Shown one piece after another: positions 1 through 46,880 of a stretch of DNA of 46,880 nt. A program made the position numbers and the translations under genes. Numbering within the stretch: position 1 is the first letter of the stretch; each line of letters starts with the position of its first letter. The DNA lies in the NCBI GenBank assembly GCA_947630835.1, contig CANRIZ010000020.1:1-46880 (forward strand). Reading direction: 5' to 3'. Under the pieces are notes generated by a model that had not been told where the DNA came from, did not search any database, and was given only the letters and a program-made list of their open reading frames with translations. The stretch is from an uncultured Clostridia bacterium. GTDB lineage: Bacteria; Bacillota; Clostridia; Oscillospirales; Acutalibacteraceae.

Positions 1-25
1 GTGCCCGTTCTGCATTTGTTTTCAT
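1..25 (-). CDS. 5' end of an unidentified gene running off the left edge
   Basis: Only the first eight codons are in the window (MKTNAERA, starting with ATG at 25-23), too little to identify the product. The start is supported by a purine-rich ribosome binding stretch (AGGAAGATGG) about 8-17 bases upstream. A clear minus-strand promoter and two palindromic boxes lie 45-155 bases upstream. The boxes resemble operators of DtxR/MntR-type metal regulators, so a ferrous-iron or manganese uptake gene such as a feo gene would fit. That is inference from the control region only. Confidence 0.45.
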
Positions 26-67
26 AGTCTATTCCATCTTCCTTTACAATGAGAAACTTTTTGTTGT

Positions 68-87
68 AAGTTAGCCATACCTAACTT
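68..87 (-). promoter_or_regulatory. Second palindromic operator-like box
   Basis: This is an inverted repeat, AAGTTAG and CTAACTT around a six-base centre. It is near-identical to the box at 131-150 and lies in the leader between the hairpin at 103-120 and the start codon at 25. Two copies in one leader argue for a real binding site. The cognate regulator is not in the window. Confidence 0.5.
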
Positions 88-102
88 ATAATCCTAACAA
101 AA

Positions 103-120
103 GCCGCTTGGTGAAGCGGC
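103..120 (-). terminator. Leader hairpin followed by a short T run
   Basis: GCCGCTT and AAGCGGC pair around a short loop, and on the minus strand the stem is followed by TTTTG. It lies between the promoter and the left-edge gene, so it could be a leader attenuator or a weak terminator. The U tract is short, so termination strength is uncertain. Confidence 0.35.
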
Positions 121-130
121 AGAAAACGTC

Positions 131-150
131 GTGTTAGCAATGCCTAACTT
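131..150 (-). promoter_or_regulatory. Palindromic operator box overlapping the transcription start
   Basis: On the minus strand the box reads AAGTTAGGCATTGCTAACAC, with inverted GTTAG/CTAAC half-sites. It lies just downstream of the -10 element. A near copy occurs at 68-87. The half-sites resemble those of DtxR/IdeR/MntR family metal regulators, but the half-site spacing differs from the classical DtxR box, so the regulator assignment is tentative. Confidence 0.55.
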
Positions 151-151
151 T

Positions 152-181
152 ATTCTACCACGATACTTTTTCATATGTCAA
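152..181 (-). promoter_or_regulatory. Sigma-A type promoter of the left-edge gene
   Basis: On the minus strand there is a perfect -35 TTGACA (181-176), an 18-base spacer and a -10 TAGAAT (157-152). The palindromic box at 131-150 sits directly over the expected transcription start, so repression by a regulator bound there would be straightforward. The only gene downstream on this strand is the one leaving the left edge. Confidence 0.75.
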
Positions 182-230
182 GTGTTGCTGACAACTAAAA
201 ACCTTTTCATGTGCAGAAAACCCCCCTTGA

Positions 231-1007
231 CAAATTACGTCTCAAAAGCAAATTTTGCAGGATTACTGCAAGAAACAGGGCTTTGGCAATACCATGTTTT
301 TCGTGGATGACGGCATTTCCGGCACCAGCTTTGAGCGAAGCGGATTTCAGCAAATGCAGCGGATGGCGAAGGAAGGCAAGATCTGCCGGATCATTGTCAA
401 AGACCTCAGCCGTTTCGGTCGGGAGCAGGTGGAAGCCGGGAGGCTGACGCAGATCGTCTATCCGTCCCTCGGTATTACCTTTATCTCCATTCAGGAGAAC
501 GTGAACAGCAGTACCGGCGATGGGATGGAAATGCTGCCGTTTTACAATATTTTCTACGAATGGTATGCGGCGCAGACCTCAAAGAAAATTCGTGCGGTAT
601 GGCAGTCCAAAGCCGAACATGGAGAGAGGGTATCGCCTTCCGTTCCTTTCGGATACAAGAAGTCGGAAAACAACCCGAAACAATGGGTCGTTGACGAACC
701 TGCCGCAGAGGTTACCGAAAACCGGCAAACATTACAGTCTGCCGAACTGAAGGCGGTGAATTTGCGGTTGGTGCTGCGGACTCTGCGGGAGATGACTGAT
801 GTGAAAGAGCTTACACCGACCATTGTAAATTCATTGATTGAACGTATTGAAGTTCACAACAATGACAAGTACGACGGTCATTGCCATGTCAAGGTGGATA
901 TCTACTTTACGGCGGTGGGGATGATTGACATCCCCACCGAGAAGGAAATCCGTGCTATATTGGAGGAAATGCGGAAAAATCCGCAGGAATTCAAATTCGT
1001 AGCATAA
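231..1007 (+). pseudogene. Remnant of a large serine recombinase (mobile element)
   Basis: The frame opens right after a TGA at 228-230 with residues matching the helix that follows the catalytic serine region of large serine recombinases. The first 30 or so residues, including the nucleophilic Ser, are missing. What remains is the rest of the resolvase domain (DDGISGTSFER, then KDLSRFGRE, then the GYKKSENNPKQW region), joined abruptly at about residue 150 to a C-terminal DUF4368-type tail (LIERIEVHNND, then EKEIRAILEEMRKNPQEF). The central recombinase domain and zinc ribbon, roughly 250-300 residues of a normal protein of about 540, have been deleted. Transposases of the Tn4451/Tn1549-related conjugative elements have this architecture. 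With both ends damaged it cannot be a working recombinase. A TTG at 255 could start translation of the remnant, but I see no good ribosome binding site. Confidence 0.85.
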
Positions 1008-1120
1008 CAAAAGAATACGGCGCAGCGCCATTTTCGGCCCTGCACCGTACCTCCTACATAATTACTTCCTTATCTGGCGTTCTCAAATGTGATTTCTCTT
1101 TTTTATTTTATAGAAAAATT

Positions 1121-1275
1121 ATGACAAGGGATTCGAACCGCAGTCCATCTTTTGCGAGGTACGAGCAAAAGGGACATAAAATAGGATTTGTTTGCGAAGC
1201 AAACTTCGGCGGAGTGTAACGTAGCCGAATCCCTTGCTCTGCGCCATCGTCGTCGCAAGCTACATATCGCTTGCG
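1121..1275. repeat. Structured inverted-repeat element with a T-arm-like end
   Basis: An 11-base inverted repeat (CAAGGGATTCG at 1125-1135, CGAATCCCTTG at 1226-1236) encloses two further hairpins: CTTTTGC/GCAAAAG (1149-1171) and GTTTGC/GCAAAC (1190-1204). A third hairpin, CGCAAGC/GCTTGCG (1254-1275), follows. The left arm contains a GGGATTCGAACC string that looks like the complement of a tRNA T-arm, but no tRNA can be folded. The nested structure and lack of coding logic fit an interspersed structured repeat. It fills most of the gap at 1008-1394. The remainder of that gap, 1008-1120, holds nothing I recognise. Confidence 0.55.
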
Positions 1276-1349
1276 GCGTTTTTTATACCTGCGGCGTATA
1301 TAAAAATGCCCTGCCGATTTTTACTTTTTCACTAATCGATAAAACAACA

Positions 1350-1381
1350 AGCCTATTTTGTCTTTTCGTACAAAACAGGCT
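1350..1381. terminator. Bidirectional terminator
   Basis: A 12-base-pair stem with one mismatch (AGCCTATTTTGT at 1350-1361, ACAAAACAGGCT at 1370-1381) has a short loop. It has TGTTGTTTT after it on the minus strand and GAATTTTTA on the plus strand. It closes the minus-strand HAD phosphatase gene ending at 1395. Confidence 0.75.
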
Positions 1382-1394
1382 GAATTTTTATTGA

Positions 1395-2204
1395 TTAGGC
1401 ATTAAAACAAAATTTTTCCATAGCATAAGCAACGCCGTCCTCGTCGTTTGAAAGGGTTATAAAATCCGCCGCTGCTTTAACCGGTTGCTGTGCGTTTCCC
1501 ATTGCAACGCCTATACCTGCGCTTTTAATTAAGGGAATATCGTTGTACCCGTCGCCGCAGGCAAGCGTTTTTGAAACGTCAATTTTTAAGTATTCGCAAA
1601 GCTTTGTCAACGCCTTGCCCTTGTCAAGACCTTTCGGCACAAGCTCAAGATAGTACGGTTCGGAGCGAAAAACATTAACGCATTTAAGCTGTTTTCTCAT
1701 ATTTAGCTCCGCCTGCTCAAGGTCGCGGGTTTCGTCGGTAAGCAGAAATTTCGGAACGGGATAGGTCAATTCCTCAAGCAGGTTTTCAACGTAAACAACT
1801 TTTAGGTTATTAAGCGACGTTTCCTCAAAAAAATACTTGTCCTTCGATTTTTGAGTTATCGCCATATCGTCTTTATATGTAGCGATTGAAATATTATTCC
1901 TTTCGGCACATTCAAGTATTTCGGGGAAAAATTCGGGATAAATCAAGGTTTCGGACACGGTTTTTCCCGTTTTTAAATCCACGATAACAGAACCGTTAAA
2001 GGAAATAAGATAACCGCCGAGCTTTTCAAGTTTAAGCTCGTCAACGTATTGCTTTAAGCCCGTAACCGACCGCCCGGAAGCGATTGCAAGCTTGCCGCCC
2101 ATATCAATAAATTTAAAAATCGCTTTCTTGGTATTTTCCGTAATTCTCTTATTGCTGTCAACAAGAGTGCCGTCTATATCAAGCGCAATCAGCTCTATGT
2201 TCAA
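1395..2204 (-). CDS. Cof-type HAD-superfamily sugar-phosphate phosphatase
   Basis: This is a cytoplasmic HAD phosphatase of the Cof/YwpJ type (subfamily IIB), a group that removes phosphate from sugar phosphates or related metabolites. The N-terminus carries motif I (LDIDGTLVDSN, nucleophile and general-acid aspartates). Motif II is the ASGRSV segment, followed by a C2B-type cap. Near the C-terminus come the motif III lysine (KGLDKGKALTKL) and motif IV (ACGDGYNDIPLI, then GVAMGNA). I choose the TTG at 2204-2202 (LNIELIALD), preceded by GGTGAT, which gives about 270 residues, the usual family length. The frame stays open to 2249, but that start has no ribosome binding site. It follows the metallophosphoesterase gene by about 50 bases, so co-transcription is likely. 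The substrate cannot be told from sequence. Confidence 0.85.
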   Translation of the reverse strand: MNIELIALDIDGTLVDSNKRITENTKKAIFKFIDMGGKLAIASGRSVTGLKQYVDELKLEKLGGYLISFNGSVIVDLKTGKTVSETLIYPEFFPEILECAERNNISIATYKDDMAITQKSKDKYFFEETSLNNLKVVYVENLLEELTYPVPKFLLTDETRDLEQAELNMRKQLKCVNVFRSEPYYLELVPKGLDKGKALTKLCEYLKIDVSKTLACGDGYNDIPLIKSAGIGVAMGNAQQPVKAAADFITLSNDEDGVAYAMEKFCFNA

Positions 2205-2258
2205 ATAAATCACCGCAAGTATTTTAGCACTGTATTTTTTATTAAGCAATAATCACAA

Positions 2259-3302
2259 TTAAATTTTTATCTGATTAAAAGAATACATGGTTTTTGTGTT
2301 TTCGTCCGTGACGTTTATGCTTATTTCGGTTAAGCTCGGACCTAAATAATCGTGCCCGATTGCCGAATATCCGCTTGCGCCGCTTAGTTGATAATACCTG
2401 CCGTTGTAAAACGAACACATATTGTTGCTGTGCTGATGAGCGCAGGAAATTAAGGAAATGTTTTCGTTATCTTTTACGGCCTCATCGAAAACAAAGTCGT
2501 TTTCAATTTCGTCATAAGGGTAAGCGTCGGACATAACAAACCCTTTATACGCTTCGCCGTTATCAAACGCCTTTTGAAATTCGTTAGTCTGCATATGGAA
2601 GAAAACGCTTGTTTTTACATTCCTTTTTTCAACGCCGTCCAAAAGCCATTGAGCCTGATTTTCCTTTATGTAATCGTATTTTCCTATAGCTTTTACGGTT
2701 CTTGCAAGGGAGTCCGTAACGGCTATGCTGTGAACAAGCTTTCCGGAAAAATTCAGGTCTATAAACAAATTCATACTGCCGTCCACGCCTTTACTGTTGG
2801 CACATATAAAATGCCCGTACCGCATCATATAAGCTATTACATCCTCGTTTTCGCCGTCGATTTCGCCATCGTTGTTTCCCGGCGCAAAAGTCCACGGAAT
2901 ATTATATTTTTCTACTGTTTGTGCAAACAAATCGATTGCTTTATATTTATCGTAATCCGTTTTAAGATTAAAGCCGTCAACCAAATCGCCGTCAACAACA
3001 ATTAAGTCGTATTTGTTTTGAGAAAGAACTCCGTTAATTCCGTCGAGAGTTTTTGCGTCGTTTTCACAGGTTCCGTTGAAAAAATGAGTATCGTTTATTT
3101 TTAAAATTTTAAATACGCCGGAATCGTCAACATTCAGCGTAACCGCCGCTTTATTGTAAATATCGGCATAAGAATTTTCGCCGCCGGATTTGTCGCAGTT
3201 AAATCTGTAAAGTACAAAAGAAGAAAATATAACCGCGGCCAAAAGAAGCAAGGATATTGCGGCCGCTATAACCTTGAGAGCCTTTTTTCCCTTTGTTTTC
3301 AT
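2259..3302 (-). CDS. Membrane-anchored calcineurin-like metallophosphoesterase
   Basis: The N-terminus is a basic stretch followed by a hydrophobic segment (about residues 9-33) without a clear cleavage site, so the enzyme is probably tethered with its catalytic domain outside. The dimetal phosphoesterase signatures appear in order: NDTHFF (DxH), VVDGDLVDG (GD), PGNNDGE (GNxD), a histidine in FFHMQTN, and CAHQHSN (HxH). Length (347 residues) and order fit the YkuE/Icc-like class that cleaves phosphomonoesters or diesters. The start ATG at 3302 has the strong site GGGAGG. The upstream gene encodes a secreted double metallophosphoesterase, and the terminator-like hairpin between them (3334-3360) may allow partial read-through. 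The substrate is unknown. Confidence 0.85.
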   Translation of the reverse strand: MKTKGKKALKVIAAAISLLLLAAVIFSSFVLYRFNCDKSGGENSYADIYNKAAVTLNVDDSGVFKILKINDTHFFNGTCENDAKTLDGINGVLSQNKYDLIVVDGDLVDGFNLKTDYDKYKAIDLFAQTVEKYNIPWTFAPGNNDGEIDGENEDVIAYMMRYGHFICANSKGVDGSMNLFIDLNFSGKLVHSIAVTDSLARTVKAIGKYDYIKENQAQWLLDGVEKRNVKTSVFFHMQTNEFQKAFDNGEAYKGFVMSDAYPYDEIENDFVFDEAVKDNENISLISCAHQHSNNMCSFYNGRYYQLSGASGYSAIGHDYLGPSLTEISINVTDENTKTMYSFNQIKI

Positions 3303-3333
3303 CGTTTACCTCCCGTAAATTGCGGCAATAAAT

Positions 3334-3360
3334 AAGGCGCAACCGTAAAGATTGCGCCTT
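3334..3360 (-). terminator. Hairpin terminator after the dockerin phosphoesterase gene
   Basis: A nine-base-pair perfect stem (AAGGCGCAA / TTGCGCCTT) lies 14 bases after the stop of the upstream gene and is followed on the minus strand by ATTTATT. I see no promoter between it and the next start at 3302, so it may be a partial terminator within an operon. Confidence 0.7.
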
Positions 3361-3373
3361 AAACACTAAAAAC

Positions 3374-6300
3374 TTATCTCAATCCCGAAACCAACTGAAG
3401 CAGCCATTTTGAATCGGACACGGTAATATCGTTGCTTGCGTTAGCGTCGGCGGCAATTTTCTGCACGCTGTTAAGGTTTCTGACGCCCGCAACATATTGA
3501 AGAACCCATTTAGCGTCTACAACGGAAACTATGCCGTCGCCGTTGACATCGCACAATCCGTCGGCGGAGGTCATATTTTTAACATCGCTTTTTGAAATTG
3601 CAAAGCTGTCAATCTTAACATTTTTGCCGTCTGCAACCTTATACGCGTCAAAGAAAAGCTTGTCGCCCTTAATCTGTATTGCGGAAAATACGGGAGCGTT
3701 TGCATCGGCGGTTTTTTCCGCTCTCGGGAACTGCTCGTCGGTAGCCGCCGCGTCCTTAACGCTGTAATATTTAACGCCGGCGCAACCGTCAATAGCATAA
3801 ACAGGGGCTTTTGCGTTTATCTTTGTATTGTAGCTTGAAGCGTTGGCAACAACGGTTTTTGTATCGCATTCAACAACTTCGTTGCCGCTCATAGCGCCCG
3901 TTCTCAAATAAACGTGGTCGTGGCCCTGAAGAACAAGGTCTATACCAAGCTCGGGCATAAGCGTTGAAAGCTGAGTGCGAAGCCCGATAACGTCATTATC
4001 GTCGAAATGGGAACCGTTTGAATATACCGCTTTATGAAGCGCAACTATTTTCCATTGCTTGTCGCTTGAAGAAGCGTCATTTTTAAGCCATTTAAGCTGT
4101 TGAGCGCTTAAACCTCCGTCGGGGTCAAGGTCGTTGGTATTGAGAACCATAATGTGCGCGTTATTGTAATCAAACGAATAATAAACGCCTGTTTCAAGCT
4201 CCTGAGCGGGAAGATTGGAAATCATAAAATTGTTTGTAACGGACGAACCCTCGTCCTCATGGTTGCCGGTCGTAGGCATAAGCACGGAGCTCATAAGGTT
4301 TTTGGAAGCGCAGTTCAAAGACCAGCTCCACTGCTTAAAGTTTGTACCGGAATCGACCTGATCTCCCGTGTGCATTATGAACGCAGAATCGGGATACATA
4401 TTGTATGCGGAAGCTACGGTATCGGCCCAAACCTGATACTGCCTTTCTATACCTCCCTGGCTGTCGCTCATATGGAAGAAAGTAAAGCTGTCGGAATTAT
4501 CTGCGGTTTCTATAACGCCTATGTCGCTCCACCAATTCTTAGAGGCGTCGCCTACGCGGTAACAGTATTTTGTGCCGGGCTTTAAGCCTGTAACGCTTAT
4601 CTCATGCCTGTTAATATCAAATTCATAGCCCAAAATCCCGAATACGCCGAAGTCTATACCGGGATATTCCCTTGTTGTTCTAACAGTTTTTTCACTTATT
4701 CCGTTAACTGTGGGAATGCCGGTAAATACGGGATTTTCAGAATAAGGCACAATTTCGATATCCGTACCGGTAACGCTGACCTTTGTGTACCAGGAAATAT
4801 TCCTTGAGGTCGAAGCGTCGCTGCCGAAAGTTACGGCTATTGCTGAGGGAAGTCTCAAATCCTCCACTGTGGGAACAACATCGACTTTACCGCTGTATTT
4901 GACTGTTTCGTTGCAGTCGGCAGGACCCGAATCCGTGGTAAAATCGTAGAGGTAATTATATATCTCGTATGCTATTGTATCCATTTGACTTTCCGTCATA
5001 TATTCATCGAGGAAGTAATTAAGCAAATCCTCAAGAGAATTTATGTCGGCAATGCCGAGCGCAAGAACGGCTGTAACTATATTGCCCGCATTTATTTTTG
5101 GAGAGTTGCCCAAAGAACCGTCAAGAGACGAAAGAACAGAATCCAAAAGTCCGATTTTCCGTTCTTGGGAAAGCGCGCCGAAGTATTTAATGGGGTCTAT
5201 TTCCAAGGTCGGCAAAATCTCGTCCTTAAGCAAATCGTTAAGCACAACGTCAACAAGCGTATCAAAAATAGCCTGAGCCGTTTCGCCCCTTTCAAGCTTT
5301 GCCATAGCGTCGTTAAGGAAATCGTCGCCGCTTCTGTCCTCGTCGCCGTAATACATATAAGCAAGCACGGAGGAAATAGCGTCGCCCAAATTACCGGGAC
5401 GGGTTTTACTGCCAAAGCCGAGGGTATCAAGATACTTTGTGCAGGCGTAATCCGAAATTCTGACCGAGGTCAGCTTTCTGATTACCTTGTCAACTACCGC
5501 AACGCTGTGTTCGGGGTCGTCTATGTATTTCTTTTCAAGCTGTTTGCATATGGTCTGAATAAGTGATTTAACCGCTGATTTTGTAATGCCGTCTAATTGC
5601 CCCAAATCGGTACTTTCAAAGAGCGAATCGATTAAGGAGTCAATATCGACAAGTCCGTTAAGATAGTTATAAAATCCGCCCGCCTTTTTTACGCCGGGGC
5701 AAACATTGTTTTTAAGGAAATATTCAACATACCTGTCGGCAAAACCGCTGATGTCGCTGCCGCCGTAATTAAGCGCAAACGAGGTGTATTTAAACGGTTT
5801 CGGATAGGTTGTACCGTAAGCCGAAATCTGCTTGGCGCTGTCGCAGTCGAAGGTCTGATATTCGGCCGTAACGGACGAATCCGCCGCGGTATTGTCCATC
5901 TTTACAACCCTGAAATAATTGGGAAAATTAACGAGAGATGCCGTAGCGCAGTCGGTAATTGTTTCCCCGTTATCGGTTGTAAGAGTCGCTATATCGTGAA
6001 AATGAAGGTGTCCGGTAAATGCGTAGTGCATACCTGCGTCGGCAAGCTTTTCCGCAACCTCCTGCCAATCATCAATTACAAAAGCCTGCATGGTGCAGTC
6101 CTCGTGTTGATAATGCTCAACGAGGTTAAAATGCGTCATACCAATTACGGTAAGACCTTGCTCCTTAGCCTTTTTCGTTTCCTCAAGGGCCCATTTCAAA
6201 ACGCCGTTGGAAAACGCTCCCCTTGTTTCGCCTACATTTTCGCCGTCGGAAGTGTTATCGCTGCTGTAGCAGCCGCCGTCCATGGCAATAAGTCTGTAGC

Positions 6301-6892
6301 CGCCGTCAAGAGTTGCGGCGTAAGAGAGCTGACCTGCCTCCTCGCCCTTCGGAGGAACATAGAATGAATCCGCAAGGTCATAGCCTAAATCCGCAAAAAT
6401 TTCACGGAATTCGGAGGGTTGAGTATTTTTCACGCTTTCAAATTTTCCGTTGCCGAACCTTGCGGCATTGGCGTTTCTGATATCGTGATTGCCGTTGATA
6501 ACCAAAACCTGTATTCCCGTTTCTTTTTCAAAAGCTTTAAGCTTTTGAGCCAAAGCGGTAAGGCTCTCATATTCGCCGTTCTTTGAAAGGTCGCCGGGAA
6601 TAATAACATATTTAAGCCCGTTTTTCTCCGCCTGAAGCTTGTACTCCTCAAGCGCAGCGTCAAGCAATGCGTCGGACAAATAAGACGTTGTTGAATTTAA
6701 AGAAGACATTTCAATAAAATCATTGATCTTTGTACCCATCAAAGAACGGGGATAGTAATGAACGTCCGAAACCACGCCGAACGTAAGCTCAGACTTATTT
6801 TCGCCTGCGGCGAAAACCGCAATGGGCGCTGCGGAAACCAAAAGAATTACCGAAAGCGCTATCGCTAAAATTTTTTTTGCAAAATGTTTCAT
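3374..6892 (-). CDS. Secreted protein with two metallophosphoesterase modules and a type I dockerin
   Basis: This 1172-residue protein has a cleavable signal peptide (about 1-29, ending AVFAAG). The first phosphoesterase module carries SDVHYYP (near residue 43), IPGDLSKNGE (100), NGNHDIRN (135), GMTHFN and FTGHLHFHD. A largely helical linker of about 300 residues follows. Next is a beta-rich, purple-acid-phosphatase/fibronectin-like domain (WYTKVSV to GLKPGTKYCYRVGD), and then a second module with HMSDSQGG, MHTGDQVDSG, TTGNHEDEG, ALHKAVY and LQGHDHVYLRTG. The last 60 or so residues are a dockerin with two calcium-loop repeats (DVNGDGIVSVVDAKWVLQY and DANASNDITVSDSKWLLQL); the second loop is imperfect. 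The enzyme is therefore exported and presumably docks onto a cohesin scaffold. The reaction is likely hydrolysis of phosphate esters outside the cell. The start has the site AAAGGGG, and a good promoter lies upstream. Confidence 0.9.
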   Translation of the reverse strand: MKHFAKKILAIALSVILLVSAAPIAVFAAGENKSELTFGVVSDVHYYPRSLMGTKINDFIEMSSLNSTTSYLSDALLDAALEEYKLQAEKNGLKYVIIPGDLSKNGEYESLTALAQKLKAFEKETGIQVLVINGNHDIRNANAARFGNGKFESVKNTQPSEFREIFADLGYDLADSFYVPPKGEEAGQLSYAATLDGGYRLIAMDGGCYSSDNTSDGENVGETRGAFSNGVLKWALEETKKAKEQGLTVIGMTHFNLVEHYQHEDCTMQAFVIDDWQEVAEKLADAGMHYAFTGHLHFHDIATLTTDNGETITDCATASLVNFPNYFRVVKMDNTAADSSVTAEYQTFDCDSAKQISAYGTTYPKPFKYTSFALNYGGSDISGFADRYVEYFLKNNVCPGVKKAGGFYNYLNGLVDIDSLIDSLFESTDLGQLDGITKSAVKSLIQTICKQLEKKYIDDPEHSVAVVDKVIRKLTSVRISDYACTKYLDTLGFGSKTRPGNLGDAISSVLAYMYYGDEDRSGDDFLNDAMAKLERGETAQAIFDTLVDVVLNDLLKDEILPTLEIDPIKYFGALSQERKIGLLDSVLSSLDGSLGNSPKINAGNIVTAVLALGIADINSLEDLLNYFLDEYMTESQMDTIAYEIYNYLYDFTTDSGPADCNETVKYSGKVDVVPTVEDLRLPSAIAVTFGSDASTSRNISWYTKVSVTGTDIEIVPYSENPVFTGIPTVNGISEKTVRTTREYPGIDFGVFGILGYEFDINRHEISVTGLKPGTKYCYRVGDASKNWWSDIGVIETADNSDSFTFFHMSDSQGGIERQYQVWADTVASAYNMYPDSAFIMHTGDQVDSGTNFKQWSWSLNCASKNLMSSVLMPTTGNHEDEGSSVTNNFMISNLPAQELETGVYYSFDYNNAHIMVLNTNDLDPDGGLSAQQLKWLKNDASSSDKQWKIVALHKAVYSNGSHFDDNDVIGLRTQLSTLMPELGIDLVLQGHDHVYLRTGAMSGNEVVECDTKTVVANASSYNTKINAKAPVYAIDGCAGVKYYSVKDAAATDEQFPRAEKTADANAPVFSAIQIKGDKLFFDAYKVADGKNVKIDSFAISKSDVKNMTSADGLCDVNGDGIVSVVDAKWVLQYVAGVRNLNSVQKIAADANASNDITVSDSKWLLQLVSGLR

Positions 6893-6922
6893 AATATTTC
6901 CCCTTTAATCAAATATGCTAAT

Positions 6923-6951
6923 ATTGTAACACAGTATGGGATATTATTCAA
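6923..6951 (-). promoter_or_regulatory. Promoter of the dockerin phosphoesterase gene
   Basis: The minus strand has a -35 TTGAAT (6951-6946), a 17-base spacer and a -10 TACAAT (6928-6923), about 30 bases before the ATG at 6892. Confidence 0.75.
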
Positions 6952-6991
6952 CTAAAATAAGTCAGTCACAATTTCACAAAAAAACACAGCG

Positions 6992-7444
6992 TTAATTGTC
7001 TATTTTTTCAAGTATTGCGTCAAGCTTACGATGTAAATCTTCAAGTATAATTTCGCTTTTTAAATTAACCTTATAGTCGTTTTCGGCTCTTTGCCTGTCC
7101 TTTTCCTCCTGCCTTTTTTGGCTCATCATTATTAAAGGGGCTTGAACAGCCGCAACGCAGGAAAGAACAAGATTGAGCAAAACAAAGGGATAAGGATCGA
7201 ACGCCCTTGTCAAAACAACGGCGTTAATTATTATCCAGCCTATAAGAACCAAGGTAAACGATATTATAAACGTCCAGCTCCCGGCAAAGCTCGCCATTTT
7301 ATCCGAAGCCTTTTGTCCGAATGTCGATTTGGAGTTGTCCGAAAACGATATTTTATCTTCAATCAATTTGTGTATCAGGTCTTCGTCGCTCATATCGTCC
7401 CTTACGTCTTTTAAAATTTTTCCCAAAAGCTCATGATTATTCAA
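6992..7444 (-). CDS. DUF1003 family membrane protein
   Basis: This 150-residue protein has a soluble N-terminal part with acidic and basic residues, two hydrophobic helices (about 55-78 and 85-105, including FIISFTLVLIGWIIIN and PFVLLNLVLSCVAAVQAP) and a charged, probably coiled-coil C-terminus (MMSQKRQEEKDRQRAE). The helices, the DPYPF link and the IMMSQKRQEEKDR motif are the hallmark of DUF1003, a conserved inner-membrane family of unknown function. The start is an ATG at 7444 with the site GGGGAGGAA. It lies between two unrelated transcription units and appears monocistronic. Confidence 0.85.
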   Translation of the reverse strand: MNNHELLGKILKDVRDDMSDEDLIHKLIEDKISFSDNSKSTFGQKASDKMASFAGSWTFIISFTLVLIGWIIINAVVLTRAFDPYPFVLLNLVLSCVAAVQAPLIMMSQKRQEEKDRQRAENDYKVNLKSEIILEDLHRKLDAILEKIDN

Positions 7445-7502
7445 TTATATTCCTCCCCTCGCCTTGTAAAAGTATTATCATAAAAAAACCGCCAAAATAT
7501 AC

Positions 7503-7531
7503 AAAAAAGGCGCCGCACTGACGACGCCTTT
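7503..7531 (-). terminator. Terminator of the nucleoside transport operon
   Basis: On the minus strand AAAGGCGTCG pairs with CGGCGCCTTT and is followed by a T-rich run (TTTTTTG). It lies 16 bases after the stop of the last permease gene. Confidence 0.8.
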
Positions 7532-7546
7532 AATAATAGATAAAAA

Positions 7547-8530
7547 TTATCTATCCTCTCTGAAGTATGAAAGTCCCAATGAAGCGGGAGGCATATTTTC
7601 CTTTTTGCGGCGAACGCTTATAATTATCAAAACAAAAATCGTAACTAAGTACGGAAGCATTTTGATAAGCTCCTTTGCGCTGCTTGAAAGTCCCGGAATA
7701 TAAACGCAGATTATATATAAGCCGCCGAAAAGCAATGAGCTTAAAATTGCGGATTTCGGTTTCCAAATTGCAAAAATAACTATTGCAACCGCAAGCCAGC
7801 CCCTGTCGCCGAAGCCGTTGTTTGTCCAAGCGCCGCTTGTGTAATCCATAACGAAATACAAGCCGCCCAAGCCTGCGATCGCGCCGCCTATACAGGTGGC
7901 AAGGTATTTATATTTGGTAACGCTTATACCCGCCGCGTCGGCTGTCGCCGGATTTTCGCCGACCGCCCTTAAATTAAGACCTACTCTTGTCTTATTTATA
8001 ACAAAAGAAGAAATTAAAGCAATCGCTATCGCAAGATAAACCAAAAAGCCGAAAGAAAGGAAGGTTTCGCCGAACAGCCCGAGCTTAGTATAAAACGGAA
8101 GCGGCGTTTTGTAGCAAAGTCCGGTTTTTATAAGCGAAATGGAACCCGTCTCGCCGAAAAGGCTTAAAAGCGAGCCTCCGAAGAAATTGCCTATGCCTAT
8201 TCCGAATGTTGTAAGCGCAAGGCCCGTAACGTTTTGATTTGCCCTGAGCGTAATTGTAAGGAAGCTGTAAATGAAAGCCAAAAATGCTGAACCCAGCAAA
8301 GACGATAAAAGAGGTATCAAAATCATAAGTATCGGTATGGGATTTTCGGCAGACTTTTCATAAATATAGCCGCCAATAATGCCGGAAATTCCGCCCATAT
8401 ACATAATGCCGGGTATTCCGAGGTTCAGATTGCCGCTTTTTTCGGTAAAAATTTCGCCAACCGAACCGAAAAGCAGAGGAATGCTTTGAATAATCGCCGC
8501 ATTGATAAATGCACAAACCGTAGATAACAT
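7547..8530 (-). CDS. BMP-type nucleoside ABC transporter, permease 2
   Basis: This 327-residue integral membrane protein has about nine hydrophobic segments. It has the branched-chain/ribose permease fold used by BMP-type nucleoside importers (B. subtilis NupQ/YufQ-like). Typical features are the N-terminal IPLLFGSVGEIFTEKSGNLN segment, the GIPGIMYMGG glycine motif, and the cytoplasmic loop AVGENPATADAAGI, which contacts the ATPase. The upstream permease gene ends at 8531, immediately adjacent to this start. The gene is last in the xpt-lipoprotein-ATPase-permease-permease unit and is followed by a terminator. The substrate class (purine nucleosides or bases) is inferred from the family and from the linked xanthine phosphoribosyltransferase. 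Confidence 0.88.
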   Translation of the reverse strand: MLSTVCAFINAAIIQSIPLLFGSVGEIFTEKSGNLNLGIPGIMYMGGISGIIGGYIYEKSAENPIPILMILIPLLSSLLGSAFLAFIYSFLTITLRANQNVTGLALTTFGIGIGNFFGGSLLSLFGETGSISLIKTGLCYKTPLPFYTKLGLFGETFLSFGFLVYLAIAIALISSFVINKTRVGLNLRAVGENPATADAAGISVTKYKYLATCIGGAIAGLGGLYFVMDYTSGAWTNNGFGDRGWLAVAIVIFAIWKPKSAILSSLLFGGLYIICVYIPGLSSSAKELIKMLPYLVTIFVLIIISVRRKKENMPPASLGLSYFREDR

Positions 8531-9640
8531 TTATTTCTCCTCCTTATGCTTTGATTTAAAATTAATTTTGTAATTTATAAAAAATTCACTGCCTATTATG
8601 AAGAAAATAATTATGCCGGTAAGTATATCCGAAACGCTCTCGTTCAAACGGCAAACGGTTGCAATCTCGCCCGCTCCCCTTTGAAGAAAAACTATCAAAA
8701 ACGAGGTAAGCACCATAACCAAAGGATTAAACTTTGCAAGCCACGAAACCATAACCGCCGTAAATCCCATACCGCCCGCAAGCTCCTTGGTAACGGTATG
8801 GTTAGTGCCGGATACAAGCAAAAATCCCGCAAGACCGCACAGGCCGCCTGAAATAGTCATAGTTCTGATTATTACCTTTTTTACGTTAATGCCTATATAT
8901 TTTGCCGTGTTTTCGCTCTCGCCGACAACGGCTATTTCATATCCCTGCTTGCTTGATTTAAGGTAAAAATACATTACTGCCGTAAGCACGGCTACTATTA
9001 AAATATTGAGTAAATACTTTTGGCCGAAAATGTTTGGAAGCCAGCCCGCTCTTGAATCGGCATTAATAAGCCCCATAACGCTTGAACCGCTCGGAACCCA
9101 AAGCATTATAAAGAACGATACAAGTTGGATTGCAACGTAGTTCATCATAAGCGTAAACAGGGTTTCGTTGGCGTTCCATTTAGCCTTAAACACAGCGGGA
9201 ATTAAGCCCCATACAATTCCCGAAAGAATACTTGCGACGAACATAATTAAAATAAGCGCAATGTTCGGAAGCGAATCCTTTAAATAGAACATACAAGCCG
9301 CCGAAGCAAGACCGCCTACAAGCACCTGTCCCTCTGCGCCGAGGTTCCAAAACTTCATCTTAAACGCGGGCGTTACCGCAAGGGAAATGCACAAAAGCAT
9401 CGCTATGTTCTGAAAAAGCGTTCTTACCTTTGACAAAGAGCCGAAATTTCCGGAAAACATAGCTTTAAACACCTGAATGGGATTATAGCCCGTCAGCAAT
9501 ACTATAACCGCGGCGGAAACGAGAAGAGAAGCGGCTATCGCGGCAAGGCGGACAATCCAAGCTTTTGCTATGGGCATCTCTCCCCTTTTTGTGATATGGA
9601 GGAAAGGCTCATGAGTATTTTTTTTCAAGCTGTTATTCAT
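8531..9640 (-). CDS. BMP-type nucleoside ABC transporter, permease 1
   Basis: This 369-residue membrane protein is of the NupP/YufP type. The N-terminal soluble stretch is followed by about nine to ten membrane helices. The PAFKMKFWNLGAEGQ motif, typical of this family, is present, as is the coupling-helix loop AVGESENTAKYIGI (compare AVGENPATADAAGI in permease 2). The start overlaps the end of the ATPase gene by eight bases, indicating translational coupling. Together with permease 2 it would form the heterodimeric membrane channel. Confidence 0.88.
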   Translation of the reverse strand: MNNSLKKNTHEPFLHITKRGEMPIAKAWIVRLAAIAASLLVSAAVIVLLTGYNPIQVFKAMFSGNFGSLSKVRTLFQNIAMLLCISLAVTPAFKMKFWNLGAEGQVLVGGLASAACMFYLKDSLPNIALILIMFVASILSGIVWGLIPAVFKAKWNANETLFTLMMNYVAIQLVSFFIMLWVPSGSSVMGLINADSRAGWLPNIFGQKYLLNILIVAVLTAVMYFYLKSSKQGYEIAVVGESENTAKYIGINVKKVIIRTMTISGGLCGLAGFLLVSGTNHTVTKELAGGMGFTAVMVSWLAKFNPLVMVLTSFLIVFLQRGAGEIATVCRLNESVSDILTGIIIFFIIGSEFFINYKINFKSKHKEEK

Positions 9641-11168
9641 TGTCTTTTCCTCCGTTTGAATTAGTCATAAGGTATCCGATTTCTTCCTTTTTCGCCGTTC
9701 TGCCGTCAACAATTCCAGTAATTCTACCCGAACCTATGACAAGTATTCTGTCGCAAAGCTCAATTAAAACGTCGAGATCCTCGCCTACAAAAATAACGGC
9801 GACTCCCTTTTCTTTTTGTTCGTTAAGCAAGTTATAAATGGTGTAGGAAGAATTAATGTCAAGCCCTCTTACGGGGTACGCCGCCATAAGCACGGTAGGC
9901 GAAGACGAGATTTCCCTGCCTACCAAAACCTTTTGAACATTGCCGCCCGAAAGCCGTCTTACGGGAGTGTTTGCGCTTGGCGTGACAACCTCAAGCTGCC
10001 GTATGATTTTTTCCGCAAGCGTTTTCGGCTCTTTTTTCTGCAAAAAGAACGACTTACCCTTTCTGTAGCTTCTTAAAAGCATATTGTCAACAATATCCAT
10101 ATTGCCTACGAGTCCCATACCGAGCCTGTCCTCCGGTACAAAGGAAAGGCGCACGCCGAGCGAACGGATTTGAAGCGGGGTTTTATCCTTCAGATTTTCG
10201 GATTTTTCGGTTTTGGGGTCGTTATAAATAATATCGCCCTGTTCAATATGCTGTAAGCCCGCTATTGCCTCAAGAAGTTCTCTTTGACCGGAGCCCGCAA
10301 TACCGGCAATTCCGAGTATCTCGCCCGAATACGCTTCAAAGGAAACGTCGTTAAGTACCTTTATGCCCTCTCGGTTATTGCAATTAAGATTTTTAACCTC
10401 AAGTCTTTTTTGCGGATTAACCGGGTCGCTTCTTTTTATGTTTAAATCTACTTTTTTGCCCACCATCATCTCGGTAAGCTCATCTTCGTTGGTCTGCGAG
10501 GTGATAACCGTGCCTATATATTCGCCCTTTCTCAAAACCGCAACTCTGTCCGAAAGTGCCAAAACCTCGTGCAGCTTATGAGTGATGATTATAATGGTTT
10601 TTCCGTCCTCTTTCATTTTGCGAAGGACGTCAAAAAGCTTTTTGGTTTCCTGCGGGGTGAGTACGGCGGTGGGCTCGTCGAGGATAAGAATATCCGCACC
10701 CCTGTAAAGCACCTTAATAATCTCAACCGTCTGTTTTTCGGAAACGGACATCTCGTGGATTTTCTTTTCCGGGTCAATATCGAAGCCGTATTTTTCGGCT
10801 ATTTGAGAAACCTTTTTGGAGGAATTTTTAATGTTGTATCTGCCCTGTTCCCCAAGTCCCAAAACGATATTTTCCGCCGCGGAAAAGACATCGACAAGCT
10901 TAAAATGCTGATGAATCATTCCTATTTTATAATCAAAGGCGTCCCTCGGAGATTTGATAACGACTTCCTGCCCGTTAATGAATATTTCGCCCTCGTCGGG
11001 ATAGTAAATACCCGAAATCATATTCATTAAGGTGGTTTTTCCGCTGCCGTTCTCGCCCAAAAGCGAAAGTATCTCGCCGGTGTAGGCGCAAAGGTTTATA
11101 TTCTTATTCGCCACCACGGAGCCAAAACGTTTGGTAATGCCCTTTAATTGCAATGCAATATCGCTCAA
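9633..11168 (-). CDS. BMP-type nucleoside ABC transporter, duplicated ATPase
   Basis: This cytoplasmic protein has two fused ABC ATPase domains and resembles NupO/YufO and RbsA. The first domain has Walker A GENGSGKTT and Walker B ILILDEPTA, but its signature region reads MSVSEKQ in place of LSGGQ, as is common in this family. The second has a degenerate Walker A (GIAGSGQRE), a good LSGGNVQKV signature, and Walker B VLMAAYPVRGLD, in which the usual DEPT is replaced. I choose the TTG at 11168-11166 (LSDIALQLKG), with the site AAAGGACGG upstream, giving 511 residues, the usual length. The frame remains open to 11207. A hairpin region separates it from the lipoprotein gene, which would let the binding protein be made in excess. 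Confidence 0.87.
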   Translation of the reverse strand: MSDIALQLKGITKRFGSVVANKNINLCAYTGEILSLLGENGSGKTTLMNMISGIYYPDEGEIFINGQEVVIKSPRDAFDYKIGMIHQHFKLVDVFSAAENIVLGLGEQGRYNIKNSSKKVSQIAEKYGFDIDPEKKIHEMSVSEKQTVEIIKVLYRGADILILDEPTAVLTPQETKKLFDVLRKMKEDGKTIIIITHKLHEVLALSDRVAVLRKGEYIGTVITSQTNEDELTEMMVGKKVDLNIKRSDPVNPQKRLEVKNLNCNNREGIKVLNDVSFEAYSGEILGIAGIAGSGQRELLEAIAGLQHIEQGDIIYNDPKTEKSENLKDKTPLQIRSLGVRLSFVPEDRLGMGLVGNMDIVDNMLLRSYRKGKSFFLQKKEPKTLAEKIIRQLEVVTPSANTPVRRLSGGNVQKVLVGREISSSPTVLMAAYPVRGLDINSSYTIYNLLNEQKEKGVAVIFVGEDLDVLIELCDRILVIGSGRITGIVDGRTAKKEEIGYLMTNSNGGKDNE

Positions 11169-11211
11169 AGCTTGTACCGTCCTTTCATAATTTAGTATTG
11201 AAAACAAAAAA

Positions 11212-11287
11212 GCCGTGTACGGCCGTTCTCTTTTCAGTATTAAACCTGTAAAAAATAAGTCCAGGCGAAGTTAAAAAACTTCGCCTG
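11212..11287 (-). terminator. Hairpins between lipoprotein and ATPase genes
   Basis: A perfect 11-base-pair stem (CAGGCGAAGTT at 11262-11272, AACTTCGCCTG at 11277-11287) lies just after the lipoprotein stop. A shorter GCCG/CGGC hairpin (11212-11223) follows, with TTTTTTG after it on the minus strand. These probably cause partial termination or protect the upstream mRNA end, so that more binding lipoprotein than transporter is made. Confidence 0.65.
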
Positions 11288-11300
11288 AATCTTTATTTAA

Positions 11301-12515
11301 TTACATTTCTGTAATGCCGTCAATAAGAATATCAAAGTAAGGCGCCGAACGGTATTCGGACTCGTGGAAATATCCGTCCGAGATAACTTCGGTATCGGGA
11401 GTAAACGCCTCGTCGGTATTAACGTCCGCCTTGTAAGTTGTGAGCTTCTCGCCCTTAACCGCAAATGCGTCGGTTGAGAATACGTGAAGCTTGCCCGCTT
11501 CAAGATCGGCCTTTACAGCGTCGATTTTTTCCTTTGTGCCTTCGGCGGCAACCTTTTCGTTGAGCTCGGTAAGCTCAACCATTCCGTCCTTAATCGTTCC
11601 GCAGTAATCTGTGGGGATTTCCTCGCCGTTGGCAATTGCGTTGCAGATTAGTTTGAAATAGGGAGCCCAGTTAATCTTTGAAGAGATAAGAGCTGTGTTG
11701 GGGCCCATGGAAATTGTGCTTATATTGTAAGCAACGTTCGGAACACCCTTTTCTTCGCAAGCCTTGGGAGCGCCCTCGGAATCGGCGTGCTGGCTGATAA
11801 GAACGCAGCCGTTGTTGATAAGGTTGAGAGCCGCTTCACGTTCGAGAGCGATGTCAAACCAAGAGTTTGTATAAGCAACCTTCATAGTGGCGGTTTCGCA
11901 AACCGAACGAGCGCCAAGGAAGAATGAGGTATAACCCGATTTAACTTCGGCATACGGGAAAGCGCCTACATAACCGATTACGGCCTTTTCTTCGGAAATC
12001 TTGCCGGATTCAATCATTTCGTTAAGCTTCATACCTGCCGCAACACCGGCGAGGAAACGTCCCTCGTAAATGTTGGCGAACGCATTGTGGAAGTTAGCGA
12101 TATTTTCCGTGTGAGCCATAGTTCCCGTTGCGTGGCAGAACTGAACCTCGGGGAAATCCTTGGCAGCCTGAAGGATGTAAGTTTCATGACCGAAAGAATC
12201 GGCGAAAATTACATTACAGCCCGCCTCAACAAGCTCCTCTGCAGCCGTGTAGCAAGCGTCGGACTCAGGGATATTTGTTTTAATAAGAACCTGGTCGTCG
12301 GTTAAATCAAGCTCCTGCTGTGCAGCCTTAAGGGCGTTGATAAAGTTAGCGTCATAGGTTGAGTTTTCGTCGTGAAGACAAATAAGACCTATCTTAACGC
12401 TGTTGCCTGCCTTATTGCCGCCGTCCGCGTCCTTGTCTTTGTTGCCGCATGCCGCTAATGTCGCAACCAAAGCAACTGCGAGGACAATAGCCAATACTTT
12501 GACAAACTTTTTCAT
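11301..12515 (-). CDS. BMP-family nucleoside-binding lipoprotein
   Basis: This 404-residue exported solute-binding protein has a lipoprotein signal peptide with lipobox LAAC (Cys near residue 23), then a low-complexity Lys/Asp/Gly spacer. The mature part matches the Med/BMP family (PnrA/BmpA/NupN type): IGLICLHDENSTYDANF near the start, the GCNVIFADSFGHE segment, FHNAFANIYEGRFLAGVAAG, and IGYVGAFPYAEV. It would capture purine nucleosides or bases outside the membrane and deliver them to the downstream ABC transporter. The start ATG at 12515 follows the site TTGGAGG. It is second in the operon, 54 bases after the xanthine phosphoribosyltransferase gene, which strengthens the purine assignment. 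Confidence 0.88.
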   Translation of the reverse strand: MKKFVKVLAIVLAVALVATLAACGNKDKDADGGNKAGNSVKIGLICLHDENSTYDANFINALKAAQQELDLTDDQVLIKTNIPESDACYTAAEELVEAGCNVIFADSFGHETYILQAAKDFPEVQFCHATGTMAHTENIANFHNAFANIYEGRFLAGVAAGMKLNEMIESGKISEEKAVIGYVGAFPYAEVKSGYTSFFLGARSVCETATMKVAYTNSWFDIALEREAALNLINNGCVLISQHADSEGAPKACEEKGVPNVAYNISTISMGPNTALISSKINWAPYFKLICNAIANGEEIPTDYCGTIKDGMVELTELNEKVAAEGTKEKIDAVKADLEAGKLHVFSTDAFAVKGEKLTTYKADVNTDEAFTPDTEVISDGYFHESEYRSAPYFDILIDGITEM

Positions 12516-12569
12516 TTTTTGACCTCCAAAAAATTTTATTAATTTTACGAAGCGCCGCTCCGTAGAATA

Positions 12570-13151
12570 CTAAATCCTAAAGGTTATTTCGCCGGTTTCG
12601 TCGTTCATACTTTCAATTATCGCAAGCGACTCGACGCGGACGCCTTTTCCCCTAAGCTCCTTGCCGCCGGGCTGAAATCCCTTTTCAATAACTATTCCCG
12701 CGCCGACAAGCTCCGCTCCCGCCTGCGAAACAAGCAAAGCAAGACCTTTTACGGCTTCGCCGTTTGCAAGGAAATCGTCGATAATCAAAACGCGGTCGCC
12801 GCTTTCAAGATATTCCTTTGATACCATAATGTCGTAATCAACGCCATGGGTGAAGGAAGTAATCCTGCTTGTGTAAACGTCGTCGGAAATATTAGAGGTT
12901 TTGCCTTTTTTTGCAAAAACAACGGGGATATAACCGAACGCCTGAGCCGTTATGCAGGCAATGCCTATGCCCGAGGCCTCAACGGTAAGTATTTTTGTGA
13001 CGTTTTCCTTGCCGAAAAGCCTGTAAAACTCCTTGCCTATTTCATCGTAAAGGCGAACGTCGATGCGATGGTTTAAAAAGCCGTCAACCTTCAGCACGTT
13101 GCCTTTTTTAACCACAGCGTCTTTTATTATCCTCTGTTTCAGCAATTCCAT
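12570..13151 (-). CDS. xpt: Xanthine phosphoribosyltransferase
   Basis: This cytoplasmic purine salvage enzyme converts xanthine and PRPP to XMP. I choose the ATG at 13151 (MELLKQRIIKDA), which has the site GGGGGA at good spacing and gives 193 residues, close to B. subtilis Xpt at 194. The frame extends upstream but encodes an unlikely Phe/Gly-rich stretch. Family features are VEASGIGIACITAQAFG, the VFAKKGKTSN loop, the PRPP-binding motif VLIIDDFLANGEA, and GIVIEKGFQPGG. It is the first gene of the unit that continues with the BMP lipoprotein and ABC transporter, so uptake and salvage are coupled. No purine riboswitch is visible in its short leader. Confidence 0.93.
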   Translation of the reverse strand: MELLKQRIIKDAVVKKGNVLKVDGFLNHRIDVRLYDEIGKEFYRLFGKENVTKILTVEASGIGIACITAQAFGYIPVVFAKKGKTSNISDDVYTSRITSFTHGVDYDIMVSKEYLESGDRVLIIDDFLANGEAVKGLALLVSQAGAELVGAGIVIEKGFQPGGKELRGKGVRVESLAIIESMNDETGEITFRI

Positions 13152-13194
13152 ACGAAAAAATCCCCCAAAAAAGAAAAAATAAAAAGACAAGATA

Positions 13195-13223
13195 ATATTA
13201 CATTATTCTACCGATTTTTTCAA
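13195..13223 (-). promoter_or_regulatory. Promoter of the xpt-nucleoside transporter operon
   Basis: The minus strand has a -35 TTGAAA (13223-13218), a 17-base spacer and a -10 TAATAT (13200-13195), about 45 bases before the ATG of xpt. The leader is A/T-rich and too short and plain for an aptamer. Confidence 0.7.
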
Positions 13224-13275
13224 GTATTAAATGCACCAAATTTTATATTTTATTTAAAATAATTTATTCAAAATT

Positions 13276-13312
13276 TTCGGCGTCGGGACAAAATAATTTA
13301 CCCGACGCCGAA
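13276..13312 (-). terminator. Terminator of the mannosidase operon
   Basis: A perfect 12-base-pair GC-rich stem (TTCGGCGTCGGG / CCCGACGCCGAA) is followed on the minus strand by AATTTTG. It sits a few bases after the stop of the GH38 gene. Confidence 0.85.
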
Positions 13313-13315
13313 GAC

Positions 13316-16255
13316 TTATATACCTATTGTTATAATTTCAAAGGGTTTATATGAAATTGTATCCGCCTCGCCGATTACCTCCTCGAGCATATTGAGAAGC
13401 TTTACGGGCTTGGGGAATTTAAGCTCGCCTCTTCTGCCGTCCTGCTCGCTCAGGCGCACAACTACCATATCGCCGTTTTCCGCCATTTTCATAGCCTGTA
13501 AATAAAGCTCGCCGAAATTGTTTGAACAGGAAACGTCGGATTTAACTATCGGTATGTTATACTCGAAGGCGGTTTTGTTTATGCCCGCGTCGATAAACGA
13601 GCCCGCATGGGGTAAAATCATATAGCAGAAATCGTGCTTGCCAATATCGCTTTGAGTATCGGGCCTTTCGGTTGCCCTCAAAAGGCTCAAAGCCATTTTG
13701 TTTTCATCAAAGCTCACGCCGTATTTTCCCTCGTTAATGAGCGCAACGCCGCCGTCGGTTTCGGCAAGGTCGCACCATTTGTGATGGCAGACCTCAAATC
13801 TCGCCTGCTGCCAGGTGGTATTTTGATGCGTTTCCCTTTTGATAAATCCCGCGCTTGTGTCGCAAACGGCTTCCCTTGTAAGCACGTTGCAGTCGTATTC
13901 GGCTTTGACAAGCTTATGCTTTTCCCGCCAATCGACGATATTTTCAACCTCTATAGCCCTTGAATTTTTAAACAGCCTGATAATTCTCCGCCAGCTGCTT
14001 TCCCCGATTTTTACGGTAACGGTAAATTCGCAAACCTCGCTGTTTTTGCTCAAAAGCTTAAACGGAGAAGTTATTTCAAAGCCCAGTTCCTTTTCTTTGT
14101 AATTGGGAAGAATATCCCAAGCGTCATATACTCCCGGATTATCGGCGTATATTTTAAGCTTATTGAACTCGCCGTTTACCCATTCTCTTTTTAGCTGCTT
14201 GTCATAAAGAGACAGCATACTTGCGTCCTTGCCGAATTTTATAGAATAATAAGGCGTTTCAACCCTGTCGCCTATTGAAATCCAATCGGCTTTATCGGTA
14301 GTGGCGTCGGAAAGCTTGCCGCAGTCAAGAGCGGGCAAATTCGGTATGCACCAAAATCCGTTTTTGCCGCGGCGTACGTTTTTGCCCTTTTCGTTTTCTA
14401 TAAAGGTAAGGGAGGTTCTCGCAAAATTAAGGGAATTAAAATAATTATCCGAAATGTCCGCGTTTATTATCAATTCAAGCTGTTTGTCAATCCACTCGTA
14501 ATCCTCTGTAGCGTCCTTGTAAACAGGATTAATATGACTGCCGGGTATTATATCGTGAAATTGATTGATAAGCAGCTTTTTGTAGCATTGAGTCAAAACC
14601 TCTTTCGGGTAACGAATACCCGAAGCCGCCCGAAGCACGCAAATTATCTCCGCTTCCCTGAGCTTGTATTCAAGCATTCTGTTGTAACGCTTTAAAACGG
14701 ACTTCGTTGTAAAAGTGCCCCTGTGCATTTCAAGATACAGCTCGCCGTCCCATTTTTTCAGCTCCTTATTGCCTTTAAGATTTTTTTCAAGGAACTCCTT
14801 GCCGCCCATATGCTCGGTTTTGGGCATAACGGAAATTTTATCAAAACGCTTCATCATTTCAAGCATTTCCTCGGTCACGCCGCTTCCGCCGTCTCCGTAT
14901 CCGAACATGGACATAGTCTGACCGCCCGTATTTTTATCCTGGTACGCCTCCCAGTTTTCCTGAATTTGCGAAGGCATATTCCAGGTGATAAAATGCGTGG
15001 GCGGAACGCAGGCGTAGACCTCGCTCCCGTCTATACCGCGCCAAATGAAATTATTGTGCGGAAATCTGTTCGTATCGTTCCAGGTCGACATTTTATTCGA
15101 TACAAAGTAGTCCACGCCGCTCTTTTTGAGTATCTGCGGTAAAATCCAACTGTTTCCGAAAACGTCGGGAAGCCAGCAGTTGTTTACCTTTATGCCGAAT
15201 TTTTCCTTAAAATAATTCTGCCCGTAAAGGCACTGCCTTATAAGGCTCTCGGCGGAGGGTATGTTGCAATCGGGTTCAACGTACATAGCGCCGACAGGCT
15301 CAAACCGTCCGCTTTTGATTTTCTGTTTTAGCTCCTCAAAGACCTCGGGATAATACTTTTCAAGCGTTTCGTAAGTGTACGCCTGTGTATGGGTGTATTT
15401 AAACTCGGGATACCTGTCCATAAGGCGCAGTTGAATAAGCACGGTTCTCAAATTTTTCTGAACCGTATGTATTCTTCTCCAGTAATACGCAAGGTCAAGG
15501 TGAGAGTGAGCGACAAGAGCGACGTCGCCGTTGCCTTTATAATCTGTGTTTGCGTAAATTACATTTTCGATATACTCTTTTGCCTGCTTTACGCCCGTTA
15601 GCTTATCGCCCGAGTCAAAATCAATAAAATTCATGGCGGCGTTGAGATTTTTGTTGAGAAACGCCCTGTAATCCTCGTTAAAAAGCTCACTTTCGGCAAT
15701 GTCGAGCAAGACTTCAAAATCATATACAAGGTCAAGCACATCGTGGTTGACCGTTGCAAGATAAGCGCCTTCAAAAATCTGACGGCATCCCCTTACGGAA
15801 AGCGATTCGGGGTTGCGCTCGTCGTCGGGCTTGGAACGGTTATAGCCTTGCATTTCAAAATGGAGCTCGGGGCTGTCAACGTAGCCCGAAAGCAATATTC
15901 TGTCCCTGTTTGGGTCAACGCCGCCGACATATTTGCCGTTTACCTTAACGATAATCTCCGCCGCTGTTTTTAAAGTAAACCAAAGCTCCTTGCCCTTTAA
16001 GCTTTCCGGAACGGTAACGTCGCCCCTTATAAAGGCGGTGCCGTCGGGGGTAAAATACATATCTCCCCTTTTAAGAGGTCTGTAATCGTCCGAATAATAC
16101 TCGTAATTCATTTCGGAAACCTGACGGGCGTCCCTGATTTCAAGGGTGTTTATTTCATACTTATCCTCAATAATATATCTTTTAAGCCAACCGAAGCGAA
16201 GGGCTGTCCATTCCTCCGGTCTCATACTTCTTCTTGTAACCTTTATATGAGCCAT
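13316..16255 (-). CDS. GH38 family alpha-mannosidase
   Basis: This 979-residue protein without a signal peptide is likely a cytoplasmic retaining alpha-mannosidase acting on imported mannosides. An N-terminal beta domain precedes the catalytic domain. The zinc-binding motif AHSHLDLAYYW lies near residue 250, the nucleophile aspartate is in WLPDVFGNSW, and LINQFHDIIPGSHI is the conserved late motif. The C-terminal half carries the beta-sandwich domains of the family. The start ATG at 16255 has the site AAGGAGG. It is the last gene of a unit with a phosphohexomutase and a small NifU-like gene (12- and 4-base gaps) and closes with a strong terminator. A phosphomutase in the same operon fits channelling of released hexose into sugar phosphates. 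Exact linkage specificity cannot be read from sequence. Confidence 0.9.
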   Translation of the reverse strand: MAHIKVTRRSMRPEEWTALRFGWLKRYIIEDKYEINTLEIRDARQVSEMNYEYYSDDYRPLKRGDMYFTPDGTAFIRGDVTVPESLKGKELWFTLKTAAEIIVKVNGKYVGGVDPNRDRILLSGYVDSPELHFEMQGYNRSKPDDERNPESLSVRGCRQIFEGAYLATVNHDVLDLVYDFEVLLDIAESELFNEDYRAFLNKNLNAAMNFIDFDSGDKLTGVKQAKEYIENVIYANTDYKGNGDVALVAHSHLDLAYYWRRIHTVQKNLRTVLIQLRLMDRYPEFKYTHTQAYTYETLEKYYPEVFEELKQKIKSGRFEPVGAMYVEPDCNIPSAESLIRQCLYGQNYFKEKFGIKVNNCWLPDVFGNSWILPQILKKSGVDYFVSNKMSTWNDTNRFPHNNFIWRGIDGSEVYACVPPTHFITWNMPSQIQENWEAYQDKNTGGQTMSMFGYGDGGSGVTEEMLEMMKRFDKISVMPKTEHMGGKEFLEKNLKGNKELKKWDGELYLEMHRGTFTTKSVLKRYNRMLEYKLREAEIICVLRAASGIRYPKEVLTQCYKKLLINQFHDIIPGSHINPVYKDATEDYEWIDKQLELIINADISDNYFNSLNFARTSLTFIENEKGKNVRRGKNGFWCIPNLPALDCGKLSDATTDKADWISIGDRVETPYYSIKFGKDASMLSLYDKQLKREWVNGEFNKLKIYADNPGVYDAWDILPNYKEKELGFEITSPFKLLSKNSEVCEFTVTVKIGESSWRRIIRLFKNSRAIEVENIVDWREKHKLVKAEYDCNVLTREAVCDTSAGFIKRETHQNTTWQQARFEVCHHKWCDLAETDGGVALINEGKYGVSFDENKMALSLLRATERPDTQSDIGKHDFCYMILPHAGSFIDAGINKTAFEYNIPIVKSDVSCSNNFGELYLQAMKMAENGDMVVVRLSEQDGRRGELKFPKPVKLLNMLEEVIGEADTISYKPFEIITIGI

Positions 16256-16266
16256 GGAAAACCTCC

Positions 16267-16500
16267 TTAATTATCCCAAAAGAACGGTTTTTTCCTCACG
16301 GCGGTGATTTTTACCTTGAGTTCTTTGTCCTTTTTGATTTCATCCTCAATCCAAGCAACGCAACGCTCAAGAATTAAACACTTTGAACATTCGCCCCTGA
16401 AAATAAGCGTTAAATTCTCGCCGTCAAAGGAGGAAAAATTAACCTCCCCGCCGTCGCCCTGAATTTTGGGCCTTATAACTTTCTCTATATATTTTTCCAT
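16267..16500 (-). CDS. NifU-like C-terminal domain protein (iron-sulfur scaffold type)
   Basis: This 77-residue stand-alone domain has IRPKIQGDGGEVNF near the start, matching the NifU/Nfu core. The GECSKCLILERCV segment supplies a CxxC pair where Nfu proteins bind an iron-sulfur cluster, plus a third cysteine four residues later. The usual Nfu region after CxxC (P-S-S-T-x-T) is replaced, so this is a divergent member. It lies between a phosphoglucomutase (4-base gap) and the GH38 gene (11-base gap), an unexpected place for an iron-sulfur assembly gene. It may be carried for co-expression only. Function as a scaffold is inferred from the motif. Confidence 0.75.
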   Translation of the reverse strand: MEKYIEKVIRPKIQGDGGEVNFSSFDGENLTLIFRGECSKCLILERCVAWIEDEIKKDKELKVKITAVRKKPFFWDN

Positions 16501-16504
16501 AGTG

Positions 16505-18145
16505 TTATGCCTCTATAATCTTTTTAAGAGTTTCCCTGAGCTTTTCAAGCGAAGCCCTTGCCTTTTCGGTATTTTCCTCACGAACGGAATAGTACAGCTT
16601 AATTTTTGGCTCTGTACCCGAAGGCCTTACCGCAAACCAAGTACCGTTTTTAAATATAAATTTTAGCACGTTTTCCTTGGGTAAATCGTCAACGCCCTCG
16701 GAATAATCTGTAATTTTATCAATACCGTCGGCAATTTTCTTTCCGTCGTTTCTGAATTTTGTCATTAGAGCCTTAATTTTTTCCGCTCCGTCCTTGCCTT
16801 TAAACACAAACGAATCAAGCCCGTCGGCATAACAGCCGTATTCGGAATAAAGATTGTTGAGCGCGTCAATAAGGGTTCTGCCGTTGTTTTTGTGATAAGC
16901 CGCCATTTCGCAAATAAGCATTGAGGCGACAACCGCGTCCTTATCCCTCGCATGAGTGCCGGCAAGATAGCCGTAGCTCTCCTCGTAGCCTATAACAAAT
17001 TCGTTTGAGTTTGTTTTTTCGTAACGGTTAATCCTGTCGCCTATATATTTGAAGCCCGTAAGCGTTTCAACTATGTTAAGCCCGAAGCTTCTGCCGATAT
17101 TTGCGCCCAAATCGTTTGTAACGATAGTCTTTACAAGAGTTGACTTTTCATTGAGCTTATCCTTTTTAAACGAAAGCACAAAGTCAACAAGCAGCGCTCC
17201 CATCTGATTGCCGGAAATAAGAACGTAATTGCCGTTATGAAGAACGGCCGTTCCCACCCTGTCGCAGTCGGGGTCCGTACCCAAAACGAGGTCGGCTTTT
17301 TCGGTCTTCGCCTGTTCTATTGCAAGGTTTAGAGCGTCCTTTTCCTCGGGATTGGGAGAACGAACCGTAGAAAAATTCCCGTCGGGAAGCTCCTGCGCCT
17401 TAACCACGGAAACGTCAAAATCCTTTAAAACGGTTCTTACGGGTATATTGCCCGTGCCGTGAAGCGGGGTATAGACAGTTTTCAAATCGGATTTTTCCCT
17501 GTAAACGGATTGCTTTTCGACGGCTTTAATAAATTCGTCAAGCACGGATTTCCCGACGTATTCAAACAATCCCCGCTGCCGAGCTTCTTTTAAATCGCAA
17601 TGCGCCACGTTTTTTATATCGCCGACGGCGTTTACATATTTAATCACCTTATCGGCATATTCGGGAACAAGCTGACAGCCGTTTTCATCGTAGATTTTAT
17701 ATCCGTTATATTCTTTGGGATTGTGGCTTGCCGTTACAACCACGCCCGCAGTGCATTTAAGGTATTTTACCGAAAACGACAAAACCGGAGTAGGCATAAG
17801 GGTATCGAAAAGATATACCTTTATTCCCTCGGCGCAAAGCACCTGAGCGGCAAATTCGGCAAATTCGGGCGAGTTATTCCTCGAATCATACGCAATAACG
17901 ACGCTTTTTTTGCCGTCGAATTCGCCGTTGAGGTAATCGGCGAGTCCCTTTGTGGCCTTTGAAACCGTGTATTTATTCATTCTGTTTGCGCCTGCGCCCA
18001 TAATTCCTCTGAGTCCGCCCGTGCCGAATTCGAGGTTTTTGTAAAACCTGTCCTCTATTTCCTTTTCATCGGTAATTTTTAAGAGCTCTTCCTTTGTTTC
18101 TTCGTCAAATTCAAGCCATTTTAAATATTCATCCTTGTACGACAT
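16505..18145 (-). CDS. Phosphoglucomutase/phosphomannomutase (alpha-D-phosphohexomutase)
   Basis: This 546-residue cytoplasmic enzyme interconverts hexose-1- and hexose-6-phosphate. The phosphoserine loop is VVTASHNPKEYNGYKIY, the magnesium loop is GTDPDCDRVG, the sugar-binding loop is VIGYEESYGYLAGTH, and the phosphate-binding loop near the C-terminus is VRPSGTEPKIKLYY. The length and the N-terminal FGTGGLRGIMGAG segment match the long PgcA-type mutases of Firmicutes. It leads a three-gene operon (mutase, NifU-like, GH38) with its own promoter. Supply of glucose-1-phosphate or mannose-1-phosphate for surface glycan precursors is one possible role given the polysaccharide locus nearby. Confidence 0.92.
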   Translation of the reverse strand: MSYKDEYLKWLEFDEETKEELLKITDEKEIEDRFYKNLEFGTGGLRGIMGAGANRMNKYTVSKATKGLADYLNGEFDGKKSVVIAYDSRNNSPEFAEFAAQVLCAEGIKVYLFDTLMPTPVLSFSVKYLKCTAGVVVTASHNPKEYNGYKIYDENGCQLVPEYADKVIKYVNAVGDIKNVAHCDLKEARQRGLFEYVGKSVLDEFIKAVEKQSVYREKSDLKTVYTPLHGTGNIPVRTVLKDFDVSVVKAQELPDGNFSTVRSPNPEEKDALNLAIEQAKTEKADLVLGTDPDCDRVGTAVLHNGNYVLISGNQMGALLVDFVLSFKKDKLNEKSTLVKTIVTNDLGANIGRSFGLNIVETLTGFKYIGDRINRYEKTNSNEFVIGYEESYGYLAGTHARDKDAVVASMLICEMAAYHKNNGRTLIDALNNLYSEYGCYADGLDSFVFKGKDGAEKIKALMTKFRNDGKKIADGIDKITDYSEGVDDLPKENVLKFIFKNGTWFAVRPSGTEPKIKLYYSVREENTEKARASLEKLRETLKKIIEA

Positions 18146-18218
18146 AATTAATTACCCTTCGCTTAATAAATTAATCCGCATTCGGGTGTTTCAAACTACG
18201 CAGATTTTCCTTTGATTT

Positions 18219-18247
18219 AGTTTAGCACAATAATGTTTTACAGTCAA
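18219..18247 (-). promoter_or_regulatory. Promoter of the phosphohexomutase operon
   Basis: The minus strand has a -35 TTGACT (18247-18242), a 17-base spacer and a -10 TAAACT (18224-18219). It is divergent from, and nearly abuts, the promoter of the GH36 gene at 18260-18288, so the two units could be co-regulated. Confidence 0.65.
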
Positions 18248-18259
18248 ATAAAAAAAGTA

Positions 18260-18288
18260 GTGAAATATTCGATAATGTATGTTATAAT
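18260..18288 (+). promoter_or_regulatory. Promoter of the GH36 gene
   Basis: The -10 is a perfect TATAAT (18283-18288) with an extended TGT just before it. A weak -35 (GTGAAA, 18260-18265) lies 17 bases upstream. The start codon at 18318 follows with a GGGAGG ribosome binding site. Confidence 0.7.
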
Positions 18289-18317
18289 ATATTTAAATTA
18301 AAATTCGGGAGGCTATT

Positions 18318-19961
18318 ATGGAAAAATTTAAGCTTAATTTAGAGTACACGGCAGGCAACACAAACTACAAAACTTCTTTGTTTGAAACACCTGATTACAA
18401 AATTTCATACAAAGCAAGCAGGCAGAGAATTATCCTTAAAATTAAAACAAAAATCCCCATGGAAATCACCGATTTAACCATTACCGTACCATATGATTTC
18501 AATTCGGACGACAGGATTTTCGCAAACGGCTATCAGTCCTGGACCGATTGCCGTGAAATGTTTGTTGACGACATTCCCCAGCACACGGTACTGCCCACTT
18601 CTTTGCTTTTCCGTCATACGCTTCTCGGAGCTTCCGGCGCTTATAACTTTACGGATAATACAAGCAAGGCGGGCGTATTTACCGGCTTTTCGTATATGTA
18701 TGTAAGAAACGGCGATGTTTTTGACCTGTTCGCCTCTTTAAGCGAGAGAACCGGATATACCGTTTTCACCTCCGACTGCAACAACAACGAGATTAACGTC
18801 AGGAAGGACCTTGACGGCGTTATATTTGACGGCGAATTTACCGTGCTTGACATTGTAAACCTTAAAGGCTCGGAGGACGAGGTATTTGACAAGTGGTTTG
18901 AGCTTATGGGTATAGAAAAGCCTTCCGCCAAGGTTAAAAACGGCTATACGACTTGGTACAATTATTATCCCAACATAAACGAAAAGATTGTTTCGGACGA
19001 TTTGGAGGCTCTCTCCAAGGTAGACGCCGATATTGATATTTTCCAAATTGATGACGGTTTTCAGACGGCTACGGGCGATTGGCTCTCGGTAGATACAAAG
19101 AAATTCCCGGGCGGTATGAAAGAGCAAGCGGACAAAATTCACGAAAAAGGTATGCTTGCCGGTCTTTGGCTTGCCCCCTTCGGCGCGCAGTTTACTTCTA
19201 AGGTTTTAAAAGAGCATCCCGATTGGTTTATAAGGCATCCGAACGGAAAGCTTGTAAAATGCGGCCCGAACTGGGGCGGCTTCTGCGCGCTTGATATTGA
19301 ATATCAGGAGGTAAGGGATTATATTAAGCATTTCTTTGACGTAGTGCTTAACGAATGGGGCTTTGACCTTGTTAAGCTTGATTTCCTTTATGCTGCGGCG
19401 CAAATACCCAATCACAACAAGACAAGAGGCCGGCTTATGTGCGAAGCTATGGACTTCCTCAGAGAATGCGTCGGCGACAAGCAGATTTTGGGCTGCGGCG
19501 TTCCCCTTATGCCCGCCTTCGGCAAAGTAGATTATTGCAGAATAGGCGCCGATATGGATTTACGTTGGACTAAAAACACCTTTACTCACAGGGAATTTGT
19601 TTCAACAGTAAACACTCTGGGCAACTCGATTTTCCGCCGTCAGCTCAACGGCAGGGCTTTCCTCAACGACCCCGACGTATTCCTGCTTCGTGACAACAAT
19701 ATGAAATGCAGCTTTGAGCAGAGAAAAATTATTGCAACCGTAAACAAGCTTTTCGGAAGCGTGCTTTTCACCTCGGATAATGTTGACGCATATAACGACG
19801 AGAAAATGGCTTTGCTTTTGGAAACGTTTTCAAAAGACGACATTAAGATACTGCGCGCGGAGTTTTTAAAGGAAAGCAGACGGGTAATAGATATTGATTA
19901 CCTTGTAAACGGCGAATTTAAAAACTTCAGGTTTGATTTGCAAAACGGCGTAATTTTATAA
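18318..19961 (+). CDS. GH36-type alpha-galactosidase
   Basis: This 547-residue protein without a signal peptide is probably cytoplasmic. An N-terminal beta-sandwich of about 200 residues (with FANGYQSWTDC) precedes a TIM barrel with melibiase signatures: GYTTWYNYYPNINE, FQIDDGFQTATGDW, the nucleophile-bearing VKLDFLYAA, and RIGADMDLRW with the acid/base aspartate. It is shorter than the classical GH36 enzymes of about 720 residues, so it belongs to a compact subgroup. Expected activity is release of terminal alpha-galactose, but related alpha-N-acetylgalactosaminidase activity cannot be excluded. It diverges from the mannosidase operon, suggesting handling of galactose- and mannose-containing glycans. 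The terminator follows at 19970. Confidence 0.85.
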   Translation: MEKFKLNLEYTAGNTNYKTSLFETPDYKISYKASRQRIILKIKTKIPMEITDLTITVPYDFNSDDRIFANGYQSWTDCREMFVDDIPQHTVLPTSLLFRHTLLGASGAYNFTDNTSKAGVFTGFSYMYVRNGDVFDLFASLSERTGYTVFTSDCNNNEINVRKDLDGVIFDGEFTVLDIVNLKGSEDEVFDKWFELMGIEKPSAKVKNGYTTWYNYYPNINEKIVSDDLEALSKVDADIDIFQIDDGFQTATGDWLSVDTKKFPGGMKEQADKIHEKGMLAGLWLAPFGAQFTSKVLKEHPDWFIRHPNGKLVKCGPNWGGFCALDIEYQEVRDYIKHFFDVVLNEWGFDLVKLDFLYAAAQIPNHNKTRGRLMCEAMDFLRECVGDKQILGCGVPLMPAFGKVDYCRIGADMDLRWTKNTFTHREFVSTVNTLGNSIFRRQLNGRAFLNDPDVFLLRDNNMKCSFEQRKIIATVNKLFGSVLFTSDNVDAYNDEKMALLLETFSKDDIKILRAEFLKESRRVIDIDYLVNGEFKNFRFDLQNGVIL

Positions 19962-19969
19962 CGGAAAAT

Positions 19970-19998
19970 AAGCGTACAGCCCGAAAAACTGTACGCTT
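19970..19998. terminator. Bidirectional terminator between GH36 and monooxygenase genes
   Basis: A perfect ten-base-pair stem (AAGCGTACAG / CTGTACGCTT) is followed on the plus strand by TAGCTTTTTATTTTC and on the minus strand by ATTTTCC. It serves the convergent ends of the GH36 gene (19961) and the antibiotic biosynthesis monooxygenase-like gene (20006). Confidence 0.85.
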
Positions 19999-20005
19999 TA
20001 GCTTT

Positions 20006-20338
20006 TTATTTTCTTATAAAAGCTTCGTCTTTTTCGCTTTGCGGCGAATCGTCGGTAACATATCTTTCAACCCTCATATGCAAATCGTATTTTTCCCTTA
20101 AAGCCGCTATTTTTTCCATCATGGCGGAGGCGTGATGCCTGTCTATAGAGCTTTGATTTTTCCAGCTGTCAATGAGCAATACGGTTTCCGGGTTGTTAAA
20201 CGGCACAAAGTAATCGTACCCGAGATTACCCTCCTGCGAACGGATATCGTCGACTATGCCGCGGGAAATCATCTCCTCGGCAAAGAGCTTTGCACTGTCT
20301 CCCTTTCCCGTGTAATAGATATTAATAACTATCGCCAT
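20006..20338 (-). CDS. Antibiotic biosynthesis monooxygenase (ABM) domain protein
   Basis: This single-domain protein of 110 residues has a ferredoxin-like fold of the ABM/quinol monooxygenase group. Features include the central EGNLGYDYFVP beta strand, then TVLLIDSWKNQSSIDRHHAS, the typical 'W-x-x-x-x-x-x-x-H' segment in which the tryptophan and histidine line the pocket. Members are small dimeric oxygenases or detoxification proteins that act without cofactors. The site GGAGGA precedes ATG 20338, and a strong promoter lies divergent from the neighbouring flavoprotein gene. A quinone-related redox role is a guess from the family and from the flavodoxin-like neighbour. Confidence 0.8.
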   Translation of the reverse strand: MAIVINIYYTGKGDSAKLFAEEMISRGIVDDIRSQEGNLGYDYFVPFNNPETVLLIDSWKNQSSIDRHHASAMMEKIAALREKYDLHMRVERYVTDDSPQSEKDEAFIRK

Positions 20339-20372
20339 AGGTTATCGTCCTCCAATACATTTTTATAAATTT

Positions 20373-20401
20373 ATTATATATTTTAGATATAAACAAGTCA
20401 A
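20373..20401 (-). promoter_or_regulatory. Promoter of the ABM-domain gene
   Basis: The minus strand has a -35 TTGACT (20401-20396), an exact 17-base spacer and a perfect -10 TATAAT (20378-20373). Confidence 0.8.
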
Positions 20402-20424
20402 ACATAATAAACCGGAGTGATTAA

Positions 20425-20982
20425 ATGAAAAACATTTTATTTGTAAACGCCTGCGTGAGAGAGCAATCCCGCACATATAGGCTTGCGCAGAAGCTTGTTG
20501 ACAGGTTCGACGGCAAAATAAGCGAAATCAAACCCGATTTAAGCGAAATTAAGCCGTTAAACGACAAAACGCTTAAAGAACGGGAGGAACTGCTTTCCTC
20601 CGGCAACATTGACGTGTCCCTGTTTCGCACGGCGCAGGAATTTGCAAACGCCGATATTATAGTTATCGCTGCTCCGTACTGGGATTTAACTTTTCCCGCA
20701 ATACTTAAAATTTACCTTGAAAACATCACCGTTTGCGGAATTACTTTTTTCTATACAGACAGCGGTATTCCAAAAGGTCTTTGCAAGGCAAAAAAGCTGT
20801 ACTACGTCACTACCTCCGGCGGTCCTATCCTGCATAATTTCGGCTACGAATATGTAAAGACGCTTTGTCGGGAGTTTTACGGCATAGAAGAAACGCATTT
20901 TATCAGCGCAGAGGGACTTGACATTGTAGGCGCCGAGCCGGAGAAAATACTCAATAAAGCAATAAAAAGCATTAAGCTTTAA
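20425..20982 (+). CDS. Flavodoxin-fold NAD(P)H-dependent oxidoreductase
   Basis: This 185-residue cytoplasmic flavoprotein is of the AzoR/NQO-like group. The N-terminal strand and phosphate-binding region read NILFVNACVREQSRTYRLAQ. AAPYWDLTFPAILKIYLENI corresponds to the FMN isoalloxazine-binding loop of azoreductases (PMYNF-like), and TTSGGPILHNFGYEY to the second flavin loop. Expected activity is two-electron reduction of quinones or azo and nitro compounds with NAD(P)H. The start has the site CCGGAGTG. It is divergent from the ABM-domain gene, which is consistent with a small quinone or redox stress pair. Confidence 0.82.
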   Translation: MKNILFVNACVREQSRTYRLAQKLVDRFDGKISEIKPDLSEIKPLNDKTLKEREELLSSGNIDVSLFRTAQEFANADIIVIAAPYWDLTFPAILKIYLENITVCGITFFYTDSGIPKGLCKAKKLYYVTTSGGPILHNFGYEYVKTLCREFYGIEETHFISAEGLDIVGAEPEKILNKAIKSIKL

Positions 20983-20998
20983 TTTTAAATAAACAAAT

Positions 20999-21038
20999 GG
21001 GTGTAAACCGCAGAGCATTTCTGCAGAAGTTTACACCC
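20999..21038. terminator. Bidirectional terminator at the end of the left polysaccharide arm
   Basis: A ten-base-pair stem (GGGTGTAAAC / GTTTACACCC) encloses an inner CTGCAG-type hairpin and is followed on the plus strand by TTATTTTTATTTG. It ends both the flavoprotein gene and the long minus-strand operon that finishes at 21045. Confidence 0.85.
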
Positions 21039-21044
21039 TTATTT

Positions 21045-23258
21045 TTATTTGCCGTACAAATCCGCAAGCGTTTTTTGAATATACGGATAAGATTTTTTCA
21101 ACCTCATATGATACGAGCTTTTGTCTTTTAATTTAAAGTTTATCGGGTTCAACTGAATTTCCGTATTGCCGTCGGACAATATCCCGCAGCCGACCTTAAT
21201 ACCCGTAAATTTAACCGTTGAAAGCGATTTTTCCTTATTAAAATCATTTACGGCAACACCTTCGTTGATATTGAGGACATTCAACAGGTACCAGGGAAGC
21301 CTTATTTCAACCGTATCACCCTTGGCGTAAAAATCGCTCAGGGAATTGTATTGCGGGCTTTCTGTATCGCTGATTCCGAACGTCAGCTTGCCGCAATCGT
21401 GTACTATCGGTTCTATGGTTTCGTTTGTGGCGGGTAATACCAACTCGCCTGTTACAAACTGTTTTACCGTTGAATAAGTGCCCGAATTGCTTACGCCGAA
21501 ATTCTTTGGCAAGGGGAAATATTTGGACTCTACGCCGTATCTGTAGTAAAAATAATCGTAATTTGCATCCGCCTTGACCTCGGAGCCGTTCTCGCCGTCA
21601 ATCAATACGATAAAATCGGCGTTTTCATTGAAGCGAAGATTATACTCGCTCGCAAAATTACTGCCTATGCCTATTGTGGAAACGGGAATAACAAGCTTGG
21701 AGCTGTCAAAGCTTTTACCGTTCTTGAGTTTTACAAGCAAATAAAGATATGCCTCGTCGTATTTTGCCGCAAGCCTGCAATCCTGCGACTCGAATACAAA
21801 ATCGGATTCGCTCCATTCGCTGTCGGAAGCGTCAATTTTGCAAATGTCCTTATCCCCCGCTTCTACCGCCAAAATCCCGTAATTCTGTTCGGGAGACATT
21901 TTGTTCGGCGTTCTCATGTCGGGGTTGTCGGGCGCATATCTAAAGGTATTCCAGGTCTGCTTAAACCACTCGTCCTGCCAGGAGAAAATCAAGCCGCCCG
22001 CACAGCCGGAGCTTGCAATATCAATTATCATATTGCTTACGTACTGCCCCTGCTGTTCTTCTGTAATACCGCCCTGATTATAACCAAGCACGCTTTCGGA
22101 GGCGCAGCCCCTGCTTGTGGGCAAACCGAATTCCGCAATAATCAGCGGAACGGAATACGCGCCGTTTAAATCCCTTATATAAGCCTTATAATTATTCTGC
22201 TTACCTGTAAGCTCGTCTTTATAATCTATATATTCCTGCTGATAGTTAATAAACTCGGGGTAATACGGGTAAGCGTCAACCGCGGCGAAAAGCCCCGCGT
22301 AATACTTGGCGGTCGGCTCTACGTTTTCCGTGTTTACCGTAACGCTGTCTTCCTCCTCATAAGGCTCGTTATCGTGCGTAAGCGGGTCGTTTGTGGACCA
22401 ATTTAGAAAAGCAACGGGAGTTTGATGATTGTAAAGCGTTGTTTCGTGCTCGATAAGCGTATTGCCCGCACGGCAAAGGAAGCTTTCAAAAGGCGAAGCG
22501 CCGTCTTTTGTTTTTAAATAATCGCCCGAATATTTGCTTTTATCGTTATGAGAATTACTGTTCATAACAAAAGTGTTATCCCATTCGAGGCCGAGAATAT
22601 AGCCCACTACATATTGTGAAATATCATATGTAAAGCTTATGTTTTCGCTGTTCGGATACTGTACTGCGGCGGCGTTGCCGTGTACAATATCGACAATTTC
22701 GTTAATTGCACGCTCAAACGAAGAAATAACAAGCTCTTCGGAATCCCAGCAATCCGCAGGGTCGTACATAAAATTCTCGTTAAACCAAATGCCGTGAATA
22801 AGGTAAAGCTTATTTTCCGCAGTACGGTTATAATCGTAAAACGCCTTGTAAAACTGCGGAGGCATTTCCGTAAATACTCTTACGGTGTTTGCGTGCATTT
22901 TTGAAATCTGCCCAAACCAATCCGTATAAGTTGCGCAGCTTACGTCGGGACTGTCCAAATTCGTGATTGCGGTAGAAAGGCCGACGTTTACGCCCGAAAC
23001 ATACACGCTTGACATTTTATCGTCAGAGAGACAGTAAATTTTTTTATCCGTATTGTCGGCAATAAAATTAACGCCCACGCCATTTGTGTCTACGGCGTCC
23101 TTAACGCTTGTTTCGATTTGAAATTTCGGCGTTGAGAGGTCAATTTCCTCGCCGTTGGGGTTTACTTTTTTATAAGATTTTTTTTCACATCCGCAAAGTT
23201 CAAATATCATAATTACAGAAAGAAGAAAGCATACGATACCGCTAAATTTTTTATTCAA
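21045..23258 (-). CDS. Secreted glycosidase-like lipoprotein (paralogue A)
   Basis: This 737-residue protein has a lipoprotein signal (lipobox LCGC, Cys24). Residues about 80-440 look like a clan GH-A type TIM barrel: NTVRVFTEMPPQFYKAFYDY, a candidate acid/base Glu225 in GYILGLEW, a candidate nucleophile Glu376 in IIAEFGLPTSRG, and the conserved FSWQDEWFKQTWN. The C-terminal about 270 residues form beta-rich modules with carbohydrate-binding (CBM9/DOMON-like) character, ending in a KKSYPYIQKTLADLYGK tail shared with its paralogues. I cannot place it in a numbered GH family. It is last in the riboswitch-led operon, two bases after paralogue B. The likely role is hydrolysis, transglycosylation or binding of the surface polysaccharide made by the linked GT2. 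Confidence 0.75.
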   Translation of the reverse strand: MNKKFSGIVCFLLSVIMIFELCGCEKKSYKKVNPNGEEIDLSTPKFQIETSVKDAVDTNGVGVNFIADNTDKKIYCLSDDKMSSVYVSGVNVGLSTAITNLDSPDVSCATYTDWFGQISKMHANTVRVFTEMPPQFYKAFYDYNRTAENKLYLIHGIWFNENFMYDPADCWDSEELVISSFERAINEIVDIVHGNAAAVQYPNSENISFTYDISQYVVGYILGLEWDNTFVMNSNSHNDKSKYSGDYLKTKDGASPFESFLCRAGNTLIEHETTLYNHQTPVAFLNWSTNDPLTHDNEPYEEEDSVTVNTENVEPTAKYYAGLFAAVDAYPYYPEFINYQQEYIDYKDELTGKQNNYKAYIRDLNGAYSVPLIIAEFGLPTSRGCASESVLGYNQGGITEEQQGQYVSNMIIDIASSGCAGGLIFSWQDEWFKQTWNTFRYAPDNPDMRTPNKMSPEQNYGILAVEAGDKDICKIDASDSEWSESDFVFESQDCRLAAKYDEAYLYLLVKLKNGKSFDSSKLVIPVSTIGIGSNFASEYNLRFNENADFIVLIDGENGSEVKADANYDYFYYRYGVESKYFPLPKNFGVSNSGTYSTVKQFVTGELVLPATNETIEPIVHDCGKLTFGISDTESPQYNSLSDFYAKGDTVEIRLPWYLLNVLNINEGVAVNDFNKEKSLSTVKFTGIKVGCGILSDGNTEIQLNPINFKLKDKSSYHMRLKKSYPYIQKTLADLYGK

Positions 23259-23260
23259 AA

Positions 23261-25468
23261 TTAACCTCCGAGTTCAGCAAGCGCTCCCTGCAAAATATAA
23301 TAAGATTTTTTAAGCCTTTCGTGATATGTGGGATTTGTTCCCCAAGGCGTATAATTGTAACTGCCCTCCATTTTAATGCTCTGCGGAGAATTTGACGTAT
23401 TTAAAACGGCGTAACCTATCTTAAAGCCGTTAAATACCGTACTTGTAATGCCCTGCTGACTGTAAAAATCGTCCATAATCTTTCCGTTCGAGGGATCGGT
23501 GAAATTGAACAGCTGCCATGGTATTCTTAACTCGATAACGCCGTCTTTTTCGCAAAAGTCCGCAAGAGAATTGTATTCCTTACTGTCCGGATTTGAAATG
23601 CCGTAAACCAGCTTGCCCGTTTCGTAAGATTCAAACGGAATTTTCTGCTTTGTTGACGGAATTTCCATTTCATAGCCCAGACACATATTCATCTTGTTGA
23701 ATATACCGGAATTTTTCTTTTCATATTCGCTGTTGAGCGGCGTCATTTTATACTGCGAGCCGTAAAGATAATAAAATACGTCGTAGTAAGCGTCGCACAG
23801 CATACGCGTATTATCCTTACCGTTTATTTGAAGCACAAAATCGGCATAATCGGAAAACGAAACGCTGCTCCCGTTCATTTTGTTGTTTCCCTGATTTGAA
23901 ATAGTATCTACCGGAATCAATATTGTATTTTTGGCAAAATCAAAGCCCTTGTTTGTCTTTATCATAAAATAAAGATATGCCTCGTCGCTTTTAATTGAAA
24001 GCGTACCGTACTCATTGTTAAGCACAACGTTTTCCTCTTTCCATTCGGAAGCGTCGCCGTCGATAAGGCAAACGGACTCCTTGCCCGGCTCAAACGAAAG
24101 TATGCCGAAAAACTGCTCGCAGGTCTGCTTATTCGCCCAATAAGGTCTGCGTTCGTCATCGTCGAAAAGCTCGTTGTTCCAAGTACGTTTAAACCACTCG
24201 TCCTGCCAGGAGAAAATCAGACCGCCGGCATACTTTTGCTCGTATATGGAATTAAACATATCGGCAACCGCCTCGCCCGCTTTTGTTTCCTCCATATTGC
24301 CCTGATTGTAATCCATTATGCCCCTGTGCGCCATTCCGCGAGAGGTTGAAACTCCGAATTCCGCAACCAAAATGGGCATGGTATGCGCCATTTTAAGGTC
24401 TTTAAGATACGCTTCATACGGATTTATCTTGCCGCTTGAATCCTTATAGCTTATATAATCCTTCTGATAATTCATAGTGTCGGGATAATAAGGATAAATA
24501 TGATAAGAAGCAAACATATTTGCGTTAAAGTTTGTTCTTGACTTTATGCTTTCGGTATTGAGCGTAACGGAATCCTCGTCTATAAGAGGTTCTTCGGGGT
24601 GAGTGAGCGGGTCGGTGGTAATCCAGTTACAAAAAGCCACGGGAACCTGCCATTTGTATTTTTCGGACTCCGCTTCAATTACCGCGTCGCCTATCTGTGC
24701 AAGGAACGCCTCAAACGGCGAAGCGCCCTGCGCATAAAGATATTTGCCGTCGTAGGTGTTTTTGTCGGGGTTGACGGTGTTTACGTTTTTGATAAAAGAG
24801 GGGTCGAACTCCATACCTAAAATCCAGCCGGCAAGCCATGGAGAAACGTCGCAGGTATAAGTACCAACAGCGTATCCCGTTCTTTTCGGAAGAACCGCCG
24901 AGCCGTGAATTATATCGACCATATCCAAAGCATCGCTTTTAAACGAGTTCAAAAGCTTTGAATTTTCCGCATAAACGTCGTTTAAATTCTGTATATCGTT
25001 TTCGTCAAGACAAACGCCCTGAAAAAGATAAAGCGGCTTTTCCGCTTTCTTGTTAAAGTCATACAACGCCTTATAAAAATCGGGCATAAGTGCTGTATAT
25101 ACACGAATACAGTTTGCGTTCATCTCGCTAATCTGCGTAAACCATTTATAATATTCATCATACGAAACGCCGAGCTCGCCGGGAAAAAGTCCGGGCTTTC
25201 CGGCGCCTATATTAACGCCTTTCCAGAAAACCTGATTCCAAGAATCGTTACCGTAAATGTAAAAATAATCGCCCTCGGCTTTAATTTTGTATCTTACGCT
25301 GCCGTCGGATTCGCTTTCGATTTCCGCGGTTTCGCTCTTAGAGTCGCCCGATTCCTTTGACTTTCCTATGGACGCCTTATTGATTCCGAACCTCTGCAAA
25401 GCGCCTACCTGCGCCAAAACCAAAAGCAATACCAGGGTTACGGCAACAGGGATTAAAACTTTTTTCAT
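23261..25468 (-). CDS. Secreted or anchored glycosidase-like protein (paralogue B)
   Basis: This 735-residue paralogue of the next gene has an N-terminal hydrophobic signal or anchor (about 4-24) and a Ser/Glu-rich linker. The barrel carries ANCIRVYTALMPDFYKALYD, a candidate acid/base Glu220 in GWILGMEFDPSF, a candidate nucleophile Glu370 in ILVAEFGVSTSRG, and FSWQDEWFKRTWN near residue 425. The beta-rich C-terminal modules include VIELRIPWQLFNFTDPS and end with RLKKSYYILQGALAELGG. The start ATG at 25468 is 13 bases after the GT2 stop. Tandem duplication with paralogue A is evident from colinear motifs. It presumably acts outside the membrane on the polysaccharide. The exact reaction is unknown. 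Confidence 0.75.
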   Translation of the reverse strand: MKKVLIPVAVTLVLLLVLAQVGALQRFGINKASIGKSKESGDSKSETAEIESESDGSVRYKIKAEGDYFYIYGNDSWNQVFWKGVNIGAGKPGLFPGELGVSYDEYYKWFTQISEMNANCIRVYTALMPDFYKALYDFNKKAEKPLYLFQGVCLDENDIQNLNDVYAENSKLLNSFKSDALDMVDIIHGSAVLPKRTGYAVGTYTCDVSPWLAGWILGMEFDPSFIKNVNTVNPDKNTYDGKYLYAQGASPFEAFLAQIGDAVIEAESEKYKWQVPVAFCNWITTDPLTHPEEPLIDEDSVTLNTESIKSRTNFNANMFASYHIYPYYPDTMNYQKDYISYKDSSGKINPYEAYLKDLKMAHTMPILVAEFGVSTSRGMAHRGIMDYNQGNMEETKAGEAVADMFNSIYEQKYAGGLIFSWQDEWFKRTWNNELFDDDERRPYWANKQTCEQFFGILSFEPGKESVCLIDGDASEWKEENVVLNNEYGTLSIKSDEAYLYFMIKTNKGFDFAKNTILIPVDTISNQGNNKMNGSSVSFSDYADFVLQINGKDNTRMLCDAYYDVFYYLYGSQYKMTPLNSEYEKKNSGIFNKMNMCLGYEMEIPSTKQKIPFESYETGKLVYGISNPDSKEYNSLADFCEKDGVIELRIPWQLFNFTDPSNGKIMDDFYSQQGITSTVFNGFKIGYAVLNTSNSPQSIKMEGSYNYTPWGTNPTYHERLKKSYYILQGALAELGG

Positions 25469-25481
25469 ATGTAATTACCTC

Positions 25482-26921
25482 TTATTCGTTAAAGGTTTTA
25501 CGTTGAATACTACCCCATTGGTTTTTAAGCTTTCTGAATCTTAAAATACCCTGAACACGGCTGAAAACAACGATTTGCCTGTATCCGAAATTTTCAATCA
25601 ACGCATAGCAGGCAAGCTCCATAGCCTGCTTTGGAGACATACAGCCTTTACGGGTATATTGCTCAAGAATAACGCCGCCTATAGAAAACAGGCTGCCTAT
25701 TGAAACGGTCAACAAAAGATAAATAATAAAGAAAAATGCGTTAAGCTCGCCCATCAGCAAAGAGAAAGGAATAATAAAGTATCCCAAAAATTCTATCATA
25801 GCGCCGAACAGCTCGTAAATCCAGTTATAAGGTATGGAAACCAAGCCCACAATTCCGTAAATCGGGTTAAAGGTCATCGAAAAATGGCTCAAAAGGGTAT
25901 CAAAAAGCCCGACCTGCCAACGACGTCTTTGATTCATAAGGTCCTTTAACGACATAGGACCCTGAGTCCAACAAACAGCCTCGTGGCAGAAAGCAATTTT
26001 GTATTTCATACTCTTTCTGCGCTTTCTGTTTCTTTCCTTAGCCCTCTGCTTTCTGAGATAGTGGTGGATTTTAACTATAATCTCCATATCCTCGCCTATG
26101 GTATTAAGCTTATATCCGCCGACCTTAATAACTATATCCTTCCTGAAAAGTCCGAATGCCCCCGATACTATCAACAAAGAGTTTCCCCAGGAAACACGGC
26201 CGTACAGGAACGAACGGAAATATTCAACAATCTGGAATTTTTCAACCATCTTTTTGGGAAGGCTGAATTCCCGCCACTCGCCGTCCTCTATAACAGAGCC
26301 GTTAGCTATGCGGACAAAGCCGCCCGCGACAACCGTTGAGCTGTCCTTCATAAACACCTGACCGAGCTTGAGCAGAGCGTCTCTTTCAATTCTCGAATCA
26401 GCGTCAAGGCAAGCAAACAGCGGGTAAGAGGAAGCGTTTATGCCTGCGTTAAGCGCGTCGCTCTTGCCGCCGTTTAATTTATCGATATACAACAAATTGG
26501 GATATTTACTGCTGTAATAAATCCCCTGTATTTCCTGCGTTTGAATTTCAACCTTTATAGATGATTTTATTTTTTTAAGGTTAAACGAATCAACCATTTC
26601 CTTGTGCGTGTTATCGGTTGAACCGTCGTTTACGACAATGATTTCAAATACGGGATAATTCATTTTCATAAGCGATTTAACGTTATGCACTATGTTCTCC
26701 TGCTCGTTGTAAGCAGGGATAATCAAAGAAATAGGAAGCAAGTTGTCCGAATCCTCATATCTTAAATAATCGTCGGAAATTTCAACTTTTTTGTCCTTTT
26801 TTATCCTGAATACGGATATTAAAAACTGAACCAAATAGATAAAAGAAAGCGAAAGCGTATACGCCATACAAAAGTAGTTGAAAAACGATATAAACTTTCT
26901 GATAATTTCAATAAAAGACAT
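25482..26921 (-). CDS. Processive-type GT2 glycosyltransferase (copy A)
   Basis: This 479-residue membrane glycosyltransferase has one N-terminal hydrophobic segment (about 16-38) and at least three C-terminal helices. The GT-A domain has LIIPAYNEQENI, VVNDGSTDNT, NGGKSDALNAG, CLDADSRIERD (DxD, about 173-175), GEDMEI and QRRRWQVGLFD, the Q-x-x-R-W type motif of polymerising synthases (cellulose, hyaluronan, PNAG class). An unusual basic insertion (KQRAKERNRKRRKS) sits after the GEDME motif. It should polymerise a sugar from a nucleotide donor and pass the chain through the membrane. It lies directly downstream of the HEAT protein gene, an order repeated in the right arm (copy B at 41597). Donor sugar cannot be predicted from sequence. 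Confidence 0.88.
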   Translation of the reverse strand: MSFIEIIRKFISFFNYFCMAYTLSLSFIYLVQFLISVFRIKKDKKVEISDDYLRYEDSDNLLPISLIIPAYNEQENIVHNVKSLMKMNYPVFEIIVVNDGSTDNTHKEMVDSFNLKKIKSSIKVEIQTQEIQGIYYSSKYPNLLYIDKLNGGKSDALNAGINASSYPLFACLDADSRIERDALLKLGQVFMKDSSTVVAGGFVRIANGSVIEDGEWREFSLPKKMVEKFQIVEYFRSFLYGRVSWGNSLLIVSGAFGLFRKDIVIKVGGYKLNTIGEDMEIIVKIHHYLRKQRAKERNRKRRKSMKYKIAFCHEAVCWTQGPMSLKDLMNQRRRWQVGLFDTLLSHFSMTFNPIYGIVGLVSIPYNWIYELFGAMIEFLGYFIIPFSLLMGELNAFFFIIYLLLTVSIGSLFSIGGVILEQYTRKGCMSPKQAMELACYALIENFGYRQIVVFSRVQGILRFRKLKNQWGSIQRKTFNE

Positions 26922-26967
26922 TTTTTACTCCCTTATTTCAGCGTCGATTTAAACGGAAATTATAAAC

Positions 26968-28044
26968 TTACATAACCTTGTACAGACATTCCTTAACCGC
27001 GTCGGCGGCATATCTGTCGTAGCCTTTTATAACTTCCTCAACATATTTCATACTTGCGTCCATTTCAACAAGGCATTGCGCGGCGCGTTTCCTTACCCAC
27101 CATTGCTCGTCGGCGGTAATCTGCTTTACAGCCAAAATACATTCTCTTGAGCATATCTTTTTAAGGCCGGGCAGTGAAGAAAGCCTTATAACCCAGTCGC
27201 TGTCCTTAGACGCCATAATCAGATACTGCTCCAAATCGGGCGAACCGAGGCTGGACATAGCCTTTACGCTTGCAATCCTTACCTGATTGCTGCCGCTTGT
27301 AAAGCCCTCGATATAAAGGCTTTTCAGGGAGTCAAGCTTGTCGTCCTTAACCGCCTTAAAAATTGTTGCTTTCATATAATCGCTTATATTGCCCTTTGTG
27401 GCAAAATATTTTCTTATAAGCAAGGACTTATCGCCGGTATAGTTGTTGAGCAGTTCGATAATTATCCTGTGGCTGAATTTTGTGTTATCCTCGCATTTTT
27501 CGAGAAAATCAATTACCGAAGCCTCTTCCCCGAGTATTGAAAGCGCCATACCGGCGTTATATTGCAAGGTGGTTTCTTTTGAATTAAGATACTCCTTTAT
27601 ATCCTGCGTAGCTTCGGTGGCGTTAAGGTCGGCAAGCAGTCTTAAAACGTATGATTTTTCGTACTTGTCGCACTTTTTAAGCAAATCGCGAAGCTCGGGA
27701 ATGAGGTTAAGATTTTCGTATATCTCGTCAAGTATTTTTATATTTGATTCCGACAAATTATCCTTATTTTTTATAAAATTCAGATAAACCGCGGAAGCGC
27801 AAAGCAAATAGGTGTTGCTCTTTTTGCAGAGCCTGCCCAATTCTTCTATTTCGGCTTTCCTTGAAGCCTTTGTGGGAGAGCCGAAAATTGCCGAAAAATG
27901 ATTTTTGGCGTTTGAAAGATTGTATTTTCTCTTCTTAAGGAAGTCCTCCTGCTGCTCGGCAACAACATATAACCATATAAAACCAAAAAGAATGAAAAAT
28001 ATTGAAATTATAAACATTATAACCGCCAAAGCTTCATAGCTCAT
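26968..28044 (-). CDS. Membrane-anchored HEAT-repeat protein (copy A)
   Basis: This 358-residue protein has one N-terminal transmembrane helix (about 8-30, IMFIISIFFILFGFIWLYVV) and then an all-helical cytoplasmic body. HEAT-like repeats are visible in phrases such as VRIASVKAMSSLGSPDLEQY, DWVIRLSSLPGLKKI and WWVRKRAAQCLVEMDASMKY. Such repeats form protein-binding solenoids with no catalysis of their own. The gene sits 46 bases upstream of the GT2 gene. A second anchored HEAT protein precedes the second GT2, overlapping it by four bases. The repeated pairing suggests that the HEAT protein is a scaffold or regulatory subunit of the synthase complex. Confidence 0.85.
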   Translation of the reverse strand: MSYEALAVIMFIISIFFILFGFIWLYVVAEQQEDFLKKRKYNLSNAKNHFSAIFGSPTKASRKAEIEELGRLCKKSNTYLLCASAVYLNFIKNKDNLSESNIKILDEIYENLNLIPELRDLLKKCDKYEKSYVLRLLADLNATEATQDIKEYLNSKETTLQYNAGMALSILGEEASVIDFLEKCEDNTKFSHRIIIELLNNYTGDKSLLIRKYFATKGNISDYMKATIFKAVKDDKLDSLKSLYIEGFTSGSNQVRIASVKAMSSLGSPDLEQYLIMASKDSDWVIRLSSLPGLKKICSRECILAVKQITADEQWWVRKRAAQCLVEMDASMKYVEEVIKGYDRYAADAVKECLYKVM

Positions 28045-28072
28045 AAAACCACTCCTTTTGATTTAAGTTTGA

Positions 28073-31000
28073 TTAATAGGAAGAAAAATACTTTTTCAAC
28101 GTGTCAAACGCCGATTTTTGAGAAATTGTATATTCGATATTCGCTTTTTCCCACGCCGTCCATTTAAACGCCTTATATCCTGCGGACTGCTTGCTTACAG
28201 GGAAGACGTACATGGTATCCTTAGACTTTTTATCGCCTATAAATACGGAGCATATAATGCCGTCGGTCATGGTTGTTCTGTATTGATTGTTCGCTCCGCT
28301 CGGAGCGCTTGCCGTATCGTTTATAACTATGCTTCTGGCGGGGTCCGTAAAGTTAAGCATAGCCCAGGGCAAGCGTACCCTTATAGAGTTGCCCGCGGTA
28401 AAGAACTGCGTGTTCTGCGATGAAAAGCTGCCGTAAACAAGCGGAGAAACAATGTCATACGAGGCGTTGTAGCTTTCCTTTGAGGATGTGGCGCCCTTAT
28501 TTCTGTTGTATGAAGAAGCGCAATAAACGGTGGCGGAATTTTTGCTTTCAAATTTGATGATAAACTCCATACCGGAAAGCGCGTTTCCGAAGAAGTTTTT
28601 ATCGTAATAGTATTCGCCGTCGTTCCTCTGATAAGTGTCAAAGCCCAGGTAAAGCTCTTCCGTCTCAAAGTTGACTTCCGTATCAAGGCTTATATTCAAG
28701 TACAGATAAGTTTCGTTGCAGCTTATCTGCATTTGATTCATCCTCTGCTTATTTTCCTCCAAAAGCAGTCCCGTTTCCTCGGGCTGAACAGAGTCAACGG
28801 AAAGCACGCCCGTGGTTTGACCCAAATCGGTAATATCGTGCCAAAGACCCGAAGATGAGAACGGAACGTTGTACTTTCTGTCGGCGTCGCTTACAGCCGC
28901 CCAGTTATCGTTGAGGTCGGCAATAAATCCGCCCGCAAAGCCGCCGCTGTTTATCGACTTATACATATCAAGCAAATACTGCGCCTGCTTTTCCTCGCTG
29001 AGTCCGTAAACGTCGGTTTCCGTTTCAAAAACATTAACACAGGTCGAAGCGCCGAAGCTTTCTATAAACACAGGTAATTTGCTGTTGTTTTTAATTTCCT
29101 TTAAATACAGCTTGTAGGAGTCGCTTGCGTTCTTGCCGCCTAACTTAACCTTACTGCTTTGATAAACGGCGTCGCTGTATTTTGCGCTGTAGGCAACGCC
29201 GAAATATGGCTTTGCCTCGTCGCTTACGCTTATATTGGAGGCGTTAAAGGTAACGGAGTTATTCTCCTGCCAAGCAGTACCCGAAAGCAAAGCCGTGCTT
29301 CCCTTTGCCGCCGTGACAACCAAATTGTTGTATTTTTCCTTATTGTATTGAAGCAAACAGTCGCAAAGGTCGGCAAGCAGAGCCTCCGCCGAATTGCCCG
29401 AAGCGCTTAAATATTTACCGTTATAGCTGTATTTTAAATTGGAAACGGTATTTCTCAACTGAGCGTCGGTCATATTCAAGTCTACAAAATACGCCGCAAG
29501 GTAATTTGAAACGTTATGCCTGTAGTTTTCCGCCGAGTTTGCGTCGTTAGCCGTCGCCTCGCTGTTTCCGTGAACGGAATCGACGGTAAATTCAATATGA
29601 TTGTGTAATTGCTCTATAACCGACGGGTCGGTAATTTTACTTTTGTCAACCGTATCCGGCGTAATAATACCCTGATAAAGATAGATTAGCTTATCTTTAT
29701 TCTCCTTGTTATGCTCGTACAATGCCCTGTAAAATTCGGGAGGATACAAGTCATACGCTCTTACGGCGTTTGCTCCGATTTCATCAAGCTGTGAAAACAG
29801 TTGCTCGTAATATGAAAAATCGTTTGAATATTCGTACCTGTTGCTGCCGGGAGCTTCGGCGTTTAAATTAAAGCCCTTTATCGAAAGCTTTTTCCACTCC
29901 CCGTCGACCTGAACCTCAAGGTTGTCGTTATTAAGACGGGTAAGGTTAATATCGGCGCGGGTTTCTGAATCGGAAACACGCTCTACGACTTTGTTTTTAT
30001 TGGTGTTTTTAATTATCCTTTTCATCATCGGCTCAAAGAACTGCCAATAAAAATGGGTAACGTCGCCGCCGTTATCAAATGAAATGGAACGATAAAACGT
30101 ATCGGCACCCAGGAAGCAGGACAGCTTCATATCGTCAACATAGTCGTTGAAATCGCCCGCAAAATAATAAGTAGGCGCAGTTTCATAGGGGTTTCTGACA
30201 ACTGCGGCAAATACGGGTTTATCGGATACCGGCGCAAATTCCTCCATACCCGTGGAATTTAAATTAAACTCGTACTCGGCAAGAGTTTCGGTGCCGCTGT
30301 TTGCCTCAACCAGCTCGAACCAGGCGTAATAATTTAACGACCTTTTGCCGAATTCCGATTTGAAATCCTTGGTTGTTCTGATTTTCAGCAGATTTTCATC
30401 TTCAAAATCGGTTTTGCCCTCGAGAACGATAATGTCGCCCTCGGTTGAAACAAGTAGTATGCCCGAACCCGAGCAGCGCCATTCAACGCCGTACTTCTGC
30501 TTATACATAGGAGGCGCCCAATATGGAACGTCGTCCAAATCCGCAAGGTCGTATATGTATCTTCCGGACCATCCGGTTTCGGTAATTCCGAACATCTTTT
30601 GAAGCTGCAGGGATATGGATTTTTCCGTGTTGTCAACGCCCAGAATATCCTGCTCGCCGATAACGACGCTTCCGAGCGAATGGCACAAGGCAACGGTATT
30701 CATATCCTCGCCCGTTATTCCCTTGTCCTCGGTTATCTCGGTTCCGTATGCGTCCGCCAAATATAAAATATCCGGTATTTCTTTAATGTCGTCAAGCACT
30801 CTTTCCTCGTCAAGGAGTTCAAAGTTTTCGTCGAGCATATAGCCGTAATAATCTTTTGTATAATCATACTTCTTTTTGGTTTCGGGGTTTTTAACCTTCA
30901 TATAGTTTAAAAGCCAGTTAAGACCTATATGCTTACGGTACACATTATCGACGTCGTCAAGGTAGCTGTGACTGTCGGCGGCGGTAGCGGGAACGGTTTT

Positions 31001-31186
31001 GTCCAAAACCGAAATATAAAGTTTTTTGGAGGGTTTTAAAAACCAAAATACAAACAGCGAAGAAATAAACACAAGCAAAACTATAATGATAAGCAAAAAT
31101 ATTCTGAGGCTTCTTTTCATTTTTCTGTAGTATTTTCTGAATACCTTTGCCTGTTTTTTCTCGCTCTTTTTATTATTTTCTCTCAT
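28073..31186 (-). CDS. Membrane-anchored pseudo-glycosidase fusion protein
   Basis: This 1037-residue protein has a basic cytoplasmic tail and one transmembrane helix (about 29-50), followed by an extracytoplasmic region. Residues about 55-395 form a domain I cannot assign (it contains DILYLADAYGTE and ALCHSLGSVVIGEQD). Residues about 430-800 align with the glycosidase-like barrels of its three paralogues (ANAVRAYDLYPPEFYRALYE; KLPVFIESFGAST), and the C-terminus carries the same beta modules (IRVRLPWAMLNFTDPA). The candidate acid/base Glu of the paralogues is replaced by Asn571 (YFVDLNMTD), the nucleophile position by Ser710, and WQDEWFK by LNDNWAAVSD. It is thus most likely non-catalytic, a glycan-binding or complex-organising subunit. 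It lies between the HD-GYP and HEAT genes in the riboswitch operon. Confidence 0.75.
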   Translation of the reverse strand: MRENNKKSEKKQAKVFRKYYRKMKRSLRIFLLIIIVLLVFISSLFVFWFLKPSKKLYISVLDKTVPATAADSHSYLDDVDNVYRKHIGLNWLLNYMKVKNPETKKKYDYTKDYYGYMLDENFELLDEERVLDDIKEIPDILYLADAYGTEITEDKGITGEDMNTVALCHSLGSVVIGEQDILGVDNTEKSISLQLQKMFGITETGWSGRYIYDLADLDDVPYWAPPMYKQKYGVEWRCSGSGILLVSTEGDIIVLEGKTDFEDENLLKIRTTKDFKSEFGKRSLNYYAWFELVEANSGTETLAEYEFNLNSTGMEEFAPVSDKPVFAAVVRNPYETAPTYYFAGDFNDYVDDMKLSCFLGADTFYRSISFDNGGDVTHFYWQFFEPMMKRIIKNTNKNKVVERVSDSETRADINLTRLNNDNLEVQVDGEWKKLSIKGFNLNAEAPGSNRYEYSNDFSYYEQLFSQLDEIGANAVRAYDLYPPEFYRALYEHNKENKDKLIYLYQGIITPDTVDKSKITDPSVIEQLHNHIEFTVDSVHGNSEATANDANSAENYRHNVSNYLAAYFVDLNMTDAQLRNTVSNLKYSYNGKYLSASGNSAEALLADLCDCLLQYNKEKYNNLVVTAAKGSTALLSGTAWQENNSVTFNASNISVSDEAKPYFGVAYSAKYSDAVYQSSKVKLGGKNASDSYKLYLKEIKNNSKLPVFIESFGASTCVNVFETETDVYGLSEEKQAQYLLDMYKSINSGGFAGGFIADLNDNWAAVSDADRKYNVPFSSSGLWHDITDLGQTTGVLSVDSVQPEETGLLLEENKQRMNQMQISCNETYLYLNISLDTEVNFETEELYLGFDTYQRNDGEYYYDKNFFGNALSGMEFIIKFESKNSATVYCASSYNRNKGATSSKESYNASYDIVSPLVYGSFSSQNTQFFTAGNSIRVRLPWAMLNFTDPARSIVINDTASAPSGANNQYRTTMTDGIICSVFIGDKKSKDTMYVFPVSKQSAGYKAFKWTAWEKANIEYTISQKSAFDTLKKYFSSY

Positions 31187-31257
31187 AAGGACCTACCCGA
31201 AAACAAAATCTGCTTTTGATTGAATTTATTTGAAAAATCGCAATTTATATTTACGTT

Positions 31258-33816
31258 TTACCCGATTTTTTCGGGTTGATAAAAGTTATCCAACCCCCCC
31301 CCATTTTGAACGGCAAAACGGGTTTCGTTTTCTTTTATATCTATAATTTCCATACCGCAGGACATAAAAGCGTTGACAACCTCGGGGTCAAATTCTTTGC
31401 CTCGGTGTTCGTAAATATATTCTATTGCGTCCTCATAGCTCCATTTTTCTTTATATTCCCGTTTTGAAACAAGAGCGTCAAAGACGTCCGCAACCCTGAC
31501 TATACGGGCGTAAATGCTTATTTCATCGCCCTTTTTGCCGAGGTAACCGCTTCCGTCGAAGTTTTCGTGATGCTCAAGCGTTACAAGCCTGGCTATGGAG
31601 AAAAGTCTGCCCTTAAGGCCGTCAAAAAGGTTGTAACCGCTTATGATATGCTGTTTTATAATCTCCCTTTCCTCTGCGGTAAGAGCGCCTTTTTTATTCA
31701 AAATTTCTCTGCTGATTGTAATTTTTCCGATGTCGTGCAAAATCGAAGCCTTGCCGATAAGCGCGGCGTCCTCGTCGTAGCCCATTTTTTTGGAAATAAG
31801 CTCGGCTATTTTTGCAACAACAAACAGATGCAGTCCCGTACCCTTGGATTTTTTCTCCGTAATAACGGCAAGATTAACAAAAGCGTTTGTTAGGTTCTCG
31901 TTCATTTCCTTATTGTCGGAAAAACTCCTGTAGGAAACGGCGACGGAGTTATAAAGGGACGAAATAAAGTTCTGCACGTTGCATTCGGTGGAAGCGTAGG
32001 CGTTATTAAAGATAATAAGCACAGATTCCTCCGCCTCGATAAGCATTTCGATAAAGCTTACTCCAACGGTGTATTTTTGCTCACTGTTTTTTAACGCCTC
32101 GCCTATAGAGTTGTAATCGAGCTCCTCGGTCGCATTGTCGGAAGCATATACCTCAACAAAGCTTCCGCCGTTCTCAACGGCGATATTAACGCTTGCGTCC
32201 TCGTTGACGAGCAGCATATCGCCCTTTTCGAGAAATTCGAGAGTTCTCTTTGAAAATTCAACAACAAAATCAATATTTGAAGAAAATCTGCCGGATTGCG
32301 AAATAATATCAGATACGGCGTCAAATATATTTTTGTTGTCTATGTTTACCTTATCCTTGGTATATTCGGCAATGTTTTTGTTCGCTATGTTCCTTGTGTA
32401 GGTAAAATAAAGAGTGATATTTAAGATAATCAGCGAAGCGGCGAACAGGAATACGGAATATTTCCATAAGCCCAATGCCGAAGCAAAGTCATTGAATATG
32501 TAAGAAATAAGCACGTACACGCTGACGACGTGCAAGGTGTTGTTGCGTTGGGTAATGATATTGTCCCACTTAGCCGATTCTATAAACAGCATAACCGCGC
32601 TTACAGCCGCCGCAACCGCGCTCAATATCAGACCTATTCTGATGACCGTAATGTTCGGTATCCAAGCCAAAACGGAAAAAATCGGCGCAAGGAACGACAG
32701 GTAAACTATCAGGGGCTTTTTATCCTTCATAAGCGAGTGGACGTTTATAACGGTAAATGAAGCCAACAATGCCGAAAGCGTGTTTACCGCCGAGAACCAA
32801 AGCATTGAGCCGAAGGCGGACGAATGGGACGACATTTCTGTTATAAACAGGACAAGGCCCATTAAAATCATAGTTCCGCTGAGTCTGAGCAAAACTACAA
32901 TATCCCTGCTTCTTATCATAGAAGCGAAAACAAGTATTGCAAGCGCAACGCCAAGCAATATTATTACGCCGCCCAGAAACAGTCCGATATTATCCATGAA
33001 GTTTACAGCCGAAAACGGATTTGTGTTTATGCCGTCGGTTATATTAGCTTTCAGGTTAAAGCCCAAAGGATAGTATATGAATAAATCGAGTCTTTGCGAT
33101 GAAGCGGATTCGGGCAATACTATCTCATTACAGCTGTTGCCCGTTAATATTTTTTCGCCGTAACCGTTGTTATAAACTTCAACGTCGCCGACAAGCACCT
33201 TTATCGGACTGTGCTCGGTAACAATTTTAAGCACCCTTACCTCGGACGACTCGTCAAGCGTATAAACGCAATGAACGTATTTGTCGCCCAACGGCTTTGA
33301 AATCAAATTTGATTTTTCCGCCTGATTGAAGGTTTCGGCGTTGTTAACTGCGGCGTCGCTCTTACCGGTTACAAAACGCCAGTTTATAATTTCGGTATCG
33401 TCGCTCGGCTTTATTACGTTGTTAAATACAAACTCGCAGCCCAAAGATACGGCGAAAACAAGCAAAGACACAAAGAAAAGCAAAACGGTTCTTTTTACGG
33501 CGGGATTAAGCTTTCCCTTAATCTTATCGGAATAATTCTCAACCGTTTCCTCTACGCTCCGCGCGTCTTCGTCTGATTCATTTTCCGAATTATCGACGTT
33601 TTTTTCTTTTTTGCTTCGTTTGTCCTTTTTTCTCTTTTTGGACTTTTTGCCTTTTCTGTCGGCGTTGTCCGAAGCCTGCTCTTCGTCAATCGACTCGTCG
33701 GAGCCGACGTTTGTTATATCCTCCGATAAATTTTCGGAGGATATATCGTTCTTCGTTTCCGACTGCGGAGTTTGCTCCAATTCGTTTTTATCGTTATTGT
33801 CAACCGTCCCGCTCAT
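31258..33816 (-). CDS. Membrane HD-GYP domain protein (predicted c-di-GMP phosphodiesterase)
   Basis: This 852-residue protein begins with a long charged cytoplasmic tail rich in Lys and Glu (about 1-105), then one transmembrane helix and an extracytoplasmic sensor-like beta domain (about 130-270). A block of seven or so helices (about 275-480) follows, giving a 7TM-DISM-like layout. A GAF-like segment (about 500-650) precedes the HD-GYP domain, with HDIGK near 694, EHHENFDGSGY near 748-758 and RVADVFDAL near 777. The usual GYP triplet reads GYL, otherwise the catalytic histidines and aspartates are present. HD-GYP enzymes hydrolyse c-di-GMP to GMP. Encoded second in an operon led by a c-di-GMP riboswitch, it could close a feedback loop. 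Confidence 0.88.
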   Translation of the reverse strand: MSGTVDNNDKNELEQTPQSETKNDISSENLSEDITNVGSDESIDEEQASDNADRKGKKSKKRKKDKRSKKEKNVDNSENESDEDARSVEETVENYSDKIKGKLNPAVKRTVLLFFVSLLVFAVSLGCEFVFNNVIKPSDDTEIINWRFVTGKSDAAVNNAETFNQAEKSNLISKPLGDKYVHCVYTLDESSEVRVLKIVTEHSPIKVLVGDVEVYNNGYGEKILTGNSCNEIVLPESASSQRLDLFIYYPLGFNLKANITDGINTNPFSAVNFMDNIGLFLGGVIILLGVALAILVFASMIRSRDIVVLLRLSGTMILMGLVLFITEMSSHSSAFGSMLWFSAVNTLSALLASFTVINVHSLMKDKKPLIVYLSFLAPIFSVLAWIPNITVIRIGLILSAVAAAVSAVMLFIESAKWDNIITQRNNTLHVVSVYVLISYIFNDFASALGLWKYSVFLFAASLIILNITLYFTYTRNIANKNIAEYTKDKVNIDNKNIFDAVSDIISQSGRFSSNIDFVVEFSKRTLEFLEKGDMLLVNEDASVNIAVENGGSFVEVYASDNATEELDYNSIGEALKNSEQKYTVGVSFIEMLIEAEESVLIIFNNAYASTECNVQNFISSLYNSVAVSYRSFSDNKEMNENLTNAFVNLAVITEKKSKGTGLHLFVVAKIAELISKKMGYDEDAALIGKASILHDIGKITISREILNKKGALTAEEREIIKQHIISGYNLFDGLKGRLFSIARLVTLEHHENFDGSGYLGKKGDEISIYARIVRVADVFDALVSKREYKEKWSYEDAIEYIYEHRGKEFDPEVVNAFMSCGMEIIDIKENETRFAVQNGGGLDNFYQPEKIG

Positions 33817-33855
33817 AAAAACCCCTTAATTAATTATTTTCCCGAATATTTTTAA

Positions 33856-34674
33856 TTAATTGTTTTCGGCATATTTACGCAAGAGAATTTCTATTCTCTT
33901 TTTCTTATCATCAGAAGAATCCTCAAAGCTTTCCGAAGAAGGCTTGGAAGTATGCTCTGCGGTGAAGCTTAAAACCTGGTCGTTATTCTTAACCGCATTT
34001 GTTTCGGGTTCGGATTCGGGCTCGTCTTCCCGCTCTGCCGAAACGGTGTTTTCCGAAGCTGTGGGCAAATTAACGCTCTTTAAAGGAGCTTCGTTTATTG
34101 GCGCGGAAGGCGTTTCGATATTATCCTCAACCTCTTTTTCGGGCTGAACGTCCTTTACCGGCTCAGGGTTTACAGGCACGGGATTAACAGGAGCCGCAGG
34201 CTTGAAAGCGTTTTGTTCTTTTTCCGACGGGGCTTCCGCAGCGGCATATGCAACGGGAGGTACGGGAGCGCCGGGGAACTGCATAGCGTTGGGATTTACG
34301 GGCATACCGTAAGGCATCATATACTGCATCGGGTAATAAGCGCCGTAACCTGCCTGCTCATAAGGCGCTTGTGTATGTACGTTTTTGTTTTCCTGAGCTT
34401 CAACGGCGGGCTGCTGAGCCTCGGCTGCCGTCTCAACGGTTTCTTCGGCGGCGGCTTCCTCTTTTTCGGCAGGCTTGCTGTCCTCTAAACAGCTTGTTGC
34501 CCTTGCAACCATAACGGGCGTATCGTTCTCGTCAAGTATTGTAATTGTTGTTTCAAACTTTACGCCTTTAAGCTCTTCGTCCAAATCGTCCTTTTCGTTT
34601 AAATACATACTCTGAACAAAATTTGATGATGACAACGCAGACGCTTTGAGAATGTTCTTAAATGACTCTTTCAT
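33856..34674 (-). CDS. Disordered Pro/Glu/Ala-rich protein, first gene of the riboswitch operon
   Basis: This 272-residue protein has no signal peptide or membrane segment and is of unknown function. The first 65 or so residues look structured (MKESFKNILKASALSSSNF, then a beta-like FETTITILDENDTPVMVARA). The rest is low-complexity: Glu/Ala-rich, then Tyr/Pro/Met-rich (YGAYYPMQYMMPYGMPVNP), then acidic with many Ser and Pro. The C-terminus is a short charged helix (KKKRIEILLRKYAENN). It is translated from ATG 34674 with the site AGAGGG, directly downstream of the riboswitch terminator. The position suggests a cytoplasmic adaptor or regulatory partner of the polysaccharide system. I do not recognise a family. 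Confidence 0.75.
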   Translation of the reverse strand: MKESFKNILKASALSSSNFVQSMYLNEKDDLDEELKGVKFETTITILDENDTPVMVARATSCLEDSKPAEKEEAAAEETVETAAEAQQPAVEAQENKNVHTQAPYEQAGYGAYYPMQYMMPYGMPVNPNAMQFPGAPVPPVAYAAAEAPSEKEQNAFKPAAPVNPVPVNPEPVKDVQPEKEVEDNIETPSAPINEAPLKSVNLPTASENTVSAEREDEPESEPETNAVKNNDQVLSFTAEHTSKPSSESFEDSSDDKKKRIEILLRKYAENN

Positions 34675-34718
34675 AACTTATACCCTCTTTTTTTGAATTT
34701 TTGAGTTGATAATTTATA

Positions 34719-34761
34719 TATAAAAAAGCCGCAAATAATGTTTACAACATCATTCGCAGCC
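34719..34761 (-). terminator. Riboswitch expression platform: intrinsic terminator
   Basis: On the minus strand a long stem (GGCTGCGAATGATGTT pairing with AACATTATTTGCGGC, 34761-34728) is followed by TTTTTTATA. Its 5' arm overlaps the 3' end of the c-di-GMP aptamer (GACTGGCTGC), so aptamer folding and terminator folding should compete. That layout predicts that ligand binding prevents termination (an ON switch), an inference to be tested. Confidence 0.85.
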
Positions 34762-34838
34762 AGTCAATCATAGTGTTAATACCTTAGACACTCAGCTTTG
34801 CGCCACTGCTTTTCAGCAGCTTTGCCTGTCATTCATTT
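34757..34838 (-). promoter_or_regulatory. Cyclic di-GMP-I (GEMM-I) riboswitch aptamer
   Basis: Reading the minus strand, the leader contains the GEMM-I signature parts in order. ACAGGCAAAGC comes first, then a hairpin GCTGCT-GAAA-AGCAG whose GNRA loop is the conserved tetraloop. GGCGCAAAGC follows, then a second stem opening with GAGTG, TCTAAGG (tetraloop-receptor strand) and its return GATTGACTGGCTGC, which carries the 3' ligand-contact region. The aptamer starts about 12 bases after the predicted transcription start and runs straight into an intrinsic terminator. The controlled operon includes an HD-GYP c-di-GMP phosphodiesterase and a GT2 polysaccharide synthase, exactly the functions expected of c-di-GMP control. 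The closing P1 stem is not obvious by eye, so exact ends are approximate. Confidence 0.88.
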
Positions 34839-34856
34839 GTCTGTTTTTGCAACAAC

Positions 34857-34885
34857 AATATATCAAAATAAAATTATTTTGTCAA
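34857..34885 (-). promoter_or_regulatory. Promoter of the riboswitch-led left operon
   Basis: The minus strand has a perfect -35 TTGACA (34885-34880), an exact 17-base spacer and a -10 TATATT (34862-34857). Transcription would begin near 34850, just ahead of the riboswitch aptamer. The stretch 34886-35103 between the two divergent promoters is A/T-rich and holds nothing further I can name. Confidence 0.85.
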
Positions 34886-35103
34886 CAATTTTTTGACATA
34901 TTTTTTTCGTTTTCACCTCGAAAAGAGCCTAAAAATTTACTGAATTTTTTTGTATTTTTTTCGCTTTGAAAAATCCGTTATCACTACATTTTATGCTAAA
35001 AAATTTATAATATTAAAGAACTGCACAATATGTTGTTGTAAAAAATTACTACATTTTTGTAAAAAAAAGTCCCATATTTCGGCATAAAAATTTTAACAAA
35101 TTC

Positions 35104-35133
35104 TTGACAATATACGCTTAAAAAAAGTATACT
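35104..35133 (+). promoter_or_regulatory. Promoter of the right polysaccharide arm
   Basis: A perfect -35 TTGACA (35104-35109), an 18-base spacer and a -10 TATACT (35128-35133) give transcription from about 35140. This places the start of the mRNA at or after the ATG at 35138, so translation of the first gene must begin further downstream (see 35219). Confidence 0.85.
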
Positions 35134-35149
35134 GTGAATGAAAATCGGG

Positions 35150-35197
35150 AAGTTACAGGTTGCAAATAAAGGCGAAAGCCGAGTTTGTAACTTTTTT
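35150..35197 (+). terminator. Leader terminator/attenuator before the VTC gene
   Basis: Right after the transcription start, TTTGTAAC (35184-35191) can pair with GTTGCAAA (35159-35166), or its last bases with the upstream AAGTTACA (35150-35157), around a small GGC-GAAA-GCC hairpin. The stem is followed by TTTTTTCTTTT. The two alternative 5' arms competing for one 3' arm suggest an attenuator. I do not recognise a known aptamer in it. It may be a short riboswitch, protein-binding leader or sRNA-like terminator. Confidence 0.65.
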
Positions 35198-35218
35198 CTT
35201 TTAAGGGACGGTGAGAGC

Positions 35219-35908
35219 TTGGAACAGGTACTCAGGCAGGAAAAAAAGTTTTTAATGCACGAGGTTGCAATGTTGAAACTCTGTTCGCGTCTCAACGAGG
35301 TTATGATAGAGGACCCGTTTAACGGCAAGAACGGTTACGCCATTCGCTCGCTTTATTTTGACACTGTTGACGAAAAGGATTATACGGACAAAATCGACGG
35401 CCTTGAGCTTCGCAGAAAAATCCGCCTCAGAGTTTACAGCCCCGACTCGGATTTTGCAAAGCTTGAAATGAAGCAAAAGCAAGGCGCTTACCAAAAAAAG
35501 CGCTCGCTTAAAATCAGCCGTGAGGACGCCGAGAAGATGACCCGCGGCGACTACTCTCCCCTGCTCGCTTACCCGGAGCCTTTTGCGGCTGAATGTTACG
35601 CGCTTATGAATATGCTCTGCTACCGCCCGAAAACTATAGTGGAATACCGCCGCCGAGCATATATTGCAAAGGAAAACCGTATCAGAATTACCTTTGACAA
35701 CTGTATAAAATCAACAGAAAGCTGTTTTGAGCTTTTTTCAAAAAATCTCAACCAATATCCTGTTTTAGATCCCTTTAACGCTATATTGGAGGTCAAATAC
35801 AACGGATTTTTGCTAAGTTACATAAAGCAGCTTATCAACGAAGCGGACCGCTCCGAAATTTCCGTGAGTAAATACGTTCTTGCCCGTGAGGCAGGACTCG
35901 GATATTAA
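35219..35908 (+). CDS. VTC-domain protein (polyphosphate polymerase-like)
   Basis: This is a cytoplasmic VTC/CYTH-superfamily tunnel-fold protein. Conserved basic and acidic residues line the tunnel: RQEKKFLMHE, IRSLYFDTVDEKDY, GLELRRKIRLRVY, KLEMKQKQGAYQKKR, YRRRAYIAKENRIRITFD, and the C-terminal ILEVKYNGFLLSYI. In yeast Vtc4 this fold makes polyphosphate from ATP; bacterial members next to CotH and DUF4956 genes have no firm function. I choose the TTG at 35219 (LEQVLRQEKK) with the site GGTGAG, giving 229 residues. An ATG at 35138 is in frame, but the intervening bases form a terminator hairpin and lie at the transcription start. The next gene (DUF4956) begins 25 bases downstream. Confidence 0.82.
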   Translation: MEQVLRQEKKFLMHEVAMLKLCSRLNEVMIEDPFNGKNGYAIRSLYFDTVDEKDYTDKIDGLELRRKIRLRVYSPDSDFAKLEMKQKQGAYQKKRSLKISREDAEKMTRGDYSPLLAYPEPFAAECYALMNMLCYRPKTIVEYRRRAYIAKENRIRITFDNCIKSTESCFELFSKNLNQYPVLDPFNAILEVKYNGFLLSYIKQLINEADRSEISVSKYVLAREAGLGY

Positions 35909-35933
35909 ACAAAATCAAAAAGGAACATATGTT

Positions 35934-36614
35934 ATGAAACACTACTTATCACAAATATTGCAGTCCGGTCAGGACCTTACGGCGAAGGACATTGTACTGC
36001 GTATGGCGGTTGCCTGCGTAATTGCGGCGTTTATTTTCATCTCATACCGTCTTTCGCATGACGGCAGCATCTACAGTAAAAAATTCAACGTTTCGCTTGT
36101 CGCTTTGACCGTTATTACCACTATGGTTATGGTTATTATAGGCAATAACCTTTCGCTTTCATTAGGTATGGTCGGCGCGCTGTCCATAGTTCGTTTCAGA
36201 ACGGCAATCAAGGATTCGAGAGATACCGTTTACATCTTCTGGACCGTTGTTGCGGGCATTTGCTGCGGCGCCGGAGATTTTCTGATAGCCGGAATAGGAA
36301 GCGCAGTAACCTTTTTGGTACTGCTCTTATTCGGCAGGATTAAAAACGACAGGCGTATGCTTATGATAATTCGCACCATACGCACAAACGAAGAACAGAT
36401 AGAAAGCCTTATTTTCAGACGTTACAGAGGTCACGCTACCCTGAGGGTGAAGAACACCACCGAGGACAGCGTAGAATTTATTTACGAAGCGAACAAAAAA
36501 ATTATCGAAAAAAGCGACAAGAAAACTAACAAAAGCATTACCGATGAAATATACGATATCGGCTCGATAGATTATTTCAACCTTGTTATGCAAAACGATG
36601 AAATCAGCAGCTGA
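35934..36614 (+). CDS. DUF4956 family membrane protein
   Basis: This 226-residue protein has about four transmembrane helices (approximately residues 22-42, 52-72, 95-115 and 117-135) and a soluble C-terminal domain. The diagnostic segment is GNNLSLSLGMVGALSIVRFR followed by TAIKDSRDTVYIFW, typical of DUF4956. Start ATG 35934 has the site AAAAAGGAA; the frame extends upstream to 35880, overlapping the VTC gene, but without a suitable site. The family is regularly found beside VTC and CotH proteins, as here. It may form the membrane part of a complex with the VTC protein. The function is unknown. Confidence 0.85.
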   Translation: MKHYLSQILQSGQDLTAKDIVLRMAVACVIAAFIFISYRLSHDGSIYSKKFNVSLVALTVITTMVMVIIGNNLSLSLGMVGALSIVRFRTAIKDSRDTVYIFWTVVAGICCGAGDFLIAGIGSAVTFLVLLLFGRIKNDRRMLMIIRTIRTNEEQIESLIFRRYRGHATLRVKNTTEDSVEFIYEANKKIIEKSDKKTNKSITDEIYDIGSIDYFNLVMQNDEISS

Positions 36615-36636
36615 AAAATAAAGAGGTCGTTATCCT

Positions 36637-38139
36637 ATGAAATCCGCATTTCGTGGTATAATAGCGGCTGTGCTTATGCTTGTAATTGTATTGGGCGCAG
36701 TCATAATAGAACCCGGTATAAAAGACGCAGGCAAACGCTATCATCAGCATTTGGAAGAACCGGGATATACGCCGTGTTCCTCGCACGGCGACGATATTTT
36801 CTGCACGCATCTGCCGCTCGTTGTTATTGACACAGAGGGTAAGGAAATCCCGGGCAAGGTTACCGGAGAAAGGGACAGCTTTGATCAGGCGGTTTATTCA
36901 AAAGCAGAGGACGGGACGGATTATATTAACGTTTCCGTATCGGTAATTGACAATGACTCCGGGAACAACCACTTGACCGACACGCCCGATTTCACTACGC
37001 GCAGTCTGTTTCGTATCAGGGGCAATTCCTCAAGGCGATTTGAAAAAGCCCCCTATCTTTTAAAATTCGTCGATGATAAAGGCAACGACAATTCTATAGA
37101 AGTTATGGGTATGGACGCTCACAACGAATGGGCGTTAAACGGGCCTTATTTGGATAAATCCCTTGTCCGCAACTATATGTGGTATAACATTTCCGGTGAA
37201 ATGATGGAATACTCTCCTAACGTGCGTTACTGCGAGCTGTTTGTAAACAACGATTACAGGGGCGTTTACCTTATGACGGAAACCATTACCGCAGGAAAGG
37301 ACGAGGGTCGTTTAAGGCTTAAAGAAAACGTTAAGGGAAATGAATTTTCGGGCTTTCTGCTTCGTATAGACCGTCCCACCGAAACTGACCTTGAAACCGT
37401 GCGGGACATTTACAGCTTTTCCGAAAGGCTTAACCTCACTTCCTTTGATATTTCAATACGTTATCCCGGCAAAAACACTCTTACAAAAGAGCGAAGCGAA
37501 GAAATAGAACGGGAATTTTCGCAATTTGAAAAAACGCTTTATTCGTATGATTACAATACGGAGGATTACGGTTACCAAACGCAGATAGATACGGACAATT
37601 TTGCAGATTACTATATAATCAACGAGTTTACAAGCAATATTGACGCCGGCAATTACTCTACATATATTTACAAGGAACCCAACGGCAAATATAAAATGTG
37701 CGTATGGGATTTTAACAACAGCTGTAATAATTACACCGAAGCTCAATACGGGGGCTACGGGCTTACAAAAAAGAACAGCGGTTATTATTTTATGATTTTG
37801 AGGGACCCCGATTTTTCTCAAAAGGTAATTGACCGTTACAGGGAGCTTCGCAAGGGAGTTCTCAGCGAGGAATACCTTACAAATTACGTTGACGACGTTA
37901 TTAAGTGGCTTGGTCCCGCAGTTAAAAGGAATTACGAGCGGTGGAAGGCTTATTATAACGAAAACCCGCTTCTTAATACCGACGGCACGGTTGACCGCAA
38001 TCAGCACACGACCGAAGAAGCAACCGAATTTTTAAAGAATTGGATTGTTAAAAGAGGCGCTTGGCTTGACGACAATATAGAAGCGTTGAAATTTGTATCC
38101 CATCCCTCTCGAAACAAAAGGTGGAACGAGCAAGATTAG
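36637..38139 (+). CDS. CotH-type kinase, membrane-anchored
   Basis: This 500-residue protein has one N-terminal transmembrane or signal segment (about 7-24) and an extracytoplasmic CotH domain. Visible CotH features are FRIRGNSSRRFEKAPYLLKF, GMDAHNEWALNGPYLDKSL, VRNYMWYNIS, FVNNDYRGVYLMTETI, GFLLRIDRP, and the metal/ATP-binding region KMCVWDFNNSCNN. In spore formers CotH phosphorylates coat proteins; related domains occur on secreted and dockerin proteins with unknown targets. Here it is third in an operon with VTC and DUF4956 genes and just before a secreted glycosidase-like gene. It may therefore modify surface proteins or glycan-associated proteins. The start ATG 36637 follows an AAAGAGG site. 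Confidence 0.87.
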   Translation: MKSAFRGIIAAVLMLVIVLGAVIIEPGIKDAGKRYHQHLEEPGYTPCSSHGDDIFCTHLPLVVIDTEGKEIPGKVTGERDSFDQAVYSKAEDGTDYINVSVSVIDNDSGNNHLTDTPDFTTRSLFRIRGNSSRRFEKAPYLLKFVDDKGNDNSIEVMGMDAHNEWALNGPYLDKSLVRNYMWYNISGEMMEYSPNVRYCELFVNNDYRGVYLMTETITAGKDEGRLRLKENVKGNEFSGFLLRIDRPTETDLETVRDIYSFSERLNLTSFDISIRYPGKNTLTKERSEEIEREFSQFEKTLYSYDYNTEDYGYQTQIDTDNFADYYIINEFTSNIDAGNYSTYIYKEPNGKYKMCVWDFNNSCNNYTEAQYGGYGLTKKNSGYYFMILRDPDFSQKVIDRYRELRKGVLSEEYLTNYVDDVIKWLGPAVKRNYERWKAYYNENPLLNTDGTVDRNQHTTEEATEFLKNWIVKRGAWLDDNIEALKFVSHPSRNKRWNEQD

Positions 38140-38163
38140 CCGAATTTAAAAGGAGCGACTTCA

Positions 38164-40443
38164 TTGAAAAAATATCTCGCCACGGTATGTATTTTACTTG
38201 TATTGGCTTTTTTGTGGAATATTTTATATTTTCAATTAGGCGTTTTCGTCGATTTAAGACCGAATGCGCCTGTCTCTGCATTTATGAAAACAAAGGATAA
38301 GAAAATATATATCGAAAAAGACGGCAATTACGAACCCTTTGAGCTGAGAGGCGTCGATATGGGCGTAGGCGTCCCGGGAAAATGGGCGACGGAATTTTCG
38401 GTTGACGAGGAAACATATTTGCGCTGGTTTAAGCAAATTCAGGAGCTCGGCGCAAACAGCATCAGGGTTTACACTATATTAAACGATACCTTTTACAACA
38501 GTTTTTATGAATATAATTCTCAAAGGGTTAAAGACAACCTAGAGCCATTGTATCTTTTGCAGGGCGTATGGGTAAGCGACTACGCCCTTTTTTCGCATAT
38601 GGACGCATTTGACAGCGACTTTTTAAAGCCGTTTATTACAGACTGCCATACTATGGTAGACGTAATCCACGGCAAGCGCAGTTTGACCTTAAGCACGGGC
38701 AACAAGGGAAGCGGCAACTACCGCAAAAACGTTTCTCCTTGGGTTATCGGATATATATTGGGAGTCGAATGGGAGGATTATACCGTAACCTACACGAACG
38801 AAACGGATACGGAAAAAAGCAGCTATAAGGGAAAATATATGTACACAACGGACGAGGCTACGCCCTTTGAAGCGTTCCTTGCCGAGGTCGGCGACGATAT
38901 AATCAGGTACGAGAGCACCCGATACAAGCAGCAAAGGCTGGTTGCTTTTGCAAACTGGCCTACGACCGACCCGTTTGTATATCCCGAAAGCGTTGTTATA
39001 GAAAGAAACAAGCTTACCTGTTTGGATATGGAGCATATAAAGACTACGCAAGATTTTATTTCCGGTATGTTTGTTTCGTATCATGTTTATCCGTATTATC
39101 CGGATTACCTTGAAATTATGCGTTCAAGCAAAAAGTACAGCGAGGAGGAAATGAAGGAGCTTATAAGCGACGTCCGTTGGGAAACTATAAAATACCGTAT
39201 TTCAAAATTAAAAGGACCGAAAATCGAAGATTATATTGACGAAAAGGCCCTTATTGATTCCGACGGAAAATATAACACCTACCTCGCCTATTTAAAAGCG
39301 CTGACATCGTATCATACCATGCCGGTTGTTATTTCCGAATACGGAGTAACAACGGGACGGGGAATTGCTCAAATAGATAAAAACACAAACAGAAATCAGG
39401 GCAATATGTCCGAAACGCAGCAAGGCCGGGCGATTATCGACTGCTACAAGGATATAGTAAACGCCGGCTGCGCGGGCAGCTATATTTTCACTTGGCAGGA
39501 CGAATGGTTTAAGCGCACCTGGAACACCATGCATGCGGTTGACCTTAATAAAACGCCTTACTGGAGCGATTATCAAACCAACGAGCAGTATTTCGGGCTG
39601 TTATCCTTTGACCCAGGCGAAAACGAGAGCATATGCTATGTTGACGGCAAAACGGACGAATGGAGCGAGGAAGATATTGTCGCTTCAAACGGCGACGCTT
39701 CGCTGTCAATGAAATACGATGAAAAGTTCGTCTATTTTCTTGCAAAAAAGAAGGACTTTAACCCCGATAAGGATACGCTTTATATTCCTCTTGACATAAA
39801 CCCGAAAATAGGAAGCACCTACGCGAAAAATTATAATATCAGCTTCGACAGGGAAGCGGATTTTTTGCTTTTTATTCACGGAAAAAGCGACAGTCGACTG
39901 CTTGTTCAGGAACGCTATGAATGTCTTAACGCAATATACGGCGAATTTTATTACGGCAGTCTTCCGTATATCTCGCCGCCCGACGCAAACAGCCCTAATT
40001 TTGTTAAAATATATCTGCCTTTGAATTTAAATGAGAATTTACTTGATTTAACGAATGAAAATGCAATTAACATACCGAGCGAAAAATTTGAAACGGGTCT
40101 GCTCACCTACGGCAACGCAAACCCGAACGCTCCCGATTTTAACTCTTTGGCGGATTTTATTTTTTCGGACGACTGCGTCGAGATAAAAATACCCTGGCAG
40201 CTTTTGAATTTCAGCAATCCATCGGAAATGACAATTCACGACGATTACTACGAATGTTACGGTATTGAAAATCTCAAAACAGACAAACTGTACGCCGGCA
40301 TTGCTTCAAGCGGCGACGCCGATTTCAGAATACCCACCTATCCCCTGAATCTTAAAGGTTGGGGGCAAAAGGTCAGCTATCACGAAAGGCTTAAAAAATC
40401 CTATTATATGGTCAAGGATTATTGGGCTTCTGCAGATAAATAA
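38164..40443 (+). CDS. Secreted or anchored glycosidase-like protein (paralogue C)
   Basis: This 759-residue paralogue of the two left-arm proteins starts at TTG 38164 with the site AAAAGGAG. An N-terminal hydrophobic segment (about 5-28) directs it outside the membrane. The barrel carries ANSIRVYTILNDTFYNSFYE, candidate acid/base Glu202 in GYILGVEWED, candidate nucleophile Glu392 in VVISEYGVTTGRG, and FTWQDEWFKRTWNTM. The C-terminal beta modules include EIKIPWQLLNFSNPS and end RLKKSYYMVKDYWASADK, matching the tail of paralogue B. It has a charged insertion around residues 318-365 that the others lack. It sits between CotH and the second HEAT gene. The probable role is trimming, transfer or binding of the exported polysaccharide. 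Confidence 0.75.
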   Translation: MKKYLATVCILLVLAFLWNILYFQLGVFVDLRPNAPVSAFMKTKDKKIYIEKDGNYEPFELRGVDMGVGVPGKWATEFSVDEETYLRWFKQIQELGANSIRVYTILNDTFYNSFYEYNSQRVKDNLEPLYLLQGVWVSDYALFSHMDAFDSDFLKPFITDCHTMVDVIHGKRSLTLSTGNKGSGNYRKNVSPWVIGYILGVEWEDYTVTYTNETDTEKSSYKGKYMYTTDEATPFEAFLAEVGDDIIRYESTRYKQQRLVAFANWPTTDPFVYPESVVIERNKLTCLDMEHIKTTQDFISGMFVSYHVYPYYPDYLEIMRSSKKYSEEEMKELISDVRWETIKYRISKLKGPKIEDYIDEKALIDSDGKYNTYLAYLKALTSYHTMPVVISEYGVTTGRGIAQIDKNTNRNQGNMSETQQGRAIIDCYKDIVNAGCAGSYIFTWQDEWFKRTWNTMHAVDLNKTPYWSDYQTNEQYFGLLSFDPGENESICYVDGKTDEWSEEDIVASNGDASLSMKYDEKFVYFLAKKKDFNPDKDTLYIPLDINPKIGSTYAKNYNISFDREADFLLFIHGKSDSRLLVQERYECLNAIYGEFYYGSLPYISPPDANSPNFVKIYLPLNLNENLLDLTNENAINIPSEKFETGLLTYGNANPNAPDFNSLADFIFSDDCVEIKIPWQLLNFSNPSEMTIHDDYYECYGIENLKTDKLYAGIASSGDADFRIPTYPLNLKGWGQKVSYHERLKKSYYMVKDYWASADK

Positions 40444-40481
40444 AGGCTTACACACATTAACTCGGAAAGGCGGTGAAAAAG

Positions 40482-41600
40482 ATGGAGTTAAGTCAGGTTT
40501 TGCTTTACGGCTACGCAATAATATGCCTCAGTATGATATTGTTTAACATAGTCTATGTTACGCTTTTAAACCATAACGACGTTCGCCTTGAAAGAAAAAT
40601 CAAAAAGTTTGAAAAGGAAGCTCAAATTCAAATCGAGCGTATAAGAAACGGCGAAGAAATTAATCAAAAGCATTTTACATACTTAGAGCGTAAGCTTGTA
40701 CATGTATACAATCTTATAGCCTTTGACAAGGTGATTAGAAAGCAATATGAGAACGGAGTAAGTCCGGAGCTTGACGAGTACATACACGCCGTAAGGCCGG
40801 TAATGCTTCATCTTGCCGTCGATTACCGAAAGAGAGACAGTCTTGAAGCCGCATATTTTCTTTACTTTATCGGCAGATACGCAAAGCAAAACCGTATGCC
40901 CATGGACAGCCTTCAGGACATAATCGTAGATTATATGAACAGGCACAATCTGTATTGCAGAATAAACGCTTTGCAGGCGTTATACAGCTTCGGCAGCGTT
41001 GAGAATATTATAAAAGCAATTTATTTGCAGGACAAAAACGGTTATTTTTTGCACGAAAAGATATTGCAGGACGGGCTTTTGTCCTTTGGCGGAAACCACG
41101 ACGAGCTTATAGAAAGACTTTGGGCGCGGTTTGATGAATTTTCCGTAAAAACGCAAATTTCCATACTCAATTACATACGCTATAAAAGCGGAAATTATCT
41201 AAAAGAAATGTACGAAATAATGATGGATGAAAGCAAGGACAGGGAACTGCGGCTATCGGCTATACGCTATTTCGGGAAATACACATACGAGCCGGCAAAG
41301 CGGGAGCTTTTAAATTTTGCTCTTGACGAGGATTTAAGCCGCTGGGAATACACGGCGGTAAGCGTAAGCTCGCTTGGCGTTTATGAGGGCGAAGATATTG
41401 AAGACGCCTTGATTAAAGCGGTACACAGCTCCAACTGGCATGTAAGGTACAATGCCGCGGTAAGTTTGGAGTCTCACAATATAAGCTATGAGAATATACT
41501 GGAAATAGTCGAAGGGAAAGACAGGTACGCTCGGGAAATGCTGCTTTACCGTCTTAACTCGCAACGGCTCGAACAGCAGGAAAAGGCGGCGGACGTATGA
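40482..41600 (+). CDS. Membrane-anchored HEAT-repeat protein (copy B)
   Basis: This protein of about 372 residues has one N-terminal transmembrane helix (about 6-28, LLYGYAIICLSMILFNIVYV) and then a helical solenoid. HEAT-like units are seen in LRLSAIRYFGKYTYEPAKRE, EYTAVSVSSLGVYEGEDIED and NWHVRYNAAVSLESHNISYE. Either GTG 40473 or ATG 40482 could be the start; I prefer the ATG because GGCGGTGA precedes it at good spacing. Its last codons overlap the GT2 start by four bases (ATGA), giving tight translational coupling. It is the counterpart of the left-arm HEAT protein and is probably a dedicated partner of the adjacent synthase. Confidence 0.85.
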   Translation: MELSQVLLYGYAIICLSMILFNIVYVTLLNHNDVRLERKIKKFEKEAQIQIERIRNGEEINQKHFTYLERKLVHVYNLIAFDKVIRKQYENGVSPELDEYIHAVRPVMLHLAVDYRKRDSLEAAYFLYFIGRYAKQNRMPMDSLQDIIVDYMNRHNLYCRINALQALYSFGSVENIIKAIYLQDKNGYFLHEKILQDGLLSFGGNHDELIERLWARFDEFSVKTQISILNYIRYKSGNYLKEMYEIMMDESKDRELRLSAIRYFGKYTYEPAKRELLNFALDEDLSRWEYTAVSVSSLGVYEGEDIEDALIKAVHSSNWHVRYNAAVSLESHNISYENILEIVEGKDRYAREMLLYRLNSQRLEQQEKAADV

Positions 41601-43003
41601 CAAACAATATTATTCAATCCGTTTTTGACGCTGTAGGCACATTCTTTGTAATATATATGATAGGTTATGCAAGCTTTTTGTTTGCCGCCGTTGTCGTAGG
41701 TTCATCGTCGCTCTACAGCGCAAAAAGGAGAAACGTACTAAAAAACGAGCTTCAGGCGGGTTATTACGTACCCGTTTCTATACTTGTACCCGCATATAAC
41801 GAGGAGACAACAATAGTCAGTACGGTTAACTCCCTGCTCGCTCAGGACTATAAACTGTACGAAATTATAGTTGTCGACGACGGCTCAAAAGACAACACCT
41901 CGCAGGAGCTTATCGACTCTTTTAATATGCGGCGCATTAACCATCCCCTGCAAAGCAAAATTCCCTGTCAGCCCGTGGAAGCGGTATATGAAACCAACGC
42001 TTACAAAGTTCCGATTATTCTTATCAGAAAGAAAAACGGAGGCAAGGCGGACGCGCTTAATATGGGCATTAACGCCAGCAGATACCCGTATTTTTTATGC
42101 ATGGACGCGGACTCGATTTTACAGTACGACTCCTTGGAAAAGGTTGTACGTCCCGTTTTGGAAGATGACAATGTTGTTGCGGTCGGCGGAGCGGTTCGAC
42201 CCTGCAACGGAGCGATAATAAAGGACGGTCACGTAATAAGCTATCATTTACCCAACAGAATTTTACCGTGTATGCAGGTTTTGGAGTACGACCGCTCGTT
42301 TTTGGCTTCCCGCATTTTATTTGATAAATTTAACGGCAGTATTATTATTTCCGGCGCTTTCGGGCTGTTTAAAAAGAGTACGGTCGTTTCCGTAGGCGGC
42401 TATGAAACCACCACCATGGGCGAGGATATGGAGCTTGTAATAAAGCTGCACGCCTTCTGCCGTGAAAACAATATCCCATACCGCATACGCTATGCGACGG
42501 ACGCAATTTGCTGGACGCAGGTCCCCGAACGCTTAAAGGATTTGCGAGGTCAAAGAAGGCGTTGGCATATCGGGCTTTTTCAAAGTATGAAGGCTCACAG
42601 CAAAATACTGTTAAACCCGAAATACGGTCTTGTAAGCTTTATTTCTTACCTCTATTTTTTGTTTTACGAGCTTCTCTCGCCGTATATTGAGGTATTCGGC
42701 ATATTTACCATGGCTTTTGCCGCCGTGTTCGGTTTTCTTAACTTTAAATTTATGCTTATGTATCTGCTTATATATATGGCGTTTTCGTCAATTTTATCGC
42801 TGACGGCGTTTTTTGCGCGGATACATACCATTGATTTGCGTATAACCTTTACCGATATATTAAAAGCCATAGGCTTATGCTTTGTTGAGATTTCCTGCCT
42901 GCGTTTTGTTCTTGCATGGGTCAGAATAACGGCGTTAATAGGCTACCGTAAGAAAAAATCAAAATGGGGCAAAATTCAGCGCCAGAAAATTAATTTTAAC
43001 TAA
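41597..43003 (+). CDS. Processive-type GT2 glycosyltransferase (copy B)
   Basis: This 468-residue membrane glycosyltransferase has one N-terminal helix (about 15-38) and a C-terminal membrane region of about three to four helices. Motifs are ILVPAYNEETTI, VVDDGSKDNT, NGGKADALNMG, CMDADSILQYD (about 169-178), GEDMELVIKLH and QRRRWHIGLFQ. It is clearly paralogous to copy A, including the LRFVLAWVRITALIGYRKKK tail, but lacks the basic insertion found there. It should use a UDP- or GDP-sugar to extend a chain and export it. Coupling to the HEAT gene by a four-base overlap, and a coiled-coil gene directly after, point to a dedicated multi-protein synthase complex. Confidence 0.88.
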   Translation: MTNNIIQSVFDAVGTFFVIYMIGYASFLFAAVVVGSSSLYSAKRRNVLKNELQAGYYVPVSILVPAYNEETTIVSTVNSLLAQDYKLYEIIVVDDGSKDNTSQELIDSFNMRRINHPLQSKIPCQPVEAVYETNAYKVPIILIRKKNGGKADALNMGINASRYPYFLCMDADSILQYDSLEKVVRPVLEDDNVVAVGGAVRPCNGAIIKDGHVISYHLPNRILPCMQVLEYDRSFLASRILFDKFNGSIIISGAFGLFKKSTVVSVGGYETTTMGEDMELVIKLHAFCRENNIPYRIRYATDAICWTQVPERLKDLRGQRRRWHIGLFQSMKAHSKILLNPKYGLVSFISYLYFLFYELLSPYIEVFGIFTMAFAAVFGFLNFKFMLMYLLIYMAFSSILSLTAFFARIHTIDLRITFTDILKAIGLCFVEISCLRFVLAWVRITALIGYRKKKSKWGKIQRQKINFN

Positions 43004-43015
43004 CGGAGAAAGCAT

Positions 43016-43261
43016 ATGAGAGTTGAAGATTTAAAAAAGGGATTCGGCTATAAAAAGGACAGCGTCTATCGGCTAATAACTTTTATGGACGAAGAATTTT
43101 CAAAAAGGCTTATGCAAATTGAAAAAGACAATAAAAAGCACATTTCAGAGCTTGAAGAAGAAATTAAAAGTCTGCGGGAAAAAAATTCCGCTTTAAACAA
43201 CGATTTGCGCTTGCTTGCAAGCACCATAAACAATATTGAAAGCAATCCCGCGGAAGAATAA
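43016..43261 (+). CDS. Small coiled-coil protein with a DivIVA-like N-terminal motif
   Basis: This 81-residue cytoplasmic protein is translated from ATG 43016 with the site ACGGAGAAAG, 12 bases after the GT2 stop. The N-terminus has a GFGYKKDSVYRLITFMDEEF motif that resembles the start of DivIVA/GpsB-like coiled-coil proteins of Clostridia. The rest is a Glu/Lys-rich heptad coiled coil (KHISELEEEIKSLREKNSAL). Such proteins often organise membrane complexes at poles or septa. A localisation or scaffolding role for the synthase is a reasonable guess; no firm family assignment. Confidence 0.7.
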   Translation: MRVEDLKKGFGYKKDSVYRLITFMDEEFSKRLMQIEKDNKKHISELEEEIKSLREKNSALNNDLRLLASTINNIESNPAEE

Positions 43262-43321
43262 AAATCCGTTTGCAAATGCAATTACGATAACAAATACTAA
43301 GGAAGCAAAGGTAAATCAGAT

Positions 43322-45128
43322 ATGGCAGAGCATATAATATACGTTGCGGGTAACCCGAATTTATACCCGATTGAATATTACGATAAAAGCAGCGACAGCT
43401 TCCGCGGCGTTATTCCCGAGCTGTTGGAGGAATTTTCTCTTAAAAGCGGCTATGATATTAAATATTACAAGGCAAGCTCTGCCGACAGGCGTAAAAGTCT
43501 TTCCGAAAACCAACAAACCGATTTAATTTCCGGCTGTACGGCAGACGAAAAATTTGCGAACGTAAAGGAAAAGGCCATAACCGTTTTGCAAACGGAAAAG
43601 GACGGCAAAAAAACCGCATATAATATTTTATTGGCTAAATCCGCGCCCGCCGCTTTTGAGCAAGATTTAAGGAAATTCTTTGAGGGGGTTTCCGCCGACG
43701 CAAAAACAGAATTGCTTATAAGAAGCCAATCAGCGCCCGCAGGCTATTCCTCCAAGGGCTTGCAGGCGGGCATAGCCGCGTTGGCGGTTGCGGTATTTTT
43801 GCTTATAGTATTGGTAACGACCGTAATTATAAAATACAGAAAAAAACTTAAAAAATACAGCGCCGAAAGCTCCTCGGACAGCGTAAAGGGCATAGGCAGT
43901 AAGGAAAGCCTTGCTTCGGCCTATCGTCACGCATTGAACGATAAAAACAAAAACGTTTTTAATCTTATTTATTTCTATATTGAATTTTATAAAAAAGAAG
44001 AGCTTGAATTTAACGAAATTTGCGATTTTTCAAAAAAAGCGGCGGAGGTTTTGCAAAACTACATCGAAAGCGACGACGTTTTGGTTAAGATTTCCGATAC
44101 CGAATTTGCATATTTAAACTTGACGAGGAACAAGCTTGAATACAATTTGCTTATCGGCACAACCAACAGACTGCGTTCGCTTCCCGAAAGAAACGATAAA
44201 TCGTATTATTGCAATGCCGGAGCGGGAGTTTATATGATAAACGACGACGGCGGCGCCGACATTGAAAAAATACTTTTTGAAGCCCGAAAAGCGGCGGTTA
44301 CCGCTTGCGGCGACGGCGTAAATTATATTATTTGCGAAAACTCCGATTCCGAAGAAGAGCCGGAAAACGAATACGATATAGAAAAAGGCATTGAAAACAA
44401 GGAATTTGTCCTTTATATTCAATACTACATAAACACAAACACATTCAGAAATTCCGGCGGCGAAGCAATGCTTATTTGGAAGCACCCGAAAAAAGGTCAA
44501 TTATCCGCAGAGCGCTTCTACCCTGTCGCAAAAGAAAAAAATATGACAAATAGGATAAACTGCTTATTGCTTGAAAGCATTTGCGCTTTTTTGGAGGAAT
44601 TGGATAAAGGCGGCGTTCACAGCTTTTTTATCTCCTGTAATTTTTCCGACGACGCCTTTGAGAACGAGAATTTTGCCGCCGAATGTATAAAAATCATCAG
44701 CAATCATCGTTTTGACAAAAGACTGCTCATTTTCGGATTTTCCCCCCGTTAATTCGTCAAATAATTCAGAGTTTATAAAGAAAAATATTCAAATTCTAAA
44801 GGATTTCGGCGTTCAAATAATGCTTGAGGATTTTGACGACGGCGTATCTAACGTTTACTCCCTGCAAAAATACGAGGTAAACGCAATTAAGCTCAGTAAA
44901 ACGCTTGTTGAGCAGGCCGATACCGAAAAGGGACGAAATTGCTTGAATACCGTTTTTAAAATATCGCATGAGCTTGATATTCCCCTTTTCGCTGGCGGTA
45001 TAAAAAGCGACTCGCAGCGTTACGAATTGCAAAAAATGCAATGCAATATGGTGCAGGATATCCGAGTAAACTATCCCATAACGGCATACGAGGCAAAAAA
45101 GCGGTTAATCAATAAGCAAAAGAAATAG
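43322..45128 (+). pseudogene. Degenerate GGDEF-EAL protein, interrupted by a frameshift in a C6 run
   Basis: The first frame (43322-44752) encodes a periplasmic-binding-like domain (about 4-145), one transmembrane helix (about 148-168) and a degenerate GGDEF domain (VKISDTEFAYLNL where RxGGDEF is expected). The first half of an EAL-like domain follows and stops just after a run of six C (44742-44747). The rest of the EAL domain continues in another frame to 45128 (IMLEDFDDGVSNVYSLQKYE, in which the usual DDFG is EDFD). Removing one C joins both parts into one protein of about 600 residues. Neither domain keeps full catalytic motifs, so an intact form would more likely bind than make or break c-di-GMP. 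Oddly, the sensor domain has no signal peptide; an in-frame TAA lies at 43298. It closes the right arm. Confidence 0.75.
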
Positions 45129-45129
45129 A

Positions 45130-45156
45130 AATCGAGCAGTTTGCGGCTGCTCGATT
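45130..45156. terminator. Bidirectional terminator ending the right arm
   Basis: A perfect ten-base-pair stem (AATCGAGCAG / CTGCTCGATT) is followed on the plus strand by TTTTAAT and preceded by A-rich sequence for the other direction. It lies two bases after the EAL stop and 14 bases before the end of the convergent YczE-like gene. Confidence 0.85.
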
Positions 45157-45169
45157 TTTTAATATAATC

Positions 45170-45838
45170 TTATTTTGAATTAACCTTTTCCCTGTCGGGA
45201 TTTTTACTTTTAACAAGCTTATTGAAAATCAAATTGTAAAGCTTAATAATATTTCCCACGGCAACGGCGGCAATGATACTCCCCTCTCTTACGCCCTTTA
45301 ATTCGCCTATAAATACAAAGCATATGACCGCGGCGGCGGCAATGTAAAAGATGTCGAAAAATATCTTAACATTTTCATATTTCCTGCCCGTAACCTCGCT
45401 TATCGCACGGTTCATAGCCTCGCCCGGAAGCATAGCCACGCCGCCCTTAAACTGAATAAAAATGCCAAGCCCAAGCACTGCGCAGCTTAAACACATCAGC
45501 AAAAAGCGCGCGATATAACCGTTTAGGCTCAAACCGTTCAAAAGGCTGCAGGAAAAATCCGTCATATAGCCGTAAACAAACGCCAAAACGGTTTGTATTA
45601 TAATTTCCGCGGGCTTGCATTTTCGGCGCAGCAATATAATCTGAACGGCAATTTGTATCAAACTCCATATATTAAGCCACCAACCGAATGTCAGGGTATG
45701 GTTTACAAGCGAAACGGAATAAGGCACGGAAGCCACCGGAGAAGTTCCGAGACCGGCTTTGGTTGACAGCGCAACGCCCATTGAGGCGATAAAAAGACCG
45801 ACAAGAAATAATGTGTAGTTTTTAATCGTTTGTTTCAT
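45170..45838 (-). CDS. YczE/DUF6198 family membrane protein
   Basis: This 222-residue protein has about five to six transmembrane helices. The N-terminal FIASMGVALSTKAGLGTSP and the later FIQFKGGVAMLPGEAMNRAI are typical of the YczE/YitT-like family, in which glycine-rich loops link the helices. In Bacillus, YczE influences surfactin or bacillaene production, but no transport substrate is established. The start ATG 45838 lies four bases after the stop of the dockerin protein gene, with the site GATGGAAG inside that gene, so the two are co-transcribed. I see no functional link to the polysaccharide locus. Confidence 0.82.
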   Translation of the reverse strand: MKQTIKNYTLFLVGLFIASMGVALSTKAGLGTSPVASVPYSVSLVNHTLTFGWWLNIWSLIQIAVQIILLRRKCKPAEIIIQTVLAFVYGYMTDFSCSLLNGLSLNGYIARFLLMCLSCAVLGLGIFIQFKGGVAMLPGEAMNRAISEVTGRKYENVKIFFDIFYIAAAAVICFVFIGELKGVREGSIIAAVAVGNIIKLYNLIFNKLVKSKNPDREKVNSK

Positions 45839-45842
45839 CTGT

Positions 45843-46880
45843 TCATACTTCCATCACCGCAATTAAGATTAATTTAGCGTCGAGGACGGAGATTTTGCCG
45901 TCTTGGTTCATATCTGCCGCTTTTAATGAGAGGGCTTCGAGAGTACGAAGGGAAGCAATGTATTGCAAAGCCCATTTCGCGTCGAGGACGGTAATTTCGC
46001 CGTCGAGGTTAACGTCGACTAAAATATAACGCTTTTCAAGAGCGCTGATTGCTTCAAGCAGGGTTTCAACTTGTTTGTCCGCTTTGTCTTGTTCGGTGAT
46101 ATTGAGGTTGTAATTTAGGTTTTCAACAACCGAATTAAGACGTTTTACGCTCTCGTCGGTATAAATTGATAAATCGCTCGGGACTTGTGCAAGCGCGGAG
46201 TTGAGCTTGGAGTAGTCGGCGGGTTTGTATTCAAGGGAGTTGATAGCTTCAAGCAAAGCTTCAACCTGTTTATCAGCTTTGTCTTGCTCGGTGATATTTA
46301 AATCGTAGTTTAGACTTTCGATAACCGAATTAAGCTGTTGTACGCTTCCGTCGGTATAAATTGATAAATCTTCCGGCACTTGTGCAAGCGCGGAGTTGAG
46401 TTTTGAATAATCGGCGGGCTTGTATTCAAGGGAGTTAATAGCTTCTTCTATTGCCTTTGTTTGTTCGTCAACTACCGATTGCTCTGTTATGTTTTTACCG
46501 CTGACATCGGTTTTTAAAGCTTCATCAAGTGCGGTTAAGTCTTGATACAAATTGCGGTCAAGAGATTTTGCCTTTTCGACTGCCTTGTTATACTCGGTAT
46601 AGTTAGCTGGCTTGTATTCAAGATAGTTAATTGCTTCTTCTATCGCTTTTGTTTGCTCGTCGACAACCGATTGCTCTGTTATGTTCTTGCCACTGACATC
46701 GGTTTTTAAGGCTTCATCAAGTGCGGTTAAATCCTGATACAAATTGCGGTCAAGAGATTCTGCCTTTTCGACTGCTTTGTTATACTCTGTGTAGTCCGCC
46801 GGTTTGTATTCAAGGGCGTCGATTGCTTCAAGGATAGCCTGTGTCTGCTCGTTAACAACCGATTGCTCTGTTATGTTCTT
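45843..46880 (-). CDS. FIVAR-repeat protein with C-terminal dockerin (N-terminus off the window)
   Basis: The reading frame is open from the right edge to the stop at 45843, so the gene is partial. The visible 345 residues contain tandem repeats of about 64 residues in two variants. One variant contains DLTALDEALKTDVSGKNITE. The other contains DYSKLNSALAQVPEDLSIYT and DLNITEQDKADKQVEALLEA. Both match the three-helix FIVAR type found on surface proteins. The last 58 residues are a type I dockerin with two good calcium loops (VDVNLDGEITVLDAKWALQY and DMNQDGKISVLDAKLIL). The repeats would act as a stalk that spaces an unseen N-terminal functional domain from a cohesin-bound scaffold. The dockerin is clearly related to that of the phosphoesterase at 3374-6892. 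Confidence 0.85.
   Translation of the reverse strand, partial: KNITEQSVVNEQTQAILEAIDALEYKPADYTEYNKAVEKAESLDRNLYQDLTALDEALKTDVSGKNITEQSVVDEQTKAIEEAINYLEYKPANYTEYNKAVEKAKSLDRNLYQDLTALDEALKTDVSGKNITEQSVVDEQTKAIEEAINSLEYKPADYSKLNSALAQVPEDLSIYTDGSVQQLNSVIESLNYDLNITEQDKADKQVEALLEAINSLEYKPADYSKLNSALAQVPSDLSIYTDESVKRLNSVVENLNYNLNITEQDKADKQVETLLEAISALEKRYILVDVNLDGEITVLDAKWALQYIASLRTLEALSLKAADMNQDGKISVLDAKLILIAVMEV
46030..46880 (-). repeat. Tandem repeats of about 192 bases encoding FIVAR modules
   Basis: The string TTGTATTCAAG recurs at about 46226, 46420, 46612 and 46804, with spacing near 192 bases. The copies between about 46440 and 46880 are almost identical in DNA, while those at 46030-46430 form a second subtype. 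The high identity implies recent duplication or gene conversion, and the array continues past the right edge. Confidence 0.85.

Follow-up and report, generated by a model that had tools for sequence, protein, structure and literature searches.

Two divergent operons pairing a processive-type GT2 with a HEAT-repeat protein, predicted exopolysaccharide modules of an uncultured Clostridia bacterium

Gene content of the two operons

The window analyzed here is a stretch of 46,880 nucleotides from an uncultured Clostridia bacterium of the gut. Positions 21,045-45,128 contain two divergent operons, all genes of which were recovered from the ORF list and by profile searches. Each operon encodes a processive-type GT2, a membrane-anchored HEAT protein and one or more secreted TIM-barrel glycosidases. 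We refer to these as GT1, HEAT1, A737 and B735 in the left module (minus strand) and as GT2b, HEAT2 and E759 in the right module (plus strand). Pairwise identities across the modules are 31-40% for the three glycosidases, 39% for GT1 and GT2b and 22% for HEAT1 and HEAT2, confirming the paralogy of the two operons that had been proposed in the original prediction.

The first gene of the left operon (33,856-34,674) encodes a protein of 272 amino acids that looks disordered and has no family match in the profile search, but has a homolog of 267 amino acids in a sister genome. It is followed by a gene for an HD-GYP protein (31,258-33,816; PF13487, HD_5, 102 bits), a predicted c-di-GMP phosphodiesterase with a putative role in feedback. 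The metal-ligand positions of its HD-GYP domain (HD and HHE..D..) are invariant in all 33 alignment rows, while the GYP motif is GYL in the window and deviates in most rows. Next is a membrane-anchored protein of 1037 amino acids (28,073-31,186), in which a GATase1/ThuA-like domain (approximately residues 50-400) is joined to a pseudo-glycosidase; the latter had been suggested earlier, and the glycosidase alignment bears it out. HEAT1 (26,968-28,044; PF13646, HEAT_2, 75 bits), the HEAT-repeat partner of GT1, has by inspection a single N-terminal hydrophobic stretch. GT1 (25,482-26,921; PF00535, 88.2 bits) carries GED and QRRRW motifs at invariant alignment columns, and the GT2 enzymes have the processive-type Q..RW signature and, by inspection, several hydrophobic segments. 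The operon ends with two intact glycosidases where a single one had been counted: B735 (23,261-25,468), a predicted secreted or anchored clan GH-A TIM-barrel enzyme with a GH157-like fold, and its paralog A737 (21,045-23,258; 39.6% identity to B735), which has a lipobox-like N-terminus (LCGC). Neither has a match in Pfam. Genes for PGM, a melibiase-like protein and a GH38 protein are located near the left operon.

The right operon is preceded by a promoter-like site (35,104-35,133) that has 11 of 12 consensus bases, a resemblance that is not evidence of function. The first gene encodes a polyphosphate polymerase-like VTC protein (35,138-35,908; PF09359, 140.7 bits), the true start of which is probably a TTG near 35,219, because a promoter-like -10 element and a hairpin with a T run are situated between 35,104 and 35,200. 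Downstream are genes for a DUF4956 protein (35,880-36,614; PF16316, 43.4 bits) and a CotH kinase-family protein (36,637-38,139; PF08757, 198.8 bits); the VTC and CotH matches are the only ones of their kind in the genome. These are followed by E759 (38,164-40,443), a secreted TIM-barrel glycosidase with 37.5% identity to B735, 31.1% identity to A737 and no match in Pfam, and by HEAT2 (40,473-41,600; PF13646, 32.1 bits) and its partner GT2b (41,597-43,003; PF00535, 103.9 bits). A coiled coil of 81 amino acids (43,016-43,261) is DivIVA-like below the cut-off (PF05103, 20.6 bits versus 28). The operon ends with two overlapping ORFs, of which one (43,322-44,752) contains a weak SBP-like N-terminus, a degenerate GGDEF domain and the first half of an EAL domain up to a frame break at its 3' end, and the other (44,712-45,128; PF00563, 67.5 bits) contains the second half in a different frame. 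The sister genome has a single ORF of 599 amino acids at this place, and an error in the assembly may account for the break. Active GGDEF and EAL motifs were not found in 43,322-45,128, which reads SDTEF and EDFDD, while a relative in genome G448 has kept DDFG and EGVET. The gene content previously assigned to the right side was thus recovered, except that the GGDEF-EAL relative is not an intact gene.

The catalytic glutamate pair is conserved in all 117 rows of the glycosidase alignment, two of which are copies from one genome, and is kept in A737 and E759. GH157 was the top fold match and a strong one; B735 had no sequence match in the PDB. GH157 includes endo-beta-1,3-glucanases such as BcellWH2_01931 (PMC10229575). 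The window glycosidases differ from the LaGH157 structures (9g4n, 9fz9 and 9g5g) in that the identity is 15% and in having an extra C-terminal beta-rich part. The glycosidase fold points to a beta-glucan, and the profile of the glycosyltransferases points to a HexNAc polymer.

A c-di-GMP-I riboswitch heads the left operon

The strongest evidence at the locus was absent from the original prediction: the left operon is headed by a c-di-GMP-I riboswitch aptamer (34,752-34,836, minus strand; Rfam RF01051), which matches the full length of the model (1-87) with 65.4 bits, compared with a gathering score of 35 bits. An intrinsic terminator (34,727-34,761, minus strand) consists of a 16-pair stem followed by a T run, and its 5' arm is formed by the last 10 nucleotides of the aptamer. 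We infer switching from this overlap, and the element is predicted to be a c-di-GMP ON switch. The base preceding GCAAA in the aptamer is a G, which we take to be the c-di-GMP-type base. As a member of RF01051, the element is unremarkable, being a full-length aptamer well above the cut-off with a terminator platform; it is the type of operon behind it that differs, and no description of this operon type behind a c-di-GMP-I aptamer was found in the literature searched.

A search with the aptamer family model yielded 30 matches (E < 1e-6) in 24 of 88 sources. Seventeen of these precede a module operon in the same orientation; the assignment is less clear for L116, L049 and L090. The terminator begins within the aptamer in 12 of the 17 module-heading cases, comprising all 11 left-type operons, 10 of them beyond the window, and the right-type operon of G448. 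The others are four Paenibacillus-type operons with hairpins farther downstream and a Clostridiaceae operon (L095) without a hairpin. Unlike the right module of G448, the right operon of the window lacks a riboswitch, and no Rfam family matches its leader. The family model detected no aptamer in 19 of the 28 left-type loci for which at least 1.3 kb of upstream DNA was visible, two of which (L056 and L059) were also negative with Rfam, and there was no c-di-GMP aptamer at six further loci from Clostridium, Thermobrachium, Acetobacterium, Tepidanaerobacteraceae and Treponema.

The genome of the window contains at least three c-di-GMP-I (GEMM-I) aptamers (150 of 361 candidates scored), a single GGDEF protein above the cut-off, which is a REC-HD-GYP-GGDEF protein on contig C1, and no PilZ match in the profile search. 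In Priestia, a REC-GGDEF protein adjoins the module. The proposed link of the system to c-di-GMP is supported by the riboswitch, the HD-GYP ligands and the Priestia arrangement, but such control is not universal, given the aptamer-less left-type loci.

The two modules probably have separate histories

Neither gene order is unique to this genome, a possibility that had been raised earlier as a check. Of 79 related loci, 31 share the gene order of the left operon, and the right order (VTC-DUF4956-CotH-GH-HEAT-GT2) is found in the sister genome (G001), in G448 and G205 and on a Planococcus plasmid. Among the loci examined, the two modules are adjacent only in the window and the sister genome. Within the flanks fetched, none of the 79 related loci contained VTC or DUF4956. 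One of them (L063) has a weak CotH match of 52 bits. In the tree, GT1 and GT2b were placed in separate clades, each with 100/100 support and with its own conserved partners elsewhere, that of GT2b consisting of the CotH/VTC-linked GT2s.

Judged from sequence, the two modules are two old independent cassettes, and the idea of one system built from two mirrored modules is not supported, given the separate clades and the missing VTC and DUF4956 genes. A local inverted duplication, with both modules jointly making one polymer, would explain why they are adjacent and divergent, share GT2, HEAT and glycosidase paralogs and have kept an identical layout in the sister genome. We consider this unlikely, since the two clades have their partners in other genomes, VTC and DUF4956 are missing from the flanks of all 79 related loci, one of which has the weak CotH match, and the right module occurs without the left one nearby in G448, in G205, on the Planococcus plasmid and, as printed, in Clostridium perfringens (see below).

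In all 26 loci from the phylum, of which two are the window's own, a HEAT-profile match was present in the neighboring gene or in the same ORF as the GT2; these loci derive from at least 25 of the 299 genomes sampled, counting that of the window, at E values of 1e-60 or better. No HEAT protein was located beside the glycosyltransferase in three loci of other synthases (PgaC twice and one XrtG-associated). Fusions were observed between HEAT, GT2 and the GATase1-like domain in a single protein of 1378 amino acids in Heliophilum (L074/L195), between HEAT and GT2 in L196, between glycosidase and HEAT in L025/L179 and between the GATase1-like domain and glycosidase in six Bacillus-type loci, so that every one of the four core parts occurs in a fusion with another in at least one locus. 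Annotations of the HEAT-GT2 pair also exist in Bacteroidota, Alphaproteobacteria, Deinococcus and haloarchaea, for which reason the label Gram-positive given to the pathway was too narrow.

Comparison with known synthase systems

The label undescribed, given to the candidate system earlier, has to be limited for the right gene order, which has been printed without a function. The table of the NELoc-2 locus of C. perfringens (Lepp et al. 2010, PMC2879425) gives the order VTC, "tubulin/FtsZ", CotH, hypothetical, HEAT and family 2 glycosyltransferase. The lengths in this table are 226 and 222 amino acids for the "tubulin/FtsZ" proteins, 497 for CotH, 685 for the hypothetical protein, 377 for HEAT and 466 for the glycosyltransferase. 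As far as a printed table can be compared, the order is that of the right module and the lengths are similar, with "tubulin/FtsZ" in the position of DUF4956. NELoc-2 differs in having two VTC-"tubulin" pairs with a resolvase between them and a sigma factor upstream. The glycosyltransferase is annotated there as "chitin synthase" and no function is given (PMC2879425); a polysaccharide deacetylase is among the genes named for the locus in a later paper (PMC11677781). CotH, polyphosphate polymerase (VTC) and DUF4956 have also been described as an accessory set of Gram-positive Pel clusters, of which those of bifidobacteria include a DGC/PDE gene (PMC7112168). The right module has this accessory set in common with them, but the core pelDEADAFG families are not represented among the 16 ORFs of the locus in a Pfam scan.

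PgaC/IcaA was the best NCBIfam match for all 9 glycosyltransferases scanned (110-161 bits), yet GT1 and GT2b, with 119.6 and 145.8 bits, reach about one third of the TIGR03937 cut-off of 422.3, and a HEAT protein takes the place of the PNAG (pga/ica) partners. For cellulose synthase (TIGR03030, cut-off 699.1), GT1 obtained 31.6 bits and GT2b had no match at 1e-10, and no glycosyltransferase scanned exceeded 45 bits against the CelA cut-off of 699. Cellulose synthase structures aligned over positions 49-408 with E values of 6e-7 to 8e-7. No Pfam match to a deacetylase, PgaD/IcaD, BcsB or PilZ was obtained for the 16 ORFs at E 0.01. In the tree, two PgaCs branched apart from the HEAT-partnered GT2s at a weakly supported fork, and there was no grouping with the characterized synthases tested. 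The absence of cellulose, Pel and PNAG partners noted originally is therefore upheld for the ORFs scanned. The synthases reported for cellulose and mixed-linkage glucan in C. difficile (CcsA/CcsZ, where CcsZ is reportedly the cognate glycosidase) and Romboutsia (PMC7710045, PMC10374906) are also Gram-positive GT2 polymer synthases, set apart here by description and not by sequence; the GT2s of the window differ in that none of them scores at the CelA level and that their genome lacks a match to PilZ.

A predicted route for polymer synthesis and its alternatives

We judge the HEAT-partnered GT2 modules to be a variant of the synthase-dependent polysaccharide systems. The locus would then probably encode two independent exopolysaccharide modules of one type, in which a processive GT2 is combined with a constant HEAT partner. 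What the data show are the genes and their order, their conservation, the aptamer and the identities at the level of folds; the activities described next are predictions. In the left module, c-di-GMP from the REC-HD-GYP-GGDEF protein would bind the riboswitch and withhold the last aptamer nucleotides from the terminator stem, allowing transcription of the operon. HEAT1 would bind GT1 from the cytosolic side and hold or gate the enzyme, while GT1 builds a polymer from a nucleotide sugar and passes the chain across the membrane. As the chain emerges, it may be received by the anchored GATase1-like/pseudo-glycosidase protein and trimmed or released by the two GH157-like enzymes (A737 and B735). 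Hydrolases such as BcsZ, PgaB and PelA trim or release the polymer in known systems. Degradation of c-di-GMP by the HD-GYP protein would provide feedback. The right module may work likewise, and CotH, VTC and DUF4956 would then form a cassette for modification or control.

A variant of a PNAG or cellulose-type synthase with unusual accessories would agree with the top PgaC/IcaA matches, the alignable cellulose synthase structures and the deacetylase listed for NELoc-2 in one paper, but has a rather low probability in our view given the distance of all scores from the cut-offs, the missing deacetylase, PgaD/IcaD, BcsB and PilZ genes and the separate, if weakly supported, branching of the PgaCs. 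The GT2s could also glycosylate lipids or proteins with no secreted polymer, in which case the glycosidases would be catabolic, as TIM-barrel glycosidases often are and as the nearby PGM, melibiase-like and GH38 genes might suggest; the processive-type signature with several hydrophobic segments, the fusion of a pseudo-glycosidase to an anchored domain and the riboswitch and GGDEF links make this improbable. That the locus is a decaying island no longer in function seems very improbable: the GGDEF-EAL frame is broken and the locus is rare in the genus, with the glycosidases present in 2 of 36 genomes, but no other ORF is interrupted, identity to the copies in the sister genome is 80% for E759 and 88% for B735, catalytic residues and riboswitch are retained, and the break itself may be artificial.

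If two modules of the proposed type are indeed present, GT2 plus HEAT would be the minimal unit of a widespread synthase type, occurring in at least 25 of the 299 phylum genomes sampled. A function could then be proposed for NELoc-2, which is linked to disease in poultry and carries a chitin synthase annotation, and likewise for CotH, VTC and DUF4956, the set also seen with Pel. In addition, c-di-GMP riboswitches of Clostridia and Paenibacillus would have a polysaccharide target, and it would become clear how a Gram-positive bacterium that lacks PilZ might regulate a matrix polymer through transcription.

A broader reading, the parts of which we take jointly and for which we see the case as evenly balanced, is that HEAT-GT2 represents a major unrecognized class of processive polysaccharide synthases in both bacteria and archaea. 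The regulatory subunit would here be a HEAT solenoid in the cytosol, instead of PilZ, PgaD or PelD. For signaling, Bacillota would use c-di-GMP riboswitches together with GGDEF proteins, and haloarchaea, Alphaproteobacteria and Emticicia would use response regulators. For export, a YaiO-type outer-membrane barrel would be added in Mesorhizobium and the GATase1-like/pseudo-glycosidase receiver in Gram-positives. In the organism of the window, much of the small c-di-GMP circuit would converge on the polymer, because of the two receptor classes sought, the degenerate GGDEF-EAL protein aside, PilZ was absent and GEMM-I was found.

Gene content of the two operons

The genes of both divergent operons in the original prediction (21045-45128) were confirmed by ORF and Pfam searches of the window, which is the entire 46,880-base contig C20 of a 2.1 Mb genome. 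The left operon, on the minus strand, encodes a 272-aa protein, an HD-GYP protein, a 1037-aa anchored protein, a HEAT protein (HEAT1), a glycosyltransferase (GT1) and the glycosidases B735 and A737. The right operon, on the plus strand, encodes VTC, DUF4956, CotH, the glycosidase E759, HEAT2, the glycosyltransferase GT2b, an 81-aa coiled coil and a broken GGDEF-EAL gene. The last of these (43322-45128) is split into two frames in the window and is a single ORF in the sister genome G001; the break represents either decay or an assembly error.

The glycosidase family was found in 2 of 36 genomes of the genus and in at least 26 of 398 genomes of a phylum sample, the latter a lower bound since at most two candidates per genome were scored. 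Matches to GH113 in Pfam were weak and limited to 8 of 30 members (best E 9e-4), and a CBM9-like C-terminal domain considered for these proteins was without Pfam support. GH157 enzymes are described in PMC10229575 as acting on linear beta-1,3-glucan.

Coiled-coil proteins adjoin both module types (43016-43261 in the window; L050:13732-14760, cluster 11, in a related locus) and are possible positioning factors; that of the window is DivIVA-like at a score under the cut-off. Dockerin-bearing proteins, one purple-acid-phosphatase-like and one a repeat protein, are encoded at 3374-6892 and 45843-46880, and cohesin-dockerin surface assemblies may be present in this organism.

A HEAT protein accompanies the predicted GT2 synthases

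The GT2s show two signatures of processive enzymes, the GED and QRRRW motifs. For the nine GTs scanned, the best NCBIfam match was PgaC/IcaA with 110-161 bits against a cut-off of 422, and CelA scored at most 45 against a cut-off of 699; membership of these known synthase families was rejected on these scores. GTs of this type (E 1e-60 or better) were present in at least 25 of 299 phylum genomes, the window's own included, a lower bound given that only the best five candidates per genome were scored. All 26 loci of those genomes had a HEAT-profile match in the adjacent gene or in the same ORF (E 6e-111 to 2e-7; 3e-118 for the window's own HEAT1), compared with none of the three loci of other synthases, in a test biased by a GT query made from HEAT-linked GT2s, by two loci that are the window's own and by genomes some of which also supplied rows to the HEAT profile.

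Domain fusions lend independent support to the predicted HEAT-GT2 unit. HEAT and GT2 are fused in L196, and a 1378-aa protein of Heliophilum combines HEAT (E 2e-12), GT2 and a GATase1-like domain in one chain. A single ORF of genome G079 (L025:358-3600) joins a glycosidase (residues 36-703) to HEAT (739-1079; E 5e-61), and GATase1-like-glycosidase fusions occur in six Bacillus-type loci. The L119 and L080 synthases have long N-termini in which HEAT segments were read by eye, and the profile found none there. The HEAT protein may regulate the synthase or only scaffold it. No published description of a HEAT-GT2 synthase was found among the open-licence PMC papers surveyed.

A GT match was present in 384 plasmid records, of which ten were examined; HEAT lies beside GT2 in eight of the ten, from Planococcus, Deinococcus, Mesorhizobium, Erythrobacter, Bacteroides, Haloarcula, Halosolutus and Emticicia; it is absent beside the GT in the other two, an XrtG-associated and a PgaC record. 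The Emticicia HEAT was found by the profile and is absent from the annotation, and that of Halosolutus comes from the annotation and was missed by the profile. The proposed restriction to Gram-positive bacteria is not supported, given the Deinococcus, Mesorhizobium, Erythrobacter, Bacteroides, Haloarcula, Halosolutus and Emticicia records.

Three of these plasmids carry further genes around the pair. In Halosolutus gelatinilyticus (L140), genes for a sugar-phosphate nucleotidyltransferase and GlmS come after the pair, a set that suggests an amino-sugar polymer in archaea. The Mesorhizobium ciceri plasmid (L141) encodes response regulators, a YaiO-type outer-membrane barrel, HEAT, GT2 and Hpt, and is likely a Gram-negative version of the module. 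In Planococcus maritimus (L137), a Qat-type anti-phage locus and a recombinase gene lie downstream of the right-hand module.

Two cassettes that occur apart elsewhere

In the GT tree, GT1 groups with left operons of the Ruminococcus type (100/100), and the partners of GT2b are the GT2s of genomes G448 and G205 and of Planococcus (100/100); an origin of the two modules by local duplication was rejected on this basis. The fork that separates these GTs from PgaC, BcsA and the XrtG-associated GT was supported at 85/94, with long outgroup branches. Of 79 related loci, 31 had the left-hand gene order and none had VTC or DUF4956 in the flanks that were fetched; L063 had a single weak CotH match. The scan of named genomes behind these counts retained the 80 best of 570 confirmed relatives, which weights the counts towards genomes close to the window's; L058, a copy of G001, was left out of the 79. 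Right modules without a left module nearby were found in G448, G205 and the Planococcus plasmid. Thus the window and its sister genome unite two cassettes that occur apart elsewhere, and the originally proposed single system of two mirrored modules is not supported. No empty site was shown in relatives because the flanking genes in genome G024 sit on different contigs.

The right-hand order matches the one printed in 2010 for NELoc-2 of C. perfringens, where the GT is named a chitin synthase and no function is given (PMC2879425); later genome papers repeat this annotation (PMC5964661, PMC11677781). For the polysaccharide deacetylase gene that PMC11677781 lists in NELoc-2, no counterpart was seen in the window. 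Gram-positive Pel loci, as described in PMC7112168, have CotH, a polyphosphate polymerase and DUF4956 as accessories, and the right module shares CotH, VTC and DUF4956 with them.

Predicted control by c-di-GMP

A full-length c-di-GMP-I aptamer (34752-34836, minus strand; 65.4 bits), overlooked in the original prediction, sits between the operons and reads into the left one. Its final ten nucleotides also open the 5' arm of a terminator with 16 pairs (34761-34727). As the ligand-stabilised aptamer and the full terminator should be mutually exclusive, c-di-GMP should switch the left operon on, a prediction made from this overlap. Overall, the analysis supports and strengthens the core of the original proposal, a distinct glycan synthase system linked to c-di-GMP.

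To survey relatives, we used a covariance model with only eight pairs, built from eight aptamers that came from Rfam searches independent of the model. This yielded 30 matches at E < 1e-6 in 24 of 88 sources, which included L016 and L017 alone from L001-L047 and left out L058; an R1 match at E 0.28 (L117) was excluded. Seventeen of these aptamers, the window's and L131's among them, precede a module operon and share its strand, with L116, L049 and L090 less clear because the first call of the ORF picker there was a gap or an ORF on the opposite strand. Twelve of the 17 have a terminator that begins within the aptamer: all 11 left-type operons, including those of the window and its sister (where the T run is weak), and G448's right-type module (aptamer L131:7920-8008, VTC at 8042). 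The hairpins lie further downstream in four Paenibacillus-type cases, and the module-heading aptamer of L095 (Clostridiaceae, Clostridia) has no hairpin.

Sequence of 1.3 kb or more ahead of the HD-GYP gene was available in 28 of the 31 left-order loci, of which 9 had a heading aptamer and 19 had none. Rfam searches found no c-di-GMP aptamer in L056, L059 and L091, nor was one found in six further loci (Clostridium, Thermobrachium, Acetobacterium, Tepidanaerobacteraceae, Treponema). RNA-level c-di-GMP control of the module is therefore frequent and not general, and aptamer-less loci could be controlled via the HD-GYP protein or other parts. Our confidence is slightly lowered by the 12 of 17 overlaps and the 19 of 28 loci lacking an aptamer.

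The c-di-GMP circuit of the genome is small. One GGDEF match exceeded the cut-off; its protein, encoded on contig C1, has the architecture REC-HD-GYP-GGDEF, with the REC part read from sequence, and its GGDEF motif is intact. There were two HD_5 matches, one of them the window's, both EAL matches were halves of the window's broken gene, and PilZ had no match in the genome. At least three GEMM-I (c-di-GMP-I) aptamers were present among the 150 of 361 candidates scored; the search for c-di-GMP-II aptamers covered the window. The window's HD-GYP protein keeps the ligand positions as in 33 of 33 rows, a count that includes both L016 and L058, as do the 117 rows behind the glycosidase catalytic pair and a further set of 41 rows; the protein's GYP reads GYL. 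The GGDEF and EAL motifs are degenerate in the window's gene, and the G448 relative retains canonical EAL motifs.

The base before GCAAA is A in two Paenibacillus aptamers that head this module type (L077:8630-8715 and L086:8782-8867) and G in L078 and L084, so the preferred ligand may vary from one relative to another. Two tandem c-di-GMP-I aptamers on contig C4 of genome G000 (80907-81227; L128, L129) both have A in place of G at this site, which we take to be a cGAMP-type change. A secreted-looking family of about 350 aa (cluster 5; L050:14936-15856, also L051, L067, L073 and L116), several members of which lie directly 3' of their own c-di-GMP-I aptamer, may belong to the same regulon as the module. 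Another secreted-looking protein, conserved and some 299 aa long (cluster 7; at L077:8862-9755 and in 10 further loci), adjoins the module behind c-di-GMP-I aptamers in several loci. It reads as TIM-barrel-like and has no Pfam match; its identification as GalU was ruled out, and the hint at UDP-glucose was consequently dropped.

An Rfam search matched no known RNA in the leader of the right operon. At 35150-35200 (plus strand), after a promoter-like site and ahead of the probable start of VTC, lies a hairpin, with the inner sequence GGCGAAAGCC, followed by a T run; the sister genome has it too, and it is possibly an attenuator of a new kind.
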